From positions 89,748-153,747 of IMG/VR virus record IMGVR_UViG_3300002835_000007: a stretch of 64,000 nucleotides of DNA; one strand, 5' to 3'. Positions 1 to 64,000 of the stretch are shown one piece after another; positions within the stretch are counted from its first letter, which is position 1; each line of letters opens with the position of its first letter. The translations under genes and the position numbers were made by a program. The notes below the pieces were generated by a model. It did not search any database. It saw only the letters and a list, made by a program, of their open reading frames with translations, and was not told the origin of the DNA. Source of the stretch: a virus.

Positions 1-11
1 CATTTTTTTTG

Positions 12-81
12 GTATGGTTGCCAATGTATGGACGTGTTGGAGTCTAGTCTTCCATTCCCACGGCACGTCTAACTGATTGAC
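12..81 (-). ncRNA. Dispersed small RNA element, copy 1
   Basis: Minus-strand element. A -7 box TACATTTG lies at 86-93 (minus), so transcription would start near 80 and run left. The outer stem pairs 64-69 with 31-36 (GACGTG/CACGTC). An inner stem CCGT/ATGG is closed by the GNRA-type loop GGGA. The conserved motif TAGACTCC follows. The inner stem differs from copies 3-6 but still pairs. The -33 spacing (24 bp) is poorer than in the other copies. No protein-coding potential is evident. Confidence 0.6.
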
Positions 82-182
82 CTTACAAATGTAAGATAAA
101 AAAAATTAATATCCTAACAAAAAAAGTTTTTTTATTTAAAAAAGATTTATTATCTTTGTTGAAACAAATTAAATTAAAAGTT

Positions 183-515
183 ATGGCAGACATTTATTCA
201 GCACCGAAAGAAATTAAAGTACCTAACATTAATGGTACTATGCAGAAGTATGCAGAGGAAAGCAAACAATACATTGCAGACCTAAAACAACATATCAAAG
301 ATATGGGGTACAAAGGTAAAAACGTTGGGGAAATCGTTAGATTTGCAGTAGCAGACGGATACGCAGAGTATATGGTATTAAGTATGCGACCAATGAAACT
401 TATCCACATACCATTAGATGACGCATATGAATTCCCTTATGCACATTTGATGACAGCAAGTGAAATAACAAAGAAACTTGAAGGACAAAAAATGTTGGAA
501 CAATTATTTAAATAA
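183..515 (+). CDS. Hypothetical phage protein, 110 aa
   Basis: Function not recognised. I start at the ATG at 183 because the upstream in-frame ATG at 156 lies inside the -7 promoter box TATCTTTG (151-158). The protein is mixed alpha/beta and soluble, with no signal peptide or membrane segment; the N-terminal half is lysine- and glutamate-rich and probably helical. It is the first of the chain of small rightward genes, lying between small-RNA copy 1 and a terminator/promoter composite at 527-574. It is likely transcribed early by the host polymerase, judged only from the promoter type. Confidence 0.75.
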   Translation: MADIYSAPKEIKVPNINGTMQKYAEESKQYIADLKQHIKDMGYKGKNVGEIVRFAVADGYAEYMVLSMRPMKLIHIPLDDAYEFPYAHLMTASEITKKLEGQKMLEQLFK

Positions 516-526
516 AATAATTTAAA

Positions 527-574
527 AATAACACTATCAAAATTTGGTAGTGTTATTCTTTTATATTATCTTTA
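527..574 (+). promoter_or_regulatory. Terminator hairpin fused to -33/-7 promoter
   Basis: A 10-bp hairpin (527-536 with 548-557, AATAACACTA/TAGTGTTATT) follows the stop of the first gene. Its loop contains TTTG (543-546), which sits exactly 20 bp before TATCTTTA (567-574). Termination of one gene and the promoter of the next therefore share bases. The same architecture recurs at 11138-11181. Confidence 0.7.
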
Positions 575-603
575 CTATTATTAATCAATAAAACAACAAA
601 ACA

Positions 604-903
604 ATGGCAACAAGAACATTTAAAATTGGAGAGTATTGCAAAGGGGGTATAATTACCGTGAACGCAACAAAAACTAAAATTACCATTATTGGTAAAGAGT
701 GGGACTACTCAAAAGGTAGCAACAAAGGTAGTGACCAATCCAACGCAAAAGAATGGACACGCAGAGAGTTTAGTACAAAGTTTAGCAATCCTTATAGAGA
801 TATGTATAACTTTTTAAGCGACTTGACTACACACTATTATGCAGAGCAAATACTGGAGTGGTGCGAAACTAAAAGTGATATGAATAAACAATTATTTTGG
901 TAA
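604..903 (+). CDS. Hypothetical phage protein, 99 aa
   Basis: Not recognised. A small soluble protein, basic in its first half (TxTKIT repeats) and aromatic-rich in its second half, with no membrane segment or zinc motif. The ATG at 604 follows TATCTTTA (567-574) by 29 bases, and the leader is A-rich, as in other Bacteroidetes genes. The stop is followed at once by a promoter that carries a spacer hairpin (919-950) for the next gene, so it is probably a single-gene unit. Confidence 0.75.
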   Translation: MATRTFKIGEYCKGGIITVNATKTKITIIGKEWDYSKGSNKGSDQSNAKEWTRREFSTKFSNPYRDMYNFLSDLTTHYYAEQILEWCETKSDMNKQLFW

Positions 904-918
904 AATAATTAAAAAAGA

Positions 919-950
919 TTTGGATAAGTGAAAACTTATCCTTATCTTTA
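919..950 (+). promoter_or_regulatory. -33/-7 promoter with spacer hairpin
   Basis: TTTG at 919-922, 20 bp, TATCTTTA at 943-950. The spacer is a perfect 8-bp inverted repeat, GGATAAGT (922-929) and ACTTATCC (934-941), with loop GAAA. Confidence 0.8.
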
Positions 951-974
951 CTGAAACAAATAAAACAAAAACAA

Positions 975-1250
975 ATGGAAGCAATTTATATATCCCCAAT
1001 TGGAATGAAAGTTTATGATAATGGTGATGACATTACCATTACGGGCAACCCTAAAAAAAGCATGACTATAAAAGAGTTTGAGAGTGCTTATGACTTTGAA
1101 GAGTTTATACAAGAAAAGATAAATTGTAAAGGCATTGAATTTGATAGCGAGTTTTGTCAGTTTTTCGCTTATGCTAAAACAAAGCAAAGTGCTATTAAGT
1201 TTGTTAATCAAATAGAAAAACATTTTGAAAAAGTTAGAAAAATGTTGTAA
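975..1250 (+). CDS. Hypothetical phage protein, 91 aa
   Basis: Not recognised. A small soluble protein whose second half is lysine/glutamate-rich and probably alpha-helical (about residues 55-91); the first 30 residues look beta-rich (repeated IYI/ITITG). There is no cysteine cluster or hydrophobic segment. The start follows the -7 box at 943-950 by about 25 bases. It is one of a series of singly promoted small genes, with a spacer-hairpin promoter in front and another degenerate one just after its stop. Confidence 0.72.
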   Translation: MEAIYISPIGMKVYDNGDDITITGNPKKSMTIKEFESAYDFEEFIQEKINCKGIEFDSEFCQFFAYAKTKQSAIKFVNQIEKHFEKVRKML

Positions 1251-1255
1251 ATAAA

Positions 1256-1287
1256 TTTGGTAGTTTGAAATAAATTACTTATCTTTA
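1256..1287 (+). promoter_or_regulatory. -33/-7 promoter with wobble spacer hairpin
   Basis: TTTG 1256-1259 and TATCTTTA 1280-1287 are separated by 20 bp. The spacer arms GTAGTTT (1260-1266) and AAATTAC (1272-1278) pair over 7 positions with one G.T. The promoter and leader are nearly identical to 1547-1603. Confidence 0.7.
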
Positions 1288-1312
1288 CATAAACAAATAA
1301 AAACAATATATT

Positions 1313-1540
1313 ATGAGAAGTTTAGCAGATTTAAAACAAGCATTGTCAGAGAATAAGCAATTGGTTTGGAATGACCCCGACCCAATCAAAGGAAACGATT
1401 ACACAATCAATTTCATTGAAGACATTGATGAAGAATTTGATAATGACGATTTTAGTATGTATCCTATTCTAATTCAATACAATGATTTTGGAAGTGAGGC
1501 ACAAGTTTATCTACACGAAATTATTTTGAAAAAAGATTAA
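1313..1540 (+). CDS. Hypothetical acidic phage protein, 75 aa
   Basis: Not recognised to family. A small acidic protein with a central run of Asp/Glu (about residues 38-47) and a C-terminal half, ILIQYNDFGSEAQVYLHEI, that looks like two beta strands. There is no signal peptide. The ATG at 1313 lies about 25 bases after TATCTTTA. Its promoter-leader is a near copy of the next gene's, so the two genes should be co-expressed at similar levels. Codon use and AT content match the neighbours. Confidence 0.72.
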   Translation: MRSLADLKQALSENKQLVWNDPDPIKGNDYTINFIEDIDEEFDNDDFSMYPILIQYNDFGSEAQVYLHEIILKKD

Positions 1541-1546
1541 AATAAA

Positions 1547-1578
1547 TTTGGTAGATTGAAATAATTTACTTATCTTTA
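1547..1578 (+). promoter_or_regulatory. -33/-7 promoter with wobble spacer hairpin
   Basis: TTTG 1547-1550, 20 bp, TATCTTTA 1571-1578. The arms GTAGATT and AATTTAC pair over 7 positions with a G.T at the same place as in 1256-1287, although the arm sequence has changed. Confidence 0.7.
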
Positions 1579-1603
1579 CATAAACAAATAAAAACAATAT
1601 ATT

Positions 1604-2266
1604 ATGGGACAGTATTACAAAGCAGTATTTTTGGCAGAGAACCAAAAACCAATAGCAAGTGTATCATCTTACGACTTTGGAAGTGGTGCAAAATTAATGG
1701 AACATTCTTGGGAGAAAAATCCAATGGTAAGATTTGTTGAACGACAACTTATGGTTGCACCACAAAAACTTGTTTGGGCTGGCGACTATGCAGACGAGGA
1801 AGACCCAACAACACTTTCAAATGCTGAAATAAAATTATTAGCAGACGAAGAAAGTGAGTATTGGAATAGCAAAGTATTGAAAGAAAAAGGTGTGAACTTA
1901 TATAGTTTATCTGATACTATCGGTAGAATTACACATACTGAAAGTGTTAAAAGCAAATATGAACACGATTACAAAGGGGTTGCACCTTTGACGGCAAAGT
2001 ATTTGGTGAACCACGACAAAAAAGAATTTGTTAATAAAACCAAAACACCAAAAGATAGTGACGGATGGAAAATACACCCTTTACCATTATTGACTTGTGA
2101 GGGCAACGGCAGAGGTGGTGGTGACTTTTTTGTTAGCACCGAAAAGAAACAAGGCAACGTTGAGTTAATTGGAGTTTGGGCGAGAGATAAAATAAGTGTT
2201 GTTTCAAAAAAAGCAGAAATACCAAAAGGCTTTACTGAATTAGTATTTGACCTAATGGAAAGATAA
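1604..2266 (+). CDS. Conserved hypothetical protein of the MGQYYK type
   Basis: A 220-residue soluble protein that begins MGQYYKAVFL and carries KLMEHSW (about residues 31-37) and WAGDYADEE (about 59-67). I recognise this combination from conserved hypothetical proteins of bacteria and phages, but no activity is known to me. The C-terminal third has a Gly/Arg-rich turn (GNGRGGGDFF) followed by beta-like strands. It is the largest gene of its cluster. A good terminator follows at 2275-2303. The start follows TATCTTTA (1571-1578) by 25 bases. Confidence 0.78.
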   Translation: MGQYYKAVFLAENQKPIASVSSYDFGSGAKLMEHSWEKNPMVRFVERQLMVAPQKLVWAGDYADEEDPTTLSNAEIKLLADEESEYWNSKVLKEKGVNLYSLSDTIGRITHTESVKSKYEHDYKGVAPLTAKYLVNHDKKEFVNKTKTPKDSDGWKIHPLPLLTCEGNGRGGGDFFVSTEKKQGNVELIGVWARDKISVVSKKAEIPKGFTELVFDLMER

Positions 2267-2274
2267 AATAAAAT

Positions 2275-2303
2275 AAGGGTAAAATTAATTTTACCCTTTT
2301 TTG
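2275..2303 (+). terminator. Rho-independent terminator
   Basis: AAGGGTAAAAT (2275-2285) pairs with ATTTTACCCTT (2288-2298), followed by a T run. It closes the 1604-2266 gene. Confidence 0.85.
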
Positions 2304-2335
2304 TTTGGAATATTGAAATAAATTACTTATCTTTG
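2304..2335 (+). promoter_or_regulatory. -33/-7 promoter
   Basis: TTTG 2304-2307, 20 bp, TATCTTTG 2328-2335. The spacer inverted repeat is degenerate here. It drives the four-gene unit 2361-3469. Confidence 0.75.
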
Positions 2336-2360
2336 AAGAAACAAATAAACACTAGAAATT

Positions 2361-2603
2361 ATGGAATTTAAAGAATGGACACTTGAAGAATTTAACAGAA
2401 TGTTAGATACCAATATTTTATCAACTGATACTTTTGCAGAAAGTGTTGATAAAATAGATGAAGCAGAAGCAAGTTATTTTTATTTATCAATGAATAAAAA
2501 AGATTTGATAGATGCAATAAACGCTGAACGTATTGTCTTTGATTTATTAAAATGTAATTTAATATTTGTAAAAGAAATTTGTTTATTTATAGCAACTTAT
2601 TAA
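2361..2603 (+). CDS. Hypothetical phage protein, 80 aa
   Basis: Not recognised. An acidic, probably helical N-terminal two thirds is followed by a hydrophobic C-terminal segment (LIFVKEICLFIATY, about residues 67-80). That segment is too short and too polar to be a confident membrane helix. It is the first gene of a compact rightward unit; only one base separates its stop from the next ATG at 2605, so the two are likely translationally coupled. Transcription is from TATCTTTG at 2328-2335. Confidence 0.68.
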   Translation: MEFKEWTLEEFNRMLDTNILSTDTFAESVDKIDEAEASYFYLSMNKKDLIDAINAERIVFDLLKCNLIFVKEICLFIATY

Positions 2604-2604
2604 T

Positions 2605-2838
2605 ATGAAAAATATAGATAAAATAACACAAACGTTGGGTGGTTATCCAATAAAAGATTTAAGGTACAAAGAAAGAGATAATCTATATGTTGGATTGGTA
2701 CAAGACCCTATTTGTGGTAAACCAAATTTACACAATGGTTATATTGTGGTTGTATGGAGAAGAAATGGTAAAGTTGAACCACGTTATGGAAGTGGCAGAA
2801 CTGATTTAGAAATTGATGTTAAATTAGCAAGGGAATGA
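2605..2838 (+). CDS. Hypothetical phage protein, 77 aa
   Basis: Not recognised. A small basic protein with a beta-like core (YIVVVWRRNGKVEPRYG, about residues 46-62) that is arginine-rich enough to suggest nucleic-acid or protein binding, but no known motif is visible. It sits inside the 2361-3469 unit with no promoter of its own. Its stop overlaps the next start by four bases (ATGA), a strong sign of translational coupling. Confidence 0.7.
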   Translation: MKNIDKITQTLGGYPIKDLRYKERDNLYVGLVQDPICGKPNLHNGYIVVVWRRNGKVEPRYGSGRTDLEIDVKLARE

Positions 2839-3173
2839 AATTAGTACAATTTATTTATAACGATAATGTTATAGCACAACAAAGTGCAGATATGGAATTA
2901 GATAGAGTTGAAGAAGTTAAATGGTTATTGGCAGACGCATATAAATGTTTGCCCGATGAAATTGAAACAAGGTATGTGGGGTTTAGTTCAATTCCTATTT
3001 TATCTAATTACGATGTGAGTAGCAAAGGTATTGAACCATTTAATAGTGGTTACCCAAAACAAGCAGATGGTATACTTATGACATTGGATACTAGTGATGA
3101 TGAATTTTTGGACGCAGTACAAGGAAAAAATATTGAAAGTTTTATTAATAAACATTTGCATTTCTCATTTTAA
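2835..3173 (+). CDS. Hypothetical phage protein, 112 aa
   Basis: Not recognised. A soluble acidic protein of mixed secondary structure: an N-terminal beta strand (KLVQFIYNDNVIAQQ), a helical stretch with the EEVKWLLADAYKCLP pattern around residues 26-40, and a polar C-terminus. The start overlaps the upstream stop (ATGA). No membrane segment, cysteine pair or catalytic motif is seen. It belongs to the four-gene unit read from the promoter at 2304. Confidence 0.7.
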   Translation: MKLVQFIYNDNVIAQQSADMELDRVEEVKWLLADAYKCLPDEIETRYVGFSSIPILSNYDVSSKGIEPFNSGYPKQADGILMTLDTSDDEFLDAVQGKNIESFINKHLHFSF

Positions 3174-3190
3174 TTGCATACATTTGTTAT

Positions 3191-3469
3191 ATGGAATTTT
3201 TAAACATAAAACACAATTCAACTGAATGGGATTACATATGGAACTTTGTTGCTAATCATCCAATCAATGAGAATATTGATGAACCAATGGTTGCATTGAA
3301 TGGAGGTGAAGAGTGGCAATATATGGGTAGTTATAAACATAAGGATAAAATTATCCACGAAGTTAGACATAGGTTGCACCCAAAAACAAATGGTGTGTAT
3401 AAACTATCATTAAATGCTAGTGATACGTTTGATGACACTCAAATAGATGTGTTAGCACCTATCAAGTAA
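3191..3469 (+). CDS. Hypothetical phage protein, 92 aa
   Basis: Not recognised. A small soluble protein rich in Trp, His and Asn (WDYIWNFVANHP near the start; a HEVRHRLHP stretch near residues 57-65). No zinc-binding geometry can be assigned. It is the last gene of the 2361-3469 unit, 17 bases after the previous stop. A short perfect inverted repeat (GTACAGA/TCTGTAC, 3476-3491) follows the stop and may be its terminator or an operator. Confidence 0.7.
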   Translation: MEFLNIKHNSTEWDYIWNFVANHPINENIDEPMVALNGGEEWQYMGSYKHKDKIIHEVRHRLHPKTNGVYKLSLNASDTFDDTQIDVLAPIK

Positions 3470-3475
3470 TACCTT

Positions 3476-3491
3476 GTACAGAAATCTGTAC
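3476..3491. repeat. GTACAGA-AA-TCTGTAC inverted repeat
   Basis: A 7-bp perfect inverted repeat with a 2-base centre, just after the 3191-3469 gene. Related sequences occur at 11528-11543 and 13368-13383, each just beyond a gene end. Confidence 0.6.
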
Positions 3492-3564
3492 TCGTGTGGT
3501 GTATGGGGGTGTGTGGTGTGTGTTGGGGTGATGAAAAAAAAGTTTAAAAAAAGTTTAAGAATTA

Positions 3565-3596
3565 TTTGGAAGTTTAAAAAATAATTCATACATTTG
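3565..3596 (+). promoter_or_regulatory. -33/-7 promoter for structured RNA
   Basis: TTTG 3565-3568, 20 bp, TACATTTG 3589-3596. An 8-bp inverted repeat GAATTATT (3559-3566) / AATAATTC (3580-3587) overlaps it. No coding gene begins downstream for over 500 bases. Confidence 0.65.
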
Positions 3597-3602
3597 TAAT
3601 AA

Positions 3603-3780
3603 GAAAGAAAGTTTTTGGTAGGTATATGGTGTAGTGGATTAAGTTTCCGAGCATAACCAAAAAAACATATATATAGTGAATAGTCTAACTATTAACTTAT
3701 CGCAGATTGGGGAGTAATTACCTTGGTTGCCAATGAGTATGCGAGTGTGCTATCTTGGGTGGGATAGCACCACTATATTA
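3603..3780 (+). ncRNA. Structured non-coding RNA
   Basis: The region lacks a credible gene but carries nested stems. These are TTTTTGGT/ACCAAAAA (3612-3619 with 3656-3663); a closing stem ATATAGTG/CACTATAT (3671-3678 with 3771-3778); and, inside it, AATAGT/ACTATT (3679-3684 with 3688-3693), TTGG/CCAA (3723-3726 with 3730-3733) and an 8-bp GTGCTATC/GATAGCAC hairpin (3747-3754 with 3763-3770). A promoter sits directly upstream. The family is unknown to me. The first stem holds a tRNA-D-arm-like string, but there is no T arm. Confidence 0.6.
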
Positions 3781-3842
3781 TAAAGTATTATCGGTTGTGT
3801 GTTGTACCTTAAACACTCTCTTGTTTGTTTGTTGTTTATAGT

Positions 3843-3936
3843 TATGGCGTGACTATTCATATGAGTAGTCACACCCATAATTATTCAAGGGACAAAAGTA
3901 ATCATTATTTTTCACATAACAAAATAATTTTGTTAT
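3843..3936 (+). other. Gene-free stretch with two strong hairpins
   Basis: TATGG-GTGACTA pairs with TAGTCAC-CCATA (3843-3855 with 3866-3879). ATAACAAAAT pairs with ATTTTGTTAT (3916-3925 with 3927-3936) and is followed by T-rich sequence. These probably terminate the transcript that starts near 3603. No credible ORF occurs between 3470 and 4122. Confidence 0.5.
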
Positions 3937-3961
3937 TTATATTCATTCTAAATAATTTCAT

Positions 3962-4020
3962 AACGTTCGCATATGGGCGTGACGGAGTCTACTCTTCTAC
4001 TCTTGTAGCACGTCCACCGA
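3962..4020 (-). ncRNA. Dispersed small RNA element, copy 2
   Basis: Minus-strand copy with -7 box AATCTTTG (4026-4033) and TTG 20 bp upstream. The inner stem CTAC/GTAG has loop AAGA. The outer stem 4009-4014 with 3976-3981 has one mismatch. The 3-prime hairpin is changed to CGC/GCG. The TAGACTCC motif is intact. Confidence 0.6.
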
Positions 4021-4122
4021 CAATACAAAGATTGTAATAATATTTTTAAAAAACAAGTAAAATAAATTTTTTTATTTAAAAAGTTTTTCTTATATTTGCA
4101 AAACAATCTAAATTAACAAGCA

Positions 4123-4590
4123 ATGAAGTATAAATTCAAAGAAGTATTAGTATCAAGTTTAATTGTCTTTGGTTGCGTTTATTTATTGAAGACAACTACT
4201 ATTACTACACACTATACGAAAGTGGCTACAATCAAGCCAAAAGCACCTAAAAAGAAAAAAGTTAAACATACCAAAGTAATGGTAACTATGTATAACGCAG
4301 TTGAAGGACAATGTGATAGTGACCCATACACGACAGCAAGTATGTTAAAAATTAATCCATTTAAAGCAAGTGAACAAAAGTTTATAGCAATGAGCAGAGA
4401 TTTATTAAAACGTTGGGGTGGTAAGTTTGACTATAAGCAAAAAGTTAAATTGGTTGGTTGTGGTGATAAAGACGGAATTTATATTGTTGCCGATTGTATG
4501 AACGAAAGATTTACAAATAAAATAGACATACTTGAAACGATTGGCACACCTTTGTATAAATTTAAAAGTGCAAAAATATTTCCATTATAA
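4123..4590 (+). CDS. Membrane-anchored 3D / double-psi beta-barrel protein
   Basis: A 155-residue protein with one N-terminal hydrophobic helix (about residues 8-22), a lysine-rich linker (about 38-50), then a periplasmic domain. That domain has the pattern of 3D-domain or MltA C-terminal double-psi beta-barrels: VTMYNAV near 53, and GIYIVAD followed by NKIDI near the C-terminus with conserved aspartates. Such domains belong to lytic transglycosylases and peptidoglycan-binding proteins, so a wall-active or lysis role is plausible but inferred. Its promoter, TATATTTG (4091-4098), diverges from small-RNA copy 2. Confidence 0.65.
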   Translation: MKYKFKEVLVSSLIVFGCVYLLKTTTITTHYTKVATIKPKAPKKKKVKHTKVMVTMYNAVEGQCDSDPYTTASMLKINPFKASEQKFIAMSRDLLKRWGGKFDYKQKVKLVGCGDKDGIYIVADCMNERFTNKIDILETIGTPLYKFKSAKIFPL

Positions 4591-4646
4591 TTTGGAATTG
4601 TCAAATGTAAGTATTATCTTTGTTAAAACAAATTAAATAAAACACA

Positions 4647-4922
4647 ATGGCAAATTTTAAACCACAAGTAACGTATATGACAAGTGAAAGTCTACACGAT
4701 TACAGAGTAGAAAGATATGGTGTAAGAACTGAATACACAACAAAGAAATTCAATACTTATACTGAATTAAAGAAAGCATTAAAAGATTATATTTTGGATA
4801 ATCATATTGGTGAAGACCCAGTTTTTGTTTCACGTAGCAGACGTGGTGAATGGGGAGAATGGTTTGAGAAGTGGGAAAAAATTAATGGTAAACCTAAAAT
4901 AACTAAACAAGGGTGGCAGTAG
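4647..4922 (+). CDS. Hypothetical basic phage protein, 91 aa
   Basis: Not recognised. A soluble protein rich in Tyr, Arg and Lys, with a helical middle (TYTELKKALKDYI, about residues 38-50) and an RSRRGEWGEWFEKWEK stretch near residues 64-79 that suggests RNA, DNA or protein contact. It has no membrane segment. A -7 box (TATCTTTG, 4615-4622) lies about 25 bases before the ATG. The gene ends in a hairpin with a T run (4912-4938) that also lies downstream of small-RNA copy 3 on the other strand. Confidence 0.7.
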   Translation: MANFKPQVTYMTSESLHDYRVERYGVRTEYTTKKFNTYTELKKALKDYILDNHIGEDPVFVSRSRRGEWGEWFEKWEKINGKPKITKQGWQ

Positions 4923-4938
4923 TGTCACCTTTTTTTTA
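4912..4938 (+). terminator. Terminator of the 4647-4922 gene
   Basis: GGTG (4912-4915) pairs with CACC (4926-4929), followed by eight T residues. The stem is weak but well placed. Confidence 0.55.
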
Positions 4939-4940
4939 TG

Positions 4941-5010
4941 GTTGGTTGCCGTTCACGTATAGACGTGTCGGAGTCTACTCTTCTACTCTCGCAGCACGTA
5001 CCTTAATTGT
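4941..5010 (-). ncRNA. Dispersed small RNA element, copy 3
   Basis: Promoter on minus: TTGCATAT with TTG at 5045-5047, 20 bp, AATCTTTG at 5017-5024. The inner stem CTGC/GTAG (one G.U) has loop GAGA; the outer stem is ACGTG/CACGT. TAGACTCC is present. A second possible hairpin, CACGT-CTAT-ACGTG, competes with the outer stem. It runs against the upstream gene and diverges from the promoter of 5152. Confidence 0.7.
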
Positions 5011-5091
5011 ACAATACAAAGATTGCAATAATATTTGACATATGCAAGCAAAAAGTGAAAATAATTTTATTTTTATTTTATTACAAAATAG

Positions 5092-5121
5092 TTGCAGAAT
5101 TAAAAATAATGTTTATCTTTG
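5092..5121 (+). promoter_or_regulatory. -33/-7 promoter divergent from small RNA 3
   Basis: TTG 5092-5094, 19 bp, TATCTTTG 5114-5121. This promoter and its flank are nearly the same as those at 6935-6965 and 8296-8324, so the small-RNA/divergent-promoter cassette is repeated as a block. Confidence 0.75.
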
Positions 5122-5151
5122 TAGGGTATTAATCAATTAAAATAAAACACA

Positions 5152-5811
5152 ATGGAAAAGTTTGAACAATTAACAAGTTTACAACAAGGTTTAGTAAATA
5201 GTTTAATTAGTGAGTTTACAAGGATAAACCCTAAACCAACTAATGGGACATCACGTTTTAGTTTTGATACTATTAATGAGTGTCTAAAAGAAGAAGACAG
5301 ATTCAAAGAAACTATTGCGAAACACAATCTTACAATGATGAAAGTTTTTGTGACGCAATTTAAGAGTGACATTAAAGAGTTTGAAAAAGAATTTGGTAAA
5401 GTGGTAAATGTTGAGTTGGGGTATAGATACCCTAATAGTGAGCAAGACCAACACACGTTGGATAAAATGTTGGAACGAACAAAAGAACAACCATTGGGTG
5501 AACATAAAGGTTGGGAAACCCAATTATTTTTTGTCAGCAAAACAAAAAAATATAGTAGTGGTGATAGTCGCTTTGATTATTTTAACAACAAACAATACCA
5601 CAAAATCTATGTTGATTTTAAACGTGAAATTGTTAAAGTAACACTTGAAAGTGGTAAAGTAGTGCAAGCATACAAAATTGTTGGTTTGACTTATAATACC
5701 AACGAATGGTTACATAGAGATAAAGAAAATTGTAAAACATTTATGACATTGGACGAATTGATACAAAGTCATAAACCTACACAACAAAAACTTGTTGAGT
5801 TGGCACAATAA
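5152..5811 (+). CDS. Hypothetical phage protein, 219 aa
   Basis: Not recognised. A soluble, lysine-rich protein. The N-terminal half is strongly helical (LTSLQQGLVNSLISEF; later KSDIKEFEKEFGKVVNVEL) and the C-terminal half is mixed, with beta-like KIYVDFKREIVKVTLESGK around residues 145-163. There are no zinc, nucleotide-binding or membrane motifs. It is transcribed from TATCTTTG at 5114-5121 and followed by a spacer-hairpin promoter for the next gene, so it is probably a single-gene unit. Confidence 0.75.
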   Translation: MEKFEQLTSLQQGLVNSLISEFTRINPKPTNGTSRFSFDTINECLKEEDRFKETIAKHNLTMMKVFVTQFKSDIKEFEKEFGKVVNVELGYRYPNSEQDQHTLDKMLERTKEQPLGEHKGWETQLFFVSKTKKYSSGDSRFDYFNNKQYHKIYVDFKREIVKVTLESGKVVQAYKIVGLTYNTNEWLHRDKENCKTFMTLDELIQSHKPTQQKLVELAQ

Positions 5812-5827
5812 AAATAATTACAAAAGA

Positions 5828-5859
5828 TTTGGAATATTGAAAAGTATTCCTTATCTTTG
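5828..5859 (+). promoter_or_regulatory. -33/-7 promoter with spacer hairpin
   Basis: TTTG 5828-5831, 20 bp, TATCTTTG 5852-5859. GGAATATT (5831-5838) and AGTATTCC (5843-5850) pair over 8 positions with one T.G around loop GAAA. Confidence 0.78.
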
Positions 5860-5887
5860 TTATATACTAATTAAAACAATATAAGTT

Positions 5888-6097
5888 ATGAAAATAGAAG
5901 TTTATACAATAGATTATCATGGACACGAAGAAAAGTGTATTATTGCTGATAACTTTACGGGAAATGGTGGTGGAGATTGGCACTTGGTAACACTTGGTGG
6001 GAATAATGAAACCATATTTAATTGTAATACTTGGAATGAAATGCAAAAATTTATTGTTAAGTTTAAAGGTGTTAAAAAAGAAGTAAAAATAAATTAA
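5888..6097 (+). CDS. Hypothetical phage protein, 69 aa
   Basis: Not recognised. A very small, probably beta-rich protein (KIEVYTIDYHGHEEKCIIAD) with a Gly-rich turn, GNGGGDWHLVTLGG, around residues 25-38. The single Cys pair is not arranged as a zinc knuckle. It has its own spacer-hairpin promoter and A-rich leader. It is flanked by similar one-gene units, which suggests independent early expression rather than an operon. Confidence 0.7.
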   Translation: MKIEVYTIDYHGHEEKCIIADNFTGNGGGDWHLVTLGGNNETIFNCNTWNEMQKFIVKFKGVKKEVKIN

Positions 6098-6114
6098 AAA
6101 TAATCATTAAAAGA

Positions 6115-6146
6115 TTAGGAATATTGAAATGTATTCCTTATCTTTG
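6115..6146 (+). promoter_or_regulatory. -33/-7 promoter with spacer hairpin
   Basis: TTAG 6115-6118, 20 bp, TATCTTTG 6139-6146. GGAATA (6118-6123) pairs with TATTCC (6132-6137). The -33 has A instead of the second-last T. Confidence 0.65.
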
Positions 6147-6170
6147 TTTCACACTAAACAACTAGAAACT

Positions 6171-6332
6171 ATGGAAAAGGAAATTAAAAAAGTATGGGAA
6201 GAATTGATTAGTCTTTATGACATCGCAGACCAATTAGAAGACAATGGACAAGACGCAGAAGAAGTTAGAATAAAACTAAATAATATTACTGATTTTTTTG
6301 TAAAAAACTTTGAAAAAGATTTGCATAAGTGA
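6171..6332 (+). CDS. Hypothetical acidic helical protein, 53 aa
   Basis: Not recognised. I start at 6171 because the in-frame ATG at 6129 lies within the promoter. The product (MEKEIKKVWEELISLYDI...) is acidic and almost wholly helical, with heptad-like leucine/isoleucine spacing that could form a coiled coil. Its stop codon (6330-6332) lies inside the left arm and loop of the next gene's promoter hairpin (6320-6351), so coding end and promoter are overlaid. Confidence 0.65.
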   Translation: MEKEIKKVWEELISLYDIADQLEDNGQDAEEVRIKLNNITDFFVKNFEKDLHK

Positions 6333-6351
6333 AAACTTATGCTTATCTTTG
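6320..6351 (+). promoter_or_regulatory. -33/-7 promoter with perfect spacer hairpin
   Basis: TTTG 6320-6323, 20 bp, TATCTTTG 6344-6351. GCATAAGT (6323-6330) and ACTTATGC (6335-6342) form a perfect 8-bp stem with loop GAAA. It overlaps the stop of the upstream gene. Confidence 0.8.
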
Positions 6352-6379
6352 TTTTATAAATCAATTAAAATAAAATAGT

Positions 6380-6595
6380 ATGGTAAAAGTTTATGTACAA
6401 ATAACAGCATTTGATAAGAATAGTGCTGATAACATTGGTAGAAGTATTGTTGCTGATAACAAAGAAAGTTTTAACGAACAAGTTGAGGAATTTGAAAATG
6501 AAATACCTTTTACAAAGTTTTATGTTGAAATGGTTGCTGATGATGTTTTAACTGATGAACAATTAGAAATTGTTGAAGACCACGATGTAAATTAA
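6380..6595 (+). CDS. Hypothetical acidic phage protein, 71 aa
   Basis: Not recognised. A small acidic protein with a predicted beta-alpha-beta pattern: VKVYVQITAF, then a helical SFNEQVEEFENEI segment, then FYVEMVADD, ending in an acidic tail. Highly acidic small early phage proteins are often host-protein or nucleic-acid mimics; that is only a possibility here. The promoter is the spacer-hairpin unit at 6320-6351. Confidence 0.7.
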   Translation: MVKVYVQITAFDKNSADNIGRSIVADNKESFNEQVEEFENEIPFTKFYVEMVADDVLTDEQLEIVEDHDVN

Positions 6596-6625
6596 TTTAA
6601 AAATATATCCTAAAAACAAAACATT

Positions 6626-6754
6626 ATGAGAACTTTATTTGTATCAACTGAAACTTTTACTGATATGTTAGATGGGTTTATCAAATCGGGAGTAACCTTT
6701 GAGTCAGAAGAAAAGAATGGAGGTATATTAATTACTTTTACGGGAGGTTATTAA
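6626..6754 (+). CDS. Small hypothetical protein, 42 aa
   Basis: A short ORF, MRTLFVSTETFTDML..., ending GGILITFTGGY. It starts 30 bases after the previous stop with an ACATT-ATG context like its neighbours and is followed directly by a terminator (6761-6783), which supports it as a real gene. No function is recognised. It has no own -7 box, so it is probably co-transcribed with 6380-6595. Confidence 0.55.
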   Translation: MRTLFVSTETFTDMLDGFIKSGVTFESEEKNGGILITFTGGY

Positions 6755-6760
6755 AAATTA

Positions 6761-6783
6761 AAGGGTATTACACCCTTTTTTTA
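6761..6783 (+). terminator. Rho-independent terminator
   Basis: AAGGGT (6761-6766) pairs with ACCCTT (6772-6777), followed by T residues. Confidence 0.75.
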
Positions 6784-6784
6784 T

Positions 6785-6856
6785 TGGTTGCCGTTGTTCA
6801 CGTATGGACGTGTTGGAGTCTACTCTTCTACTCTCGTAGCACGTCTGAATCATTGA
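6785..6856 (-). ncRNA. Dispersed small RNA element, copy 4
   Basis: Minus promoter TTGCATAA (TTG 6890-6892), 20 bp, GATATTTG (6862-6869). The outer stem GACGTG/CACGTC is perfect. The inner hairpin CTAC-GAGA-GTAG has a GNRA loop. Then comes TAGACTCC. The alternative hairpin is CACGT-CCAT-ACGTG. The leader TCAATGATT is shared with copies 7 and 8. Confidence 0.72.
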
Positions 6857-6934
6857 CATAACAAATATCGGAATTATAAATCAATTATGCAAGAAAAAAG
6901 TAAAAATAATTTTATTTTTATTTTATATAAAATG

Positions 6935-6965
6935 TTGCACAATTAAAAAAGAATGTTTATATTTG
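6935..6965 (+). promoter_or_regulatory. -33/-7 promoter divergent from small RNA 4
   Basis: TTG 6935-6937, 20 bp, TATATTTG 6958-6965. Same class as 5092-5121. Confidence 0.75.
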
Positions 6966-6991
6966 TACTATAATCATTAAAACAAAACATT

Positions 6992-7336
6992 ATGAGCAAG
7001 ACATCAATTAGCAAAAAGTATTTAGAAGTGTTACCAAACGACAAAAACATTACACACTTAAAAGTTGAATTATACTATGATTTAGGTGGTATGAACTATT
7101 TTAGTGGTAGTGTTGAGGGTAGAGGTATAAAACTTTCAGTTAGCCCAGTACAACGTAACAAAAATGAAGGTGGGGTTGTATGGGAAAGTTACACAGCATT
7201 TAGTGGGTTTAAAAAACTTGTAAAAGAAATGACAAGGTTTAATCAAAAAACTTGTAATACCTTTATTTTATCTGAAACGGAAGAAGAAGAAATCGTTAAA
7301 GTAGTATTGAATCATAATTGGTTAAAATTAAAATAA
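6992..7336 (+). CDS. Hypothetical phage protein, 114 aa
   Basis: Not recognised. A soluble, probably beta-rich protein with repeated short strands separated by glycines (YYDLGGMNYFSGSVEGRGIKLSVSP, about residues 28-52) and a helical C-terminus (EEEEIVKVVLNHNWLKL). No catalytic motif is visible. It heads a rightward set that continues with two small membrane proteins, each with its own spacer-hairpin promoter. The start is 26 bases after TATATTTG. Confidence 0.72.
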   Translation: MSKTSISKKYLEVLPNDKNITHLKVELYYDLGGMNYFSGSVEGRGIKLSVSPVQRNKNEGGVVWESYTAFSGFKKLVKEMTRFNQKTCNTFILSETEEEEIVKVVLNHNWLKLK

Positions 7337-7352
7337 AAAAAGTTAAAAAAGG

Positions 7353-7384
7353 TTTGCATAATCAAAAGATTATGCTTATCTTTG
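7353..7384 (+). promoter_or_regulatory. -33/-7 promoter with perfect spacer hairpin
   Basis: TTTG 7353-7356, 20 bp, TATCTTTG 7377-7384. GCATAATC (7356-7363) and GATTATGC (7368-7375) form a perfect 8-bp stem with loop AAAA. Confidence 0.8.
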
Positions 7385-7411
7385 TTTCATAATCATTAAA
7401 ACATACACAAG

Positions 7412-7606
7412 ATGAAAATTTCGCAGTACAATTGGAGTTGGTGGTTCGTTTCCACTTTGATAGTTATCCTTATCGGATTAATGGTAGGAATGGGTGGCAG
7501 AACACAAACCGAAGAGTTGGTTGCCAATACTATGATGATAGTTGGTATGGTATCGTTTATCCCTTGCTTATATGTAGGGTGTAAACCAACACAAGAAAAA
7601 AATTAA
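7412..7606 (+). CDS. Small membrane protein, two TM segments
   Basis: A 64-residue protein with two hydrophobic segments, about residues 9-27 (WWFVSTLIVILIGLMVGMG) and 41-57, joined by a short polar loop. The N-terminal YNWSWW cluster suits an interfacial anchor. The size and topology would fit a holin, spanin partner or superinfection-exclusion protein, but no family is recognised and its neighbourhood is an early-type region rather than a lysis cassette. The next gene also encodes a two-TM protein. Confidence 0.7.
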   Translation: MKISQYNWSWWFVSTLIVILIGLMVGMGGRTQTEELVANTMMIVGMVSFIPCLYVGCKPTQEKN

Positions 7607-7622
7607 AAAAAGTTAAAAAAGG

Positions 7623-7654
7623 TTTGGAATTGTAAAAACAATTCCTTACCTTTG
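7623..7654 (+). promoter_or_regulatory. -33/-7 promoter with perfect spacer hairpin
   Basis: TTTG 7623-7626, 20 bp, TACCTTTG 7647-7654. GGAATTGT (7626-7633) and ACAATTCC (7638-7645) form a perfect 8-bp stem with loop AAAA. Confidence 0.8.
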
Positions 7655-7684
7655 ATAAAAGAAATCAATTAAAAAACAAACATT

Positions 7685-7912
7685 ATGAAAAAAGAATTAT
7701 TTATTTTGGCAGTATTAGGTATAGTAGGTCAAATTGTTTCACTAGTAGGTATATTTTTCTATTCAGAAACCAATGACGCATTAATGATAAACTTATGGAG
7801 TTTTCTAACCTTTGGGTGTTTATCGGCTGTTGTGTTGTTTGTAGACAAGAAACAAACTGAAAACAAGATGAAAGAAGAATTTAAAGATATAGAAGAATTA
7901 GAAGAAAATTAA
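7685..7912 (+). CDS. Small membrane protein, two TM segments
   Basis: A 75-residue protein with hydrophobic segments at about residues 5-27 and 35-53, then a charged, acidic/lysine-rich cytoplasmic-type tail (DKKQTENKMKEEF...). The layout resembles the product of 7412-7606 but the sequences are not clearly related. Function unknown. It is followed by the structured RNA at 7922-8115, which may be made as its 3-prime untranslated region since no separate promoter is evident. Confidence 0.7.
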   Translation: MKKELFILAVLGIVGQIVSLVGIFFYSETNDALMINLWSFLTFGCLSAVVLFVDKKQTENKMKEEFKDIEELEEN

Positions 7913-7921
7913 AATATAGTA

Positions 7922-8115
7922 GGAAAGGGTTTATATGAGAGGAAAATACTCTGCTGAACCTCGTAGACTTGGTAACGATACATCATTGCATAATTAGTTC
8001 CCCTTTCCGTATTGTTTATCACTAATTATGCTTTGACAAACCTTTCATATTGTAAATGACTTAGAGGAATGTTTCGTTAGAGGTGTTGTTGGGAATAGGG
8101 TTTACCTATTCCCAA
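7922..8115 (+). ncRNA. Structured RNA with crossing (pseudoknot-type) stems
   Basis: There is no credible ORF. P1 is GGAAAGGG (7922-7929) with CCCTTTCC (8001-8008). P2 is GCATAATTAG (7988-7997) with CTAATTATGC (8022-8031). P3 is ATATGAGAGG (7933-7942) with CCTTTCATAT (8041-8050, one G.U). P2 nests in P3, but P1 crosses both, so the RNA either forms a pseudoknot or switches between folds. An 11-bp hairpin (8089-8099 with 8105-8115) ends it. Family unknown; P1-P3 were found by eye. Confidence 0.6.
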
Positions 8116-8152
8116 TTCCTATTTATACAACTTTGTTTTTTCATTTTTATTT

Positions 8153-8214
8153 TGTTCACGTATGGACGTGTTGGAGTCTACTCTTCTACTCTCGCAGCAC
8201 GTACCTTAATCGTA
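8153..8214 (-). ncRNA. Dispersed small RNA element, copy 5
   Basis: Minus promoter TTGCACAA, 19 bp, TATCTTTG (8220-8227). The inner stem CTGC/GTAG has loop GAGA; the outer stem is ACGTG/CACGT. TAGACTCC and the alternative hairpin CACGT-CCAT-ACGTG are present. Confidence 0.72.
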
Positions 8215-8353
8215 CATAACAAAGATAGTAATAATATTGACTTGTGCAACAAAAAAAGTAAAAAAAAATAATTTATTTATTTTTCACAATATAGTAGGAA
8301 ATTAAAAAAGAATGTTTATCTTTGTAAGGTATTAATCAATAAAACAAATTACA

Positions 8354-8974
8354 ATGGGTTACACAACTGATTTTAGTGGTAGATTTGAACTTAACAAGGA
8401 GTTAAGTCCAAAGATGGAACAATACTTAAAATTGTTCAACGAAACACGCAGAATGGAAAGAAACACTGATGAAGTGTTTGGAGTACAAGGTGAGTTTTAC
8501 GTATTTGGTGGTGGAAGTTTTGGACAAGACCACGAAGACAATGTAGTAGATTTTAATGAGCCACCAAGCACTCAACCAAGTCTTTGGAATCAATGGACAC
8601 CTAGCGATGACCGAATGGGTATTGAGTGGGATTGTGGTGAGAAGTTTTATAACTATACTGAATGGTTAGTTTATCTTATTCACAAAATTCTAGCACCGAA
8701 TGGTTATGTCCTTAATGGAGTGGTAGAATATAGTGGTGAGGAAGTTGGTGATGTTGGTGAAATAGTTGTTGTTGATAATAGAGTATTTGTCAGAGAGAAA
8801 TACCAAGATGGCGACAATGGGGAAAGTACACCACAAAACGCACAAAAGTTTGGCAGAGTTAATGGCAACTATGTTTATATCAAAGACTTTATGAGAACTG
8901 ATGTAGTGTTGATTTTAGATGGTACTGATAACGAATTACCTAATGGGGTTGTAAAGTTATTAGAAAATAACTAA
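8354..8974 (+). CDS. Conserved hypothetical protein of the MGYTTDFSG type
   Basis: A 206-residue protein starting MGYTTDFSGRFEL, with FNETRRM (about 28-34), a GGGSFGQDHED stretch, QPSLWNQWTP, IEWDCGEKFYNYTEWL (about 95-110) and a C-terminal beta-rich part. I recognise this set of motifs from a widespread conserved hypothetical family in bacteria and phages whose activity I do not know. It has no signal or membrane segment. The start lies 30 bases after TATCTTTG (8317-8324). It is one of the longer genes in this early-type region. Confidence 0.8.
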   Translation: MGYTTDFSGRFELNKELSPKMEQYLKLFNETRRMERNTDEVFGVQGEFYVFGGGSFGQDHEDNVVDFNEPPSTQPSLWNQWTPSDDRMGIEWDCGEKFYNYTEWLVYLIHKILAPNGYVLNGVVEYSGEEVGDVGEIVVVDNRVFVREKYQDGDNGESTPQNAQKFGRVNGNYVYIKDFMRTDVVLILDGTDNELPNGVVKLLENN

Positions 8975-8991
8975 AACATTTTAAAAAAAGA

Positions 8992-9023
8992 TTTGGATAA
9001 TCGAAAGATTATCCTTATCTTTG
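8992..9023 (+). promoter_or_regulatory. -33/-7 promoter with perfect spacer hairpin
   Basis: TTTG 8992-8995, 20 bp, TATCTTTG 9016-9023. GGATAATC (8995-9002) and GATTATCC (9007-9014) form a perfect 8-bp stem with loop GAAA. Confidence 0.8.
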
Positions 9024-9051
9024 TTTCACAAACAAATTAAAACAAAAAGTT

Positions 9052-9147
9052 ATGTTAGGCAAAATCGTTTATTTAGGAATCTTATTAGGAGGATTAGCAG
9101 TAATCAAATTAGTGTGTAATTATTTAGATAAAAGAAATGAAATTTAA
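9052..9147 (+). CDS. Small single-pass membrane peptide, 31 aa
   Basis: The ORF MLGKIVYLGILLGGLAVIKL... has one hydrophobic helix (about residues 5-18) and a charged C-terminus. It begins 28 bases after the -7 box of a perfect spacer-hairpin promoter, exactly like its neighbours, and it overlaps the next ORF by 11 bases; both points support it. Function unknown. Confidence 0.6.
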   Translation: MLGKIVYLGILLGGLAVIKLVCNYLDKRNEI

Positions 9148-9283
9148 AGAAATAACCTTAACCCAGCACGAAATGCAACAAGCATTAAAGAGTAGTGTTC
9201 ACAAGTCTAAAAAAGCGTTTCAACGCAAAGATAAACATAAAAAGAATTATATTAACAAGTTAATGCAAGAGGATTATGTATGA
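9137..9283 (+). CDS. Small basic protein, 48 aa
   Basis: The ORF MKFKEITLTQHEMQQALKSS... is rich in Lys, His and Arg in its second half (KSKKAFQRKDKHKKNY) and is probably helical. Its start lies inside the end of the 9052-9147 ORF, suggesting coupled translation. A strong 10-bp hairpin (9297-9328) follows. Not recognised; nucleic-acid binding would fit its charge but is only inferred. Confidence 0.55.
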   Translation: MKFKEITLTQHEMQQALKSSVHKSKKAFQRKDKHKKNYINKLMQEDYV

Positions 9284-9296
9284 TAAAGAAATAATG

Positions 9297-9328
9297 TTGA
9301 TTGAAATCTATTATGGGGTTTCAATCAA
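9297..9328 (+). terminator. Strong hairpin after the 9052-9283 genes
   Basis: TTGATTGAAA (9297-9306) pairs perfectly with TTTCAATCAA (9319-9328). There is no T run after it, so it may be an RNA-stabilising 3-prime hairpin rather than a classical terminator. Confidence 0.55.
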
Positions 9329-9375
9329 CGCAAAAAACTAAATTGTGTTTGTTTAGTGTTTTGATTATAACGAGG

Positions 9376-9407
9376 AAGTGGTTGCCGAATGGTTGCCACT
9401 TTTTTTA
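9376..9407 (+). terminator. Rho-independent terminator with GGTTGCC repeat
   Basis: AAGTGG (9376-9381) pairs with CCACTT (9396-9401), followed by a T run. The word GGTTGCC occurs twice inside and also beside most small-RNA copies. Confidence 0.7.
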
Positions 9408-9410
9408 TGC

Positions 9411-9480
9411 AGTAACGCACACACGAAACATATACACGCAACGGAGTCTACTCTTCTACTCTCGTAGCACGTCTTACTGA
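9411..9480 (-). ncRNA. Dispersed small RNA element, copy 6
   Basis: Minus promoter TTG-19 bp-TATCTTTG (9486-9493). The inner hairpin CTAC-GAGA-GTAG and TAGACTCC are kept. The 3-prime side has diverged (GTTGCGTG), so the outer stem is weaker than in copies 4 and 5. Confidence 0.62.
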
Positions 9481-9620
9481 CATAACAAAGATAGAAATAA
9501 TTTTGATATATCCAACACAAAAATGAAAATAATTTAAAAAAAATTAAATGCTAATTATAGTATGTTGTGGCAACAAGATTCAATGCTTATATTTGTAGTA
9601 TAACTTTAAAACAATATATT

Positions 9621-9860
9621 ATGGAATGCACATTAGAAAATTTAGAGAGAGTATTTAAAATCATTATTGAGCAACACGCAGACAATAATGAACACGCAGA
9701 ATTTGACGATGAAAGTGATTTAGTTGATGTAGTCAAAAGAGTAGTTGAATGGTTGGATGAAGAACCTACATTTTGTTGTCAAAATTGTGGTGGTGGGTTT
9801 ACACGTGATGAAATGGTATTTGGTGATGATGTAGATTTATGTAAAGATTGTGCAAAATAA
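9621..9860 (+). CDS. Small zinc-ribbon protein, 79 aa
   Basis: I start at 9621 because the in-frame ATG at 9567 precedes the -7 box TATATTTG (9588-9595). The product is acidic in its first 45 residues. It ends in a Cys4 knuckle, CQNC near residue 57 and LCKDC near the C-terminus, so a zinc ribbon is likely. Small zinc ribbons in phages often bind nucleic acid or RNA polymerase; the actual role is unknown. Its promoter diverges from small-RNA copy 6. Confidence 0.72.
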   Translation: MECTLENLERVFKIIIEQHADNNEHAEFDDESDLVDVVKRVVEWLDEEPTFCCQNCGGGFTRDEMVFGDDVDLCKDCAK

Positions 9861-9861
9861 A

Positions 9862-9893
9862 TTTGCATAATCAAAACATTATGCTTATCTTTG
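9862..9893 (+). promoter_or_regulatory. -33/-7 promoter with spacer hairpin
   Basis: TTTG 9862-9865, 20 bp, TATCTTTG 9886-9893. GCATAATC (9865-9872) and CATTATGC (9877-9884) pair over the outer 7 positions. Confidence 0.75.
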
Positions 9894-9920
9894 TTAAACA
9901 AACAATTTAAAACTTATATT

Positions 9921-10244
9921 ATGTCAAGCAAAAACTTAAACAAAGATTTAGAACAATTAGAAAAACAAGTTTACCACTACTTTAATGAGTTGTTGGAGAA
10001 ACAAGAAGAAATAGTAATCTTTGATGAATGTGATTTAGAACACGACACACCCGATGATTACCTTGAAATGCGTAATGATATTACGGGAAACGTGTTTGAT
10101 GTCCACCCACTAAAAGTAACCCAAAATGGAATACTTGTAGTTGAAGCAGACGGAAGTTTTGTAAGACACTTGATTAAGTTGCAAGATTTATCAAGCACAC
10201 AAGACAAAATTACCCTAATAGAATTAATGGAAAATAGTTTGTAA
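9921..10244 (+). CDS. Hypothetical protein, first of a tandem paralogue pair
   Basis: I start at 9921 (MSSKNLNK) because the ATG at 9891 overlaps the -7 box. The 107-residue protein has an N-terminal helix, then IFDE-DLE-DTPD-YLE-R followed by TGNVFDVHPLKV, and a short C-terminal helix. All of these are shared with the next gene, so the two are tandem duplicates. The activity of the family is unknown to me. Each copy has its own spacer-hairpin promoter, so the promoter was duplicated too. Confidence 0.75.
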   Translation: MSSKNLNKDLEQLEKQVYHYFNELLEKQEEIVIFDECDLEHDTPDDYLEMRNDITGNVFDVHPLKVTQNGILVVEADGSFVRHLIKLQDLSSTQDKITLIELMENSL

Positions 10245-10259
10245 AAAACTATAAAAAGA

Positions 10260-10291
10260 TTTGGATAAGTGAAAACTTATCCATATCTTTG
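10260..10291 (+). promoter_or_regulatory. -33/-7 promoter with perfect spacer hairpin
   Basis: TTTG 10260-10263, 20 bp, TATCTTTG 10284-10291. GGATAAGT (10263-10270) and ACTTATCC (10275-10282) form a perfect 8-bp stem with loop GAAA. Confidence 0.8.
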
Positions 10292-10322
10292 TTGTATAAA
10301 TAAACAATTAAAATAAACTAAA

Positions 10323-10676
10323 ATGAGAATAAGTGCTTTAAAAAGAGATATAGATGTTTTAAAAACACATATCCAAATGACATTCGAGGAAATGTTATAT
10401 CAACAAAAAGAATTTGTTATCTTTGATGAAAAAGATTTAGAAAATGACACACCCGATAATTACCTAGAAATTAGAGATAAAGAAACGGGCAACGTATTTG
10501 ATGTACACCCACTAAAAGTTCTTAAAGTTGGTAATTACTACGATATTGAAGTAGTAACGGCAGACGGAAAATTTACAAAACATTCAATTAAAATGTGGGA
10601 TTTATCAATAGAGGATAGAATTAATTTAATTGAATTAATGGACAAATGTTTGGTAGATAATGATAACGAAATATAA
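10323..10676 (+). CDS. Hypothetical protein, second of a tandem paralogue pair
   Basis: A 117-residue paralogue of the 9921-10244 product: the IFDE, DTPD-YLEIR, TGNVFDVHPLKV and LIELMD blocks are in the same order. The N-terminal helix and the central loop have diverged, which suggests an old duplication. No catalytic motif, membrane segment or zinc site is visible. The promoter arms differ from those of the first copy (GGATAAGT rather than GCATAATC) although both still pair. Confidence 0.75.
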   Translation: MRISALKRDIDVLKTHIQMTFEEMLYQQKEFVIFDEKDLENDTPDNYLEIRDKETGNVFDVHPLKVLKVGNYYDIEVVTADGKFTKHSIKMWDLSIEDRINLIELMDKCLVDNDNEI

Positions 10677-10685
10677 ACAAATAAA

Positions 10686-10717
10686 CTTGCATAAGTCAAA
10701 ACTATTCACTATCTTTA
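10686..10717 (+). promoter_or_regulatory. -33/-7 promoter, degenerate spacer hairpin
   Basis: CTTG 10686-10689, 20 bp, TATCTTTA 10710-10717. The left arm GCATAAGT is kept but the right arm no longer pairs fully. Confidence 0.65.
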
Positions 10718-10738
10718 CGGAAACAAATAATTAATACT

Positions 10739-11122
10739 ATGTATACTTTAATCGACACAAAGAAAAACAAAGAACTTGCAACATTAAATTCTAAACAAGA
10801 ATTGATTGACAAAGTTAATTTAATCGCTAATGACGATAAATTTAGAATCGCACCAATCAACACTATTGAAGATTGTTTTGAGTATATCAATCAATATACA
10901 TTGGACTATGATTTAGTCAAAGATAGTGAAGTTAATTCGTTTATCGAAACTTATGGTATTGAAGTTGATGAAAATGAATCAGACCACTATGTTGAACTAA
11001 TGATGGACGACCACAAATGTATAAAATGGAAAGGTAAAGAATATTATATAGGTGAAAATCTAAATTTAGATGAAGTCGAAGATAGTGTTTATATGATAAT
11101 AGCATATTCACTACACGTATAA
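10739..11122 (+). CDS. Hypothetical acidic phage protein, 127 aa
   Basis: Not recognised. A soluble acidic protein that begins MYTLIDTKKNKELATL, has a helical centre (IEDCFEYINQYTL) and an acidic second half (about 15 Asp/Glu between residues 63 and 95) ending in hydrophobic strands. The low pI could fit a mimic or inhibitor, but nothing specific supports it. It is followed by a terminator whose loop contains the next promoter's -33 (11138-11181). Confidence 0.72.
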   Translation: MYTLIDTKKNKELATLNSKQELIDKVNLIANDDKFRIAPINTIEDCFEYINQYTLDYDLVKDSEVNSFIETYGIEVDENESDHYVELMMDDHKCIKWKGKEYYIGENLNLDEVEDSVYMIIAYSLHV

Positions 11123-11137
11123 AATAAATTAAAATAA

Positions 11138-11181
11138 ATGGTACTATCGTTTGGTAGTACCATTTATATTTACTATCTTTA
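11138..11181 (+). promoter_or_regulatory. Terminator hairpin fused to -33/-7 promoter
   Basis: ATGGTACTA (11138-11146) pairs with TAGTACCAT (11155-11163). TTTG (11150-11153) overlaps the loop and is 20 bp from TATCTTTA (11174-11181). Same layout as 527-574. Confidence 0.7.
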
Positions 11182-11205
11182 CATAAACAAATAAACATAA
11201 ACACA

Positions 11206-11502
11206 ATGAGAACAATTACTGAAAAAGCAATCGAAAAGTTTTTAAATGCTGAAACTTTTAAAAATGGTAACACAAGTGTAGAAGTTTTGCCTAACGTAAC
11301 AATACTAAAACTATTTGGCAACGCAATCGCTTATCAATACAACGACCCCGAAAGAACCTTATCAATTACTAATTGTGGGTATGAAACGGCAACAACAAAA
11401 GAAAGGTTAAATGGTTTACCTAACGTAAAAATAAATCAAACCAAAGGTAAATGGTTTCTGAATGATGTTGAATGGGACGGAAATTTAATTGATGTAAATT
11501 AA
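11206..11502 (+). CDS. Hypothetical phage protein, 98 aa
   Basis: Not recognised. A small soluble protein with an N-terminal helix (RTITEKAIEKFLNAETF) followed by beta-like strands (VEVLPNVTILKLFGNAIAYQY) and a Trp-containing C-terminus (KWFLNDVEWDGN). No metal or nucleotide motif. It is the last rightward gene before the leftward block at 11.6-13.7 kb. The convergent junction holds a TGTAC inverted repeat (11528-11543) and the terminator of the opposing gene. Confidence 0.72.
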   Translation: MRTITEKAIEKFLNAETFKNGNTSVEVLPNVTILKLFGNAIAYQYNDPERTLSITNCGYETATTKERLNGLPNVKINQTKGKWFLNDVEWDGNLIDVN

Positions 11503-11527
11503 TAACTAAATGGTAGGTGCGACCTAT

Positions 11528-11543
11528 GTACATATTTCTGTAC
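11528..11543. repeat. GTACA-N6-TGTAC inverted repeat
   Basis: Related to 3476-3491 and 13368-13383. It is placed just after the 11206-11502 gene. Confidence 0.45.
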
Positions 11544-11643
11544 ATTGGTTGCCACCACACCCCCTAATTTAATCAATTAGTTGTTATCAAATAAAAAATA
11601 TAATGTTTGAATAATAATACTTACAATAAGTAAATTATAAGAC

Positions 11644-11676
11644 AAAAAAAAATGAGACTACTTTGGTAGTCTCATT
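11644..11676 (-). terminator. Terminator of the 11658-11918 gene
   Basis: AATGAGACTAC (11651-11661) pairs with GTAGTCTCATT (11666-11676). On the minus strand a T run follows. It overlaps the end of the coding region. Confidence 0.8.
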
Positions 11677-11918
11677 CTTGGGTTGGTATACCCAGTGAGT
11701 TCGTTAAAGCCCCACTTGATGTGAGTCTTTTCGCCATAAACGGCAGACGAACTTTTGTATGGTTGGTGAACGTAATCGTTCAACATTTCCCATTTGGTCA
11801 TTCCCATACCATAGCCGTTATAACGATATGTTCTGAAGAATGCAACGCCATCTTGACGTATACCAACTTGAACTGAACGTCCATACGTATCAGTTCCGTG
11901 AAAACAATTTGCTTCCAT
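11658..11918 (-). CDS. Hypothetical phage protein, 86 aa
   Basis: Leftward. I start at 11918 (MEANCFHGTD...) because the in-frame ATG at 11978 lies in the -7 box TATCTTTG on the minus strand. The remaining product is a soluble, aromatic- and glycine-rich protein (FFRTYRYNGYGMGMTKWEM) with no recognisable domain. The apparent hydrophobic N-terminus of the longer reading comes from the untranslated leader. Its terminator overlaps its last codons. Confidence 0.65.
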   Translation of the reverse strand: MEANCFHGTDTYGRSVQVGIRQDGVAFFRTYRYNGYGMGMTKWEMLNDYVHQPYKSSSAVYGEKTHIKWGFNELTGYTNPRMRLPK

Positions 11919-11999
11919 AACAAAAAGAAAAAAAATAAGTAAGAAAAAGAACTTTTGTCCCTCATTTGGACGATACAAAGATAAACATAATTTTTAAAT

Positions 12000-12240
12000 A
12001 ACCAAACATTTTTTAATCTTTTTTTATTTTTTTTTATTCCTATCTAATCTTATTTATAACATTAATCTTTATACTATTCTTATTCTTTTTTTGCTTGTAT
12101 TGTTGCTTGTAATAAACTTTAAATACTAAACCAATACATAATACCAAAACAACTTTAAAACGTCTTAAAACGAATTAAAATAAGAGCAAAAAATAATTTA
12201 AAAATAATTCACTTTTTTCTTGCATATCTAAAATCTAATT
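12000..12240. other. AT-rich gene-free stretch with promoters
   Basis: No supported gene. It contains the leftward promoter of 11658-11918 (TTTG, 19 bp, TATCTTTG on minus near 11977-11984) and a 21-base sequence (12160-12180) that recurs inverted at 14773-14793 with one mismatch. Otherwise it is homopolymer-rich. Confidence 0.5.
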
Positions 12241-12255
12241 ACGATATTTGTATTG

Positions 12256-12328
12256 TCAATGATTGATAATCGAGACAAGTTGCTAACCAAAGCAAAAGAC
12301 TAGACTCCGACACGTCTATACTTTTTTA
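12256..12328 (+). ncRNA. Dispersed small RNA element, copy 7 (variant, plus strand)
   Basis: Promoter TTGCATAT, 20 bp, GATATTTG (12243-12250). The leader is TCAATGATT. The 5-prime hairpin is GATT-GAT-AATC; a second hairpin is TTGCT/AAGCAA. Then come TAGACTCC and CACGTC, and a six-T run ends it near 12328. It points toward the end of the leftward 12379-12798 gene. Confidence 0.65.
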
Positions 12329-12340
12329 ACGTATGCCAAT

Positions 12341-12367
12341 AAAAAAAAGAGTTCATTTAATGAACCC
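12341..12367 (-). terminator. Terminator of the 12379-12798 gene
   Basis: GAGTTCAT and ATGAACCC pair around TTA, with eight T on the minus strand. Confidence 0.8.
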
Positions 12368-12378
12368 TTTTCAGTCGG

Positions 12379-12798
12379 TTAAAGACTTGCACAAGTCGGA
12401 CCTAACCCACGTTCGATGGATTGTGCGTCCGTTAACGTGCGTCCACAACGTATGCAATTGCCCGTATGCATAACTTGAACCTTCTCATCCAACAAGTCGA
12501 ACTTGCTTTGTTCAACCCTTTCAAGCACCCAACAAATTGCTGTTGCCGATGGCGAGTTAACCACTTGCCCTTTTTGGTAAATCTTACCCTTGAAATAAGA
12601 CCCCAAACGAACGAATTTTTGGTACTCTTGTTCAACGCTAATATGCGTGTACCAATTGCCCTTAAATTTAGAACGAGAGATAGCATACGTGTAGTCTTTG
12701 CCCGTAGCAATAGACTTAATAGTGAAATCAGAACCACTATTGTTTTTTTCAGCCTTGATAACTGAAAAAAGAGCCGAAGATGAAATAATGTGTGACAT
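12379..12798 (-). CDS. Hypothetical protein with C-terminal Cys4-type zinc tail
   Basis: A 139-residue leftward gene. The first 100 residues are mixed alpha/beta without known motifs (a KDYTYAISRSKFKGNWYTHISV strand region near 33-55). The C-terminus has the pattern CxxCGRxLTDxxSIExGLGPxC, which I recognise as the short zinc-binding signature of DUF6011-like proteins. Binding partners are unknown. The promoter TATCTTTG lies near 12827-12834 on minus, with an upstream element shared with the 13037-13255 gene. Confidence 0.75.
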   Translation of the reverse strand: MSHIISSSALFSVIKAEKNNSGSDFTIKSIATGKDYTYAISRSKFKGNWYTHISVEQEYQKFVRLGSYFKGKIYQKGQVVNSPSATAICWVLERVEQSKFDLLDEKVQVMHTGNCIRCGRTLTDAQSIERGLGPTCASL

Positions 12799-12848
12799 AA
12801 GGAAAAAATTTAAATGAATAACTTATTACAAAGATAATACTTTTTTTC

Positions 12849-12872
12849 ATTCCCACAATACCTTAACGAAAA
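12849..12872 (-). promoter_or_regulatory. Extended -33 element, copy A
   Basis: On the minus strand a GTTARGGTATTGTGGGAAT-type block places TTG 19 bp before TATCTTTG. The block recurs at 13300-13323 with two differences, so the 12379 and 13037 genes look co-regulated. Confidence 0.65.
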
Positions 12873-12936
12873 AAAAAATAAAATTATTTTTAATAATTGT
12901 TTGCATATATCATTTCTATTATCTATCTTTGTTTTG

Positions 12937-13010
12937 TCAATGATTGATAGTCGAGACAAGTCGCTAAGCAAAGTGAGAGAGTAGACTCCGACACGTCCAT
13001 ACGTGAACGA
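12937..13010 (+). ncRNA. Dispersed small RNA element, copy 8 (variant, plus strand)
   Basis: Promoter TTGCATAT, 20 bp, TATCTTTG (12924-12931). The hairpin GATT-GAT-AGTC keeps pairing with one G.T relative to copy 7; a second hairpin CGCT/AGTG also changes in step. It has TAGACTCC and CACGT-CCAT-ACGTG. Confidence 0.68.
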
Positions 13011-13022
13011 ACTATACTAAAT

Positions 13023-13046
13023 AAAAAAGGGGATTTTTAAACCCCC
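13023..13046 (-). terminator. Terminator of the 13037-13255 gene
   Basis: GGGG and CCCC arms with six T on the minus strand. It overlaps the stop codon. Confidence 0.65.
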
Positions 13047-13255
13047 AATTTTTCAAAGATAGGACGACTAATTTCGTTTCTAATAAGCATAGGTATTAGA
13101 TACTCAAATAAGTCGTCAGATTCAATCTTTAGACGTTCATACTTAACTTTTGGTATGTCAGCCCTAACGTCATTTCCAACTTGTTCGGCAAAGAATTTTT
13201 CACCTTCCCTAACTAATAGACAATTTCCAACTTGTCTTACAACTACACGTAACAT
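13037..13255 (-). CDS. Hypothetical phage protein, 72 aa
   Basis: Not recognised. A small leftward gene; the product is mixed charged, beta-like at the N-terminus (LRVVVRQVGNCLLVREGEKFF) and helical at the C-terminus (DDLFEYLIPMLIRNEISRPIFEKLG). It has no zinc or membrane motif. The promoter TATCTTTG (minus, 13280-13287) and its upstream element match those of the neighbouring 12379-12798 gene. Confidence 0.7.
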   Translation of the reverse strand: MLRVVVRQVGNCLLVREGEKFFAEQVGNDVRADIPKVKYERLKIESDDLFEYLIPMLIRNEISRPIFEKLGV

Positions 13256-13299
13256 AAAGAACGATTTTGAATTACCCTACAAAGATAACATTAATTTTG

Positions 13300-13323
13300 A
13301 TTCCCACAATACCCTAACCAAAA
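13300..13323 (-). promoter_or_regulatory. Extended -33 element, copy B
   Basis: Second copy of the element at 12849-12872. On the minus strand TTG is followed after 19 bp by TATCTTTG. Confidence 0.65.
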
Positions 13324-13340
13324 AAAAATTAATATAAACG

Positions 13341-13371
13341 AAAAAAGTCCATAAGGTATAACCCTATGGAC
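13341..13371 (-). terminator. Terminator of the 13386-13709 gene
   Basis: GTCCATA (13347-13353) pairs with TATGGAC (13365-13371), with six T on the minus strand. A GGACAGA/TCTGTAC near-palindrome (13368-13383) overlaps it. Confidence 0.75.
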
Positions 13372-13385
13372 AGATTTCTGTACAT

Positions 13386-13709
13386 TTAGTACTCAACTTC
13401 AACGTCACGTGCTTGTGCGTGCACGTATTCCAAGAACTTGTCGTCATTCAAGACGATAGGTTCGTGCCACACGATTTCGTGTTCGGTATACGTATACCGA
13501 TACCCCTCGTTAGACTCGTCTTGTAGCAGACGTTTGAAAGCGTTTATTGAGCGTTCCTCGTCATACATAAGGTAATCAACATTAAGGTTGACTTGAAAGA
13601 TTTTACCACCTTTCTTTTTCCAATGTTGTGGACATTCCCCTTGACCATCCCACGTGTGAGCAGCATAGTTTTCCTCAACTTGTGCGTAAATGTTTACCAA
13701 TGTTTTCAT
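13386..13709 (-). CDS. Hypothetical phage protein, 107 aa
   Basis: Not recognised. A soluble leftward gene starting MKTLVNIYAQVEENYAAHTWDG. It contains a WDGQGECPQHWKKKGGKIFQV stretch near residues 20-40 and an acidic/aromatic C-terminal half with YRYTYTEHEIVWHEPIVL. No catalytic motif is assigned. Its transcript has an unusually long leader: the -7 box TATCTTTG on minus is near 13791-13798, about 85 bases before the ATG. Confidence 0.7.
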   Translation of the reverse strand: MKTLVNIYAQVEENYAAHTWDGQGECPQHWKKKGGKIFQVNLNVDYLMYDEERSINAFKRLLQDESNEGYRYTYTEHEIVWHEPIVLNDDKFLEYVHAQARDVEVEY

Positions 13710-13898
13710 AACAAAAAAGTATTAAAAAATAAATAAAAAAAGAACTAACGCCCAACCGAAGTACATATCATATCCTCAATTGAACAATACAAAGATAGGG
13801 ATAAATTTTAAATAACCAAAACTTTTTTCACTTTTTTTTTTCAAAGTTATTAACACTAAATTGTTAATAACTTTTTTTAAAAAAAAACTTGCATATTA

Positions 13899-13958
13899 AA
13901 AAAATAAAACCCAGGTTGGAGTCTACTCTTCCATTCCCACGGCACGTACCTTAATTGT
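13899..13958 (-). ncRNA. Dispersed small RNA element, copy 9 (truncated)
   Basis: Minus promoter TTGCATAT, 20 bp, TATATTTG (13965-13972). The inner stem CCGT-GGGA-ATGG matches copy 1; TAGACTCC is kept. The 3-prime CACGTC half is lost and replaced by a T-rich stretch. It diverges from the promoter of 14127. Confidence 0.6.
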
Positions 13959-14064
13959 ACACTACAAATATAGGAAGGATAAATTTAATATGCAAGCAAA
14001 AGTTATTAACAATTCAATTTTTTTTATTGTTAATAACTTTGAGTGAATTATTTTTAATTTTTTG

Positions 14065-14094
14065 TTGCAATAGTCAATTTAATGTGTAACTTTG
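14065..14094 (+). promoter_or_regulatory. -33/-7 promoter divergent from small RNA 9
   Basis: TTG 14065-14067, 19 bp, TAACTTTG 14087-14094. It drives 14127-14711. Confidence 0.75.
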
Positions 14095-14126
14095 TCAAAG
14101 TTATTAATCATTAAAACTTTTAAATT

Positions 14127-14711
14127 ATGAAAACGCAAACACAAAACAACAACGTAGTAGCAGTAGGTAAAACAATCAAAGGTACAACCTTTGTAGGTAC
14201 TACATATAGAAACGCACAAGGCGAATTAAGTAAACAACTTATCGTTAGTGGTATTAGTTACGAAAATTGTTTAATGAATGATTTTAATTCATTACAAGCA
14301 AATCAAACTACTATCTTTGAAAAGTTGGAAAAAACTTATTCTATCGACTTAATTACTTTGGCTTACAATAACCTTTTTTCAAGCCTTGAAAAAAGATTAT
14401 CTAACCCAGAAACGAAAGCAAAATTATTGGCTGAAAAAGATAGTACAATAGTACGTTCACAAGCCCAAATTGAGGCTTATACGCACCTTGCAAAAGGTAT
14501 TAAAGTACATAACGAAACAAACGAAATTCATGTGTTTGGTTTAGTAGTTAAAAAACGTGTTTTGGAAGCAGTCGAATACAAAGAAACGAAAAGCAAAGAA
14601 TTGACAATCGTACAAAACAAAATCAAAAAACTTTGCGACTTTAAGCAAAGCAAATATAAAACTTTCATCTTTCAGCAAGGCGAATTTAAAATGCAAGGAT
14701 TGACACTATAA
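14127..14711 (+). CDS. Hypothetical phage protein, 194 aa
   Basis: Not recognised. A soluble protein with an N-terminal Thr/Gly-rich beta-like part (GKTIKGTTFVGTTYRNAQGE) and a long lysine-rich helical remainder (SLEKRLSNPETKAKLLAEKDS; KELTIVQNKIKKLCDFKQSKY). No known DNA-binding or enzymatic motif. It is a single-gene unit with a host-type promoter in front and a strong terminator behind (14719-14744), and it is the last gene of the small-gene region. Confidence 0.72.
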   Translation: MKTQTQNNNVVAVGKTIKGTTFVGTTYRNAQGELSKQLIVSGISYENCLMNDFNSLQANQTTIFEKLEKTYSIDLITLAYNNLFSSLEKRLSNPETKAKLLAEKDSTIVRSQAQIEAYTHLAKGIKVHNETNEIHVFGLVVKKRVLEAVEYKETKSKELTIVQNKIKKLCDFKQSKYKTFIFQQGEFKMQGLTL

Positions 14712-14718
14712 CAAAAGA

Positions 14719-14744
14719 AAGTACCGAAAGGTACTTTTTTTTTT
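14719..14744 (+). terminator. Rho-independent terminator
   Basis: AAGTACC (14719-14725), loop GAAA, GGTACTT (14730-14736), then a T run. Confidence 0.88.
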
Positions 14745-14759
14745 GCCTATACATTTTTA

Positions 14760-14806
14760 ATTACAAAACACGTTTTAATTAGTTTTAAGACGTGTTTTTG
14801 TTGTTA
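14760..14806 (-). ncRNA. Possible further small leftward RNA
   Basis: A minus -7 box TATCTTTG (14813-14820) would start an RNA near 14806 that folds as a long hairpin, AAACACGT with ACGTGTTT. No -33 TTG is clear. The hairpin core repeats at 12160-12180. Confidence 0.3.
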
Positions 14807-14857
14807 GGTATACAAAGATATTACTTTTAATAGAAAGTTGCTTAAAACGGCTAATTA

Positions 14858-14940
14858 CCCCCTATACGGCAGTCCTCCCTATGTACCCCCTCCTTGTAAC
14901 CCCCCTCCGTTAGCCCTCCCGTATGTTGGGTGTATGTGGG
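14858..14940. other. C-rich (G-rich on minus) block
   Basis: In a genome of roughly 30% GC this stretch carries C5, C5, C6 and CCCTCCC runs on the plus strand. The minus strand therefore has at least four G tracts within 65 bases, which could form a quadruplex. No gene is supported. It separates the small-gene region from the HNH gene. Confidence 0.6.
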
Positions 14941-14993
14941 GCTTGATGCTGTTCACGAAATTTTTTTTGGGAAAATTTTTTGACTTTATTTTT

Positions 14994-15102
14994 AGGACCC
15001 CTTATTTAAAAAAATTTTTTTCTGGAAAAAGTTGCAACAAAAAAAGGAGACCCCCTATTTTAAAAAAATTTTTTTCGGAAAAAGTTGCAGCAAAAAAAAA
15101 GG
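14994..15102. repeat. Two-unit tandem repeat with A7T7 cores
   Basis: Two units of about 53-54 bases (14994-15046 and 15047-15102), each with a C-rich start, an AAAAAAATTTTTTT core and a GTTGCAAC-like word. The ORF spanning it appears spurious. Confidence 0.7.
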
Positions 15103-15104
15103 AG

Positions 15105-15782
15105 TTAGTCGTTTTTAAAATTATAGTCATATAGGGTTTTTATAAACGCTAGGAAATCTGCTTCTGTAAGTTCATTTTTCATAGTGTTAACAATTGACGC
15201 AACAAGGACCACGTTATCTTTTGTGTATCCTTTTTTAGAATCTATTCTATCAATAGAGAGTCCGTATATATTCATTTTAGTATCTTGTGAACCTACGGAT
15301 GATATGTCAAGAATCTGGCCGCTATATTTGCATTTATAATTTTGTTCTATTAGTAGGTTGTTTATAAAGTCTTCATCTATATCGAAGTTAAGGTCTTTTT
15401 TTTTGGCTCTATGTTTTGCTGACAGTATTCTACATTTAATGATATTATTTTTAACCCATTTATGTTGTCTTATAAGATATTTTTTTTTATCTATGTCGGA
15501 TAGTTTTTGGTATCTTACAGAAGAGTCTTTATTGATGCAGTCTTTGCATTTTTTCTTATTATCTTTTTTAAATTTATTAATATCATTTTGACCACAGATT
15601 AAGCAGTTGCAATATAGTTTTGTTGAGTTTTTTAATATTTTATTTAGGATGGATGATGTTATATTATATTTTTCCGTTAAGTCTTTTTTAAGGGCTTCGG
15701 TATTAACATATTCATCTATGATAACATTTTTAAGTTTATCGTTAATAAATCTATTATTTTTTCCATCGAATAAAATTTCCAT
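15105..15782 (-). CDS. HNH-type endonuclease (probable homing enzyme)
   Basis: A 225-residue leftward gene. Residues about 55-85 hold a Cys4 motif (CNCLICG, then CKDC). The C-terminal half has NYKCKYSG (near 150), SIDRIDSKKGY and NVVLV-VNTMKNEL, which match HNH endonucleases of the group that cleaves DNA in phages and group I introns. The usual His of the DH pair is read as DR here, as in several family members. It sits alone beside the odd C-rich/tandem-repeat block, consistent with a mobile gene. A 16-bp palindrome lies just before its ATG. Confidence 0.75.
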   Translation of the reverse strand: MEILFDGKNNRFINDKLKNVIIDEYVNTEALKKDLTEKYNITSSILNKILKNSTKLYCNCLICGQNDINKFKKDNKKKCKDCINKDSSVRYQKLSDIDKKKYLIRQHKWVKNNIIKCRILSAKHRAKKKDLNFDIDEDFINNLLIEQNYKCKYSGQILDISSVGSQDTKMNIYGLSIDRIDSKKGYTKDNVVLVASIVNTMKNELTEADFLAFIKTLYDYNFKND

Positions 15783-15798
15783 AATAAAACGTTTTATT
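15783..15798. repeat. 16-bp perfect palindrome at the HNH start
   Basis: AATAAAACGTTTTATT lies directly upstream of the HNH ATG. It could be an operator. Confidence 0.5.
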
Positions 15799-15828
15799 TA
15801 ATATTATGGTCTGTATTAAAATAAGTCA

Positions 15829-15841
15829 ATATTTATAAATA
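15829..15841 (+). promoter_or_regulatory. T4-late-like promoter motif
   Basis: ATATTTATAAATA, 12 bases before the ATG at 15853. Similar to the T4 late TATAAATA box. Confidence 0.6.
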
Positions 15842-15852
15842 AAATTAATTAA

Positions 15853-16671
15853 ATGAAAAATATTATAAAGACATTATTAAGGGAAAGTTTATTGGACGAA
15901 GGTACTATTGAGATACCTAACGATGTGATTCAGAAATTTGGGGTATTATTTGATTTAATAAAAACTAATTTGGATGATTATAAGCAGAAGACATTAAATA
16001 GGTCTTATAATAATCCTTTGATAGCATTTAAAGATTATTTTAAATTAAAAGATAATGCTGGTAAACCGTTAAATATTGATGTTGGGTTATATAATGATGG
16101 TAAAGATGTTGGTGCTGGTAGGATGGATACAATTACAGATACAGTATTGTTAAATTTGGCGTTTTTTGATTATGATGCCAATACTTTTTCAGCTTTGCTT
16201 AATCATGAGTTGGTTCACGCTATGGACCCATTGGTTAGGGATAAGCATGTGTTCAATAAGTATTATGATAAGAAGGGTGCTGAGCCTAGTGGTAGTAAAT
16301 TTGCGTTAAGTAAAGGAGACCCTAAGAGTGAGTATGATAAAAGTTATGATAAGTATTTAAAATCTCAGCATGAATATACAGCAAACATATCTACTTTAAT
16401 TACGATTATTAGAAAAGTTTTTGGTAAAGATGCGAACAAGCAGAAATGGTTGTGGTGGTTTATTGAGAATTTAACAGCATATAATAAAGCTGATGCTATG
16501 TATTTTGGTGTTGTAGAACATATGGAAGATATAAAAGCTGCTAAATTATTTAAGAGTGAAAATGATTTATATAGTTTTATTGTTGAGTTATTTTCTCTTA
16601 AACCTTTAACAGCTGATGAGAAAAGTTATAAAAAATTAAAAAACGACATTTATAAGGGATTACAAAAATAA
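15853..16671 (+). CDS. Putative zinc metallopeptidase with capsid-targeting-like N-terminus
   Basis: A 272-residue protein. The N-terminus MKNIIKTLLRESLL is basic and ends in LRE-S, matching the (I/L)xE cut of T4-type prohead proteases. A zinc motif, HELVHAMD, lies near residues 118-125, and HEYTA near residue 174 may give the third ligand. This predicts a HExxH peptidase that is packaged in the head and injected; substrate unknown. The late-type motif 12 bases upstream agrees with virion timing. Packaging is inference; the HExxH motif is directly seen. Confidence 0.65.
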   Translation: MKNIIKTLLRESLLDEGTIEIPNDVIQKFGVLFDLIKTNLDDYKQKTLNRSYNNPLIAFKDYFKLKDNAGKPLNIDVGLYNDGKDVGAGRMDTITDTVLLNLAFFDYDANTFSALLNHELVHAMDPLVRDKHVFNKYYDKKGAEPSGSKFALSKGDPKSEYDKSYDKYLKSQHEYTANISTLITIIRKVFGKDANKQKWLWWFIENLTAYNKADAMYFGVVEHMEDIKAAKLFKSENDLYSFIVELFSLKPLTADEKSYKKLKNDIYKGLQK

Positions 16672-16682
16672 TTTAAAAAAAC

Positions 16683-16713
16683 TTGTAATATAATAAATTA
16701 GTGTGTAGTTTTG
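16683..16713 (+). promoter_or_regulatory. -33/-7 promoter
   Basis: TTG 16683-16685, 20 bp, TAGTTTTG 16706-16713. It drives 16729. Confidence 0.65.
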
Positions 16714-16728
16714 ATAAAAACATTTATT

Positions 16729-17388
16729 ATGGAGTTCAAAATTAAAGAGTATGATTTAAGATTTATCGTTGATAAGAATATTGTTTTAAAGCATGACACT
16801 ATTGTTTCTTTAAGCTCTACCCCACCTACAACAAAAGAAGATTTTTATTGGGTTGATTCTATCTCTGATGATTCATTGGGATTTATGTATGGTTTATATG
16901 GTATTGATGAAAAATATCATGGTGGTAGTTTATATCCTTTGCTGCCAGTTATTGTTTCAAATGAGTTATTAAACATAAGCGATTTATTTTACGTTAACGG
17001 TGTTATACATGAAGTAAACGGATTGTTTATGGATGAAGAGGAGAGATGGAAAGTTATTGATGAGAACGGTGGACTTTTTTATGAAGCTGAAGTTTTAAAA
17101 TTAATTGCCACGCCAGACCAAATTGGTTGGGTATATAATGAGGGGCCACCACACGACCATAATTATAACTGGGTTGATTCAAGATACTTAGAGCAGATAC
17201 ACAATAGATTATTTATTAACTGTGTTAAGGATGGATTTAAGATTACAATTGCGGTTGATGAGGAATGTGTTGTTGGTGGTGAAGAATGTAGGGGTGAATT
17301 AAGGTTGGTTCCTATGCTGCATGAAGACAAAGCGATTATTGATGGGTATGGATTATTAAAAAAATCTTCATCAGTATTTGTTTATTAG
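16729..17388 (+). CDS. Hypothetical phage protein, 219 aa
   Basis: Not recognised. I start at ATG 16729; a TTG six codons earlier lies in the -7 box. The protein is acidic and beta-rich, with a conserved-looking GGSLYPLLPVIVSNELL block near residues 64-80 and a histidine-rich PPHDHNYNW segment near residue 145. It has no signal peptide or zinc knuckle. It is driven by a host-type promoter, unlike the metallopeptidase gene before it. Confidence 0.7.
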   Translation: MEFKIKEYDLRFIVDKNIVLKHDTIVSLSSTPPTTKEDFYWVDSISDDSLGFMYGLYGIDEKYHGGSLYPLLPVIVSNELLNISDLFYVNGVIHEVNGLFMDEEERWKVIDENGGLFYEAEVLKLIATPDQIGWVYNEGPPHDHNYNWVDSRYLEQIHNRLFINCVKDGFKITIAVDEECVVGGEECRGELRLVPMLHEDKAIIDGYGLLKKSSSVFVY

Positions 17389-17408
17389 AAAAAAGTTTTT
17401 TACATTTG
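17377..17408 (+). promoter_or_regulatory. -33/-7 promoter
   Basis: TTTG 17377-17380, 20 bp, TACATTTG 17401-17408. It overlaps the end of the 16729 gene. Confidence 0.75.
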
Positions 17409-17428
17409 TGTTTTAAAATAAATTTATC

Positions 17429-18652
17429 ATGAAAAACAAAAAAGAACAAAGTGAGTTTACTAGTACGTTATTGCATAAAGATGTTAATAATGTAAAAAGG
17501 GATAGATTGGTTGATATCTACAAGCAAGACAAACAAAAAGCCAGAATCATATTTGAGAATGCTAATAGAGACGGATACAGTGAGAATACTATTTGGTTGT
17601 TTGAATATCCCAACAAAGATTTTAGAATTGTTTCATTTACCAACAATATTAGTTTTTCAAAAAACAATATTATGTATAGACGTAATAAGACGAACCATAT
17701 CTTCATATATAAACATGAGACCAAATCTTTTTACTTTAAACTTAATGGTCTTATGAAACCGTTGACTGTTGCAAACTTTAATGCGTTTACCAATTGGAAA
17801 GTTAGAGAACATTTTATTAATAAATTTGGTTGGTTGCGAAATGCTTTAGATGTTACTAGTTGTTATTCATTAACGTTGACAACCATTAACAAGAAGAAGT
17901 TATTTAACAAGGAAAAATTAATAAAGCATGTATATGGTGTTAACCATAATGTTGCAAAAGTTTTGGATATTGCTATTAAGGAAAATGATAATATAAAGTT
18001 TCTTTGGAAGCAGTATAAGCATTTGTTTATAAACTTAGATAAACTAACGCCAGAATTTTTTAAAAACCATTTAATTTATGACACATGTAGATTTGCTCAA
18101 TCTTTTGGTGAGAAAATAAATTGTGCATGGAAAGCGAAAAGGATTAAACAGTTTCATGACATGTTGTATAAAAAACACATTGATGTGATATTAGAGTTTG
18201 AACCGTTATCGATGTTATCAAACAAAACGGTTTATTTAGATTTTGCTGCTTTTTCTAATTATCAGATTCTTAAAACAAATCATGATTTAATTTCTGAGGG
18301 TAAGAAACAAAGTCATTGTGTTGGTACATATGGACCACAAGTAAACAATGGTACATGTTCTATATTATCTATTGGTCAGTACACGTTAGATTTAAGGTAT
18401 GGAATTCAATGGAATAGACCTAAATTAAATATGATGGATTCAGAAAAAACATTATTTATAAATCAGTTTAGAGGTTATGGCAACTGTGACGCACCAAAAG
18501 AATTGTATGACGAGGTTAACGCATATTTAGATGAGTTTAACAAAGATATTAAAAAGTATGAAGAAGGTTTTAAGAAAGAGTGTATGAATGTTTTCCATGA
18601 TAGTTTACCAAATCCATTGGGTGAGTTTATTGAAGATGATTTACCGTTTTAA
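17429..18652 (+). CDS. PcfJ-like protein
   Basis: A 407-residue protein whose C-terminal half carries the PcfJ-type signature: a DLISEGKKQSHCVGTY block near residues 286-301, then NGTCSILSIGQYTLDLRYG and a FINQFRGYGNC block. PcfJ-like proteins occur on conjugative elements and phages; their biochemical role is not established. The N-terminal half is lysine- and asparagine-rich with repeated aromatic strands. It is a single-gene unit with a host-type promoter and a bidirectional terminator shared with the opposing gene. Confidence 0.7.
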   Translation: MKNKKEQSEFTSTLLHKDVNNVKRDRLVDIYKQDKQKARIIFENANRDGYSENTIWLFEYPNKDFRIVSFTNNISFSKNNIMYRRNKTNHIFIYKHETKSFYFKLNGLMKPLTVANFNAFTNWKVREHFINKFGWLRNALDVTSCYSLTLTTINKKKLFNKEKLIKHVYGVNHNVAKVLDIAIKENDNIKFLWKQYKHLFINLDKLTPEFFKNHLIYDTCRFAQSFGEKINCAWKAKRIKQFHDMLYKKHIDVILEFEPLSMLSNKTVYLDFAAFSNYQILKTNHDLISEGKKQSHCVGTYGPQVNNGTCSILSIGQYTLDLRYGIQWNRPKLNMMDSEKTLFINQFRGYGNCDAPKELYDEVNAYLDEFNKDIKKYEEGFKKECMNVFHDSLPNPLGEFIEDDLPF

Positions 18653-18654
18653 AA

Positions 18655-18684
18655 TAAAAAAGGGGTTTTGCAACCCCTTTTTTT
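18655..18684. terminator. Bidirectional terminator
   Basis: AGGGGTT (18661-18667) pairs with AACCCCT (18672-18678), with A and T runs on the two sides. It serves both convergent genes. Confidence 0.88.
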
Positions 18685-19804
18685 ATTTTTTAAATTTAGC
18701 ACTTAAAGTTCTAAACTCTCGTTTTTCATCATTTGTTAGTTCTTGACCACGTTCTTGTTTTCTAACTAAGTCTTGGTAAGTTCTATATCTTCTTTTATCT
18801 TTATCTGATAATGAGCTAATATCGAAATCTGGTTCATTTCTAAGACTAATTAAATCTCTTTCACCTTTTTTGATATCATTGTTTTGTAAATATTGTTCTG
18901 CGTTTTCTGAATCTGATTGTAAGAAAGTTTTTATTTCTTCTTCGGATGGTTCTTTACCTACTTTTTGTTTATATGCGGTTCTGAAATCCATTCTTAATTT
19001 TTGTTTTTTTCTTTCTGGGTCAGCAGACATTTGTTGGTAAGAATCAGTATTTTTGGCATCACCATATGATGTATATGCATCAAAACCAGGGGTATTAATA
19101 ATAACGTAATCCAATATCATTTCACCATAAATCAAATAAGCTTTTATTATTGCATCTGAAGCTGGAGAACCAGGCACATCATAATCTACGTCAACAACAC
19201 CATCTAACCCTTTATCATTTATTAAATTAATAATATTTTGTTTTAATTTTGAATCTTTAATTCCATATATAAAACTAACTAATTTTTGGTTATCTTGTAG
19301 GTATTCAGTTTCTTTTGAAAATTTTCTACCGCTACTTGTTTTAATAACAGAATTATCGTCAGCTGATTGTAAACCTTTTCTAGTAATAGCAAAATTATCT
19401 CTAGGTTCATTGGCTGACCCAAGTGGTCCGTTAGTGTTAAGACTGTGTTCGATACCTCTATTAGCCATAATATTAAACCACATGTAACTAGCGTTTTTTC
19501 TAATAAAACCTATTTTATCATTTTTTTTATTATTAGCAGCAGATACAGTATTAGTTCCCAATCTTGCGTCACCACGTGGTGAAATTAATATTGGTAATAC
19601 TGCTTGACCTTCATATTCACTATCAAAATATTGTTTAACATTATCATCTACATCAGAGTTAGGACCATACATTTCTTGTGCTTTAGCAATCTTAAACATT
19701 GTTTTAAAAACGTCAGACATACTAGAGTCAAAATCAGATTTGGCTTCTAACATATTAAAGTTTTTTCTAAGTGATTCTTTTATTAGTTTTTTAATATTAA
19801 CCAT
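18683..19804 (-). CDS. Putative internal head protein, 373 aa
   Basis: Leftward. The N-terminus MVNIKKLIKESLRKNF has the basic-plus-IKE-S pattern shared by several proteins here, suggesting capsid targeting and cleavage. The rest has no recognised domain: a Gly/Asn-rich middle, an acidic YDVPGSPASDAIIKAYLIYGE stretch, and a very charged helical C-terminus (DKDKRRYRTYQDLVRKQERGQ). The late-like motif ATATTTATAAAA (minus, 19815-19826) lies just upstream. An internal or injected protein is inferred from the N-terminus only. Confidence 0.6.
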   Translation of the reverse strand: MVNIKKLIKESLRKNFNMLEAKSDFDSSMSDVFKTMFKIAKAQEMYGPNSDVDDNVKQYFDSEYEGQAVLPILISPRGDARLGTNTVSAANNKKNDKIGFIRKNASYMWFNIMANRGIEHSLNTNGPLGSANEPRDNFAITRKGLQSADDNSVIKTSSGRKFSKETEYLQDNQKLVSFIYGIKDSKLKQNIINLINDKGLDGVVDVDYDVPGSPASDAIIKAYLIYGEMILDYVIINTPGFDAYTSYGDAKNTDSYQQMSADPERKKQKLRMDFRTAYKQKVGKEPSEEEIKTFLQSDSENAEQYLQNNDIKKGERDLISLRNEPDFDISSLSDKDKRRYRTYQDLVRKQERGQELTNDEKREFRTLSAKFKK

Positions 19805-19814
19805 AAGTTTTTTA

Positions 19815-19826
19815 TTTTATAAATAT
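19815..19826 (-). promoter_or_regulatory. T4-late-like promoter motif
   Basis: On minus ATATTTATAAAA, 10 bases before the ATG at 19804. Confidence 0.5.
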
Positions 19827-19891
19827 ATAAATATTAATATAAGTGTTTGTTTTGTTAAAATAATAGAGTATATTAGGGAAAAATAAAGTAT

Positions 19892-20395
19892 ATGGATTTA
19901 AAATGTATTAATGATTGGGATGCTTATCATAGAAATCGAAAAACAAAACCTATTGATTTTAAGATTGATTTGAAGATTAAAACATGGGAAGATTATAAAA
20001 TTGAGATGGAGTTTAAAATGAAGCAAACTCTTATATTGGCATTTTGTGACCCAGAAACTCATGAAGCTTTTTATTTGCATGAACACGAAAAATGGCATCT
20101 TATAAACGGTAAACGTTACGATGACAAAGAAATAAATTTTAAAGATAACTGGGATTTGTTAATGTATGCTGTTGAATGTATTGAGGGAATGGGTTATTTC
20201 AGCACTATTGAAAAGTTCAAAGATGTAAACACACATAGAATGTGGTTCAATGAATGTGCAACGTTTGCTGAGTATGGCAGCGGTGCGAGGGAGGTGACAA
20301 AAAAAGAAACAATATATGAAGCAGTGTTAGATTTTTGTGAAACATATGTTAAAAAGAATTTAGATAAAATAATAGATAATGGTGGAAAAATATAA
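19892..20395 (+). CDS. Hypothetical phage protein, 167 aa
   Basis: A soluble protein with an N-terminal part rich in Lys/Asp and a C-terminal half, NWDLLMYAVECIEGMGY ... ETIYEAVLDFCETY, whose spacing resembles the phage ABA-sandwich domain (a small fold with no known activity). I hold that match only loosely. Its 3-prime end overlaps the next gene start by 17 bases, so the pair is probably coupled. The short leader contains no clear -33/-7 box. Confidence 0.65.
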   Translation: MDLKCINDWDAYHRNRKTKPIDFKIDLKIKTWEDYKIEMEFKMKQTLILAFCDPETHEAFYLHEHEKWHLINGKRYDDKEINFKDNWDLLMYAVECIEGMGYFSTIEKFKDVNTHRMWFNECATFAEYGSGAREVTKKETIYEAVLDFCETYVKKNLDKIIDNGGKI

Positions 20396-20765
20396 AATAA
20401 CAGAAGAAAACGCAAGTGGTAATTGTCCAGAGTGTGGACATTCATGGGACAAAGGTGATGCAATGGATGCATTAAAAAGTAATTACCCTACGTTAAATGA
20501 AGAGGATTTATTGAATCAAGCTAAAAGGTTATATAATTGGACACCAGAGAACCCTAGAAGGTTCAGTCATTTAATTTATATTGAACCATCAGACGGTGAT
20601 TATGATTTTACTGGACAGAACGGTTATTATCAATGTCCTAATTGCAATATTGCATGGGATGATATTGATGGGTCTAGGACTGAAAAGTATAAGGTTATAT
20701 TGGATGACCATGGAGCCATGAAAAAGTTATTGAACGAACTTATGGAGAAGAACAAAAATAAATAA
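20379..20765 (+). CDS. Zinc-ribbon protein, 128 aa
   Basis: Two Cys pairs, CPECG near residue 16 and CPNC near residue 87, enclose a helical, acidic insert. The ends are suited to a Cys4 zinc ribbon split by about 70 residues. Function unknown; nucleic-acid binding is possible. The ATG at 20379 overlaps the upstream gene. The final segment is a short charged helix (MKKLLNELMEKNKNK). Confidence 0.68.
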   Translation: MVEKYKITEENASGNCPECGHSWDKGDAMDALKSNYPTLNEEDLLNQAKRLYNWTPENPRRFSHLIYIEPSDGDYDFTGQNGYYQCPNCNIAWDDIDGSRTEKYKVILDDHGAMKKLLNELMEKNKNK

Positions 20766-20815
20766 TCTTTAAATAAATTTGACAATTTGTTAACATCATA
20801 TTACCTATGAATTAT

Positions 20816-20826
20816 CTATTTATAGG
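20816..20826 (+). promoter_or_regulatory. Late-like motif abutting the start codon
   Basis: CTATTTATAGG ends two bases before the ATG at 20828, the same geometry as at 24866, 23860 (minus) and 31533 (minus). This would give a leaderless mRNA. Confidence 0.4.
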
Positions 20827-20827
20827 T

Positions 20828-21532
20828 ATGGAAATAATGTTATCAATTGTTATACCTTGTAAAAACGAAGAAAGATACATAGGTAAGTTATTAGATTGTT
20901 TAGTTGAACAGAATTTACCACAAAATGTGGAGGTAATCATAGCTGACGCTGAATCGACTGACAATACAATCAAAATTATAAATTCTTATTTTGATTTATT
21001 ACCCAATTTAAAAATAATAAAAGGTGGTTTGCCATCTGTTGGAAGGAATCTTGGTGCTTTAGAGGCTGAAGGTGAAATTTTATTGTTTTTAGATTCGGAC
21101 ACTTATTTTAAAAACACAACATTAATTTTAGATTCTTTAAAAGTTTTCAAAAAAAAGAGAGCTGATTTATTGGGTTGTTTATTAAATATTGAAAACAATT
21201 TAAAGATAAAGATTGTTTATAGTTTTTGTAATATAATTTTCTATTTATCAAAATTAGATAAACCATTTGTTGTTGGGTCTTACATGATGATAAATAAAGA
21301 TATGTTTTTCAAGATTGGTGGTTTTGATGAATCACTTATGCATTGTGAAGATTATTTTCTAAGCAAAGAAATAAACCCAGAAAGATATGTTATTTTAAAT
21401 GAATACACATATACTGATGATAGACGTTTTAAAAAATTGGGAGTGATAAATATGATAAAATATTTCATAAACAATACAATAAAGAAGAATAACAAAGAGT
21501 ATTTTAAAAAAGACGTTGGTTATTGGTTATGA
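20828..21532 (+). CDS. Family 2-type glycosyltransferase
   Basis: A 234-residue GT-A enzyme: SIVIPCKNEERYIGKLLDCL at the N-terminus, IIADAESTDNT near residue 43, a DxD-type LDSDTY near residue 91, VGSYMMINKDMFFKIGGFDES near 150, and a basic C-terminal helix. It should transfer a sugar from a nucleotide donor. I start at 20828 because a late-like motif ends just before it; ATG 20807 is the alternative. It overlaps the next gene by four bases (ATGA), so both probably act on one pathway, perhaps host envelope glycolipid. Confidence 0.78.
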   Translation: MEIMLSIVIPCKNEERYIGKLLDCLVEQNLPQNVEVIIADAESTDNTIKIINSYFDLLPNLKIIKGGLPSVGRNLGALEAEGEILLFLDSDTYFKNTTLILDSLKVFKKKRADLLGCLLNIENNLKIKIVYSFCNIIFYLSKLDKPFVVGSYMMINKDMFFKIGGFDESLMHCEDYFLSKEINPERYVILNEYTYTDDRRFKKLGVINMIKYFINNTIKKNNKEYFKKDVGYWL

Positions 21533-22248
21533 ATTATAGAACGGTTATAATTTCGGATTTACATTTAGGTTCAACTTATTCTAGGACAGAGGACATATCT
21601 AGATTTTTGGAGGAGATTAAATGTGAGACATTGATATTGAATGGTGACATTATTGATGGATGGGCTTTAAAAAGAGGTAACTCTTGGTCGCAAGAACACA
21701 TGAGATGTGTTAGAAAGATAATGAAAAAGGCTTATAAGACTAAAGTTTTATGGATTAGAGGGAATCATGATGATTTTTTACATGATTTTATACCAATGAG
21801 TTTAGGTAATATAAAGATTATTGAGAATTATGAACTATATGCTTTGAATGGAAAGAAGTATTTAGTGCTGCATGGTGATATCTTTGATGTTTTTGTTAAC
21901 GAAATGAAATGGTTGGCCAAGATTGGTTCTATTGGTTATGATTTAACACTTTGGTTAAACAAGTGGTATAACAAATACCGAGCATTTAGGGGTAAGGAAT
22001 ATTTTTCATTGTCAAAAAGAATAAAAAGTTCTGTAAAGAGTGCAACTAATTTCATTGGTGATTTTGAAAACCATATGGTATCGCATTCAAAGTCGTTGAA
22101 TTTTGATGGTGTTATTTGTGGACACATACATAAAGCTGAAATCAGAGTTATTGATGGTATTGAATATATGAATTCTGGTGATTGGGTTGAATCTAATACA
22201 GCGTTGGTTGAAGACCATTCTGGTAATTGGTCGCTAATTCATTATTAA
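21529..22248 (+). CDS. Calcineurin-like metallophosphoesterase (LpxH-like)
   Basis: A 239-residue enzyme with all five motifs of the family: SDLHLGS (about residues 9-15), GDIIDGW (near 40), RGNHDD (near 79), LHGDIFD (near 113) and GHIHKAE (near 194). These bind two metal ions. The layout, with a long helical insert between motifs 4 and 5, resembles UDP-2,3-diacylglucosamine hydrolases of lipid A synthesis. I start at ATG 21529, which overlaps the glycosyltransferase stop. Pairing with a GT suggests envelope lipid or glycan editing (inference). Confidence 0.78.
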   Translation: MNYRTVIISDLHLGSTYSRTEDISRFLEEIKCETLILNGDIIDGWALKRGNSWSQEHMRCVRKIMKKAYKTKVLWIRGNHDDFLHDFIPMSLGNIKIIENYELYALNGKKYLVLHGDIFDVFVNEMKWLAKIGSIGYDLTLWLNKWYNKYRAFRGKEYFSLSKRIKSSVKSATNFIGDFENHMVSHSKSLNFDGVICGHIHKAEIRVIDGIEYMNSGDWVESNTALVEDHSGNWSLIHY

Positions 22249-22874
22249 CTTTTAGGTGGTCTTTTACTGGTACTTGATTTTGGTTTAAGTGCCGCAGCGA
22301 TTTTAGCTTTTGGGTGTATTTTCTTTTTATCTGTTGGTAATTTCTTTTTCTTAGGACGTTTTTTATATTTTTTAACTTCAAATATACGTTCTTTGAATGG
22401 TTTTAATTTTATGTTGTAAGGTTCTCTTTCTAGCAGACTGATATCTAATGTCCATTCATGTTTAGAACGCTCTTTATGGGTCTCAAATGACTCTAAAATA
22501 TGCTTCTGTATTTGTTCCATTGACCATTTGTTTACGTTAGCTAATTGACTATAGCATACTTTTTCAGACCCCATGGCCATAGCTCTACCTATATGTTTGG
22601 TCAAATGGCAGTTTGGACACAGTGATATAAGACCTACTAGTTTTTGAATATGGTTTTCATCATCGTATTCCCATATTTCGTGACATTCAACGTTATGTCT
22701 TTTACCTTGATTTTTACCAGTGTCGCCACAGATTTCACATTTGTTACCAGCGGCAGTGTAGGATATTTTTCTAATTTTATCCCATTCTTCTGTTTTAACA
22801 GTTGTTCTTACATTTGAGTAATGACATGTTGTTGGGATAAGTTCTACCAATAATTGTTTTTTAGTTTTTGCCAT
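22245..22874 (-). CDS. HNH nuclease-like protein with basic tail
   Basis: A 209-residue leftward gene. Residues about 45-100 form an HNH/zinc unit: NKCEICGDTG, then ECHEIWEYD and SLCPNCHLTKHIGRA. This supplies the two Cys pairs and catalytic-type histidines. The C-terminal 50 residues are extremely basic (KKYKKRPKKKKLP), fitting DNA binding. It could be a homing-type or DNA-processing nuclease. Its stop overlaps the stop of the convergent metallophosphoesterase gene by three bases, an unusually tight junction. Confidence 0.75.
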   Translation of the reverse strand: MAKTKKQLLVELIPTTCHYSNVRTTVKTEEWDKIRKISYTAAGNKCEICGDTGKNQGKRHNVECHEIWEYDDENHIQKLVGLISLCPNCHLTKHIGRAMAMGSEKVCYSQLANVNKWSMEQIQKHILESFETHKERSKHEWTLDISLLEREPYNIKLKPFKERIFEVKKYKKRPKKKKLPTDKKKIHPKAKIAAALKPKSSTSKRPPKS

Positions 22875-22910
22875 GATAAAAAATAATATTTTTTATTAAA
22901 ATGTAAATAA

Positions 22911-22942
22911 TTTGTTTTATTTAAAAAATATTTATAAATTTG
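22911..22942 (+). promoter_or_regulatory. -33/-7 promoter for lipoprotein gene
   Basis: TTTG 22911-22914, 20 bp, TAAATTTG 22935-22942. An ATATTTATAAAT string (22928-22939) overlaps it, so early and late recognition are both possible. Confidence 0.6.
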
Positions 22943-22954
22943 TAAAAAAAAGTT

Positions 22955-23539
22955 ATGAAAAAAATATTTTATTTATTTTTAGTTTTATTTTTATTTTCTT
23001 GTGAGAAAGAAAGTAAATTTGCAAGTGATACTTATAATTATAATTTTACATCAAAAGAAGACACCAAAAAAATTTCTAGATGGGGAAAATTTTTAGTTAT
23101 TGGTGGCACGATGTTTATTAATAATCATGAAACTGGTGAGATGGTTAAGTATAGTCATTTTGACAGTTTAAAAACTGTTTCAAGTCTAAGGTGGGGTGGG
23201 GCATACTTTGATATTGAAAATATTGAAAAGGATGTGACAACTTATTCATTTTATAAACCGTTTAATTACCCAGGTAATGGTCGTTTAATTATTAATGATG
23301 ATTCCACAAAACATTATATGGTTAATTATATTGGAATGAATACAACAATAATTGAAGACCCAATAGAAGGTATGCAGCAACAATTGATGGGTGGTAGTTC
23401 AAGACCTTTTACTTTGTATGTTATAGATTATGAAAATAAGATTTTAGGTATGAGAATTAACCAAATAGAATGTAGTATTAATGGTTATAATTGCAATACT
23501 TGGAATGAAATAAGATTACAAAAAATTGAAGAATGGTAA
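22955..23539 (+). CDS. Phage-encoded lipoprotein, 194 aa
   Basis: The N-terminus MKKIFYLFLVLFLFSC is a classic lipoprotein signal peptide with lipobox LFSC at residues 13-16. The mature protein begins CEKESKF and is beta-rich and Tyr/Asn-rich, with no recognised domain. Lipoproteins made by phages often block superinfection by acting at the receptor or periplasm, so that role is plausible but unproven. A host-type promoter is present. The gene ends one base before the end of the opposing 23540-23782 gene. Confidence 0.72.
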   Translation: MKKIFYLFLVLFLFSCEKESKFASDTYNYNFTSKEDTKKISRWGKFLVIGGTMFINNHETGEMVKYSHFDSLKTVSSLRWGGAYFDIENIEKDVTTYSFYKPFNYPGNGRLIINDDSTKHYMVNYIGMNTTIIEDPIEGMQQQLMGGSSRPFTLYVIDYENKILGMRINQIECSINGYNCNTWNEIRLQKIEEW

Positions 23540-23782
23540 CTACAAGTTTAGATATTGTTTTATTGATAGTTTAGCGATATCTTCACGGCAATAAAATACT
23601 AATTTAAGGACTGACAATAAGTCACCCCTTAATTTAATATGTGATTGTTCATCGCTTAAAAAATAGACACCACCGTTATCTAAAACAATTGCTCTTTTGA
23701 AACGAGTTTTATCTTTTATCCTCATGATAGGATAATTTCGTTTCAAAAAATTAATAATTAGTTTATATTCGGTTTCGTCCAT
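23540..23782 (-). CDS. Hypothetical phage protein, 80 aa
   Basis: Not recognised. A small leftward gene; basic N-terminal helix (ETEYKLIINFLKRNYPIM), beta-like middle (RAIVLDNGGVYFLS) and helical C-terminus ending in SIKQYLNL. Its length and the ordered II-FL-P ... C ... SI-YL pattern resemble the 24195-24443 product, so the two may be distant paralogues. Its ATG directly follows the stop of a 24-codon ORF, which points to translational coupling. Confidence 0.65.
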   Translation of the reverse strand: MDETEYKLIINFLKRNYPIMRIKDKTRFKRAIVLDNGGVYFLSDEQSHIKLRGDLLSVLKLVFYCREDIAKLSIKQYLNL

Positions 23783-23857
23783 TTAAAAAATATTATGGTC
23801 ACCAATATGGTTATCCCATTCATCAATAATAACAATTTCTAATGCTTCATTTTCCAT
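23783..23857 (-). CDS. Possible 24-aa peptide upstream of 23540-23782
   Basis: The leftward ORF MENEALEIVIIDEWDNHIGD... has its stop immediately followed by the ATG of the next gene. The late-like motif CATATTTATTT (minus, 23860-23870) ends two bases before its ATG. It is acidic with no known function. It could equally be a leader peptide. Confidence 0.4.
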   Translation of the reverse strand: MENEALEIVIIDEWDNHIGDHNIF

Positions 23858-23859
23858 AC

Positions 23860-23870
23860 AAATAAATATG
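23860..23870 (-). promoter_or_regulatory. Late-like motif abutting a start codon
   Basis: CATATTTATTT on minus, adjacent to the ATG at 23857. Confidence 0.4.
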
Positions 23871-23889
23871 CAGCTTAATTAAAAACTAT

Positions 23890-24198
23890 ATGCAAAAATT
23901 TAATAATTATGTTTATTTAAGTATATGTGAAATAACTTATAAATTATATAAGTCATCTCATTTTATGACTTATGTTAATTATTGTAAAACCTTAAAGGTT
24001 TCAATAGAAACCAATTCTATCGATAATAAAGAAACAGCACAGATTATAAAGGTTTTCAATTATCTGAATAAAATATATGGTTTTTCAGATGTTGAGTCTT
24101 TAGATTATTTAAAAAAGTTTTTAAAATTAGACACTTTAATTGAGTTTCAGAAGTGTGTGGAGGCTGAAAAAAACGCTAGTGGTAATTTGTTTGATTAG
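23890..24198 (+). CDS. Hypothetical phage protein, 102 aa
   Basis: Not recognised. A lysine/tyrosine-rich, probably all-helical protein (repeated LYKSSHFMTYVNYCKTL and YLKKFLKLDTLIEFQKC segments) without metal or membrane motifs. It stands alone on the plus strand between two leftward genes. Its stop overlaps the stop of the convergent 24195-24443 gene. No clear promoter was seen besides AT-rich sequence. Confidence 0.62.
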   Translation: MQKFNNYVYLSICEITYKLYKSSHFMTYVNYCKTLKVSIETNSIDNKETAQIIKVFNYLNKIYGFSDVESLDYLKKFLKLDTLIEFQKCVEAEKNASGNLFD

Positions 24199-24443
24199 TA
24201 TGGTTTAATTTTGATTAAACCATTTTTATATTGTACTTTTTTGATTTGTAGGTATTCTTTGATGATTGATAATACATAGTCAGTATTTAATGGAGGGCAA
24301 AATATTAATCTAGTTAAATCCATTAGTTTATTTATTGCTGTTTGTTCTGACCTTTTATGGCCGCAAACATAAATATAAATTGCTGGATGTGAATCTGGAA
24401 ACTCTTTATTTAAAAATCTTAATATAATTGTTTTATCAGTCAT
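24195..24443 (-). CDS. Hypothetical phage protein, 82 aa
   Basis: Not recognised. Leftward; N-terminal helix (KTIILRFLNKEFP), a hydrophobic IYIYVCGHKRS strand near residues 22-32, and a helical C-terminal half with SIIKEYLQIKKV. The CGHKR piece suggests a possible metal or phosphate contact but is too little to call. It may be distantly related to the 23540-23782 product. It is divergent from the thioredoxin gene. Confidence 0.62.
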   Translation of the reverse strand: MTDKTIILRFLNKEFPDSHPAIYIYVCGHKRSEQTAINKLMDLTRLIFCPPLNTDYVLSIIKEYLQIKKVQYKNGLIKIKPY

Positions 24444-24465
24444 TGATTTTTTGATTTATATTTAG

Positions 24466-24476
24466 TATATTTATAA
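24466..24476 (+). promoter_or_regulatory. T4-late-like promoter motif
   Basis: TATATTTATAA, about 28 bases before the thioredoxin ATG. Confidence 0.5.
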
Positions 24477-24503
24477 CTATAACAAAAATATAAATTTAAG
24501 TAA

Positions 24504-24827
24504 ATGGCAATAGACGTTACAAAAAACAATTTTGAAGATGTTTTAAAAGAAAAAAACATCACAGTATTAGACTTTTGGGCCCCATGGTGTGGTCCTTGCA
24601 AAATGCTGCTTCCAGTGATTGATTCATTATCTGAATCTAACAAAGACAATAGCGTTACTATCGGTAAGGTTAATGTTGATGAGAACATTGATATAGCACA
24701 AAAATATTCAATTAGAGGTGTTCCAACAGTTATCTTTATGGATAGCAAAGGTGAGGAACTAAATCGGGTTGTGGGGTATAAAGACGAAAAAAGTTTTCAA
24801 GAAATTATCAACCAATTATTAAACTAA
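24504..24827 (+). CDS. trxA: Thioredoxin
   Basis: A full-length 107-residue thioredoxin: FWAPWCGPC with the redox pair at Cys29 and Cys32, cis-proline loop RGVPT at about residue 74, and the usual beta-alpha core from end to end. It reduces disulfides in the cytoplasm. Phage thioredoxins can supply reducing power to ribonucleotide reductase, and thymidylate synthase is also encoded here, so support of nucleotide synthesis is likely. It is closed by a strong terminator. Confidence 0.93.
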   Translation: MAIDVTKNNFEDVLKEKNITVLDFWAPWCGPCKMLLPVIDSLSESNKDNSVTIGKVNVDENIDIAQKYSIRGVPTVIFMDSKGEELNRVVGYKDEKSFQEIINQLLN

Positions 24828-24856
24828 AAAAAAGGCCCCACAAGGGGCCTTTTTAT
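24828..24856 (+). terminator. Rho-independent terminator
   Basis: AAGGCCCC (24832-24839) pairs with GGGGCCTT (24844-24851), followed by T residues. Confidence 0.9.
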
Positions 24857-24865
24857 TTTAATTAA

Positions 24866-24876
24866 GATATTTATAG
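24866..24876 (+). promoter_or_regulatory. Late-like motif abutting a start codon
   Basis: GATATTTATAG ends two bases before the ATG at 24879. Confidence 0.4.
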
Positions 24877-24878
24877 AT

Positions 24879-25217
24879 ATGAAAAAGAAAATTATAATAA
24901 CAGAATCTCAATTAAAAACTCTTAAACAAAATCTATTTGAAGCTAATGCTCATAGCAACATGGTTAAGACGTTAAAAGAGTTTTTAGACAATTATTATGA
25001 ACGAGTTGATGCATACGTTAGAGAGGGTGGAGAATACTTTAATGAAATCAAAATAAAGAATAAGATTGATGAAGAGTTAATGTCAGTAAAGTCATTATAT
25101 GAATACATGAATTATAAATTTGATGTTAATGAAGAATTTATAAAACAAGTTATTAGAGACTGGGTTTCTGGAACAATTAATGATGATTATCAGTTGAGTA
25201 AAAACGTATCATTATAA
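24879..25217 (+). CDS. Small protein with capsid-targeting-like N-terminus, 112 aa
   Basis: The N-terminus MKKKIIITESQLKTL is basic and contains ITE-S, fitting the (I/L)xE cleavage pattern found in several proteins here. The rest is charged and mostly helical (KTLKEFLDNYYERVDAYV) with no known domain. The late-like motif two bases before the ATG suggests late, leaderless expression. It could be an internal head protein; the evidence is the N-terminus and promoter type only. Confidence 0.6.
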   Translation: MKKKIIITESQLKTLKQNLFEANAHSNMVKTLKEFLDNYYERVDAYVREGGEYFNEIKIKNKIDEELMSVKSLYEYMNYKFDVNEEFIKQVIRDWVSGTINDDYQLSKNVSL

Positions 25218-25221
25218 TGAG

Positions 25222-25536
25222 ATGAAACTTAAATCTAAAATAAAAAAGATACTTAGAGATAACTATGGTAATTTCATTACTAGATTAGAAACTGAGTATG
25301 AATATAAGTTGACTGAACAACTAATCAATGACAATAAAAAGATTGAATGGTTGACTTATAATCAAGTTATTTTAGAGATTAAAAATTCATTAAATGATAT
25401 GGTTAAGGTAAAAGAATTACAATATAAACTAACTGATAATTTAGACCCTAACGCTGCTTGTATTGAAGTCATAGAGTCTTTAAATTTCTTAAATCCAGAG
25501 TTAGAAAGGTTATACTATAAAATTAAAAATTTTTAA
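25222..25536 (+). CDS. Hypothetical phage protein, 104 aa
   Basis: Not recognised. A highly charged, helical protein beginning MKLKSKIKKILRDNYG. The segment VKELQYKLTDNLDPNAACIEVI (about residues 68-89) matches IKEVKYRFSDGEDHNKVILEII of the next gene in length and pattern, so the two are paralogues. It follows the upstream gene by four bases and is probably in the same transcript. Confidence 0.66.
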   Translation: MKLKSKIKKILRDNYGNFITRLETEYEYKLTEQLINDNKKIEWLTYNQVILEIKNSLNDMVKVKELQYKLTDNLDPNAACIEVIESLNFLNPELERLYYKIKNF

Positions 25537-25615
25537 TTTAATAATATAAATTTTAAGGTTAATCCGAATGATTTTGATATTTATTAGTAAATAACTTTTA
25601 TTAATAAATTTAACG

Positions 25616-25960
25616 ATGACAACAAAAAAAAGTCTATTAAACCAGTCAAATAAAAACAATCGTACATTTTTAGATAAAGCTTATAACACTTACATTAGTA
25701 ACATTTTAGATACAATTGATGAGGAGAAGGCTGGGAGATGGGAGATATATGAATTAATTATCGATGAGATTAAAAAAGACACAAAAAGAGATTACATAAA
25801 AGAAGTAAAATATCGTTTTAGTGATGGTGAAGACCATAACAAAGTTATATTAGAAATCATAGATAGGGAGAACGAAATAGTCAACGATTTAGTTTGGTTT
25901 TTAAAGAAAAGAATTGAGGAATTTATCGATGAAGATTATTTTAATCAATTTTTAAAATAA
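25616..25960 (+). CDS. Hypothetical phage protein, 114 aa
   Basis: Not recognised; paralogue of the 25222-25536 product through the VKEL-YK / IKEV-YR block. A helical, acidic-basic mixed protein with an N-terminal polar stretch (TTKKSLLNQSNKNNRT) and a C-terminal KKRIEEFIDEDYFNQFLK helix. A late-like ATATTTATT string near 25574-25582 lies upstream, so it may have its own promoter even though it neighbours its paralogue. Confidence 0.65.
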   Translation: MTTKKSLLNQSNKNNRTFLDKAYNTYISNILDTIDEEKAGRWEIYELIIDEIKKDTKRDYIKEVKYRFSDGEDHNKVILEIIDRENEIVNDLVWFLKKRIEEFIDEDYFNQFLK

Positions 25961-25962
25961 GA

Positions 25963-25993
25963 TTGATTAAATCATTTTATTTTAGTATATTTG
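25963..25993 (+). promoter_or_regulatory. -33/-7 promoter
   Basis: TTG 25963-25965, 20 bp, TATATTTG 25986-25993. It drives the LRR gene. Confidence 0.7.
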
Positions 25994-26009
25994 AATAAAA
26001 TAATTTTAT

Positions 26010-27428
26010 ATGGAACAAATAAACGTTAAAGATAGATTAACTTTTTTAGCTGAATTGTTTGATGTTTTCGAATGTGACTCTAAAGATAATCAAACAAATA
26101 TAACCAATAAATTAGAACAATTGGTTGGACAAGGTTACACACCACAACTTATTAAATCAAGTTTTGGTGAAGTGATAGGTATTTTATCTGAAAAGATTAA
26201 TGAAAAAGAACGTAAATTAAAAATAGTTAGCGTTTGTTCTTCAGTATTTTCTGATATGATTGGTGCCGACCCAACAGATAATAAAATTTATTTGCAATGG
26301 ATGTTAAATTTATTTACTAGATTAATCAAGGATGACAACAAAAACTCTATTGATATTGCTGTCAGATTGGTTATGGAAGATTTACCACAAGCAAATAAGT
26401 ATTTAACTATTTTTGAGGACAATAAGAGGAAACGAAAATTTAAAGAATTATGCAACGGTAGTTACATTTTAAAAGATGTTAAAGACCCAACGGACATTAA
26501 TCAGTATAAATCGTTATCCCAATTGTTTGACGCTGTTGACCCATTTATTGAAAAGACTCCAAGTGCGTTAGAAAGAACACTTTTAAAATTTGTAGAGATA
26601 GGTCAAGCGGAGATACCAGTTAGAGATAGAAAGTTTACTCTCTTTATACCTAAATCAACAGAAGCCAATGTAGCTTTTGATAATTTTGCTAACTGGTGTA
26701 CTGCTAGGAAAGGTAATGGTATGTTTAAAAATTATACAGAGAATTATAAAAAACCTAACGGTGATAAGTCTAATATTTATATTATAGTACCAAACGAATT
26801 CTTTGAAGGTAAGACTAGTGAGGTGTTTCAGATTCACTTTGAAACTAATCAGTTAAAGGATAGACATAATGGTCAGAATGTAAGTATTTTTGAGAAAGTA
26901 TTAATGGAGAGTGAAGGTATTACTAATTTTTTCTATGAAGAATTAATAGGGATGGCCAAGGCACATAAAAAAGGTATTGAAAACAATGTTTATTTAGATT
27001 ATTTAATTAAGTTTGGTTTTGCAGAAAGTCTTTTTGAATTGATTGAAGACACTACACCGACAATAAGATTTATGACAAGAGAAATACCTAGGTTGCCAGA
27101 TATTAGTAAGTTTAAAATTTTAGACCAATTAATTATCTGCAATGCTAAAATGGTTGAGCTGCACCCATCTATTGGTAAATTGGATAAGTTAGAAATGCTT
27201 GTATTGACTGAAAACAATATTAAGTCATTACCAAAAGAGATTGGTAATTTGAAAAAGTTACAATTTTTAAACATAATTGGGAATCCTATTACGGAGATTC
27301 CAGAAGAAATAAAATATTTAGACAAATCTAACGGTGGGTCTTTATATAGAATAGGTGTAAAAGAAGAAGACATAGGTTCTGAAAACTTTAAAAAATTAAA
27401 GGAGTTGTTACCAACAGCTTTAATTTAA
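26010..27428 (+). CDS. Leucine-rich-repeat protein with WCTA-type domain
   Basis: A 472-residue protein. Residues about 195-300 hold a domain with FDNFANWCTARKGNGMF ... IYIIVPNEFF ... FQIHFETNQLKDRHN, a pattern I associate with uncharacterised phage proteins. About residues 365-440 hold two to three leucine-rich repeats (KLEMLVLTENNIKSLPKEI; LQFLNIIGNPITEIPEEI). LRRs mediate protein binding, so it may target a host protein. It is expressed from a host-type promoter and ends at a strong terminator, consistent with an early effector (inference). Confidence 0.72.
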   Translation: MEQINVKDRLTFLAELFDVFECDSKDNQTNITNKLEQLVGQGYTPQLIKSSFGEVIGILSEKINEKERKLKIVSVCSSVFSDMIGADPTDNKIYLQWMLNLFTRLIKDDNKNSIDIAVRLVMEDLPQANKYLTIFEDNKRKRKFKELCNGSYILKDVKDPTDINQYKSLSQLFDAVDPFIEKTPSALERTLLKFVEIGQAEIPVRDRKFTLFIPKSTEANVAFDNFANWCTARKGNGMFKNYTENYKKPNGDKSNIYIIVPNEFFEGKTSEVFQIHFETNQLKDRHNGQNVSIFEKVLMESEGITNFFYEELIGMAKAHKKGIENNVYLDYLIKFGFAESLFELIEDTTPTIRFMTREIPRLPDISKFKILDQLIICNAKMVELHPSIGKLDKLEMLVLTENNIKSLPKEIGNLKKLQFLNIIGNPITEIPEEIKYLDKSNGGSLYRIGVKEEDIGSENFKKLKELLPTALI

Positions 27429-27432
27429 AGAT

Positions 27433-27457
27433 AAGGGGACCTAATAGGCCCCTTTTT
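27433..27457 (+). terminator. Rho-independent terminator
   Basis: AAGGGG-ACCT pairs with AGG-CCCCTT, followed by T residues. Confidence 0.82.
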
Positions 27458-27476
27458 TATTTTAATATAATACGTT

Positions 27477-27983
27477 ATGGAATGGAAAAGAAACGACAAA
27501 TTAATCGATGAACCAATAATTGAATATTTGGAAAAAGTTATCGAAGAAGAATTAACTAAAGGTTATTCAATGAGAGTATCAATTGGTACTGACTCACAAA
27601 AAGCTGAAAAAGGAACTTATAAGTTCGCTACTGTTATCCTTATTAAAACAAGTGAGGATTTAGGTGGTGTTGTTGTTGGACGTGGTGGTTTAATCATTTC
27701 GTCAACATATTATCATGCCTTTAAACAGACTAATAAAGAGTTGGTTAATGAGAGAATGGTATATGAAGTTGGTAAGTCGGTTGAAGTCGCTTATGGATTA
27801 GCACCGTTGTTAGATTTATATGATATTCCATTAGAAATACACGCTGACATTAATCCAGACCCAACACATGAGTCTAACAAAGCTTTACAACAAGCTGTTG
27901 GTTATATTTTAGGTATGGGTTATGAGTTCAAGGTTAAACCAGATGCATGGGCTGCTTCTTCTGCTGCCGATAAAAAATGTTAA
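27477..27983 (+). CDS. YkuK/DUF458-type RNase-H-fold protein
   Basis: A 168-residue protein that matches the YkuK (DUF458) family over its full length: IGTDSQ near residue 36, FATVI, GGVVVGRGGL, LEIHADINPDP near residue 120, SNKALQQAVGYILGMGY and a terminal KPDAWAASSAADKKC. The conserved acidic residues fit an RNase-H-like fold; nuclease activity is presumed from the fold rather than shown. It sits alone between a terminator and a small gene. Confidence 0.82.
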   Translation: MEWKRNDKLIDEPIIEYLEKVIEEELTKGYSMRVSIGTDSQKAEKGTYKFATVILIKTSEDLGGVVVGRGGLIISSTYYHAFKQTNKELVNERMVYEVGKSVEVAYGLAPLLDLYDIPLEIHADINPDPTHESNKALQQAVGYILGMGYEFKVKPDAWAASSAADKKC

Positions 27984-28028
27984 TTAAATCTTTATATTTT
28001 GAAACATTATTTATATATTTATACTAAA

Positions 28029-28193
28029 ATGGTTATTATGAAAAAATATGGGTTAACGAATAAATCTGGAGATGTTATAAATACAATTTCAGCTAATAAT
28101 TTTGAAGAAGCTATAGAATTCTTTTGTTTTAGAAAAAAATTTGATAGGAACACATTATTGCATTTATTTGATGTGGTTGAAATTGAAAATTAA
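28029..28193 (+). CDS. Small hypothetical protein, 54 aa
   Basis: Starts considered: ATG 28029 (MVIMKKYG) and ATG 28038 (MKKYG); the upstream TTG at 27999 is unlikely. A late-like ATATTTATAC (28012-28021) lies just before. The product (KKYGLTNKSGDVINTISANNFEEAIEFF...) is a single small alpha/beta domain with no assigned activity. I do not know the family. Confidence 0.6.
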   Translation: MVIMKKYGLTNKSGDVINTISANNFEEAIEFFCFRKKFDRNTLLHLFDVVEIEN

Positions 28194-28227
28194 TTTTTAA
28201 TAAATTGTGTTTTTTAAAAAATAACAC

Positions 28228-28240
28228 ATATTTATAAATA
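28228..28240 (+). promoter_or_regulatory. T4-late-like promoter motif
   Basis: ATATTTATAAATA, about 30 bases before the ATG at 28270. Confidence 0.6.
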
Positions 28241-28269
28241 AAAATAAGATTTAATTAAAACTTAGAAAA

Positions 28270-28476
28270 ATGTCAAACGGTAAAAAAGTTGTTGCTATTA
28301 AAGAATCTAAATTAATAGATTTGATAGATAATATTGTTAATGAAGCTGTTGCTATCCAAAAACAAGAATGGATTCAAGAAAACGCTAAAGCTAACGAGAA
28401 TAAAAATGCTATCTTAGAAGGTAAAATTGCTAAGTTAGAAGCTAAATTCAAAGCTTTAACTGAAAGTAAAAAATAA
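28270..28476 (+). CDS. Small coiled-coil protein, 68 aa
   Basis: An almost entirely helical protein with heptad spacing (ILEGKIAKLEAKFKALTESKK). The N-terminus MSNGKKVVAIKESKLIDL includes IKE-S and the C-terminus LTE-S, both fitting (I/L)xE cleavage sites. With the late motif upstream, a small head-core or internal protein is a reasonable guess. A good terminator follows at 28507-28537, so it is a single-gene unit. Confidence 0.65.
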   Translation: MSNGKKVVAIKESKLIDLIDNIVNEAVAIQKQEWIQENAKANENKNAILEGKIAKLEAKFKALTESKK

Positions 28477-28506
28477 TATCTATCGTTTAGTAAAGAAATT
28501 AAAATT

Positions 28507-28537
28507 AGGTTGGGAAATAATTCTCAACCTTTTTTTG
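28507..28537 (+). terminator. Rho-independent terminator
   Basis: AGGTTGGGAA (28507-28516) pairs with TTCTCAACCT (28521-28530, one G.T), followed by seven T. Confidence 0.85.
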
Positions 28538-28547
28538 TTTTGAGTTC

Positions 28548-28557
28548 ATATTTATTT
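28548..28557 (+). promoter_or_regulatory. T4-late-like promoter motif
   Basis: ATATTTATTT, 10 bases before the ATG at 28568. Confidence 0.45.
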
Positions 28558-28567
28558 TAAAAGTTTT

Positions 28568-29257
28568 ATGAATTCAATTATTGAAAAGTTACAAAGAGAA
28601 GAAAAACCATTAACATCAGTCGTAGAAAAAGATGAGTTTATTGTTGCAAGCGAAACAGCATTTGATTGTTTGTTTGATGGAACTTCAACATTTTACCCAT
28701 GGAAATTACCTTCTACCCTACCCAAACAATTTAAGATAGGTGTTATTGTAGGTTCTAGTGGTTCTGGTAAATCAACTTTGTTAAAACATTTTGGTTTGGA
28801 AGAACAACCAACATGGGATGACAATAAATCAATCATATCACATTTTGAAAATCCAGAGGACGGAATCAATAGATTAAGTTCAGTTGGATTCAATTCTATA
28901 CCATCATGGTATAAACCATATAGTGTATTATCCAACGGAGAGAAATTTAGGGCTGATTTAGCTCGTAAGATAACATCAAATGCTGTCATAGATGAATACA
29001 CCTCGGTAGTTGATAGAAATGTTGCTAGAGCGGCTTCTGTGGCTTTATCTAGATACGTTAAAAATAATGACGTAACAAATATTGTAATATCCACATGTCA
29101 TATGGATGTGGTCGAATGGCTGGAGCCAGATTGGGTTATTAATACGGACACGGGTGAACTGATGGACGGTTTTTTTTTGTCCGCCCAGAAATCAATGTCA
29201 AAGTATATCGCACAACAAATGATGGTTGGGGAATGTTTAAAGACCATCACTATTTAG
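28568..29257 (+). CDS. ABC-type ATPase
   Basis: A 229-residue soluble ABC ATPase: Walker A GSSGSGKST (about residues 62-70), a signature-like LSNGEKFRADLAR (about 121-133), Walker B AVIDEYTS (about 139-146) and a switch histidine in STCHMD (about 175). No transmembrane partner is encoded nearby, so it is not a transporter component by context. It overlaps the GNAT acetyltransferase gene by 25 bases, so the two proteins are likely made together and may work as one ATP-dependent modification enzyme (inference). Confidence 0.8.
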   Translation: MNSIIEKLQREEKPLTSVVEKDEFIVASETAFDCLFDGTSTFYPWKLPSTLPKQFKIGVIVGSSGSGKSTLLKHFGLEEQPTWDDNKSIISHFENPEDGINRLSSVGFNSIPSWYKPYSVLSNGEKFRADLARKITSNAVIDEYTSVVDRNVARAASVALSRYVKNNDVTNIVISTCHMDVVEWLEPDWVINTDTGELMDGFFLSAQKSMSKYIAQQMMVGECLKTITI

Positions 29258-29661
29258 ATTCAAGTATAAATAAAGCGTCTAGATGTTATGTTGCAGTATG
29301 GGAAGATACGGTTATTGGTTTTTTATCATCAATAACTATGCCTAGTGGTACATTAAAAAACGCATGGAGGGGTCATAGAGTCGTTGTGCTGCCAGATTTT
29401 CAAGGAATGGGTATAGGTGTTAGATTTATTGAAGCAGTCGCTCAAATACACTTAGATGAAAGTCATAGATTTTTTTCTAGAAGTTCACACCCTAAGATGT
29501 ATGATTATATGATTAAATCGAATAAATGGAAACCAACATCTAAGAATAAGAAATTAAGGACTGACGTAACGCATGATAAGTTATTCAACAATCATTACGT
29601 TGATAATAAAAGAATATGTGGCAGTTTTGAATATATTGGTGAAATAAAAAAGGAGGTTTAA
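29233..29661 (+). CDS. GNAT-family acetyltransferase-like protein
   Basis: A 142-residue protein with the GNAT core: CYVAVWEDTVIGFLSS (beta 2-3), then HRVVVLPDFQGMGIGVRFIEAVA, where the QGMGIG loop binds the acyl-CoA pyrophosphate. The phage Mu Mom DNA-modification enzyme belongs to the same superfamily, and the LPDFQGMGIG context is compatible with a Mom-like role, but substrate residues cannot be judged by eye. The start lies within the end of the ABC ATPase gene. Terminator at 29646-29674. Confidence 0.75.
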   Translation: MFKDHHYLDSSINKASRCYVAVWEDTVIGFLSSITMPSGTLKNAWRGHRVVVLPDFQGMGIGVRFIEAVAQIHLDESHRFFSRSSHPKMYDYMIKSNKWKPTSKNKKLRTDVTHDKLFNNHYVDNKRICGSFEYIGEIKKEV

Positions 29662-29674
29662 AACCTCCTTTTCT
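29646..29674. terminator. Bidirectional terminator
   Basis: AAGGAGGTTT (29650-29659) pairs with AAACCTCCTT (29661-29670). It lies between the convergent GNAT gene and the 29678-31123 gene. Confidence 0.85.
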
Positions 29675-29677
29675 TAT

Positions 29678-31123
29678 TTAGTTACCATAATATTTTATTG
29701 CGTCTTGAGCTGTTATACCTATTCCTTTTTCTTGCATTTCTTTATTGAAATCTTGTTGTTGTATTGGTCCTTGTTTGATGTAATTTATTGCATTTTTAAA
29801 ATACTCTGAATCTCTAATAGTTTTTAAAGGACTTACACCATAAGGTTGTTTACTAGATTTAGCAACTGTATAATCAGCAATTTTATCACCTTTATTAAAA
29901 GAAGCGTTGCTTCTCATTTCTTCTTTTTTTGTTTGACCAAAACCATGTATTGCTAATTCTATTTCAGATGGTTTTTCCTTGAACGCCCAACCACCACTAG
30001 CATTACCTTGTTGGTCTTTAAATAATTTAGCCTTAACAGTTTTAGTTTGACCATTATTTGCAGTAACTGTTATTAATTTAATACCTTGTTGTTCTTCTTC
30101 TGGAGTTAAAACAGTGTTTTCATCAGCAGCGTCTACAACAGTATATTCAATACCATGTACGTTTGTGTTATAACCATGTACATCACCTTCTTTAGCACAT
30201 GATTGAACTAAACCACTTGCAGCGATTAAACACGCAAAAACAAATTCTCTAGCACCTTCTTCTAAATTAGGGTTTAATAATTTTTCTTCTCCATTAGGGT
30301 ATATTAATTTTACTGGTACATCGTCAACCATATCTGCTGGTACACCAGCTTTCATTAATTCATTATCTAAATTTTTTGGTTCGTTTGGTTGTAGATTTTC
30401 TCTAAGCAATTTTTTAATAAAACTTTTTGTTTCATTTGTTTTTTTACCCCAATACTTTTTAGCTTCTTTTTCCATTTTTTCAATTCTATCATAATAATCT
30501 GGAAATTCAGATACATGGTCTTCAGCAATTTCAGTTTGTTTTTCTTCATCACTAGTGTGCTCAGATTCAATCTTTTTTCCTTTTTTTATTTGGTCTTTAA
30601 CCATTTTTGTTGTAACATCAAATTTATCAGCAATTTCTTTTGGTGTTAGCTTATCAGCTTTACCACCTTTTAATTTGTTTGATTCGTTAAGTTTTTTCTT
30701 ATCCATAATTTTTTTTATTAAATTGAAGGTGATTATAAACACTGAACCACCAGGCAGCATAAACACAGCACCATACCCTAAACTTTTTAAAAGTTTTTTA
30801 AGGTCATCACCTATTTTTGTTTTTTGTTCTTTTGTTAATTCTTGACCAGTTTTGATTGATTTAACAATTGTCTTTACTGCATCTGAAGTGTTAACTACAT
30901 TATCTTTGATTGAATCTTTAATGTTAACTATCGCAGCATACATTTTATCTCTACCTACAGCGATTAAACTTTCATTTAGTTCTTCTAATTCTTCTGTTTT
31001 AACATTAGCGTGAAGAGCACCTAAATAATCATTAACATCACCAGTAGTACAACCAACTTTTTTTTCGCTACCTTTTTTATAAACGCAATCTTTATCACCA
31101 ACTTCTCTATGTGTATATGGCAT
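29678..31123 (-). CDS. Multi-domain virion-type protein, possible polyprotein, 481 aa
   Basis: Leftward. Parts in order: a Cys-containing DKDCVYKKGSEKKVGCTTGDV start (about 9-29); NES and LNES sites near residues 50 and 147; a hydrophobic FMLPGGSVFIITF segment near 122; a DUF5661-like block (IESEHTSDEEKQTEIAEDH, then PDYYDRIEKME) near 184-218; an internal SFIKKLLRENL (near 236) identical in type to the capsid-targeting N-termini of other genes; then a hydrophobic LIAASGLVQSC and a beta-rich C-terminal domain. It may be cut by the prohead protease into pieces. Confidence 0.6.
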   Translation of the reverse strand: MPYTHREVGDKDCVYKKGSEKKVGCTTGDVNDYLGALHANVKTEELEELNESLIAVGRDKMYAAIVNIKDSIKDNVVNTSDAVKTIVKSIKTGQELTKEQKTKIGDDLKKLLKSLGYGAVFMLPGGSVFIITFNLIKKIMDKKKLNESNKLKGGKADKLTPKEIADKFDVTTKMVKDQIKKGKKIESEHTSDEEKQTEIAEDHVSEFPDYYDRIEKMEKEAKKYWGKKTNETKSFIKKLLRENLQPNEPKNLDNELMKAGVPADMVDDVPVKLIYPNGEEKLLNPNLEEGAREFVFACLIAASGLVQSCAKEGDVHGYNTNVHGIEYTVVDAADENTVLTPEEEQQGIKLITVTANNGQTKTVKAKLFKDQQGNASGGWAFKEKPSEIELAIHGFGQTKKEEMRSNASFNKGDKIADYTVAKSSKQPYGVSPLKTIRDSEYFKNAINYIKQGPIQQQDFNKEMQEKGIGITAQDAIKYYGN

Positions 31124-31127
31124 AATC

Positions 31128-31532
31128 TTATTCGTATATTTCTGGGTGTATTCTACCCCATTTTCTTATTATCACACCAGCAACTGCATTAGCTTCATTT
31201 TCAAATTCACTACCATCCGCACCTGGGTCTTCCGCATCTTCAAAAGCACCACTTATATTTTGTTTATGATGAACTAATTCATGAGCAATTGACCTACATA
31301 CATCGATAATTGCTCTATCTTTAACATAAATCTTAACTCTTTTATCACCATTATTGTAGTAAGCTGTTGTTCTTAAATCTGGTGTTTTTTTAAACGCTAA
31401 TTCAACTTTAACATCATCTTCTATTTTAAGATAATCTTTTGCAAAATTTACGAAATCAGCAACGTCTCTAACATCAGTTTCATCTTTTGTTAAAAGTCTT
31501 TCTCTTAATAATTGTTTAATTGTTGGTTTCAT
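31128..31532 (-). CDS. Zinc metallopeptidase with capsid-targeting-like N-terminus
   Basis: A 134-residue leftward gene. The N-terminus MKPTIKQLLRERLL ends in LRE, the (I/L)xE pattern of prohead-protease sites. The zinc motif HELVHHKQ is near residues 89-96, and ENEANAVAG near residue 113 is the typical downstream glutamate helix of gluzincins. It should be a small HExxH peptidase, possibly delivered with the DNA. The late-like motif TATATTTATAT abuts the ATG. Only four bases separate it from the next leftward gene, so they share a transcript. Confidence 0.72.
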   Translation of the reverse strand: MKPTIKQLLRERLLTKDETDVRDVADFVNFAKDYLKIEDDVKVELAFKKTPDLRTTAYYNNGDKRVKIYVKDRAIIDVCRSIAHELVHHKQNISGAFEDAEDPGADGSEFENEANAVAGVIIRKWGRIHPEIYE

Positions 31533-31544
31533 ACATATAAATAT
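31533..31544 (-). promoter_or_regulatory. Late-like motif abutting a start codon
   Basis: TATATTTATATG on minus, next to the ATG at 31532. Confidence 0.4.
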
Positions 31545-31574
31545 AAAAAAAGGCTGAAAAAAATTCAGCCTTTA
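31544..31574 (-). terminator. Terminator of the ClpC gene
   Basis: AAGGCTGAA (31550-31558) pairs with TTCAGCCTT (31564-31572), with T on the minus strand. Confidence 0.82.
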
Positions 31575-31578
31575 ATTA

Positions 31579-34092
31579 TTATTTTGTTTTTTTAGTCTTT
31601 GCTTGCTTTATGACCAATTCTTCTTTCTTCTCATCGAATGAAACTTCTATGGTTTCACCCTCTTTGAAATTTTCATTTAGAATCTCATCGGCTACTGTGT
31701 CCTCAACATAATGTTGGATTGCTCTAGCTAATGGTCTAGCACCATATGCTTCGTCATAACCTTGTCTTCCTAAGAATTCAATAGCTTCTTTGGTCACATT
31801 TAATTTATAACCCATTTCGATTACACGTTCTTCAAGTTTTTTGATTTCCAAGTAAATAATTTTATGGATATCTTCTTGTGATAAACTTTTGAATACGATA
31901 GCTTCATCAATACGATTTAAAAACTCTGGTTTGAATTTTTTCTTTAATGCTTTTTCAATAATTGAACGAGCTCTATTTTCTTCACCAACAATTGATGCTG
32001 CTGTTTCAAACCCCATTGTTTGACCAAATGTTGCAACTTCTTTAACACCAATGTTTGATGTCATAATAATAAGAGAGTTTTTAAAGTTAATTTTTCTACC
32101 TAAACCATCTGTTAGATGTCCTTCATCTAATAATTGAAGTAAAATATTGAAAACATCTTCATGTGCTTTTTCAATCTCGTCAAATAAAATAACACAATGT
32201 GGTTTACGTCTAACTTTTTCAGTTAACTGACCACCTTGGTCATAACCAACGTAACCTGGAGGTGGACCTACTAATCTAGATACCGAATGTTTCTCCATGT
32301 ATTCTGACATGTCAATTCTAATTAAAGATTCTGCGTCACCATAAACTTGCTCTGCTAAAAATTTAGCTAACAACGTTTTACCGACACCAGTAGGACCTAA
32401 GAAGATAAATGAACCAACTGGTTTGTTTTTATCTTTAATTCCAATTCTATTTCTTTTGATTGCTTTAATAACTTTAGTTACTGCTTCATCTTGACCAATA
32501 ACTTTACCCATTAACTCTTTATCTAAGTTCATTAATCTTTTACTTTCTTGTGTAGATATTTTTGTTAACGGAATACCAGTCATCATTGAAACCACCTCAG
32601 AAATAATTTCAACACCAACTTCAGTAACTTTTTTATCTAAAGTTGATTGCCATTCAGCCATTACTTTTTCTAACTCTTCAGTGATTTTTTTCTCATCATC
32701 ACGAAGTTTAGCTGCTTCTTCATATTTTTGTTTTTTTACAACATCTTTTTTCTTTTCGTTGATTTCTTTAATTTTTGATTCTAATTCTTTAATGTTTTCT
32801 GGTTTTTCAACACCAACATTAGTTGTTGCACCAGCTTCATCCAATACATCAATAGCTTTATCTGGCATAGACCTATCCATGATATATCTAGCAGATAATT
32901 TAACACATTCTTCAATTGCTTCGTCAGTGTATTTTACTTTATGATGATTTTCATATTTTTCTTTGATATTGTTTAAGATAACTTTTGTTTCTTCCAATGT
33001 TGGTTCTTCAACAAGTACTTGTTGGAAACGTCTAGTCAACGCACCATCTTTCTCAATGTTTTCTCTGTATTCATCTAATGTTGTTGCACCAATTACTTGC
33101 AGCTCACCACGTGCTAAAGCTGGTTTAAAGATGTTTGAAGCATCTAGTGAACCAGAAGCATTACCAGCACCTACAATTGTATGTAACTCATCTATAAACA
33201 AGACAACATCTGGATTTGCTTTACATTCTTCTAGAACAGCTTTCATTCTTTCTTCAAACTGTCCACGATATTTTGTACCAGCAACAATTGACGCTAAGTC
33301 TAAACTATAAATTTTCTTGTTGATTAATGTTCTAGGTGCGTTACCGTCTTTAATAAGTTGAGCAAGTCCTTCAACAATAGATGTTTTACCAACACCAGGC
33401 TCACCTATCAAAACTGGATTATTCTTTTTTCTTCTAGATAAAATTTGAGATACTCTTTTGATTTCTTTTTCACGACCAACAACTGGGTCAATTTCACCTT
33501 TTTCAACAGCTTTAGATACATCTCTACAGAAATTATCTAACACTGGAGTTTTACTTTTGTTTTCAACAATTTTACTTTTCTTTCTAAAACTTTCAGTTTC
33601 GTCATTATCATCATCAATTGAACTGTTAGTAAACTTATCACCAGATGGTGAATCTAACTTAACAATTCGTCTAAAATCGTAATAGTTTAACCCAATTTTG
33701 CTTAAAAATTCAGAAATATTATTTTTATTGTTCAACATAACTAATAGTATATGTTGCGTGTCAATCATGTTATGATTTAACTCTTCACATTGTTTTTCTA
33801 ATTCTTTGATTAACGTTTTTGTTTCATCTGAAAATGGTAACGTTTTTCTAGTGCTAGTATAACCTCTAGGTGTTAAATCATTTTTTCTAATAAAATCAGA
33901 AAACTTATCATATAAATCTATAACATCAAGTTTAAAATGGTCTTTTAACATTTTTGTACACGTGTTATCATTGTCTGCTAATATAGATAAAAGGATATGT
34001 TCTGGTCTTACTTTAACATCTTCAAAAGCTTTAGCTTCTCCAGCTGATTTGCTCATAATCTGTTTTACTTTTGGGTAAACTTCTCTATTCAT
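31579..34092 (-). CDS. clpC: ClpC-type AAA+ protein unfoldase
   Basis: An 837-residue Hsp100 protein, the full length of cellular ClpC. A Clp N-domain repeat pair covers residues 1-145. D1 has Walker A GEPGVGKTS (about 230) and Walker B VVLFIDELHT (about 296). A UVR-like linker helix, KKQKYEEAAKLRDDEKK, is near 445. D2 has GPTGVGKTL (about 565), VILFDEIEKAH and a C-terminal sensor domain. An MGF tripeptide after MTSNIG stands where ClpC/ClpA carry the ClpP-binding loop, so it may dock on host ClpP and redirect proteolysis (inference). No phage clpP is in the window. Confidence 0.9.
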   Translation of the reverse strand: MNREVYPKVKQIMSKSAGEAKAFEDVKVRPEHILLSILADNDNTCTKMLKDHFKLDVIDLYDKFSDFIRKNDLTPRGYTSTRKTLPFSDETKTLIKELEKQCEELNHNMIDTQHILLVMLNNKNNISEFLSKIGLNYYDFRRIVKLDSPSGDKFTNSSIDDDNDETESFRKKSKIVENKSKTPVLDNFCRDVSKAVEKGEIDPVVGREKEIKRVSQILSRRKKNNPVLIGEPGVGKTSIVEGLAQLIKDGNAPRTLINKKIYSLDLASIVAGTKYRGQFEERMKAVLEECKANPDVVLFIDELHTIVGAGNASGSLDASNIFKPALARGELQVIGATTLDEYRENIEKDGALTRRFQQVLVEEPTLEETKVILNNIKEKYENHHKVKYTDEAIEECVKLSARYIMDRSMPDKAIDVLDEAGATTNVGVEKPENIKELESKIKEINEKKKDVVKKQKYEEAAKLRDDEKKITEELEKVMAEWQSTLDKKVTEVGVEIISEVVSMMTGIPLTKISTQESKRLMNLDKELMGKVIGQDEAVTKVIKAIKRNRIGIKDKNKPVGSFIFLGPTGVGKTLLAKFLAEQVYGDAESLIRIDMSEYMEKHSVSRLVGPPPGYVGYDQGGQLTEKVRRKPHCVILFDEIEKAHEDVFNILLQLLDEGHLTDGLGRKINFKNSLIIMTSNIGVKEVATFGQTMGFETAASIVGEENRARSIIEKALKKKFKPEFLNRIDEAIVFKSLSQEDIHKIIYLEIKKLEERVIEMGYKLNVTKEAIEFLGRQGYDEAYGARPLARAIQHYVEDTVADEILNENFKEGETIEVSFDEKKEELVIKQAKTKKTK

Positions 34093-34155
34093 AATTTATA
34101 TTTAATTTAGTTTAATTATGTGCAAAAATACATATAATTTTTTAATTAGTCAATC

Positions 34156-34186
34156 TTGACTTCTAACATAAATATTAGTATATTTG
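34156..34186 (+). promoter_or_regulatory. -33/-7 promoter
   Basis: TTG 34156-34158, 20 bp, TATATTTG 34179-34186. It drives the 34202-36406 unit including thymidylate synthase. Confidence 0.75.
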
Positions 34187-34201
34187 TATAAAAAGTAAAT
34201 A

Positions 34202-34444
34202 ATGAATTCAAATATTATACCTACCTTTAGAAAGGTTGAATTGTTAGTCAAAACAGTTGTAAATGACGTAGTTATGCCTTCGTTAAGTAAGGTTGAATTT
34301 GAAGATGCTGGAATGTTCATAACTGGTAACTACGTGGTAATCACCACGAAAGAATATAATGAAGAGATTAAAGAAGTTATCCAAACATCAAAAATATTTC
34401 ATTTAAATGAGATAAATTCTTATAGAACACATAATAAAAAATAA
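34202..34444 (+). CDS. Hypothetical phage protein, 80 aa
   Basis: Not recognised. A small soluble protein with an N-terminal amphipathic helix (RKVELLVKTVVNDVVMPSLSK) and beta-like strands (FITGNYVVITTKEY). No metal or nucleotide motif. It is the first gene of a unit that continues with a KTSC protein and thymidylate synthase, transcribed from a host-type promoter, so it is probably made in the early or middle phase. Confidence 0.68.
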   Translation: MNSNIIPTFRKVELLVKTVVNDVVMPSLSKVEFEDAGMFITGNYVVITTKEYNEEIKEVIQTSKIFHLNEINSYRTHNKK

Positions 34445-34460
34445 ATAAAAATAAAAAAGT

Positions 34461-34928
34461 ATGATTTTAAAAAGAAAAGAAAAAGACGGAATCGTAAAAG
34501 CAATTTATTCGTCATCAAACATTTGTGCATCGGTTTACAACACTGTTACAAATGAATTAACAATTATTTTCAGTAATGGAGGCCAATACAAATACGTTGA
34601 TGTTGCAGCAACTGATTACATGCGTTTTGAAACAGCAGATAGTCAAGGTTCAGTGTTAAACACAAACATCAAAAAATACACTAGCAGCAAATTGGATAAT
34701 GTTGACACAACTGAAATATTAAAAGAAGTAGAACAAATTAAAGATTTAGAAGTATCACAGATTACACCAGATGCTGCTGTAAAAGAAATGTTACAAAACA
34801 TGAGTGATATTATCAGCAACTATTTGAAAAATGGTAATGTAACAACAGCTTCATTAACTGGATTAAAAGATAAAATTTCAACTTTTGAAAAAGTTAAAAA
34901 TTTAAAACCAGAAATTGTCCATGAATAA
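34461..34928 (+). CDS. KTSC-domain protein
   Basis: A 155-residue protein. Residues about 12-70 match the KTSC domain: IVKAIYSSSNICASVYN, LTIIFSNGGQYKYVDV, then YMRFETADSQGSVLNTNIKKY. KTSC domains occur alone or with lysyl-tRNA synthetase-like proteins and have no settled function. The C-terminal half is a charged helical extension. Its last eight bases overlap the thymidylate synthase start. Confidence 0.78.
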   Translation: MILKRKEKDGIVKAIYSSSNICASVYNTVTNELTIIFSNGGQYKYVDVAATDYMRFETADSQGSVLNTNIKKYTSSKLDNVDTTEILKEVEQIKDLEVSQITPDAAVKEMLQNMSDIISNYLKNGNVTTASLTGLKDKISTFEKVKNLKPEIVHE

Positions 34929-36192
34929 TCTAGATAAAACTTATACAGATTTATTAAAAGACATTTTAGAAAATGGTACTCAGAAAGGTGATAGAACTGG
35001 AACGGGTACCATTTCTGTCTTTGGGAGACAAATTCGTCACAAAATGAGTGATGGTTTTCCACTTCTTACAACAAAGAAGATGTATATGAAAGGTATTATA
35101 ACTGAACTTATATGGTTCTTACGTGGTGATACCAACATCAAATACCTTTTGGATAATGATTGTCATATTTGGAATGGTGATGCTTATAAGAACTATTGGA
35201 ATAGTATAGAAACCTCAGAATATGATGGATTTGGGCCTACATCAATTAAGTTACCAACATTAACACAAGAAGAATTCATCAACAAAATCAAAACAGATGA
35301 TAAGTTTGCTAATAAGTGGGGTGATTTAGGTCCAGTATATGGTAAGCAATGGAGAAGTTGGGGTGGTATAGATACAGACTCATTTTTAAATACAGATAAT
35401 ATTGAAGACCCATTATTAGGTGGTAGAGGTTTATTTTTTAAAGAATATGAGATAGACCAAATCGCAAACCTAATCAATGACCTTAAAAACAATCCAGATT
35501 CAAGACGTTTGATGGTAAACGCTTGGAATGTTGGAGAATTAGATTCAATGGTACTTCCACCTTGTCATTATGGATTTCAAGTTTATACAAGAGAATTGAG
35601 TTTGGAAGAAAGAAAAGTTATTGCTAAAAAAGTATTACCAATATTAAATACATTTTTAGGAAACCAAAGTGAAGAAGGTTGGATAGAACAATGTGAAAAA
35701 TTAAATATCCCAACCAGAGCAATTTCATTAATGTGGAATCAACGTTCAGTGGATACATTCTTAGGTTTACCATTCAACATTGCTTCTTATGGATTGTTAT
35801 TGGAAATCATTGCAAAAGAAGTTAATATGGTTCCAGATGAATTAATAGGGAACTTGGGTGATGTTCACTTGTATTCAAATCATGTTGAACAAGCCATGGA
35901 ACAGATTGGTAGATACTTGAGAGTTGATGAAAGAGTTTGTATGTGTTATGAGAATCCTAAATTGGATTTAAGTAGATTACAAGAAGGAATGAGTGATGAA
36001 AAATTCACAAAAGTGTGTGATGAGTTTGAAATACCCAAAAGAACTAGAGAACCATATCCATTACCTACACTAAATATTAAACTTCATTTTAATAATGAAC
36101 CATCATTTGTTCCAGAACAATGGTTGATTGATGATTTTGAAATAATAGGTTATAAAGCCCACCCAACTATAAAAGCACCATTATCAAATTAA
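34921..36192 (+). CDS. thyA: Thymidylate synthase, enlarged
   Basis: A 423-residue ThyA that methylates dUMP to dTMP using methylene-tetrahydrofolate. Seen: GDRTGTGTISVFG (near residue 25), the folate/dUMP-contacting LIWFLRGDTNI, the catalytic PPCHYGFQVY (Cys near 205), and LPFNIASYGLLLEIIA with GDVHLYSNH. It is about 160 residues longer than E. coli ThyA; the extra length lies mainly before GPVYGKQWRSW, after the catalytic loop (TRELSLEERKVIAKKVLPIL) and near the C-terminus. I start at ATG 34921, not the upstream TTG. Confidence 0.93.
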   Translation: MNNLDKTYTDLLKDILENGTQKGDRTGTGTISVFGRQIRHKMSDGFPLLTTKKMYMKGIITELIWFLRGDTNIKYLLDNDCHIWNGDAYKNYWNSIETSEYDGFGPTSIKLPTLTQEEFINKIKTDDKFANKWGDLGPVYGKQWRSWGGIDTDSFLNTDNIEDPLLGGRGLFFKEYEIDQIANLINDLKNNPDSRRLMVNAWNVGELDSMVLPPCHYGFQVYTRELSLEERKVIAKKVLPILNTFLGNQSEEGWIEQCEKLNIPTRAISLMWNQRSVDTFLGLPFNIASYGLLLEIIAKEVNMVPDELIGNLGDVHLYSNHVEQAMEQIGRYLRVDERVCMCYENPKLDLSRLQEGMSDEKFTKVCDEFEIPKRTREPYPLPTLNIKLHFNNEPSFVPEQWLIDDFEIIGYKAHPTIKAPLSN

Positions 36193-36205
36193 AAATTAAA
36201 AATAT

Positions 36206-36406
36206 ATGCCAGAAAGAAGCGACAATTATAGTGACTTAATTCCTCACCATAGAAGGAAAACAAAAGTTAAGGTTAGATTTCCAAATGAATCTTATTTTGA
36301 AGAAATGGAAATTAATATTAGTGAATTTAAACCATCAACTGAATTTGACGATGAAGTATTCGGTTGGTATGGTGATATATACATATCAATAAAGAAAGAC
36401 AAATAA
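36206..36406 (+). CDS. Hypothetical phage protein, 66 aa
   Basis: Not recognised. A small basic-then-acidic protein (LIPHHRRKTKVKVRFPNES followed by EEMEINISEFKPSTEF) with a WYGDIYISIKKD C-terminal strand. It starts 13 bases after the thymidylate synthase stop and ends at a terminator, so it is the last gene of that unit. Confidence 0.68.
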   Translation: MPERSDNYSDLIPHHRRKTKVKVRFPNESYFEEMEINISEFKPSTEFDDEVFGWYGDIYISIKKDK

Positions 36407-36436
36407 AAAGCACCCAAAAGGTGCTTTTTTTATTTT
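36406..36436 (+). terminator. Rho-independent terminator
   Basis: AAAAGCACC pairs with GGTGCTTTT, followed by T residues. Confidence 0.88.
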
Positions 36437-36442
36437 TTTACA

Positions 36443-36452
36443 ATATTTATAA
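36443..36452 (+). promoter_or_regulatory. T4-late-like promoter motif
   Basis: ATATTTATAA, about 15 bases before the ATG at 36467. It opens the head-gene run. Confidence 0.55.
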
Positions 36453-36466
36453 TTAAATATAATAAA

Positions 36467-36712
36467 ATGGCAAAAATAAATGAAGTACATAGTGTAATAG
36501 TTCCAGCTAATGCTGCCAATTTAACAGCACATACTTATTCTGAATTGTATGGTGGCCCTTCTGGTTGTTCTATTGTTTTGAATGGATTAACTATGAATAT
36601 GGGTGGTGCATCAAGTATTTATATAAACATAAATTCTGTAAGTGGCGGTACTGGATGTTACTTACTAGGTGTTAATAAAGATGTTATATTAGGTAGTACA
36701 TCTTTTAAATAA
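36467..36712 (+). CDS. Small probable virion protein, 81 aa
   Basis: A small Gly/Ser/Thr/Asn-rich, beta-type protein (VHSVIVPANAANLTAHTYSEL; GGASSIYININSVSGGTGCYLLG) without charge clusters, typical of a virion decoration or attachment protein; no family is recognised. It is the first gene after the late-like motif at 36443 and heads the head-gene run, which supports a structural role by position only. Confidence 0.62.
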   Translation: MAKINEVHSVIVPANAANLTAHTYSELYGGPSGCSIVLNGLTMNMGGASSIYININSVSGGTGCYLLGVNKDVILGSTSFK

Positions 36713-36728
36713 AAAACAAATTAAACAT

Positions 36729-37823
36729 ATGAAAAATAAAAATTTAATCAATCCAATTGGTCTTAAAGGTAACGAAATTCATGAGCGTCAATTAGCACTT
36801 ATGGGTATTAAACCTTTGAATGAAAATGAAAATAAATCTAACCATGCTGTTGAATTAACTAAAGTTGGTCCAGATGGTAATGCTTATGCTATCGTTAGAG
36901 AAAACCATGAATATTACATCAAAAAAACTGACAAAACAACTGGTTTAGTTTTAGAAGATTTCAAATATATTGGTGGTCTACAAAACAAAAAATCTGAAGC
37001 TTATCCTTCATATGCTAAAGCAATCAAACAATTAAATTTAAAATTCAAATCATTATCTGAATCTTATAACAGAGGTGGTGATATTAACGTATTTGAAGAT
37101 GATAATTTATTAGAACACCACACTGGTATGAAAGATAACGCTTCATTAAGTGCTACTAAAGGTGTTGGTGACAATACAGAATATATTGTTGATAAAGCTG
37201 GTACTCCGTTATCCAACAAAGCTAAAGAAGGTAAAGAAGAAGGTCAATTCGGTGACAATGTTGCTGATAAAGATGCTGCTGATGAATTTGAAAAAGTAAA
37301 CGTTAGCGAAGCATTTGGTATGGGCTTTACTGGTGAAGGTAATTTACATGGGAATAAAGCATACATGGGTGATGACATGGAAATGACTGAAGAAGAGATG
37401 GCTATTCAAGAAATAATAGATAGAATGGCAGAAGAAGAAAAAGAATACTCTGATAAACAAAAAGATTTAGCTGCTTTAGGTGGTGACCCAACAAAAATTG
37501 ATGGTGAAGATTTCGCTAAATTAAGAGGTGGGGTTGAGTTGGAAGAAATTACAGTGTCTTCAAGTCAAGTTCATGACTCAATGAGTGTAAATGCATTAGA
37601 AAAAGTATTAGATTATTATAGAGATTTATACCGTAATTCTAACGGTAATGAAAACATTAAAAATTTAATGGATGACACAGAAGGTAAGTTAAGAGTTTTA
37701 AAAACACCAACTACGTCTTCAGTTAAAACAGATGTTGGTCCTTATGGTCATAGTTTAGAAGAATCTATCAATAGATTAGATACACTTTTAGATGGTGAAT
37801 TAAAAAAAAAAGCACTAAAGTAA
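36729..37823 (+). CDS. Virion/head-core protein, upstream part of a frameshifted gene
   Basis: 364 residues in the zero frame. It is acidic, with no known enzyme motif. It begins MKNKNLINPIGLKGNEIHER and contains cleavage-like sites LNE, LSES and SEA. Near the end HSLEESINRLDTLLDGELKKK resembles ITESLNRLNNLLTER in the portal protein. The frame ends just after an A10 run (37802-37811). A -1 shift there joins it to the open frame that continues without a start codon to 39460, giving a 910-residue product. Confidence 0.7.
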   Translation: MKNKNLINPIGLKGNEIHERQLALMGIKPLNENENKSNHAVELTKVGPDGNAYAIVRENHEYYIKKTDKTTGLVLEDFKYIGGLQNKKSEAYPSYAKAIKQLNLKFKSLSESYNRGGDINVFEDDNLLEHHTGMKDNASLSATKGVGDNTEYIVDKAGTPLSNKAKEGKEEGQFGDNVADKDAADEFEKVNVSEAFGMGFTGEGNLHGNKAYMGDDMEMTEEEMAIQEIIDRMAEEEKEYSDKQKDLAALGGDPTKIDGEDFAKLRGGVELEEITVSSSQVHDSMSVNALEKVLDYYRDLYRNSNGNENIKNLMDDTEGKLRVLKTPTTSSVKTDVGPYGHSLEESINRLDTLLDGELKKKALK

Positions 37824-39460
37824 ACGAAGATACAAAATACAAGCTGAAAGTTGATGCTCCAGCAGCACCAGCTCCAGCTGAACCTATTTCCGAACCAGCT
37901 GATGAGGCTGGTTTTGGTGATTTTGGTAGTGAGGAAGAACCAGTAAAAGACGATAAGCCATTTGATGATGAGCCTTTTGACGCTGGTGTTGAAGCTGACG
38001 AAGATACCGACCCAAAAAAATTCATTCAACAACTTTCTGGAAAATTAGGTGAAGCACTTAGAGGTTATACAAAAGAACAAGGTAAACCAGATTTTGAGTT
38101 AGAAAAGTTTGCAATTAATTCAGTTATTTCAGCAACAAACACTGCTGAAATGGATGAAGAAGATAGAAAAGATATAATCAAAAAAATTAATACATCTGGT
38201 GATGATGGTGAAGATAATGAAGATATTAATGCTGATAATCAAGATGATTCCAGCGATGATTCTGGCGACTTTGGCGATTTCGGTGATGACACTGGTGGTG
38301 GCATGCCAGATGATACTGCTGATGATGAAGAAGGGTTACAAGAACTTTCAATCTATGAAAACTTATTCTTAGATGAACCAAAAAGAAATGAAATGTTTCA
38401 ACCAAAATCTAATGATTACATGTTTGAAGATGGTGGTTGTTGGCATAATGCTGAAAGAGTACCTGGAACTAAAAAAGGTGCAAAAGGTTCTTGTAGATTA
38501 AAAAAGTTAGAAGAATCTGAAGGTTTATGGGCTAACATACACGCTAAACATGATAGAGGTGAAGCACCAGCAAAACCAGGTGATAAAGGTTATCCAGACA
38601 AAAAAACATGGGATGAATTAACAGAAACACATGAAAATATGGAAGGTGAAGAATCACCTACTAGATATATGTTTTTCAGTAATTTAGAGCAAATGAGAAG
38701 ACAAGCTGGTTTGATGTTAGATTTAGATGAAGGTAAAATTGAGGCAATATTAAATAGTGGTCATGATTGGGCTGCTGACCATATTGCTGAAGCAAAAAAC
38801 AACATGGACCAAGTGTTTGATTTCTTAATGAATGAGACTAAAAGTGGTGATGCATGGAAATCTGTTGATATGGAAGACCATGAAGATGCATTGGAATACG
38901 ATGGTTCTACTGAAGGTGGTTACGAAGATGATTATGGTTCAGTTGAGAATATTAATTTGAATGAAGCCGAATATCAAGGTAGAAAAGTTAAATTAGGAAA
39001 ACCAACCAAAGGTGATTCTAAAAAATTCAAAGTTTACGTTAAAAACAGTAAAGGTAATGTTGTTAAAGTTAATTTTGGTGACCCTAAAATGGAAATCAAA
39101 AGAGATAACCCAAAAAACAAAAAATCATTTAGAGCTAGACATAAATGTTCACAAGCTAAAGATAGAACAACACCTAAATATTGGTCTTGTAAAATGTGGT
39201 CATCAACTCCAGTTTCAAAAATTGTTGGTGAAGACTTGAAAGAATCGATAAAAAGTAGTATATTTGATAAAAAATATCTAACTATGAAAATTCAAGAAAC
39301 TTTTAATCATGCAGAGCCAATGGTTGAACCACAAGTTAAACCACAAGTTAAACCTAACCCAAGTGAAGTTAAACCTAATGATTTACCTAGCAGAAGAAAC
39401 AAACCGTATACTATTGAACCTAATACGTTGCCAAAAACAGACCCAAAAGCAAGTAAATAA
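37811..39460 (+). CDS. Downstream part of the frameshifted virion protein gene
   Basis: An open frame of 549 residues entered by a -1 shift at the A10 run; its first own ATG is only at 38150. It starts with an Ala/Pro-rich linker (APAAPAPAEP), then acidic stretches. A GGCWHNAERVPGTKKGAKGSC unit (near 38425) and LWANIHAKHDRGEAPAKPGDKGYPD follow; the latter is a motif I know from T4-like phage structural proteins. A FRARHKCSQ-YWSCKMW unit follows, then a Lys/Pro-rich tail with QVKP repeats. It is probably head-associated. Confidence 0.65.
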   Translation, partial: STKVNEDTKYKLKVDAPAAPAPAEPISEPADEAGFGDFGSEEEPVKDDKPFDDEPFDAGVEADEDTDPKKFIQQLSGKLGEALRGYTKEQGKPDFELEKFAINSVISATNTAEMDEEDRKDIIKKINTSGDDGEDNEDINADNQDDSSDDSGDFGDFGDDTGGGMPDDTADDEEGLQELSIYENLFLDEPKRNEMFQPKSNDYMFEDGGCWHNAERVPGTKKGAKGSCRLKKLEESEGLWANIHAKHDRGEAPAKPGDKGYPDKKTWDELTETHENMEGEESPTRYMFFSNLEQMRRQAGLMLDLDEGKIEAILNSGHDWAADHIAEAKNNMDQVFDFLMNETKSGDAWKSVDMEDHEDALEYDGSTEGGYEDDYGSVENINLNEAEYQGRKVKLGKPTKGDSKKFKVYVKNSKGNVVKVNFGDPKMEIKRDNPKNKKSFRARHKCSQAKDRTTPKYWSCKMWSSTPVSKIVGEDLKESIKSSIFDKKYLTMKIQETFNHAEPMVEPQVKPQVKPNPSEVKPNDLPSRRNKPYTIEPNTLPKTDPKASK

Positions 39461-39873
39461 TGAAAGATTTGTTTTTAATTTACATGAATAAAATAGGTAA
39501 GGACTACAAAGAAAACTACCTATACGAATTTATATTTTCAGACTCAATAGTTGATATTGATGGAGATGACTGGGATACTTTTCCAGCCTCTGGAAGACCA
39601 TCAGCACCACACGACCATTTTATTAAAAAGGTTGGTAGGTTAGAGTCTGAAATTAAATTTGATGTAATACAAGATAGCGATACTTTTGCTGTTTGGGATG
39701 CCATAGATGGTGTTATAGCATTAGCATGGGAAAACATCAACGCATATGATTCTTACCCAGAAAAACGAATTTGCTTTAAATTTGGTGAACCAATAAGTGT
39801 AGTTGAAACTAAACTTTATGAAAAAGACCTAACATTACAATATAATAAAAATAATCATGAAAAACAAAAATAA
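39460..39873 (+). CDS. Hypothetical protein, 137 aa
   Basis: Not recognised by function. The product (LFLIYMNKIGKDYKENYLYEFIFSD ... DVDGDDW-like and VWDAIDGVIALAWENI) is a compact alpha/beta protein. It starts on the last base of the preceding stop (TAATG) and its end overlaps the next gene by 17 bases, so it is embedded in the head-gene transcript. A regulatory or structural role cannot be separated from the sequence alone. Confidence 0.72.
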   Translation: MKDLFLIYMNKIGKDYKENYLYEFIFSDSIVDIDGDDWDTFPASGRPSAPHDHFIKKVGRLESEIKFDVIQDSDTFAVWDAIDGVIALAWENINAYDSYPEKRICFKFGEPISVVETKLYEKDLTLQYNKNNHEKQK

Positions 39874-40504
39874 ACTACAAGAAGCTTTAGGAGATGATGG
39901 TACTACTGTTTTTACACCGAAAAATGAATTAGCATCAACTGTTGACGCTTTAAAAGGTAAAAAAGTAGATATCCAAGTAACACCAGACTCATTATTCAAT
40001 GAAGAAGAAGATATTGATGCTGTTATTGAACCACAAGACCAAGCAACAATAAAATATTTATCAAATGTGGTTGATGACAAAACTGGTAAAATATCACAAC
40101 CATTTGCTATTGGTGACAAAAATTACAGAATGGTTAGAGGGGTTAAACCTAATAAAGAAGTTGTATTGTCAGTTATGTGTTTAGAGGACAGAAACATTTA
40201 TGAAGTTGAGCATTTTGAAAAAGAAGTTGCATTACCAATGAAAGAAATGTTAGAGAAAGAAAACACACAACATGTTGCTAAAGATGATATTGATGAGATA
40301 AAAGAAATGGGTTTATCTGAATATAAACACTATGTTGTCAATGAAAAAAGTAATAGTTTTAAAAAATTCAAAACAATCCAAGAATTAGTTAAGAACGGAT
40401 TAAGTGAAGAAGAAAAATATATGAATCTAAGAGAATTTAAAAAATTCTATGAAGGTAAAGTGTTTGGTAAAAAACAAATAACTGATGAAGGTTCAGAACA
40501 ATAA
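39857..40504 (+). CDS. Putative head-core protein, 215 aa
   Basis: Not firmly recognised. The N-terminus MKNKNKLQEALGDDG contains LQE-A, a T4-type prohead cleavage site. The protein is acidic, with a beta-like centre (YRMVRGVKPNKEVVLSVMCLEDRNIYEV) and a lysine-rich helical end. It overlaps the upstream gene. Its position in the late head run and the cleavage-like N-terminus suggest a prohead core or internal protein (inference). Confidence 0.62.
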   Translation: MKNKNKLQEALGDDGTTVFTPKNELASTVDALKGKKVDIQVTPDSLFNEEEDIDAVIEPQDQATIKYLSNVVDDKTGKISQPFAIGDKNYRMVRGVKPNKEVVLSVMCLEDRNIYEVEHFEKEVALPMKEMLEKENTQHVAKDDIDEIKEMGLSEYKHYVVNEKSNSFKKFKTIQELVKNGLSEEEKYMNLREFKKFYEGKVFGKKQITDEGSEQ

Positions 40505-40526
40505 TAAAGTTATAATAAATAAGTAA

Positions 40527-41831
40527 ATGAGTAATTATAAAAAAATAGCAGAAGAAGCACTTAAAAAGTCATTATTAGGTAAGCAATTGAAAGGTGAAAA
40601 AAGATTGAATGAATCTGTTGTTTATCCAGAAAATATTTCTGAAAGAATGAATTCTAAATTAGAAGAAGATTTAATCAAAAGAAACCATTCTTTAGGTAAT
40701 AATGCTGCGTTGCCAGAAGGTGATGATTCATCATTTGAAGAAAAAGTAATGGGTGAAAGATTTTCTGAAGTAGTTAAAAGATATAAAAGAGTATTTGAGT
40801 GTGACTATGTTAACGAAACAGATGTAATGAGAAATTCATTACCTTTAGTTAAAGAAACTATTGAGTTAGAGAAAAAACACAAAAAGAAGTTAGAAGAACT
40901 GGCAGTTAAAATGATTAGAGAAGAATTTGACATGTCAGAAGATATTGTTGAAATAAACGCTGAGTTAACAACTGAAATCAATATTGAGGGGACTAAGAAA
41001 AACCCTAGACCTATTATTTCCGAAGTTGAGTTTGAGAATCATGATGAATTAACTAATGCTAACAAAGAAGTTTATAAACGTAGATTTCTTAACGCTATGA
41101 TACAAGGTTCAGCTAAAAAATGTAATCACATGTATCACATGGTTGATGATGAGTTATCTGATTTGGACCCTAAATTACCTAACAAATATTCAAAACTAAT
41201 GGCTAACGCTGATTACATGTATTACATAATACCAAATATGGAAAACGGTGTTAGTGGTGGTGTAGTTAGAGTTGATTTCCCTACAAGTGAAAACCCTAAA
41301 TGTGTTATAACAGCACAAGCTATGGTTTTCCCAGTGCTTATCCATGAATTAGTTAAAGGTGTTATGGAAATACTTTCAGCACATGGTTTACCAAAAGATA
41401 AAAAAATTGGTAAGTTTGTTGTTGATAAAGCAGATTTCTTAGCAGCTGAACCATGGGATATGCGTTTAGGTCCAGCACTTTGGTCTCGTTTTACAAATTT
41501 ATTTGAAGCTGACGATTTCTCTTTAAAACACCATGTGTTTAGTGAATTATCAGCGTTGCCAGTAGATGAGTTTAACATGAAAATGAAAGAAGTAATGGCT
41601 AATACAAAACAAGGTAAAAAAATTATAACTGATATTGTAAATGAAGTTAAACATGGTTTACAAGAAGAAGAGGCAATGAACGAACTTAATAGTTACAACG
41701 AAGCAAATTCCGATGGTTATTCCGATGATGAAGGGTTTGATATTGAAGACCTTATGAATGATACTAACAATGATGATTCCGATGGTGATGGTTTTACTGA
41801 TGAAGGGTTTGATATTGGTGAATTATTTTAA
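40527..41831 (+). CDS. Probable virion protein with acidic repeat tail, 434 aa
   Basis: The N-terminus MSNYKKIAEEALKKSLLG ... RLNES carries AEE-A and LNE-S cleavage-like sites. The middle holds a well-structured domain: SAKKCNHMYHMVDDEL, YYIIPNMENGVSGGVVRVDFP, then MVFPVLIHELVKGVMEILSAHG. I cannot name this domain. HELVK is not a HExxH zinc site. The C-terminus repeats an acidic unit (DDEGFDIEDLM and TDEGFDIGELF). It ends the run before the terminator ahead of TerL. Confidence 0.65.
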   Translation: MSNYKKIAEEALKKSLLGKQLKGEKRLNESVVYPENISERMNSKLEEDLIKRNHSLGNNAALPEGDDSSFEEKVMGERFSEVVKRYKRVFECDYVNETDVMRNSLPLVKETIELEKKHKKKLEELAVKMIREEFDMSEDIVEINAELTTEINIEGTKKNPRPIISEVEFENHDELTNANKEVYKRRFLNAMIQGSAKKCNHMYHMVDDELSDLDPKLPNKYSKLMANADYMYYIIPNMENGVSGGVVRVDFPTSENPKCVITAQAMVFPVLIHELVKGVMEILSAHGLPKDKKIGKFVVDKADFLAAEPWDMRLGPALWSRFTNLFEADDFSLKHHVFSELSALPVDEFNMKMKEVMANTKQGKKIITDIVNEVKHGLQEEEAMNELNSYNEANSDGYSDDEGFDIEDLMNDTNNDDSDGDGFTDEGFDIGELF

Positions 41832-41854
41832 ATTAAACTAACATAAAATAATAG

Positions 41855-41885
41855 TAAGGGCCCTTAGTTAGGGCCCTTATTTATT
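41855..41885 (+). terminator. Rho-independent terminator
   Basis: TAAGGGCCC (41855-41863) pairs with GGGCCCTTA (41871-41879), followed by T-rich sequence. Confidence 0.88.
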
Positions 41886-41914
41886 TATAATAAACGATTT
41901 TGTTTAGTTTGAAC

Positions 41915-41928
41915 ATATTTATTAATAA
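41915..41928 (+). promoter_or_regulatory. T4-late-like promoter motif
   Basis: ATATTTATTAATAA, about 15 bases before the TerL ATG. Confidence 0.6.
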
Positions 41929-41942
41929 ATTGAATTAATTTT

Positions 41943-43709
41943 ATGTTAACTAGACAAGAAATATTTAAGGAATATGCTAGGTGTTTAACTAACCCAATTT
42001 ATGCTATTGAAACATATTTGGAGACGTTTGATAAAACGCAAGAAGGTTTCGTACCTTTCAGATTATTTCCTAGACAAAAAGAAATTATATCCGCATACGA
42101 AAAGAATAGATTTAACATCGTAACTAAACCTAGGCAAGCTGGTGTATCAACAACAACAGCTGCTTATATGTCAATAAAAGTTGGTTTTGCTGACGCAGAT
42201 AACCCAGAAGCGATTCTAATCATTGCCAATAAGCAAGAGTTAGCTTTCGAGTTCTTAGCTAAAATTAAAGACTTTTTAGGTCAATTACCTAGATGGGTTT
42301 GGGGTAATGAATATTACGGTAATGCTAAAAACGAAGGTAAATCTATATTCCTTACGGATTCTAAAAAAGAAATCAAATTACCTAATGGTAGTCGTGTAAA
42401 AGCGGTAGCAACATCAAAGGATGCATTAAGGGGTTTTACACCTACATTCTTAATCATGGACGAGGCTGCATATATTGATAATGGTGCCGAAGTATTTGGT
42501 GCTGCACTTACAGCATTAGGTACTGGGGGTAGAGCAACGCTTATTTCCACACCTAACGGTATGGATGCGTTGTATTACAAAACATACGACCAAGCTAGAA
42601 ACAAAAAGAACAACTTCAACATCATTGAAATGAAATGGTATGAAGATTTACGTTACAATAAGGATTTAAGATGGTATAAGGGGGATGACACTGAAATAGA
42701 ATATGAATTTACATTTGCATCTTATAACGCTCGTATAGCCGAAGGTTGGAAACCTACATCTTCATGGTATGAAGAAATGTGTAGGGGTATGAATAATGAC
42801 GCTAAAATGATTGCACAAGAGCTTGATGTATCATTTATCGGTTCTGGGGGTAACGTAATCAATGAAGAGTATATTGAATTTCATGAGAAACACAATGTTA
42901 TGATACCTAAATTCACTAGTGGTTTAGAACAAGAGATATGGGTGTGGGAAGAACCTCAAGAAGACCATCAATATATTATGGGTGTGGACGTTTCTAGGGG
43001 TGATGGAGAGGATTCATCAACTATTGTTATCATAGATTTTACAACTATGGAACAAGTAATGGAGTATCAAGGTAAAATACAACCAGATTTATTGGCTCAA
43101 ATAGTTGAAGAATACGGTGAATTATACAAAGCATATACAGTTGTCGATGTTACTGGTGGTATGGGTGTTTCTACGGTATTGAAACTATTGGAATTTGAAT
43201 ACAAAAGATTGCATTATGATGATTCTAGTGGTAAAATATTATCTGCTAGACAAAGAGAGTTGACATCATATAACAAACAAAACAAAATACCAGGTTTCCA
43301 CGCAACAAACGTGCGTCTACCAATGATTTCAAATTTAGAGTATAAGATAAGAACCAATGCTGTTAAGATACGTTCTAGTCGAATTATTTCTGAAATGAAA
43401 ACATTTATTTATAAAAATGGTAGACCAGACCACATGGAAGGTTATCATGATGATTTACTTATGTCATTGGGAATGGCTTTGTGGGTTATGGAACATTCAT
43501 TTAAGAATTTAGAAAGATTAGAAAAACAGACAAAGGCAATTTTGTCTAGTTGGGTAACTTCTAGTAATGTTCAATCATCCCCAACAAGAACAACAATAAA
43601 CCCAGAAACAAAGAAACCAGAAACTAAAATAAACCCTAATCACGCAGCATATAAAAATGTTCAAGACCCTAAAGGTGAATATGCATGGTTATTCGGTAAA
43701 ATGAAATAA
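41943..43709 (+). CDS. Terminase large subunit (T4 gp17 type)
   Basis: 588 residues, the usual gp17 size. The ATPase half has an adenine-binding FRLFPRQ (near 40), Walker A KPRQAGVST (about 62-70, the deviant terminase form) and Walker B FLIMDEAAY (near 174). A coupling-type ISTPNG motif follows. The nuclease half has the RNase-H-fold acidic residues: GVDVSRGDGED (near 345), VVDVTGG (near 398) and HDDLLMSL (near 502). It packages DNA into the prohead through the portal. A late motif lies upstream; the portal gene follows one small gene later. Confidence 0.95.
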   Translation: MLTRQEIFKEYARCLTNPIYAIETYLETFDKTQEGFVPFRLFPRQKEIISAYEKNRFNIVTKPRQAGVSTTTAAYMSIKVGFADADNPEAILIIANKQELAFEFLAKIKDFLGQLPRWVWGNEYYGNAKNEGKSIFLTDSKKEIKLPNGSRVKAVATSKDALRGFTPTFLIMDEAAYIDNGAEVFGAALTALGTGGRATLISTPNGMDALYYKTYDQARNKKNNFNIIEMKWYEDLRYNKDLRWYKGDDTEIEYEFTFASYNARIAEGWKPTSSWYEEMCRGMNNDAKMIAQELDVSFIGSGGNVINEEYIEFHEKHNVMIPKFTSGLEQEIWVWEEPQEDHQYIMGVDVSRGDGEDSSTIVIIDFTTMEQVMEYQGKIQPDLLAQIVEEYGELYKAYTVVDVTGGMGVSTVLKLLEFEYKRLHYDDSSGKILSARQRELTSYNKQNKIPGFHATNVRLPMISNLEYKIRTNAVKIRSSRIISEMKTFIYKNGRPDHMEGYHDDLLMSLGMALWVMEHSFKNLERLEKQTKAILSSWVTSSNVQSSPTRTTINPETKKPETKINPNHAAYKNVQDPKGEYAWLFGKMK

Positions 43710-43720
43710 AAATTATAACA

Positions 43721-43960
43721 ATGGCAGCAAGATTTATTAGAAAGAATTTATCAAATTATATTTACAGTTGGTCACCACTACCTAACGATTTTGGTTCTGG
43801 TAAAAATAACCGAGATAACGATAATGCAAATAAAAATTATTGTACCGCAATCCCTTTTTCTAATGGTGAAGATTGGATTACAACTTATGCTTATTTAGAT
43901 GTATATGTTGGTTCGACAATAAAACGTGAAGCTTATGTAGCTTGCGATTATGTGGAATAA
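43721..43960 (+). CDS. Hypothetical protein between TerL and portal, 79 aa
   Basis: Not recognised. A small basic-to-neutral protein rich in Asn, Tyr and Trp (SNYIYSWSPLPNDFG; NNRDNDNANKNY) with a beta-like C-terminus (YLDVYVGSTIKREAYVACDYV). It starts 11 bases after the TerL stop and is read with it. A small virion or packaging accessory protein is plausible from position only. Confidence 0.65.
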   Translation: MAARFIRKNLSNYIYSWSPLPNDFGSGKNNRDNDNANKNYCTAIPFSNGEDWITTYAYLDVYVGSTIKREAYVACDYVE

Positions 43961-44007
43961 CTATTTAATTTATTAAAGATTTAAGTATATTTAAAGAAAA
44001 AGAAAAG

Positions 44008-46038
44008 ATGGCAAATAAAAATTTAACAATATTTCAAAAACTAAACCAAGTTATTAGTCCAGATGGTGTAAAGTTGCAACCAAAAGACTCAACTAAAAGA
44101 TATAACATTGGTTCTAGTGAGTTATTAAAAACAACTAGTCGTGAGGAATTTGAAACAACAAAATTACAAGCTCAACAAAATAAATATTTAGGACAAGTTT
44201 GGAAAAAAGTTGAGAATGGAATGTTTCAACAATCTATAAACTATGAAACAACTCGTATTGGTTCGTACTCTGATTTTGAATCAATGGAGTTTTATCCAGC
44301 TATTGCGGCAGCGTTAGATGTGATGATGGAAGAATCAACTACTGTAAACAGAGTTGGTAAAATGTTGAATGTTTATTCTGATAGTAAACGAATTAAAGGT
44401 ATATTAGAAGATTTATTTTATAATCGATTAGACATACATACATCATTACCTATGTGGACTAGAAACACATGTAAGTATGGTGATAACTTTGTATTTTTAA
44501 ATATAAATGATAGAGATGGTATTATTGCTGCAAAACAAATGCCTAACTATGAAATGGAAAGACGTGAAGGTAGTTTGTTTGACCTAATCACTGGTAGAGA
44601 AAAAAATAAACCAGAAGATGAAGCTTCAGACAAAGTTAAATTTTATTGGAGAGGTCGTGATGTTGAATTTAATTCATGGCAAATGGCACATTTTAGATTA
44701 CTAGGTGATGATAGACGTTTACCTTATGGTACATCTGTATTAGAGAAGGCTAGACGTGTATGGAAACAGTTATTGTTATCTGAGGATTCAATGCTTGTAT
44801 ATCGTGTGACTAGAGCTCCAGAAAGACGTGTTTACAAAATATATGTTGGTAACATTGATGATGCTGATGTTGAACAATATGTAAATGCAATTGCTGATAG
44901 GTTTAAACGTATGCCAATCATTGACCCACAAACTGGTCAAATTGATTTACGTTACAATCAGTTATCTAATGACCAAGATTTCTTTATTCCAGTTAGGGAT
45001 GAGTCTGCACCAAACCCAATTGATACGTTGCCAGGTGCATCTAACTTGGACCAAATTGCGGATATTGAATATTTAAGAGGTAATTTATTTACAGCATTAC
45101 GTGTACCTAAACCATTCTTAGGTTTTGATGAAACATCTGGTGAAGGTAAGAACTTAGCTTTACAAGATATTCGTTTCTCTAGAACTATTAATCGCATTCA
45201 ACAATCAATGATTCAAGAATTAAATAAGATTGCAATTATTCACTTATACATATTAGGTTTTGAAGATGAATTGGATAATTTTTCATTAACACTTAATAAC
45301 CCATCAACTCAAGCAGAGATGCTTAACGTTGAACATTTACAACTTAAAATTACAGCTCTTAAAGATGCTGTGTCTGATATTGGTAACGGATTTGGTGCTA
45401 TGTCATGGACACGTGCTCATAGAGAAATTTTAGGATGGTCTGATGATGAAATCAAACAAGACTTACTTGAACAACGTATGGAGAAAGCAGCAGCTGCTGA
45501 ATTGGCTAATACTGCTAATGTTATTAAACATACTAGAATGTTTGACGAAGTTGATAATATTTTTGGTGACATTGAAGCTGCTAAAGCTGGCGGTGGCGGT
45601 GCACCAGAAGAAGGTGGTGATGCTGCTGGAGGCGGAGGCGGAGGCGGAAGCTTCGGTGGTGGTTTCGGAGGTGGAACAACTGGTGGTGAAGATTTAGATT
45701 TTGGTGATGAAACACCAGCAGAAGGTGAAGCACCAGCAGAAGGTGAAGCACCAGCAGAAGAGGGTGCTGCTCCAGAGGAACCAGCTCCAACTCCAACTAT
45801 AACTGAATCATTGAATAGGTTGAATAATTTATTAACAGAAAGAAAAACTACCTTATCAAAAACTTTAGATAACCGTAAAAGAAAATATAAAAACAGACAT
45901 TTAGATGTTCTTGTTGAAAGTATTAATTCTGATAACGAAGTTAAATCTGAAAAAGTTAAAATATACGATAAGAATTTAAAAATAAATTCTGAATTAGATA
46001 ATATTATAGATGACATCGATAAAATGTTAGAAGAGTAA
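44008..46038 (+). CDS. Portal protein (T4 gp20 type) with low-complexity extension
   Basis: A 676-residue portal, longer than the 524 of T4 gp20. The gp20-like core runs to about residue 520 (SIN-ETTRIGSYSDFESMEFYPAI; the SEDSMLVYRVTRAPERRVYKI block; GEGKNLALQDIRFSRTINRIQ). Residues about 527-598 are Gly-rich then Ala/Glu/Pro-rich repeats (EAPAEG). A lysine-rich C-terminal tail includes ITESLNRLNNLLTER, with prohead-protease-like sites. It forms the dodecameric head vertex for packaging and tail attachment. Confidence 0.92.
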   Translation: MANKNLTIFQKLNQVISPDGVKLQPKDSTKRYNIGSSELLKTTSREEFETTKLQAQQNKYLGQVWKKVENGMFQQSINYETTRIGSYSDFESMEFYPAIAAALDVMMEESTTVNRVGKMLNVYSDSKRIKGILEDLFYNRLDIHTSLPMWTRNTCKYGDNFVFLNINDRDGIIAAKQMPNYEMERREGSLFDLITGREKNKPEDEASDKVKFYWRGRDVEFNSWQMAHFRLLGDDRRLPYGTSVLEKARRVWKQLLLSEDSMLVYRVTRAPERRVYKIYVGNIDDADVEQYVNAIADRFKRMPIIDPQTGQIDLRYNQLSNDQDFFIPVRDESAPNPIDTLPGASNLDQIADIEYLRGNLFTALRVPKPFLGFDETSGEGKNLALQDIRFSRTINRIQQSMIQELNKIAIIHLYILGFEDELDNFSLTLNNPSTQAEMLNVEHLQLKITALKDAVSDIGNGFGAMSWTRAHREILGWSDDEIKQDLLEQRMEKAAAAELANTANVIKHTRMFDEVDNIFGDIEAAKAGGGGAPEEGGDAAGGGGGGGSFGGGFGGGTTGGEDLDFGDETPAEGEAPAEGEAPAEEGAAPEEPAPTPTITESLNRLNNLLTERKTTLSKTLDNRKRKYKNRHLDVLVESINSDNEVKSEKVKIYDKNLKINSELDNIIDDIDKMLEE

Positions 46039-46056
46039 TATTTATGATTATAACAG

Positions 46057-46066
46057 CATATTTATA
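46057..46066 (+). promoter_or_regulatory. T4-late-like promoter motif
   Basis: CATATTTATA, about 13 bases before the ATG at 46080. Confidence 0.55.
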
Positions 46067-46079
46067 ATAAAACATTAAA

Positions 46080-46877
46080 ATGGGTAAAATAGACATTACA
46101 AAAACAGTTCAGAATTTTGGTAAACTTAAAAACGTATATAATGATATATTAGTTGAAAGCGTAGTTACAAAGGATAAAGATAAAAAAACTTTATTTAAAG
46201 ATTACGTTAGAACCATCAAAGAAAACGTCATATTAAAGAATCAATTTTTAATATATAATCTTATTGAAAATAAAGTTGAGAGTAATGAATTAAAAGCTAA
46301 AGTATTTTTAGATGAGTGTTTAGATATTATGTCTAAATTCAAAAAGAAAGATATTATGGAAGCTAACAGTGCGTTATTAACAAATATTTTATTTGAAAAT
46401 GATAATGATTATGATAAAAAAGAATTACATGAAAATTTATCATTTTTAATTTTCACAGATAAAACACCAAAGAACATTAATAAGATTATTGATTCAAAAG
46501 ATTTTATCGTAAATTATATTTTAAATAATAAAGAAAAAGAAATTAAAGAATCTTTTAATTTACCAAATAGTTTATTAACTAACTTAATGGTTGAAAAATA
46601 TAATGAAAGATATTCTGAACTTGAGGAATCTGATAAAAAAATTATTAAAGCTTTAATTGGTTCAGATGACGAAGAAAAGAAAACAGTTTATACAGAAACA
46701 CTTAGAGAATGTATAACAATGATTGATGAAAAATTAACTGAATCTGATTTGGACACTAAAGATAAATTGTTAAAAGTTAAAGATAAATTATTAAGAGATA
46801 AAATTGAAATTAATGAAGATTATGTTAAAAACATAAGCAAATTAGTTGATTTAAAGAATAGTTTAAAGACAAGGTAG
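46080..46877 (+). CDS. Hypothetical head-region protein, 265 aa
   Basis: Not recognised. A highly charged, almost wholly helical protein (KNVYNDILVESVVTKDKDKKTLFKDYV ... KLLKVKDKLLRDKIEI) with several LVES, LTES-like sites. Its position between portal and prohead protease corresponds to where T4 has small prohead core genes (67/68), so a core or chaperone function is a reasonable guess by synteny, not by sequence. It has its own late-like motif. Confidence 0.62.
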   Translation: MGKIDITKTVQNFGKLKNVYNDILVESVVTKDKDKKTLFKDYVRTIKENVILKNQFLIYNLIENKVESNELKAKVFLDECLDIMSKFKKKDIMEANSALLTNILFENDNDYDKKELHENLSFLIFTDKTPKNINKIIDSKDFIVNYILNNKEKEIKESFNLPNSLLTNLMVEKYNERYSELEESDKKIIKALIGSDDEEKKTVYTETLRECITMIDEKLTESDLDTKDKLLKVKDKLLRDKIEINEDYVKNISKLVDLKNSLKTR

Positions 46878-46920
46878 TTGACTTATTCCAGGATTTTTCA
46901 TATAATTAAATAAAAAATAT

Positions 46921-47358
46921 ATGAAGACTGGAAAAGAAATTAAAAACAACAATTTTAAAAATTACAATATCACATATGGTACTGTAAACAATAAGAACCC
47001 AAAATCAATCTACTTAAATATTTCATCGTGGCTCGAACCGATAAAAGATGAAACGAACAATTATAGTTTTGATATTAGGTCTTTAAATAAAAAAATAAAA
47101 CAAACGTTATTTAACTATTTAGATGCTAATAAAACAATCTTTAACAAAGATAGAACAATTGTTGATTTAGATATAAGGGAATCTGGTATAAAGTTAGGTA
47201 AAAGAAGTTTTATGAATTGCGAAGTAACCTTTTTTATGAAAGAAGCTTTATCCATCAATTCAATTGAAATTACAAACACCGTTGATGAACTGACCGATTT
47301 AATGTTCGCAACATTTGAAACAAACAAATCATTTAAATTTAATAAGAAAAAAAATTAA
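46921..47358 (+). CDS. Hypothetical head-region protein, 145 aa
   Basis: Not recognised. A basic, beta-rich protein: IYLNISSWLEP, SFDIRSLNKKIKQTLFNYL, then SFMNCEVTFFMKE. It lies between portal and protease in the head run and ends at a terminator (47361-47385). A string resembling a sigma70 promoter (TTGACT, 17 bp, TATAAT) lies at 46878-46906, just upstream, which is unusual for a Bacteroidetes phage. Confidence 0.66.
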   Translation: MKTGKEIKNNNFKNYNITYGTVNNKNPKSIYLNISSWLEPIKDETNNYSFDIRSLNKKIKQTLFNYLDANKTIFNKDRTIVDLDIRESGIKLGKRSFMNCEVTFFMKEALSINSIEITNTVDELTDLMFATFETNKSFKFNKKKN

Positions 47359-47360
47359 AT

Positions 47361-47385
47361 AAAGCCCCGTTTGGGGCTTTTTTTA
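47361..47385 (+). terminator. Rho-independent terminator
   Basis: AAAGCCCC (47361-47368) pairs with GGGGCTTT (47373-47380), followed by T residues. Confidence 0.9.
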
Positions 47386-47393
47386 TTAATAGA

Positions 47394-47404
47394 ATATATT
47401 TATA
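47394..47404 (+). promoter_or_regulatory. T4-late-like promoter motif
   Basis: ATATATTTATA, about 18 bases before the protease ATG. Confidence 0.5.
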
Positions 47405-47422
47405 TCTATAAGCAACTAAATT

Positions 47423-48145
47423 ATGGATATAAATTATAAAGACTTTAAAATATTAAAACGTGGTGAAAGCGGTTGGGGTGGACTAATTGAACACGATGCT
47501 GGATACATTAGTCCAGATGAACCTAGAAACCATCCTTTCATTAACGAAATCAAAAAATTAGAATCTGGCAAAGTTGTTATTGCAGAGCCTCTTATCGTTT
47601 ATGTCGTATTACAAAAATTCGGTGTCTTAAATAGAAATGGTAGAGTTTATCCAGAAGTAGTTCTAAAAAGTCAAGACAAACTTTATCAAGAAGCAATTCG
47701 TGAACGCAGAGCTGTAGGTGAATTAGACCACCCAGAAAGTTCTATTATTGCTGGTGATAGAATTTCACACAATATTATTGAAACATGGTGGGAAGGTCAT
47801 ACTCTTATGGGTAAGATGGAAATCATAATGAGCCCAGGTTTTATTAACTATGGAATTATATCATGTAAAGGTGATGATGTTGCCAACATGTTAAGAAATA
47901 GAATTAAAATCGGTGTTTCTTCTCGTGGCGTTGGTTCACTTAAAGAAGGTAAAAATGGTGAGCAAATAGTTCAAGACGATTTTGAAATAATTTGTTGGGA
48001 CGTTGTAACAGCACCTAGTACACCAGGTTCATGGATGGGAACGTCAATAGAAGAATTAAAACCTTACGTTGAGAACGAAGTAAAAACCAAGCCTTTGTTA
48101 AAAGAAAACTTAATAGATGATTTAGATAAATTTTTATCTGAATAA
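47423..48145 (+). CDS. Prohead core protease (T4 gp21 type)
   Basis: A 240-residue serine protease of the S77/gp21 group: VLNRNGRVYPEVV (near 68), GELDHPESS with the catalytic His near residue 103, SHNIIETWWEGHTLMGKMEI, then GVSSRGVGSL with the catalytic Ser near 166-167, and a VQDDFEIICWDVVTAPSTPGSW segment that supplies the third residue. It matures the prohead by cutting after (I/L)xE. Its own C-terminal tail has such a site (LLKENL). It lies directly before the core protein gene, as in T4. Confidence 0.92.
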   Translation: MDINYKDFKILKRGESGWGGLIEHDAGYISPDEPRNHPFINEIKKLESGKVVIAEPLIVYVVLQKFGVLNRNGRVYPEVVLKSQDKLYQEAIRERRAVGELDHPESSIIAGDRISHNIIETWWEGHTLMGKMEIIMSPGFINYGIISCKGDDVANMLRNRIKIGVSSRGVGSLKEGKNGEQIVQDDFEIICWDVVTAPSTPGSWMGTSIEELKPYVENEVKTKPLLKENLIDDLDKFLSE

Positions 48146-48155
48146 TTTTTTTTTT

Positions 48156-48176
48156 GCGAAAAAAAGGTTTTTTCGC
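48156..48176 (+). terminator. Hairpin after the protease gene
   Basis: GCGAAAAAA (48156-48164) pairs with TTTTTTCGC (48168-48176). It may attenuate rather than stop read-through to the core gene. Confidence 0.65.
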
Positions 48177-48184
48177 ACTAACAC

Positions 48185-48195
48185 ACATATTTATA
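48185..48195 (+). promoter_or_regulatory. T4-late-like promoter motif
   Basis: ACATATTTATA, about 57 bases before the core-protein ATG; a long leader for this phage. Confidence 0.55.
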
Positions 48196-48252
48196 AACAA
48201 ATGAGGTAAAATCTTATTACTAAATTAATTTTTAAAATTAAAAATATTAAAA

Positions 48253-49524
48253 ATGGCAGAAAAAAAATCAATACTAGAAGAAGCATTATTAGATATTAAA
48301 AATATCGAAAACGCTCTTAATGCTAACACAAAAGAAATACTTCGTTCTGTAGCGAAAGAAGAAATTGATAGTGTTGTGAAAGAATCTTTAGATGAAGAGA
48401 TTTATGAAGAAGAAACTTTAGAAGAAGCATCTCACGCTGAGCATGAAAAATCTGAATCGAAAGAAAAAGAAAAAGCTGAGCATGAAAAAGGTGAAGAAGC
48501 TAAAGAGAAAAAAGAAGTTACTGAAGCCTATGAAGAAGAAGGTCTAGACATGAATATGGAAGACGAAGTAGAAATGGGTGTTGAGGCACCAGAGGTAACC
48601 AATATGGTTGGAAGTAGCGATGAAGAAATTTTTGACATGTACAAGAAAATAACATCTCAAGATGGTTTTGAAATTGTTGGTGATGAAGTTCACATTAACA
48701 TTACTGAACCAGGTGAGTATATCATTAAGTTAGATTCTTTAAAAGATGTTGAAAATGACGAAGAAGATTTTGGTTCTGATGAATTTGCTAGTGATGATTC
48801 TGATGAAGAAGATTTAACAGTTATTGGTGGTGATGATTCTGAAGAAGAAGAAGACACTGAATATAACATTGAGTTAGACGATGAAGATTCTGAAGAAGAA
48901 GAAGAAGATGAAGAAGGTGGTGAAGAAGATGAGGAAGAAACAAACCTTATTGCTGCTAATGATGATTCTGAAGAAGAAGATGAATTAGATGAAAGTCAAG
49001 CTCTTGCTCATGCTCATGGTAAAAAATACAGCGGTGGCCGTACTTTAGCACCAGAATCTGAAAAGGAATCTTTACAAGAAGTTCAAAAAGCTAGACAAAT
49101 CGTTTCTGAAACAGCAAAAAAATATAACAGCTTATTAACTGAGGCTAAAAAATTAAAAACTGAGAATCAAGAATTCAGAACAGCTCTTAAAGAATTTAGA
49201 ACAAAGTTAGTTGAGACTGTAGTGTTCAATTCAAACTTGACTTATATTACAAGATTGTTTACTGAGCATTCAACAACTAAAGCTGAAAAACAAAGTATTT
49301 TAAAAAGATTTGACCAAGCAAGTAACTTAGTAGAATCTAAAAAATTATACAAAGTGATTTCTAATGAATTGGAAACAAGAAAACCAATCACTGAATCGCT
49401 AGAAAACAAATTAATAAAGGAATCAACTACAAGTACTTCAAAACAATTAAATGAAAGTACTGCTTATGTTGACCCTTCAACTCAAAGGATTAAAGATTTA
49501 ATCAACAGAGTTGAAAAAAGATAA
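48253..49524 (+). CDS. Prohead core/scaffold protein (T4 gp22-like by position)
   Basis: 423 residues, extremely acidic (long Asp/Glu runs at about residues 170-250) with a helical C-terminal half (QEVQKARQIVSETAKKYNSLLTEAKKLK). Many (I/L)xE sites (ILEEA, LLTEA, LIKES, LNES) would let the prohead protease degrade it to free head space, as with T4 gp22. The sequence is too biased for a family match, so the call rests on composition and its place between protease and capsid protein. Confidence 0.8.
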   Translation: MAEKKSILEEALLDIKNIENALNANTKEILRSVAKEEIDSVVKESLDEEIYEEETLEEASHAEHEKSESKEKEKAEHEKGEEAKEKKEVTEAYEEEGLDMNMEDEVEMGVEAPEVTNMVGSSDEEIFDMYKKITSQDGFEIVGDEVHINITEPGEYIIKLDSLKDVENDEEDFGSDEFASDDSDEEDLTVIGGDDSEEEEDTEYNIELDDEDSEEEEEDEEGGEEDEEETNLIAANDDSEEEDELDESQALAHAHGKKYSGGRTLAPESEKESLQEVQKARQIVSETAKKYNSLLTEAKKLKTENQEFRTALKEFRTKLVETVVFNSNLTYITRLFTEHSTTKAEKQSILKRFDQASNLVESKKLYKVISNELETRKPITESLENKLIKESTTSTSKQLNESTAYVDPSTQRIKDLINRVEKR

Positions 49525-49556
49525 TAACATTAAATAACAATAAATAAAAAACAATT

Positions 49557-51383
49557 ATGTCACATTTATTAACATCTGGACAAGTAGGTAACATCGGATT
49601 AAACCACATGAAAGCTATCCGTTTGGAAACTCAAAACAAATGGGAATCATTAGGATTCTTAGAGGGTCTTAGAGGCCACGTAAAAGAAAACATCGCTCAG
49701 TTATATGAAAACCAAGCGTCTTCATTATTAACTGAAACTACGACAGCAACAAACTCTGGTTCTTTCGAAACTGTAGTTTTCCCTATCGTAAGAAGAGTTT
49801 TCTCTAAATTATTAGCTAACGATATCGTATCTGTACAAGCTATGAACATGCCAATTGGTAAATTGTTCTTCTTTGTTCCACAAACATCTTCAAGAGTTGA
49901 TTCTGCTGGTAATAAAGGTTCTGCTTATGATACTGATACTTACACTAACTCTCAGTACTCTGCTCACACTTCATTTGCAAACACTGGTATGCCATCATGT
50001 GTATTACCAGCTGCTGGAACATGTGTTGCTACAGTAATGGAAGCTAAAAACTTATATGATATTTTCTATAACGATGGTTTATTTGACAACTCTAAAGGTA
50101 CTTTAACTATTAGAACTCATACTAACGTTAGTAAATTATCTTTAGGTGCTAATGGTGAATTCTCTGGATTAGCTGCTGCTGGTACTTTAGCTACTGCTAC
50201 TGATGGTTCAGTTAGAGAAATTATCGTTGGTGTTTCTGGTTTCTCACCAAACAACACTAACAAAGCGGTTATGACTGGTGCTGACGGTAACGATATGGAT
50301 ACTGAGTCTTTCTTAGCTTCATTAAACGTTGTTACTACAGCTAACATCTACGATAAAGATGGTAACGTTGTTGTTTCAACTAACAAATCTGTACCATTCA
50401 GATTAGTAACTCAAAAATATGGTAAAGGAATTGTAGATTATACATCAATTACAGATGCTACTGGTACTGTATACTTAGCTTTAGATTTAAGCCACCCAGT
50501 TGGAACAACTGCTGCTGGTTCTGCTGCTGCTGGTACAGCTACTTATGATGGTTATGTTGGTGCTTCTGCAACTACTGTATCTGCATTCACATTCAACGCT
50601 GCTTGGGCTGAGTATGCAACATTAGAACTTGAAACTGAAATGGGAGAAGTATCTTTCAAATTAGATGAAGTTGTTGTATCTGTTGAAGAAAGAAAATTAA
50701 GAGCTACTTGGTCTCCAGAGTTAGCACAAGACGTTAGTGCATTCCACAACATCGATGCTGAAGCTGAGTTAACTGCAATGTTATCTGAACAAGTTGCTGC
50801 TGAGATTGACCGTGAAATCTTGAGAGATATCCGTAAAGCTGCTGCATGGCAATTAAGATGGGATTACAACGGATGGAGAAAAGCTTCTTCTGCTGCATCA
50901 CCATATACTCAAAAAGAGTGGAACCAAACTTTAATTACTAAATTAAACCAAATCTCTGCTCAAATCCACAAATCTACGTTAAGAGGTGGTGCTAACTTCA
51001 TCGTGGTATCTTCTGAGATATCTGCAATCTTTGATGATTTAGAATACTTCCACGTATCTGATGCTAACCCAGAGCAAGACCAATACAACATGGGTATTGA
51101 AAGAATCGGTTCTTTAAGCGGACGTTACCAAGTGTACCGTGACCCTTATGCACCAGCTTACTCTATCATCATTGGTCACAAAGGAAAATCATTGTTAGAC
51201 ACTGGTTATATCTACGCACCATACGTGCCGTTACAATTAACTCCAACAATGTACAACCCTTTCAACTTTGCTCCAGTGAAAGGTATCATGACACGTTACG
51301 CTAAGAAAGTAGTAAACAATCGTTTCTACGGACACTTGAGAGTTGACGGTGTAATGACATTCAACCCTAACGAATTAAGATAG
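49557..51383 (+). CDS. Major capsid protein (T4 gp23 type)
   Basis: 608 residues against 521 in T4. The N-terminal propeptide ends SSLLTE-TTTATNS; cleavage after Glu60 is predicted, equivalent to the T4 LTE-A site at 65. After it VRRVFSKLLANDIVSVQAMN-P-GKLFFF matches the conserved gp23 start. An insertion of Thr/Ala/Gly-rich sequence lies at about residues 220-350. The C-terminus has YIYAPYVPLQLTPTM-NPF-F-P-KGIMTRY, typical of the family. Codon use is the most GC-tolerant of the window, as expected for a highly expressed gene. Confidence 0.95.
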   Translation: MSHLLTSGQVGNIGLNHMKAIRLETQNKWESLGFLEGLRGHVKENIAQLYENQASSLLTETTTATNSGSFETVVFPIVRRVFSKLLANDIVSVQAMNMPIGKLFFFVPQTSSRVDSAGNKGSAYDTDTYTNSQYSAHTSFANTGMPSCVLPAAGTCVATVMEAKNLYDIFYNDGLFDNSKGTLTIRTHTNVSKLSLGANGEFSGLAAAGTLATATDGSVREIIVGVSGFSPNNTNKAVMTGADGNDMDTESFLASLNVVTTANIYDKDGNVVVSTNKSVPFRLVTQKYGKGIVDYTSITDATGTVYLALDLSHPVGTTAAGSAAAGTATYDGYVGASATTVSAFTFNAAWAEYATLELETEMGEVSFKLDEVVVSVEERKLRATWSPELAQDVSAFHNIDAEAELTAMLSEQVAAEIDREILRDIRKAAAWQLRWDYNGWRKASSAASPYTQKEWNQTLITKLNQISAQIHKSTLRGGANFIVVSSEISAIFDDLEYFHVSDANPEQDQYNMGIERIGSLSGRYQVYRDPYAPAYSIIIGHKGKSLLDTGYIYAPYVPLQLTPTMYNPFNFAPVKGIMTRYAKKVVNNRFYGHLRVDGVMTFNPNELR

Positions 51384-51404
51384 TCTTAATTTAACATAAA
51401 ACTT

Positions 51405-51435
51405 AAAAGCTCTACAGAAATGTGGAGCTTTTTTG
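51405..51435 (+). terminator. Rho-independent terminator
   Basis: AAAGCTCTACA pairs with TGTGGAGCTTT (one G.T), followed by T residues. It closes the capsid gene. Confidence 0.82.
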
Positions 51436-51444
51436 TTTTATAGG

Positions 51445-51458
51445 AATATTTATTAATA
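51445..51458 (+). promoter_or_regulatory. T4-late-like promoter motif
   Basis: AATATTTATTAATA, about 10 bases before the ATG at 51469. Confidence 0.58.
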
Positions 51459-51468
51459 AAAATAACAT

Positions 51469-52167
51469 ATGAGAAGATTTGATAAAGACAAAAATATTCA
51501 AAAAGCTAATCTATTAGCTGAGCAAAGATATCTAGTATCTAAGGGTTTGATTGTTGAGATTACTAGTAGTGATGAAGAAACAATAGATGTTTTAAAAAAG
51601 TTAATTGCTAATATTAAAAATAAAAGTGAATTATCTATTTACGATAAAGCCTCATTAGACGCATGGGAAACCACATTAAGACGAGTAATTTCAAGTAAGG
51701 AAGAAGCTGAATTTCATGCACGAAGTTCTAATAGTAATTCTAATAAAAATATTGAAACTAAACCTTTAGAACGCACAGATTTAATTAACTTATTTACAAC
51801 AGCATTAGAAGGTGGTTCTAATTATTGGTATTATATTAAACATCTACCTAAAGATGTTAAGTATGATATTCAACATATGGGTGTACATGGTAGTAAAGCA
51901 ATTAGTAAATTTTTATTAGGTGGAGGTAAAATGTATTTCTATGATAAAGATGAGAATATTGGTGATGATTCTGATGATGGATATGAATATATGAATGAAA
52001 AGGGTTATTTGGGTTATGTTGATATTGATAAAATATTAGATGCTATTAATTTATTAAAAAATGAATATAGTGAAATACATTATAGAATTTTAAATGGCCA
52101 GTTTGATGCAGATGACGCAGACGTATTTTTACAATTATGTGTAATGGGAAAAGTTAAATACGGTTAA
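51469..52167 (+). CDS. Hypothetical virion-region protein, 232 aa
   Basis: The N-terminus MRRFDKDKNIQKANLLAEQRYLVSKGLI is basic and contains LAE-Q, similar to the other (I/L)xE-tagged proteins. The C-terminal half (TALEGGSNYWYYIKHLP; KFLLGGGKMYFYDKDE; FDADDADVFLQLCVMG) looks like a compact conserved phage domain whose role I do not know. It is the last rightward gene before the leftward tail block and has its own late motif. Confidence 0.7.
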   Translation: MRRFDKDKNIQKANLLAEQRYLVSKGLIVEITSSDEETIDVLKKLIANIKNKSELSIYDKASLDAWETTLRRVISSKEEAEFHARSSNSNSNKNIETKPLERTDLINLFTTALEGGSNYWYYIKHLPKDVKYDIQHMGVHGSKAISKFLLGGGKMYFYDKDENIGDDSDDGYEYMNEKGYLGYVDIDKILDAINLLKNEYSEIHYRILNGQFDADDADVFLQLCVMGKVKYG

Positions 52168-52196
52168 TTTTATTAATATAAAACTAAGTGAAATAA

Positions 52197-52361
52197 TTAT
52201 TGTTTATCTATTTCTTCTTTAAATTCTTTAACCACTTCTGGTAAATTAAGGAAGTAACTTCTAACACGTTTACCTAAATCCATATCATTTGGATTTTCTT
52301 TAACTAAATTTTTAATGTCAGTTAACGCTGCTTCTACTAATTCTAATTTCATATTTTTCAT
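52197..52361 (-). CDS. Small hypothetical protein, 54 aa
   Basis: The leftward ORF MKNMKLELVEAALTDIKNLV... ending EFKEEIDKQ is a regular amphipathic helical protein with codon use like its neighbours. It starts in the gap before the 52448-53317 gene, beyond that gene's terminator. Function unknown. Confidence 0.6.
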   Translation of the reverse strand: MKNMKLELVEAALTDIKNLVKENPNDMDLGKRVRSYFLNLPEVVKEFKEEIDKQ

Positions 52362-52387
52362 AACAATATTTTTTAACTAATGTACAA

Positions 52388-52420
52388 TAAAAAAACCGAA
52401 GATGCAAATCCTCGGTTTTA
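52388..52420 (-). terminator. Terminator of the 52448-53317 gene
   Basis: AAACCGAAGAT pairs with ATCCTCGGTTT (one mismatch), with T on the minus strand. Confidence 0.82.
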
Positions 52421-52447
52421 ATTTATGTGTTAACTCGTTAATTTATT

Positions 52448-53317
52448 TTATGCTTTTGTGCCGCATTGACCACAAAACTTGTGTCCTTTTCCTAATTTAG
52501 CACCACAGTTTGTGCAGTATACTTTTACATTGATATCTTCAACTGTGTTTATTTTTTGTGACACTGGTAACATTTTACATTCAATAGTGTGAAAAGCCCA
52601 GTATTCAAACTTTTTATCCACTGTAACAACCTTTTGGTCAGAAACTGAACCTTGCTCTACTCTACCAGTTTCTATGCTCTTAGAACGACTCTTTAGCGTT
52701 CTAGTTGGATTAGCTTCTTTTGGTGCGTCCATTGATAACATATCATTCATTGAATCAAGTGTTGGTACACTATTACTAACTGAAGAAGTATATAACGCAG
52801 TAGACCCAATATGACCAGATGTGTTTGTAATATTAACGCTACCGTTAGGTATAGATGAAGCATACCCACCAATTGTTGTATTGTTTATAGTTCCACCAAA
52901 ACCTCTAGCAGTATTACTATTTATTGCTAGTGTGTTTAAGTAATTAGGAACTCTTTCTCTGTAGAATTCTACTTTGAAATCACCATTCTTTTCGATTGCT
53001 TTTTTAACTTCTTCAGTATTTGAAACTTCATAAGTATCAAATAAGAATTTTTTAGCAACATCTAAGTATCTGTCTAAGAATACTCTTTGGCCAGGGTTCA
53101 ATACCAAACCACCTTGTGAAATAGGATTACCATTAAGTATGATTTTAGCCAGAATAACATCCGTTGTTGGATTAAATAATTCGATTTGGAACTCTTGTCC
53201 CTTTTGTAGATAATACGTTGGCATATCGCCCGTATTGTTGTAGACTTTAAGTCTTGATTTGTTCACAGCAATATTAGCTGTAGGCACAGATTGTGCCGCA
53301 GAATAATTTAAATACAT
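52448..53317 (-). CDS. Probable virion protein with C-terminal zinc ribbon, 289 aa
   Basis: The N-terminal 120 residues are beta-rich (LKVYNNTGDMPTYYLQKGQEFQIELFNP; GGLVLNPGQRVFLDRYLDVAKKFLF), then a Ser/Asn/Gly-rich flexible stretch, then a C-terminal zinc ribbon: CTNCGAKLGKGHKFCGQCG. I place it among structural proteins by composition and neighbourhood. A ribbon on a virion protein is unusual. It is read from a late-like motif at 53417-53428, leaving a leader of about 90 bases. Confidence 0.65.
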   Translation of the reverse strand: MYLNYSAAQSVPTANIAVNKSRLKVYNNTGDMPTYYLQKGQEFQIELFNPTTDVILAKIILNGNPISQGGLVLNPGQRVFLDRYLDVAKKFLFDTYEVSNTEEVKKAIEKNGDFKVEFYRERVPNYLNTLAINSNTARGFGGTINNTTIGGYASSIPNGSVNITNTSGHIGSTALYTSSVSNSVPTLDSMNDMLSMDAPKEANPTRTLKSRSKSIETGRVEQGSVSDQKVVTVDKKFEYWAFHTIECKMLPVSQKINTVEDINVKVYCTNCGAKLGKGHKFCGQCGTKA

Positions 53318-53443
53318 TTTAATTAACTTTTAATTTTTGTTATTATTGTACCGATACCTTTGCTGCCTTGACAGCTCTAAACCATTTCTGGTCGGGACCA
53401 ATACGTGAGTTAACACATTTATAAATATAGTGAAAAAATGTTT
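53318..53443 (-). other. Leader of 52448-53317 with relatively GC-rich core
   Basis: Between two leftward genes. 53340-53410 is clearly less AT-rich than its surroundings. On minus one frame reads SRIGPDQKWFRAVKAAKVS then VQ and stop, without an ATG. Another frame has a GTG-started 28-codon ORF. It may be a gene remnant, a leader peptide or a structured leader. Confidence 0.4.
53417..53428 (-). promoter_or_regulatory. T4-late-like promoter motif
   Basis: ATATTTATAAAT on minus, upstream of the 52448-53317 gene. Confidence 0.55.
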
Positions 53444-53770
53444 TTAGTAAATACCTTTACAAAATATATTTTGTATTTGGTGCCAATATGTGTCAGCTTC
53501 ATCTGGAATTGAATCACCAGACATACCTTTTTCTTTAACTTCATTAGCTATTAAATCTTGCTCATGTTTTAAATTATGTAAAGGTGTATAAATTTTTCGC
53601 ATAATCTTATACCTAGTTATTCTATCAACGTTTTTTAAGGCTTCTTCAACATTATTAAAGGCTTCTTCAAAAGAATTAATAGTCATTTTTTTACAAACAT
53701 TAGAATAATTTAAATTTTTTTCATCTAAACTAATTTGTTCTCTAATTCTTTTTTTTATAAAACTTTTCAT
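53444..53770 (-). CDS. Small protein with capsid-targeting-like N-terminus, 108 aa
   Basis: The N-terminus MKSFIKKRIREQISLDEK repeats the SFIKK-(L/I)RE pattern found inside the 29678-31123 product, with IRE-Q as the possible cut. The remainder is helical and charged (FEEAFNNVEEALKNVDRITRYKIM). It lies one base after the end of the leftward 53772-55175 gene, so it is co-transcribed with virion genes. An internal head protein is the best guess. Confidence 0.62.
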   Translation of the reverse strand: MKSFIKKRIREQISLDEKNLNYSNVCKKMTINSFEEAFNNVEEALKNVDRITRYKIMRKIYTPLHNLKHEQDLIANEVKEKGMSGDSIPDEADTYWHQIQNIFCKGIY

Positions 53771-53771
53771 A

Positions 53772-55175
53772 TTATTGTCCTTTTCTTAAATCTGATTGAT
53801 TAACTACGTCAAATTGAATTGCATTTTTAATAGTTGTAGTTTCTAGATTAGATGTAACTAACACGTCTAAGTAATAAGTATTTGGAATTAAACTAGCAGT
53901 ATCTAATAAGAAATAGTAATGATTATTTGTTTTTTCTATTGGTTGGAAATCAATAACGGTTAATTCAGCAGCACCTTCAGAAACAAATATTCTATATTTA
54001 ATATCGTCTATTTTTTGTGATTGTTCAACTGTATAAGGTATTCTAGCTGATACTATAACCTTTCTAATGTCACCACGTTTGATTCTTTCTTTGTTTTGAA
54101 TACCACTAACAGTAATAGCTGTCTTTTTAGGTAAAAAACTATTGTCGCCAATGTTATAATAATCCATTGAATCTTTTAATACAAAATCTAAAGAAATATT
54201 AGGTCTAGTAACGCCATTAATTGTTATACCAGTCCAAACATCATTAAACATAACACAATCACCATAACTTGATGGTACAATTATATCAATTGAATAAACA
54301 CCTTTGGTTACATGTTTAACTTTGTTTGATGTGTAAGCTGAAAATAATATATCATTATCATTATAAACATTAACACTAGGTTTTGAATCTAAGTTAGTTG
54401 GGTTACCATTTACATTAACATATAAATATAATTTATTTGGTTTGTCAGTATAAAAATCTGTTCTATCATCATTTATATAATTAGTATAAACGGTTTCAAT
54501 AAATGGTTCATAGAATGTTTGTGTGTTGTTTGTGAAAAAACCAACATATTGGTATTGGCTAGTATTTAATAATTCAAATGGGTATGCAAATGCTATACCT
54601 AAACCATAGTTTGTGTTACCAGTTAAAACACCATTAACATAATCAGTAACATCCATTTCAATGTTTTCATTACCTTTATCAAAATGTTGGTAAGTGACAG
54701 TAATAGCACTTGGTGAACCAGAATAAACACCAGCACCACCAACCCAATCGTAACCTATTTTTGGTCTTATCCAATTAGATGGATTTGTACTGTAACCGTA
54801 ATCACCAGTAAGTAATATAGGTATTTCATAATCATAACCAACACCATTATCCCAATCTTGGTTGATTTTAAAAAGAATTAAATCAAAAGATGTAGTCCTA
54901 TCTTTTGAGCCCATACCAGTATTTAATAAATCTTTATCAAACGAACCAGTATTGGTCATTCTTAATGTGTGTTTTAGATTTGATAATTCAGTAAAAGTAC
55001 CACCAGTATAAAAATTTTTTAACCTTGCTTCATCAAAGTGAAATAAGAATCTAGTGTATTTTTGTTGAGTTAATGCCCCACCATAAAATAATTCAGTTAC
55101 TGGGTTCAAACCAGTATTAACATTAGAGTTACTAATTATAGTATTGCTTTTGTCAAAATATGTGCGTATTACCAT
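53772..55175 (-). CDS. Probable tail or baseplate structural protein, 467 aa
   Basis: A large beta-rich protein, Tyr/Asn/Thr/Gly-rich, with no enzyme motif: TRFLFHFDEARLKNFYTGG near residue 41, FDLILFKINQDWDNGVGYDYE near 96, NISLDFVLKDSMDYYNIG near 325. Repeated short strands end in Ig-like C-terminal pieces. Composition and place next to the OB-fold hub gene point to a tail, baseplate or fibre component. The late-like motif ATATTTATTAATAAA lies directly upstream. Confidence 0.68.
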   Translation of the reverse strand: MVIRTYFDKSNTIISNSNVNTGLNPVTELFYGGALTQQKYTRFLFHFDEARLKNFYTGGTFTELSNLKHTLRMTNTGSFDKDLLNTGMGSKDRTTSFDLILFKINQDWDNGVGYDYEIPILLTGDYGYSTNPSNWIRPKIGYDWVGGAGVYSGSPSAITVTYQHFDKGNENIEMDVTDYVNGVLTGNTNYGLGIAFAYPFELLNTSQYQYVGFFTNNTQTFYEPFIETVYTNYINDDRTDFYTDKPNKLYLYVNVNGNPTNLDSKPSVNVYNDNDILFSAYTSNKVKHVTKGVYSIDIIVPSSYGDCVMFNDVWTGITINGVTRPNISLDFVLKDSMDYYNIGDNSFLPKKTAITVSGIQNKERIKRGDIRKVIVSARIPYTVEQSQKIDDIKYRIFVSEGAAELTVIDFQPIEKTNNHYYFLLDTASLIPNTYYLDVLVTSNLETTTIKNAIQFDVVNQSDLRKGQ

Positions 55176-55181
55176 TTGTTT

Positions 55182-55196
55182 TTTATTAATAAATAT
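55182..55196 (-). promoter_or_regulatory. T4-late-like promoter motif
   Basis: ATATTTATTAATAAA on minus, about 7 bases before the ATG at 55175. The same extended form occurs at 41915 and 51445. Confidence 0.6.
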
Positions 55197-55205
55197 CTTA
55201 AAATA

Positions 55206-56222
55206 TTAATTAATACGAATGTTTTTAGATAACAATATTTTTTCTAGTTTACCAAATTCTTGTTCAAATGTTTCCATAACACCTACTTGGTTACCTTCCG
55301 CTTGTATGTCTTCGGCTTTTTTACCATGAGTACTGTGTACGTGTGAAACAATACCGCTTTTTAACAGTTTTAACATGTCTAATAAAATATCACCAAATGG
55401 TATTGGGTGTGCAGCTATATTACGGTCATCACTCATTAAATTATTTATTTGGTCTTTAGACAATAAATCATCTTGATTTAAAATGACATTTGGGCTGCCA
55501 CCGTATGTTAATAAATTTATTTTATTTGACACAATATTAGTGACTGTACCTAACGTGGTCATTTTTTTATCTTTTGAAAAATTAAAATTATTTTTTATTT
55601 GTATGAACCCTTGTGTTGCCAAATTAAATTTAAAATCATAAGGATTATTGTTTTCACCTTTTTTTGAACTCACAAATTTACCAGCTCTTATTAATATTTC
55701 GTTTTCTTTTTGTATGATATCTGTGTTGTATCTACCTTGAATAGTGACATCTTCTGGGTCAGCAAAAACACCTTTTAAACTTGGTATAATGTTATTGTTT
55801 GTTTTTATACTAGTAACTGGTGGGTCTATCTTACCCGTCCCATATGAAAACATTCGTCTAGCAGATATGGACCCTTCATCTTTTCTTAATTTATCTAATG
55901 ATGAAATTATTGGTCCTATATAATAAACATCTTGGGTCATTGCACCTTCAAATGTGAAAACAAGCACTGCTTCATCTACTTTAGGAATAACTGATAAATG
56001 TTTTGGTAATAATGGAATAGCTGTTGTCCATATTCTGTTACCTTTAGCGTCTAGTTTAACTCCAGTACCACCAACAGATGGTGTTGCTGGTATATCTACT
56101 TGTATTCTCCCAAAACCATATTCATCATAAATTCCTTTAACGATAGCAATTTGAGCTATCTTAAAAATATTCTTTTGAAATATGTTTTTATCTGTGACAT
56201 TAAATTTACCTATAAAATACAT
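55206..56222 (-). CDS. Baseplate hub OB-fold protein (T4 gp5-like N-terminus)
   Basis: 338 residues. The first 120 resemble the OB fold of gp5/gpV-type spike proteins: GIYDEYGFGRIQVDIPA, WTTAIPLLPKHLSVIPKVDEAVLVF, then QDVYYIGPIISS. No lysozyme domain follows; instead a polar middle and a C-terminal helical region with HVHSTHGKKAE. It probably forms the centre of the baseplate at the membrane-puncturing device. It lies two bases downstream of the 56224-56418 gene in the leftward tail operon. Confidence 0.78.
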   Translation of the reverse strand: MYFIGKFNVTDKNIFQKNIFKIAQIAIVKGIYDEYGFGRIQVDIPATPSVGGTGVKLDAKGNRIWTTAIPLLPKHLSVIPKVDEAVLVFTFEGAMTQDVYYIGPIISSLDKLRKDEGSISARRMFSYGTGKIDPPVTSIKTNNNIIPSLKGVFADPEDVTIQGRYNTDIIQKENEILIRAGKFVSSKKGENNNPYDFKFNLATQGFIQIKNNFNFSKDKKMTTLGTVTNIVSNKINLLTYGGSPNVILNQDDLLSKDQINNLMSDDRNIAAHPIPFGDILLDMLKLLKSGIVSHVHSTHGKKAEDIQAEGNQVGVMETFEQEFGKLEKILLSKNIRIN

Positions 56223-56223
56223 T

Positions 56224-56418
56224 CTAATCTTTTTTTAATCTTTTTAATAATAAAACATTTGCATAATTAAAACGATTTTCAATCTCAACTAATTCATCAA
56301 AATCTTTTAACATCTTTAATTTCAAAGACTCGTAATCAGCTTCCATTTGTTTAACTTCAAACAAAATTTCATTGTTTGTTTTATCATCTAAATCTTTATT
56401 TTTATTTTCTTCACTCAT
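56224..56418 (-). CDS. Small coiled-coil protein, 64 aa
   Basis: An acidic N-terminus (MSEENKNKDLDDKTN) is followed by one long helix with heptad leucines (EVKQMEADYESLKLKMLKDFDELV). No family. It is tightly packed between the OB-fold hub gene and the 56431-56889 gene, so it is translated in the tail operon. It may be a small assembly factor. Confidence 0.65.
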   Translation of the reverse strand: MSEENKNKDLDDKTNNEILFEVKQMEADYESLKLKMLKDFDELVEIENRFNYANVLLLKRLKKD

Positions 56419-56430
56419 ATTAAAACTTTT

Positions 56431-56889
56431 TTAAGTCATTATACCATTACCCATGGCCATACCAGTAGTAGCACCTTGTCCAACAGTTGGAATACCTAGG
56501 TTACCAATAGCAACAGTAGTTACTGGAATACCAGGCGGCAAAGCAACTTGAACTACAGCTTCTGTTTGTAAGGCGTTTACCATTTCTTCTGCTCTTATTA
56601 ATTCCATTATTTCTTCAGTGTTTGGACTGTTACTAAAAACATCACCAGTTACTCTACCAGCTTCTGATTGTCTTGCTATAATTCTAGAAGCAATTGATTT
56701 TGCTGACAAACCTGGTCGTAATGAAGCACCTAACATTATCAATGGTGGTGGTAATGGTATTGCTGGTTTTTCTGGTATTTTAAAAACACTTAGAAGAAGA
56801 TTTATAATCCCACTTAAATTTCGTAATGAAAAATTAGTACTTGCGTTAGGGGCATTTGGTGTATTTGGTTTACAAGATGTTTTTGCCAT
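56431..56889 (-). CDS. Tail/baseplate-region protein, 152 aa
   Basis: Pro/Ala/Gly-rich and hydrophobic overall (KPNTPNAPNAST; IPLPPPLIMLGASLRPG; ALPPGIPVTTVAIGNLG), ending in a Gly/Met-rich tail. No true transmembrane helix is convincing. Such composition is found in small baseplate plugs and tail accessory proteins, but no family can be named. Its ATG overlaps the last base of the upstream 56889-58310 gene, so the two are coupled. Confidence 0.65.
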   Translation of the reverse strand: MAKTSCKPNTPNAPNASTNFSLRNLSGIINLLLSVFKIPEKPAIPLPPPLIMLGASLRPGLSAKSIASRIIARQSEAGRVTGDVFSNSPNTEEIMELIRAEEMVNALQTEAVVQVALPPGIPVTTVAIGNLGIPTVGQGATTGMAMGNGIMT

Positions 56890-58310
56890 TATGATAATCC
56901 TTTAATAATTCTGATAGCGTCTTGTGGAACTCCAGTTAAGCTCAACAACTGTGCTAACTTATTTTTACTTTTTTCAACAGCTTTTTTAGCAACAACACTA
57001 TTTGCTAATTTTGTCATTTCTTTCATCCCTATTGCTAATAATTTTTCTACCACAATATCTGAAACTGTTTTAATCATTTCTTTAATTAACCTTTTATTCT
57101 TTTTAATAAATTCAACTGGGTCTTTGTATTCACCACTTAAAGTATAAATTATTTTAAAGTTAATAAGAAATATCATTAGTATTTTAGGTGATAATATAAC
57201 ACTAACAATTGCTTTTGTCAAGCTACTAATTAATTTTTGTATGAAATCTAATTTAACAGAAATTTTATCACTTTGATTTGGTACGTTTTTAGCACTTTCA
57301 TCACTCATTTTATCTATGTTAGCTGTTAATGTTTGTTTTTTATCAACAAACGATGCAGCGTTGTTCATTTCCTCATTAAAAGTGATTAACGTATCTGAAC
57401 CAACAGTGGAAATTGATTCTGTTGATGTTTTTACTTTAATCATACCACTTTGTCTTCTTGCTGAATCTCTTTCTATTGTCGCTATTTGTTGATTATCAAA
57501 AGTGAAATAACTATCATCTATTTCATCATCACAACCATCATCATTTATTAGTTTATCAACAATATTATTTATTTTACCTTCTTGGTCTAATTGTTTTTTT
57601 GTTTTTGAAATGGTTACAGATATTGAACCGAAAATAACATCCATAATGTTATTAACTACTTTTTGTGCATTGAATAATGTGAGTGAATCAATAAAATCAT
57701 TATTTAAATCAGTTAATGTTTTATTGTCATAACTTTGGTTAACTCTAATAGTAAATGTATTATTTGGTCTATTAACGTTACCTAAAGAATTAAAAGTAAT
57801 ATCTAATATACCTTTCCATGATTGTGTTATACCATCATTTTGAGTAACACCATATAAAAAAGTGTTAAAATCTGAAGAATTTGTTAATGGTGATGTGATA
57901 TCATCATATAATAAGATACCAACTTTTGAATTAGCATCTACTTTAAACATATCTAAGAAATCTGCTTTTTTAACTTCAATGTTAATACCAGCACCAGTTG
58001 ATTTTAAAAAACTTGGAATGCTTGGATTAACACCACAACTAACTAGTGTTATTAATTCTCTTTTTAAAGCTGTTTTAACTTTAAGTTCTATCTCATCGAA
58101 TGAGTAAGTTAGGATATCAACAACAGAGTCTCTTAACGCTTCGTAACCAATTAATGATTTTATTAAATCGGTTAAAAAGACAATAGGGTCTTTACCATTG
58201 TTTAATGATGGTAAAGAGTTTATTAATTTCATAATTGGCATTTGCTCTGTTAAAACCCTAGCTGATGCAATATATCCGAAAACTTTCTTTTTTTGGTCAA
58301 GTAATGCCAT
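56889..58310 (-). CDS. Large tail/baseplate-region protein, 473 aa
   Basis: Not recognised. N-terminal helical region (VFGYIASARVLTEQMPIMKLINSLP), a beta-like centre (GILDITFNSLGNVNRPNNTFTIRVNQSY), an acidic insert (DDGCDDEIDDSYFTFD) and a C-terminal hydrophobic/helical third (LISSLTKAIVSVILSPKILMIFLINFKIIYTL) that could insert in a membrane. It is read in the leftward tail operon between 58314-58706 and 56431-56889. A baseplate or tape-like accessory role is possible. Confidence 0.66.
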   Translation of the reverse strand: MALLDQKKKVFGYIASARVLTEQMPIMKLINSLPSLNNGKDPIVFLTDLIKSLIGYEALRDSVVDILTYSFDEIELKVKTALKRELITLVSCGVNPSIPSFLKSTGAGINIEVKKADFLDMFKVDANSKVGILLYDDITSPLTNSSDFNTFLYGVTQNDGITQSWKGILDITFNSLGNVNRPNNTFTIRVNQSYDNKTLTDLNNDFIDSLTLFNAQKVVNNIMDVIFGSISVTISKTKKQLDQEGKINNIVDKLINDDGCDDEIDDSYFTFDNQQIATIERDSARRQSGMIKVKTSTESISTVGSDTLITFNEEMNNAASFVDKKQTLTANIDKMSDESAKNVPNQSDKISVKLDFIQKLISSLTKAIVSVILSPKILMIFLINFKIIYTLSGEYKDPVEFIKKNKRLIKEMIKTVSDIVVEKLLAIGMKEMTKLANSVVAKKAVEKSKNKLAQLLSLTGVPQDAIRIIKGLS

Positions 58311-58313
58311 ACA

Positions 58314-58706
58314 TTAAAATAATTCATTGTCGTTATTTTCGTTCAACCCACCATTTTTAATCATTTCTCTAATTGATTTATAATCATTTAATGATGCACT
58401 GCCTTGGCTTCGTTCATTAATAGTTGATTCAACGTCACCACGATTTTTAATTATATCACTTTGTAATTTAGCGATTTCTAATTTAATTCTGATTGCTGAG
58501 TCTTTTACTTTTAGTAAACTACCTTTTTCTTTTGCTATTTTAGTTAAATCATCAACGTCTACTGGAGAAGCACTAGCTGCTAATTCATTGATAGTTTTTT
58601 GAGCGTCATTTATTTGTAAACATGCGTCATTATAAGTTTCTTGCATTAAACCTTCTAATGATTCTGTATCGTTAACTTTTACGTCTTGTTTCTTTTTTCT
58701 AGGCAT
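58314..58706 (-). CDS. Hypothetical tail-operon protein, 130 aa
   Basis: Not recognised. A helical protein with a basic start (MPRKKKQDVKVND) and continuous heptad-like helices (DDLTKIAKEKGSLLKVKDSAIRIKLEIAKLQSD), ending GGLNENNDNELF. It starts the leftward tail unit behind a late-like motif (58735-58750 on minus) and is three bases from the next gene. A tail-assembly chaperone or core helical protein would fit, but this is inference. Confidence 0.65.
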   Translation of the reverse strand: MPRKKKQDVKVNDTESLEGLMQETYNDACLQINDAQKTINELAASASPVDVDDLTKIAKEKGSLLKVKDSAIRIKLEIAKLQSDIIKNRGDVESTINERSQGSASLNDYKSIREMIKNGGLNENNDNELF

Positions 58707-58734
58707 TTTATTTTAGTTTTAAAATGTTTGTTAT

Positions 58735-58750
58735 CTATATATATAAATAC
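58735..58750 (-). promoter_or_regulatory. T4-late-like promoter motif
   Basis: GTATTTATATATATAG on minus, about 28 bases before the ATG at 58706. Confidence 0.5.
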
Positions 58751-58780
58751 CTAATATATTAAAAAAAATAATGTAAACAT

Positions 58781-59506
58781 CTATAAACCATAGTTTTTTA
58801 AAACTTCATAAAGTAGTTTATAACGTTTCATTCCAATCCTAATATCTTTAGTTGATAAATTGGTGTAATTCCTCATAGTTTCTAAGAAAGAATTCTTATT
58901 ATATTTAGACCCTCCTTCCATTGAAGAGAAGACTAATTCCCAATTTTCTAAAATATCTATTAACGCATAACCAATTTTAATTTCATTTTCATTTAATTTT
59001 TTCTTATGGTTATTTTCGCTTTCTAATTCTGTTTTAATTTCACCGACTAATTTTTTAATGAAGTCACCCATTTCAACACTATCTCTATCGATAACGTATG
59101 TCAAATCTTCCCTTTCTTCGATGCTATCGTTTAATTCTTCGTAAGATGTTGTTTGTCTAATATATTTTTCATCTTTGATTAGTAACCCTAAAATATAGTG
59201 TTTACTAATTGTTCCAAAATATGAATAAGCTTTTTTGCCTCTACCACTTTCAAATTTGTGTACTTTTGTCATTAGGAAAGATAAAGTGTCGCTATGCAAC
59301 TCTTCAAATGTCTCACCCTTTCTATACAACTTGTACTTTCTAATTATCGACTCTATCATTTTATCGAGTGGCCCTTTAAGCCACTCGTTAAAAATTAGAT
59401 TCCTTTCTGTTTCGTCTGTTGATTCTAAAAATTTGATTACTGCTTCTTCTTCTTCTGGACCAAAGTACATTTCGTTTGTTCTTTTTCGTCCTCGTTTTGT
59501 AACCAT
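58781..59506 (-). CDS. Late sigma factor (T4 gp55-like)
   Basis: 241 residues. The stretch LDKMIESIIRKYKLYRKGETFEELHSDTLSFLMTKVHKFE (about 47-86) followed by KKAYSYFGTISKHYILGLL has the pattern of sigma region 2 (core binding and -10 recognition), with no sigma region 4 helix-turn-helix, as in gp55. It should direct host RNA polymerase to the TATAAATA-like late boxes seen before the structural genes. It ends with a KDIRIGMKRYKLLYEVL helix. It is the last gene of the leftward 63403-58781 run. Confidence 0.78.
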   Translation of the reverse strand: MVTKRGRKRTNEMYFGPEEEEAVIKFLESTDETERNLIFNEWLKGPLDKMIESIIRKYKLYRKGETFEELHSDTLSFLMTKVHKFESGRGKKAYSYFGTISKHYILGLLIKDEKYIRQTTSYEELNDSIEEREDLTYVIDRDSVEMGDFIKKLVGEIKTELESENNHKKKLNENEIKIGYALIDILENWELVFSSMEGGSKYNKNSFLETMRNYTNLSTKDIRIGMKRYKLLYEVLKNYGL

Positions 59507-59509
59507 TTT

Positions 59510-60304
59510 TTAATTTTGTGAATCATACGTTATATTTCTATCTTTAGCGAAATAATATTCTTTTTTAGCAGTTGCTAACCACCATCTTGCCTCAACTGGG
59601 TCAATAGTTTCTCTGTAAGATGCAAATAATGAGTCTTTTCTTTGGTTAATATGTTTGTATCCAAATCTAGGGATAACCATAACTCTAGCGTCTTTAAATG
59701 TCATTCTTAATAAGAATTCAGTAATGAAGGTTAATTTAATACTTGGTTTAAATCCTCCGAACTCATCATACATTGATTTTTTCATTACAAACCCATCAAC
59801 ATTAAAGTTTTGGTAAGCTAATAGAGCATTGTTATCTAGGATTCCTAATTCATCAGAAAAACTTTGAGCCCATACTGCTTCGTTTGTAAAACCAATAAAC
59901 TCATTATTTTCATTAACGTCAATAACGATAGGCATAAAGATATCTACGTTAGTATGTGCTTTTTGATATTCAACAACATTTTTAAACCAAATATTAGAAT
60001 ATTCATCATCAAGTTCTAAGATTGAGAACCATTCTGTTTTACATACTGACACACCATAATTTATTTGAGATGCGAAATCAGTTTGTCCATCATTTTCAGC
60101 AATAACAACAGAATTGCTATAATCACCAAAATCTAGAGTTTTAATATGTTTTACTACATCACTATTTTTAGGTGCTACAATTATTAAAGTTTCTGGTCTA
60201 ACATTTTGAGTTAAGACACTTTTAATTGCGTTATCTAATAAAGGTTTAGTCACTTCATTTAAAGCGTGCACTGGTAAAATTACACTTATATTATTTTTTT
60301 CCAT
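59510..60304 (-). CDS. Family 2-type glycosyltransferase
   Basis: 264 residues with the GT-A pattern: NISVILPVHAL at the start, NAIKSVLTQNVRPETLIIVAP, a DxD-type SILELDDEYSN near residue 94, and VDGFVMKKSMYDEFGGF near 170. It should transfer a sugar from a nucleotide donor. It overlaps no gene but is three bases from the sigma-factor gene and follows a second glycosyltransferase, so the pair may modify virion protein, DNA or host glycan; the target is unknown. Confidence 0.8.
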   Translation of the reverse strand: MEKNNISVILPVHALNEVTKPLLDNAIKSVLTQNVRPETLIIVAPKNSDVVKHIKTLDFGDYSNSVVIAENDGQTDFASQINYGVSVCKTEWFSILELDDEYSNIWFKNVVEYQKAHTNVDIFMPIVIDVNENNEFIGFTNEAVWAQSFSDELGILDNNALLAYQNFNVDGFVMKKSMYDEFGGFKPSIKLTFITEFLLRMTFKDARVMVIPRFGYKHINQRKDSLFASYRETIDPVEARWWLATAKKEYYFAKDRNITYDSQN

Positions 60305-60325
60305 ATTTTTTAATTTAATATTTTA

Positions 60326-61477
60326 TTATGCGTTAGTTGGTTCAACCTCGCTTAAAGATTCAGTTAATTTTTCTAAAACAATACCTAATTCTGCTTTTCT
60401 ACTTTCAAAAAGTTTAGTATAAACTTCAGATGCAGCAGCGATTTGTTTTTCACTAGTGTATTGACCTTTAGATTCAGCCATACCATTTAATAATTCTTGT
60501 GGTAATGAATCTTCAAACCAAACTTTTAAATAGTTAGCGATTAGTTCTGGAATGTTTAAAGTTGTGTTAGTCCAAACACCATTATTTTTAATTACTTTAA
60601 CACCACTCTCATTTGTTGTTTCCATCCATTCTGGAACCATGTTAGGTATTTTACCAATTACTGGTGTGTTTGACTCAATTGCTTCCAATGGGAAAGTACC
60701 AAATCCAGATTGGTCATCAATCCAAACAGCTAAACAAGATTTAGATAATTCAGCAGCAAATTGTTTTTTAGGTAACCCTCTTAATTCTTTAAATGTAATC
60801 CATTTGTAAAGTGGGTATTGTAAGTAGAATGATTTAGCTATTTTAGCAGCTTCACCATGGTTTCTAGTTAAAATAGAAACAACTGGGATTTTAGGTTTAT
60901 CACTATCTGTAAAATAATCAGAAATAGATACTGGTACAACATGTGTTTGAATTGAAGGGAATAATGATTTAACATAATCCGCTTGTTTTTCAGATGTAGT
61001 AATTACATCGTTAAATCCGTAATCAACGTTCCATCTTTTACCAATTTGTAACAATTCTAATAAATAATCATAACTTTGTGATATAACTATTTTTTTACAT
61101 GGAAACCCTTTAAGTTGGTCCATAATGTTAGAAAAAATTTCTGGTATAACCACAAAATCAGAAGGTGATATGTTTAACTCTTGCCCTTCAATTGAAGCGT
61201 GAGGTAAAGCAGCATATTCTTCACCTAACCAATCAGCGACACCATTACCTTCTTGGTCACCTCTTAATTTATAATCATTTTTTTCATGTAACACACATGC
61301 ACTGTATCCTAAATCATTTAAAATTTTAACGTGTTCGTAAATGTTAGCGATACCAGCGGTTGGGTTACCTTTTGTGTCTAGCACAAAGAAATAAACTCTA
61401 AAGTTTTTAGTTTCAAAGTTATTTAAAGCCAAAGCTATTTGGCTTATTTGTTCTTCAATTTGTTTTTTTTGTTCCAT
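60326..61477 (-). CDS. GT-B-type glycosyltransferase
   Basis: 383 residues. The N-terminal Rossmann-like half has FFVLDTKGNPTAGIANIYEHVKILNDLGYSACVLHE. The C-terminal half has VSILTRNHGEAAKIAK and a donor-site-like DDQSGFGTFPLEAIESNTPVIG near residue 250-272, typical of GT-B transferases. It ends in an acidic tail (EKLTESLSEVEP). It is adjacent to the GT2 gene in the same leftward run, so the two probably act on the same substrate. Confidence 0.78.
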   Translation of the reverse strand: MEQKKQIEEQISQIALALNNFETKNFRVYFFVLDTKGNPTAGIANIYEHVKILNDLGYSACVLHEKNDYKLRGDQEGNGVADWLGEEYAALPHASIEGQELNISPSDFVVIPEIFSNIMDQLKGFPCKKIVISQSYDYLLELLQIGKRWNVDYGFNDVITTSEKQADYVKSLFPSIQTHVVPVSISDYFTDSDKPKIPVVSILTRNHGEAAKIAKSFYLQYPLYKWITFKELRGLPKKQFAAELSKSCLAVWIDDQSGFGTFPLEAIESNTPVIGKIPNMVPEWMETTNESGVKVIKNNGVWTNTTLNIPELIANYLKVWFEDSLPQELLNGMAESKGQYTSEKQIAAASEVYTKLFESRKAELGIVLEKLTESLSEVEPTNA

Positions 61478-61498
61478 ATTTTTAGTGTTATTATTTGG

Positions 61499-61858
61499 TT
61501 ATTCTTTTTCTTTTAAAATACCGTAATTATATAATGTATTAAAAGCTATTTTATATCCTAATGAAGTTTTATCTAGAGCTCTTTCAGCACCTAATGAATC
61601 ATCGTCAGTATCTTCGGTTGCGTCCATTAATATTTCAATCATAACTCTTAAAATATCGTATTTAGTTGCGTCAATTTCTCTTGGTCTTTCTCTTTCAACT
61701 TCTGTTATTTCAGAACTTAAAACTTTACCATTTTCATCAAGATAAGTTTTAGTTTCTTTTTCAATAATTTTTTTACCAGATTTAGTTCCGATAGATTTAA
61801 TTGTGCTTTCTAAAGCATCAACATCGATGTAGTATATGTTACCGCCAAATTCAATCAT
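61499..61858 (-). CDS. Hypothetical phage protein, 119 aa
   Basis: Not recognised. I start at ATG 61858 (MIEFGGNIYYIDVDALE); an in-frame TTG three codons earlier overlaps the upstream stop. Beta strand N-terminus, a lysine/glutamate-rich middle (KKIIEKETKTYLDENGKVLSSEITEVERERPRE) and an acidic helical C-terminus. It starts one base after the 61860-62465 gene ends, so they are coupled in the leftward late run. Confidence 0.68.
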   Translation of the reverse strand: MIEFGGNIYYIDVDALESTIKSIGTKSGKKIIEKETKTYLDENGKVLSSEITEVERERPREIDATKYDILRVMIEILMDATEDTDDDSLGAERALDKTSLGYKIAFNTLYNYGILKEKE

Positions 61859-61859
61859 G

Positions 61860-62465
61860 TTAATCAATTTCTTCGTAATTTGTTATTTTAGTATTTAAGA
61901 TTCTATTTCTTAATTCTTCATTATTAATAAAGTCCAATATTGAATCAATCTCATAATCAGACACAACGTCTTTGTTATAAGAAGATTTAACTTTGATACT
62001 TATTTTACCGCTTGGTTTTAATTCTAATGTTTTAGGATTAGCTGTGATTAAAACATCTACATCGTCCCATTTTTCATCGTAGTTTAGAACAAATTTTATG
62101 TTTTTAATTCGGCAGCCAGTTTTTGATAAAAAGAAGAAAGTTGAAGGAATGCTTTTTTCCACTTCTCTGCTTATTAAGATAATTTCATGTTCTCCTTCAT
62201 CTTCAATATCTGTTAAGAAATTATTGAAATGATTCATTAAACCATCTGACATCTGGTCAGCATGACCAAAAATTTCTAGAGGTGCTTCTAAATATAGAAA
62301 CCTATTAAGTTTATTGATGTCATCAAACTTAAAATGTTCAATTAAATTGAAACTGGTAACATCATCATTTGTGATGTCAATTTCTTCAATATACTTATTA
62401 TATGTATAAGCAAATTGACCGATAAAATCTCGCAATACCTCGTTTATAGTAATACCTATCTTCAT
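61860..62465 (-). CDS. Hypothetical phage protein, possibly HAD-like, 201 aa
   Basis: An N-terminal helical segment, then EIFGHADQM-DGLMNHFNNFLTDIEDEGEHEIILISREVEKSIPSTFFFL and WDDVDVLITANPKTLELKP. The ILISRE and VLITANP stretches recall the second and third motifs of HAD-type phosphatases such as phage 5-prime nucleotidases, but a convincing DxD motif I is missing, so catalytic activity is doubtful. It lies between the PhoH-like gene and 61499-61858. Confidence 0.6.
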   Translation of the reverse strand: MKIGITINEVLRDFIGQFAYTYNKYIEEIDITNDDVTSFNLIEHFKFDDINKLNRFLYLEAPLEIFGHADQMSDGLMNHFNNFLTDIEDEGEHEIILISREVEKSIPSTFFFLSKTGCRIKNIKFVLNYDEKWDDVDVLITANPKTLELKPSGKISIKVKSSYNKDVVSDYEIDSILDFINNEELRNRILNTKITNYEEID

Positions 62466-62509
62466 GCTACCAATTTAATTGATAGGTGGTGATAAGTAAA
62501 GTTAAAAAT

Positions 62510-63403
62510 TTATTTTTTTGTAAAAAATGATAAAACTTTACCAAAAATACTTTTTTCTTTAATAATCTGAGATTTTGGTGACTCTGGTTTTACTATTTGT
62601 GTTTGTCTGGATTTTTCATCTAACAGTCTTTTTTTTCTATTGTCATATAACTTGATGAAATAAGAAGTCAACCTATGTCTAACAACTTCATCAGCATTAA
62701 ATTCAACGACACCAACACCTTCTTCTGGATTGTTTTTAACGTCTTCAATTAACGCTTCTAACGCACTATCGCTTTCATCTTTTAAATCTATTTGTCCAGT
62801 ATCACCCAAAGCAACTACTTTAGTATTTTCAGAAAAACGTGTTAAGAATGTTTTAGAGTTTTTATGTCTAACGTTTTGGTATTCATCAATGATAATAATA
62901 CAGTTAGAAAAAGACCTACCACGAATAGAACCAAACACTTCCATTTTGATGTACCCAGCTTCCATTAATTTGTTAGTAAGTTCTTCACCAATCAATTTAT
63001 AAAAAGCATCAAAGTAAGACATCATAATGAATTTAAGTTTGTCTTTTTCATCACCAGGCAGCGTACCCAAATCTTCACCTTTTAATTGTTCAACAGACTT
63101 AACTAATTTAATTTCACGATAAATTTCTGGATTGTTTTTAAGTAACAATAATGCTTCGGCAACACTTAAAAGTGTTTTACCAGTGCCAGCTGGACCAGTA
63201 CAAAAAGTCACGTCATTGGTCTTAATTGAATTGGTTAACTTCTTTTGCGTCTCATTTTTGTGTTTTATATCAATTTTAATTTGAGATAATAAAACCGTTG
63301 GTCCTTTGGTAAAACTTTCGTCTTCTGTTGTAATTTTTTTAGCTCTAGTGCTAGTAGTTCTAGTAGTTCTAGTAGTTTTTGTTGCAATAGGTTTTTTGTT
63401 CAT
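62510..63403 (-). CDS. PhoH-like ATPase
   Basis: 297 residues. A Thr/Arg/Lys-rich tail (TKTTRTTRTTSTRAKK) precedes a PhoH core: TFCTGPAGTGKTLLSVAEA (Walker A near 68-78), GTLPGDEKDKL, GRSFSNCIIIIDEYQN (Walker B near 168-177) and VALGDTGQIDL. PhoH proteins are P-loop NTPases related to the helicase fold and are common in phages; their substrate is uncertain, with RNA handling suspected. The late-like motif ATATTTATAATAAA lies just upstream. Confidence 0.88.
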   Translation of the reverse strand: MNKKPIATKTTRTTRTTSTRAKKITTEDESFTKGPTVLLSQIKIDIKHKNETQKKLTNSIKTNDVTFCTGPAGTGKTLLSVAEALLLLKNNPEIYREIKLVKSVEQLKGEDLGTLPGDEKDKLKFIMMSYFDAFYKLIGEELTNKLMEAGYIKMEVFGSIRGRSFSNCIIIIDEYQNVRHKNSKTFLTRFSENTKVVALGDTGQIDLKDESDSALEALIEDVKNNPEEGVGVVEFNADEVVRHRLTSYFIKLYDNRKKRLLDEKSRQTQIVKPESPKSQIIKEKSIFGKVLSFFTKK

Positions 63404-63410
63404 ATATAAC

Positions 63411-63425
63411 TTTATTATAAATATC
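63411..63425 (-). promoter_or_regulatory. T4-late-like promoter motif
   Basis: GATATTTATAATAAA on minus, about 8 bases before the PhoH ATG at 63403. Confidence 0.55.
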
Positions 63426-63466
63426 TTCTAATTTAATATTAGTTAAAAATTTTAACTTTGTCAATC

Positions 63467-63910
63467 TTATTTATAATTTTCAACAACATCACTACAAACA
63501 CCAATAGCTGAAGAAACATCTTCATTATGTAGCTCTGGCATAACAGCAATGCTATTTCTTATTGGTTGTTTATTTGGAAAAGCCCATATGTAATTAAGGC
63601 TTGTTAATGTAACGGTATCATTTTCATGCCAAAAATAATTAAAAGGAAAGAATTCAAAATTAGCATTGAAATAGGTCATCGCTTCTATGTTTTTACAGTG
63701 AATCCATAATTTTGAAATCCTATCTCGAAACCATCTAAAATCAACACCATATTGTGGTTCATCATGACCTAACCAGAAAATATTGTCTTTGTACCAAACA
63801 TCAACTTCAACATCATAACCTTTGGATATTGCTAAGTCAATGTAAGTTGGTTCGTTCTCCCAACTCTCCATTTTTCCATTTATGTTACCTCTATGTGATA
63901 TTAACTTCAT
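63467..63910 (-). CDS. GDPD-like phosphodiesterase-family protein, 147 aa
   Basis: I start at ATG 63910 (MKLISHRGNINGK); the longer reading from 63988 looks like untranslated sequence. HRGN near residue 5, ENEPTYIDLAISKGYDVEVDVWYKDN and WLGHDEPQYG match the first half of glycerophosphodiester phosphodiesterases (His, the acidic pair, and His). At 147 residues it lacks much of the usual barrel, so it is a short phage form seen next to virion genes; activity is uncertain. Confidence 0.7.
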   Translation of the reverse strand: MKLISHRGNINGKMESWENEPTYIDLAISKGYDVEVDVWYKDNIFWLGHDEPQYGVDFRWFRDRISKLWIHCKNIEAMTYFNANFEFFPFNYFWHENDTVTLTSLNYIWAFPNKQPIRNSIAVMPELHNEDVSSAIGVCSDVVENYK

Positions 63911-64000
63911 ATTAAATTCTTTTCTGAAAATGATTCTAAAATAAGCGGCATTGATGTTTGGCTCAAATGCATATGTGAACCTTCCCAATTATCCAAATAT

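Follow-up and report, generated by a model that had tools for sequence, protein, structure and literature searches.

A candidate family of multicopy small RNAs with a covarying hairpin and a nearly invariant motif in viruses of Bacteroidota

CsrB-type sponge RNAs carry a repeated short motif beside or within hairpins and titrate an RNA-binding protein. The small RNA described here may follow a similar titration logic, but its copies are mostly separate genes and both its motif and its proposed partner are unlike those of the CsrB type. LhrC1-5 of Listeria monocytogenes, five copies of one sRNA with redundant CU-rich target-binding sites (PMC4132741), are likewise a multicopy small RNA. They are bacterial, whereas the present RNA spans phages of very different size and has another motif in a module of a hairpin (P2) and GURGACUCC; no sequence relation is claimed. 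Racrs are stand-alone phage RNAs as well (PMC10651486), but they imitate CRISPR repeats, while the motif of the present RNA was seen in no array among 395 genomes. Small RNAs from phage genomes have been reviewed (PMC12197685); "Bacteroid" and "Flavobacter" are absent from the main text of that review, and two of its passages on copy number concern E. coli DicF and a plasmid.

The statement of the sequence-only reading that no described RNA family is like this one agrees with our searches. Rfam 15 (4227 families) gave no match at the gathering score over 64 kb, permissive scans (3900-7000 and five loci) gave only matches under the gathering score, and a text search of PMC for the motif returned nothing. 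One of these, the Rfam family MicX (33.3 bits against a gathering score of 75), covers copy 3 but reads along the other strand.

Copies in the window and their promoter-like boxes

The stretch analysed (the window, 64 kb) belongs to a T4-like phage with a record of 205,931 bases. The nine elements located in it earlier were confirmed: GAnTAGACTCC has nine exact matches, the last of them ending by 13928; the minus strand carries seven and the plus strand two. Four further copies lie upstream of these in the same record, and the 13 copies are all inside 26 kb, in a single region of small genes, presumably early genes. The window copies and their -7 boxes are as follows.

17-72, minus strand: RNA copy 1, P2 CCGU-GGGA-AUGG, TAGACTCC at 39-46, model score 21.9 bits
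86-93, minus strand: copy 1 -7 box TACATTTG, exact TAnnTTTG, TTAGGATA 24 nt upstream
3962-4017, minus strand: RNA copy 2, P2 CUAC-AAGA-GUAG, model score 23.0 bits
4026-4033, minus strand: copy 2 -7 box AATCTTTG, one mismatch, at the first T
4948-5003, minus strand: RNA copy 3, P2 CUGC-GAGA-GUAG
5017-5024, minus strand: copy 3 -7 box AATCTTTG, one mismatch (first T), TTGCATAT 23 nt upstream
6793-6848, minus strand: RNA copy 4, P2 CUAC-GAGA-GUAG
6862-6869, minus strand: copy 4 -7 box GATATTTG, one mismatch (first T), TTGCATAA upstream
8151-8206, minus strand: RNA copy 5, P2 CUGC-GAGA-GUAG
8220-8227, minus strand: copy 5 -7 box TATCTTTG, exact TAnnTTTG, TTGCACAA upstream
9421-9476, minus strand: RNA copy 6, P2 CUAC-GAGA-GUAG, divergent tail GUUGCGUGUAUAUG
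9486-9493, minus strand: copy 6 -7 box TATCTTTG, exact TAnnTTTG, TTGGATAT upstream
12243-12250, plus strand: copy 7 -7 box GATATTTG, one mismatch (first T), TTGCATAT upstream
12271-12330, plus strand: RNA copy 7, P2 UUGCU-AACCAA-AGCAA
12924-12931, plus strand: copy 8 -7 box TATCTTTG, exact TAnnTTTG, TTGCATAT upstream
12952-13011, plus strand: RNA copy 8, P2 UCGCU-AAGCAA-AGUGA
13896-13951, minus strand: RNA copy 9, P2 CCGU-GGGA-AUGG, tail AACCUGGGUUUUAUUUUUUU
13965-13972, minus strand: copy 9 -7 box TATATTTG, exact TAnnTTTG, TTGCATAT upstream

A promoter had been predicted beside each copy, and a promoter-like box was indeed found at all nine. The Bacteroidota sigma-ABfr consensus is TTTG at -33 and TANNTTTG at -7 (PMC6847099); the window copies have a TANNTTTG-type box (exact TAnnTTTG in 5/9; in the other 4/9 only the first T differs) with a TTG-type box upstream. 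The TTG lies 22-23 nt before the start of the -7 box in eight copies and is replaced by TTAG in the ninth; the -33 side reads TTGCATAT in four copies and TTGCATAA, TTGCACAA, TTGGATAT, TTGTTTTT or TTAGGATA in the remaining five. Across nine phage sequences TAnnTTTG occurs 20-75 nt upstream of 48/74 T[AG]GACTCC sites, as compared with 553/9000 random positions. Different upstream motifs precede the same RNA in phage G018 (5/5) and in L093, L104, L118 and L119 (4/4). At the other end, a T6 run is found at most 40 nt away from 31/91 copies versus 6/87 control places, i.e. about one third of the copies have a near U-tract. Among the window copies, copy 4 alone is followed on its own strand by one of the listed terminator-like stems (6778-6760).

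Architecture and covariation

The element consists of the promoter boxes, an optional 5' hairpin, GGG, the variable hairpin P2 (with many loops of GNRA type), the sequence RAGAGUAGACUCCRAC, which hardly varies, and a tail of one of a few kinds. The 12 bases AGNGURGACUCC, outside P2, form an almost invariant core.

The sequence-only reading had described an inner stem that changes while staying paired and had named a covariance test for it, which P2 passed. A gap-free alignment of 17 sequences, built independently of structure, has 92.2% of P2 cells paired and a covariation score of 0.833 (0.381 when shuffled). In 104 distinct rows fitted to the covariance model these values are 93.3% and 0.437 (0.208 when shuffled). 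Neither the paired-cell count nor the covariation score was matched by any of 500 shuffles in either alignment, and the covariation was lost when the partners were slid (at most 0.173 and 0.086, respectively). Two further measures did not separate P2 from shuffles in this way: the level of pairs changed on both sides was reached by 25/500 shuffles for the 17 sequences and 421/500 for the 104 rows, while for the count of pair types the corresponding figures are 500/500 and 182/500. The boxes and the covarying stem together support a dispersed family of small RNAs.

The claim that the inner loop always has four bases holds for most copies; at 12271 and 12952 the hairpin is 16 bases long and its loop has six. 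The outer stem GACGTG/CACGTC of the same reading had to be abandoned, with 53.9% of cells paired versus 92.2% for the inner stem. It is partial in a number of copies (CACGTC is missing at 9411 and 13899 and reads CACGCC at 3962), and the copies at 12256 and 12937 carry GACAAG where GACGTG would be needed. Pairing of the flank with the tail showed no clear excess. The 5' hairpin is present in many copies and exceeds chance by a modest margin (mean longest stem 4.64 in 74 leaders versus 4.19 in 200 shuffled rounds, the highest of which gave 4.47). The mini-hairpin GAG-UAGA-CUC proposed by RNAalifold was rejected: it is invariant in the 17 sequences and is therefore no evidence of structure, and GAC variants would break it.

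Three elements (L010, L018 and L067) contain UAGACUCC twice, the second one behind a different hairpin; this second unit keeps UAGACUCC and loses RAGAG and GGG. Copy-to-copy self-pairing of the near-palindrome GAGUAGACUC is disfavoured because GAG is missing from the second unit. Few substitutions appear in the core when the search tolerates mismatches, and at two motif positions (GURGACUCCR) the changes are purine-only. The invariance of the motif is partly ascertained, since the motif served as the search key and was relaxed only to three mismatches.

Occurrence among phages and hosts

Large and mid-sized viruses of Bacteroidota appear to carry this small RNA, and a single genome often has many copies. 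TAGACTCC occurs 67 times in nine phage sequences (9.1 expected), and on site-by-site inspection 63 of these sites fall in elements, phiST 77357 among them tentatively. Of 20 whole virus records, chosen because they contain the motif, 19 gave matches to the covariance model at E<=0.001, with 1-13 copies each and 105 matches summed; the RNA also occurs in a 634-kb phage. As elements, 28/81 motif stretches were accepted in the first set and 36/40 in the second. L092, L113 and L116 were rejected (one is a coding stretch) and L091 is doubtful; L091, L113 and L116 are still among the 59 source sequences of the model and hence in alignment A2, and L012, L029, L043, L058 and L066, near-identical to others, were left out of the 59.

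The best false locus scores 26.6 bits. Lower scores were obtained for the window copies at 17-72 and 3962-4017, for three of the four copies in the cultured Tenacibaculum phage Larrie and for the weaker yet convincing copies in Cellulophaga phages phiST and phi13:1; all of them are supported by hairpin, core and upstream box. Model R1 under strict filters found nothing at 0.05 in 9/13 phage records scanned (PTm1, LR756502, TCUEAP1, cr112_1, Barc2635, phi40:1, phi14:2, phi12:2 and phi10:1). In a BLAST comparison of window stretches and elements with a phage collection the sole real element was that of phage Larrie. Rows in Erwinia, Klebsiella, Escherichia, Citrobacter and Acinetobacter were judged to be chance, and in one search the alignments among the best 30 of 53 records were confined to the promoter and leader stretch of the query (positions 1-48).

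Under strict filters the RNA was not seen in 295 host-class bacterial genomes (18 candidates scored per genome among the rows listed); an empty result of this kind carries no weight by itself unless some genome is positive. On this result it is probably not a borrowed host RNA.

Possible function and competing explanations

Since the hairpin varies yet stays paired while the 12-base tag hardly changes, the sequences suggest bulk production, in the course of infection, of an RNA that binds one conserved partner. It is quite plausible, if short of probable, that these are phage-borne, stand-alone, trans-acting small RNAs titrating a conserved host factor via GURGACUCC. Host-sigma promoters, replaced in some lineages by other upstream motifs, would drive abundant early synthesis of the RNAs. 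P2 would serve as a scaffold displaying the motif, and the motif would bind a single partner that Bacteroidota hosts have in common, more likely a protein or RNP than an mRNA. Many copies would jointly sequester the partner, with the dose set by copy number; some RNAs bear the motif twice. Rather doubtful is the more specific form of an RNA sponge of up to 13 separately promoted genes, in which GURGACUCC titrates a conserved Bacteroidota RNA-binding factor or a ribosomal component; sponge-type host takeover by such an RNA was not found in the literature searched. That the motif stays constant in phages so unlike one another points to a target that is constant too, and the identity of the partner would therefore reveal a host RNA-binding factor or process which these phages must control. 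A covariance model exists, and some members belong to phages grown in culture with their hosts (Tenacibaculum phage Larrie; phiST or phi13:1 on Cellulophaga baltica), so that expression, partner and effect of this phage RNA family are directly testable now.

We infer titration from the copy number and the invariant motif, which would also fit sibling base-pairing sRNAs. Pairing with host RNA is the main rival, possible but on the unlikely side: the motif would be a seed for 8-11 bp of pairing with mRNAs or some other RNA of the host and would repress or occupy its target, in the manner of multicopy sRNAs in other bacteria. The conserved C-rich stretch behind a hairpin, the several copies and the doubled motif of some RNAs are in line with this, as are the redundant sites of multicopy LhrC (PMC4132741); purine-only changes at two positions would be expected if the motif paired with fixed U residues. 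The complementary 13-mer, however, has 31 hits in 28 of 395 host-class genomes versus about 65 (table count) for the reversed control, and of 40 genomes searched for the complementary 14-mer with two mismatches, 34 have fewer sites than for the reversed control, 5 have more and 1 has the same number. Long pairing is disfavoured by this lack of excess of complementary sites in phages and in 40 or 395 host-class genomes, 7-8 nt seeds being beyond the reach of the test. An 11-bp match (G-U included) to the GGAGTCTGC stretch of 16S rRNA, which we take to be helix 41, is present in two of three genomes and missing in the third, with permutation values from 0 to 0.9 depending on the genome and core version; 16S pairing is a weak lead only. 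For the 23S, tmRNA and RNase P loci the values outside the 16S stretch are at least 0.03 (60 permutations); these loci included flanks, and two of three 23S loci returned the 16S stretch in the flank again. An anti-Shine-Dalgarno role is unlikely because Bacteroidetes are described as being without Shine-Dalgarno sequences (PMC6847099).

Improbable is a counter-defence mimic that imitates or occupies an RNA-recognising defence of Bacteroidota (as a CRISPR-repeat mimic or antitoxin RNA). Solitary CRISPR-repeat mimics are known in phages (PMC10651486), and absence from the host genomes searched under strict filters, the multiple copies and the small-gene regions would suit such a role; but GAGTRGACTCCRA, the motif part of the RNA compared, never has more than two matches per genome among the 395, and so no CRISPR array with it was seen. 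The plus strand of one copy resembles what we take to be a Cas12a repeat; this likeness was dropped, as the stem differs in other copies and the promoter is on the opposite strand. Very improbable is a small self-cleaving ribozyme or an aptamer-type RNA whose core binds a metal or metabolite: a strongly conserved core beside a variable stem and many GNRA loops would fit it, but one stem alone forms consistently, and the second unit of L010, L018 and L067 dispenses with RAGAG and GGG.

Least probable of all is a cis-acting element (terminator, insulator, antisense to a neighbouring 3' end or replication signal), which would account for several copies adjoining terminator-like stems of convergent genes (for example 4909-4932 and 8088-8116 on the plus strand, 12372-12344 and 13046-13029 on the minus strand) but not for the strand-specific promoter boxes close by or the compensatory changes in P2. 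Seven copies do oppose the upstream genes in the window, as had been noted; in relatives the orientation of the copies to the neighbouring gene varies, so an antisense role is not general. This, together with the other upstream motifs in relatives, indicates that the product and not a cis role is conserved. For the trans-acting RNA favoured here, a gene-sharing search for a protein partner brought out no RNA-binding candidate, few of the proteins being annotated. The most common shared protein, present in 10 of 15 sets, has a HEIAH motif, from which we take it to be SprT-like.

Copies in the window and in its phage record

The whole virus record enclosing the window comprises 205,931 bases. 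Among the encoded proteins are a portal (PF07230, window 44008-46038) and a major capsid protein (PF07068, window 49557-51383), both of T4 type, along with thymidylate synthase, terminase and a ClpB-like ATPase. All nine copies of the element described in the sequence-only reading were found at their places, and a pattern scan of the window gives exactly nine occurrences of GAnTAGACTCC, of which seven are on the minus strand and two on the plus strand; all fall within 39-13928. The covariance model of the predicted RNA (R1), run over pieces of the whole record, detects 11 copies at E<=0.01; adding the two lowest-scoring window copies (21.9 and 23.0 bits) brings the total to 13. The record has 14 exact TAGACTCC sites, and these copies account for 13 of them. 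The four copies outside the nine lie at record positions of about 78,006, 79,519 (25.3 bits), 80,725 and 85,280. All 13 are confined to record positions 78,006-103,698, and the remaining 180 kb contain none.

According to a simple ORF list, the copies lie between ORFs or overlap none but small ones (40-78 amino acids). The proposed orientation of the copies against the gene cluster is not general: some copies share their strand with the next downstream ORF and others face it on the opposite strand, and therefore neither an antisense nor a leader role for the neighbour is general. The intergenic regions 3480-3960 and 7915-8110 of the window contain few or no convincing ORFs and may harbor further non-coding RNAs. 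A short direct repeat at 14990-15110 has a T-rich/A-rich unit with GGAAAAAGTTGCA(A/G)CAAAAAAA. The thymidylate synthase ORF (34915-36192, 425 amino acids) may hold an insertion, since it aligns full length to 281 positions of a PHROG profile.

Anatomy of the element

In the 5'-3' direction the element consists of promoter, leader, GGG, hairpin P2, RAGAG, UAGACUCC, RAC and tail. The leader often folds (GUAC..GUAC, GUUG..CAAC, GUC..GAC), modestly above shuffled leaders, and the GGG position is occupied by GUG in seven window copies and by AAG in two. P2 is formed by 11-26 bases and varies in sequence, length and pairs. The inner stem had been claimed to covary, and tests on A1 (the gap-free alignment of 17 sequences with equal-length hairpins from which R1 was built) and on 104 distinct rows fitted to R1 speak in favour of this. 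In A1, 92.2% of the P2 cells are paired and all six pairs change on both sides; the covariation score reaches 0.833 vs 0.381 for shuffled and at most 0.173 for slid alignments. The 104 rows give 93.3%, five of six pairs, and 0.437 vs 0.208 and at most 0.086. The number of both-side-changed pairs (reached by 25 of 500 shuffles on A1 and 421 of 500 on the 104 rows) and the number of pair types (500 and 182 of 500, respectively), two of the five measures, are not clearly above shuffles. Outermost pairs were tallied in 91 hairpins, second-motif units included, with P2 picked by script as the best hairpin to end five bases upstream of the core: U-A occurs in 41 and C-G in 43 (84 together), U-G in five and G-C in two; the loops include GAGA (22), GGGA (5) and GAAA (5).

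A scan of 15 phage sequences for AGAGTAGACTCC gave 78 exact sites, 64 of which have a promoter-like box, plus 11 sites with one mismatch and 24 with two, vs 0, 2 and 21 for the reversed control. The core is better written AGNGURGACUCC, because the box-bearing variants include GTGGACTCC, AGGGTAGACTCC and GAAGTAGACTCC. The outer stem GACGTG/CACGTC suggested earlier is not supported: it is paired in only 53.9% of A1 cells, and no flank-tail column pair exceeds expectation by more than about 0.1 in 86 rows. The tails are of the following types.

Tail types of the element
Type A: RACACGUCYAUAYG
Type B: RACCUACCUUAUAUUUUUUU
Third type: second hairpin, then second UAGACUCC (loci L010, L018, L067)

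Of 91 elements, 31 are followed by a T6 run within 40 nt, as are 6 of 87 control places; by tail type, the run follows 24 of 43 elements with B and 5 of 34 with A. Among the window copies, a terminator-like stem reading in the direction of the copy is listed for copy 4 alone (6778-6760); the stems adjoining copies 3, 5, 7 and 8 are listed for the convergent strand only.

In line with the claim that every copy has its own promoter, a -7 box precedes each of the nine on its own strand (exact TAnnTTTG in five, one mismatch in four), with TTG (TTAG in one copy) 22-24 nt before its start. According to PMC6847099, promoters read by the Bacteroidota sigma factor have this TAnnTTTG/TTG arrangement. 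Another upstream motif, TTGTAACTTTTT..ATCGTTATA, is common to all five RNA copies of phage record G018 (loci L177, L178, L004), and at L093, L104, L118 and L119 the RNA is preceded by GCTATAC. These motifs are perhaps also promoters, phage-specific or of other hosts. The predicted RNA is conserved while the sequence upstream of it varies.

Relatives and possible role

Scanning the viral collection for an exact pattern returned 81 stretches, 28 of them taken as elements, and a second scan, for another tail, returned 40, of which 36 were taken; the rest were judged to be chance or coding matches. Over the window and 58 loci, R1 gave 121 matches at E<=0.05, near-identical phages included, vs seven over 59 control loci fetched by the same motifs and judged non-elements (top 26.6 bits, best in coding DNA). 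Given this best control match, 104 of the 121 rows (>=27.8 bits) stand on score alone; weaker ones need context. Matches at E<=0.001 were found in 19 of 20 records searched whole (1-13 copies each, 105 in total), all 20 chosen for holding the motif and one (G003) being nearly the same phage as that of the window. In Tenacibaculum phage Larrie four places match (39.5, 25.3, 17.9 and 17.9 bits); one of them is accepted on score, the other three because of their core, hairpin and upstream box, and a site within a 722-aa ORF was rejected. Cellulophaga phages phiST and phi13:1 (one species) have one copy each (26.2 bits), with a seven-pair P2 (UCGAAUC/GGUUUGA) downstream of TATCTTTA; a second phiST copy, without a box of this type, is tentative. 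A 634,780-base uncultured phage has one copy (39.9 bits), and R1 found none in 9 of 13 named phage records. In record G001 (70730-76425) the ClpB-like protein seems to be interrupted: the first ORF (70730-71548) diverges after GEPGVGK and the second (75193-76425) rejoins with GILSHN before the second ATPase part. We take the interrupting sequence to be intein-like.

On the bacterial side, a search with strict filters gave none in 295 genomes from the class to which a Flavobacteriales MAG belongs, a set without a positive genome. When R1 was run over 30 host loci together with L205, two matched at 0.05: L205 (39.9 bits) and, among the host loci, L217 (20.3 bits). Clear copies occur in a single bacterial record, a contig of 6.7 kb from a Bacteroidales MAG (three matches), most simply explained as phage DNA.

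The view that no such RNA family has been described agrees with Rfam 15, which contains no match. Ten papers in the PMC literature with text matches to GAGUAGACUCC, GAGTAGACTCC, UAGACUCCGAC and UAGACUCCAAC were judged unrelated by titles and abstract starts, and titles and abstract starts of open-access journal papers on phage and Bacteroidota RNAs offer nothing similar. The main text of a 2025 review of phage-derived sRNAs lacks the words Bacteroid and Flavobacter. Excerpts of the Larrie paper report no tRNA in the phage and name no small RNA of it.

Sequence comparison establishes a conserved, structured element, phage-borne, with promoter-like boxes and in several copies. It would be transcribed as an RNA acting in trans, with the motif as its presumable working part. 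In nine phage sequences (both strands) TAGACTCC occurs 67 times vs 9.1 expected, with only four sites outside elements; avoidance is not claimed, because reversed control words are also below expectation. Our tentative preference is that the motif binds a conserved host factor and titrates it. Seed pairing of the motif with RNA is ranked second, as less likely. No excess of the motif's complement is seen in 40 genomes when two mismatches are allowed, nor in 395 genomes as exact matches (31 in 28 genomes vs about 65 for the reversed control). 16S rRNA can form 11 bp with the motif in two of three genomes, a weak lead. Titration is preferred because of these base-pairing tests.

Palindromic promoter spacers

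In some gene promoters of the window phage, the spacer that separates the -33 box from the -7 box carries an inverted repeat around a 4-base centre. The spacers GGATAAGTgaaaACTTATCC, GCATAATCaaaaGATTATGC and GGAATTGTaaaaACAATTCC differ in sequence and share the palindrome.

Promoter spacer palindromes (window positions)
922-941
6323-6342
7356-7375
7626-7645
8995-9014
10262-10283

Arms of at least 7 are present in 9 of 69 promoters of the window phage, 6 of 70 in G006, 13 of 69 in G015, 5 of 39 in G001 and 6 of 31 in G004, vs 0.5-2% of shuffled spacers; the counts are 1 of 39 in G008, 0 of 40 in G011, 0 of 24 in Larrie and 0 of 6 in phiST. The palindrome is also found upstream of some of the RNAs (L008, L027), and is possibly an operator or a cruciform signal.
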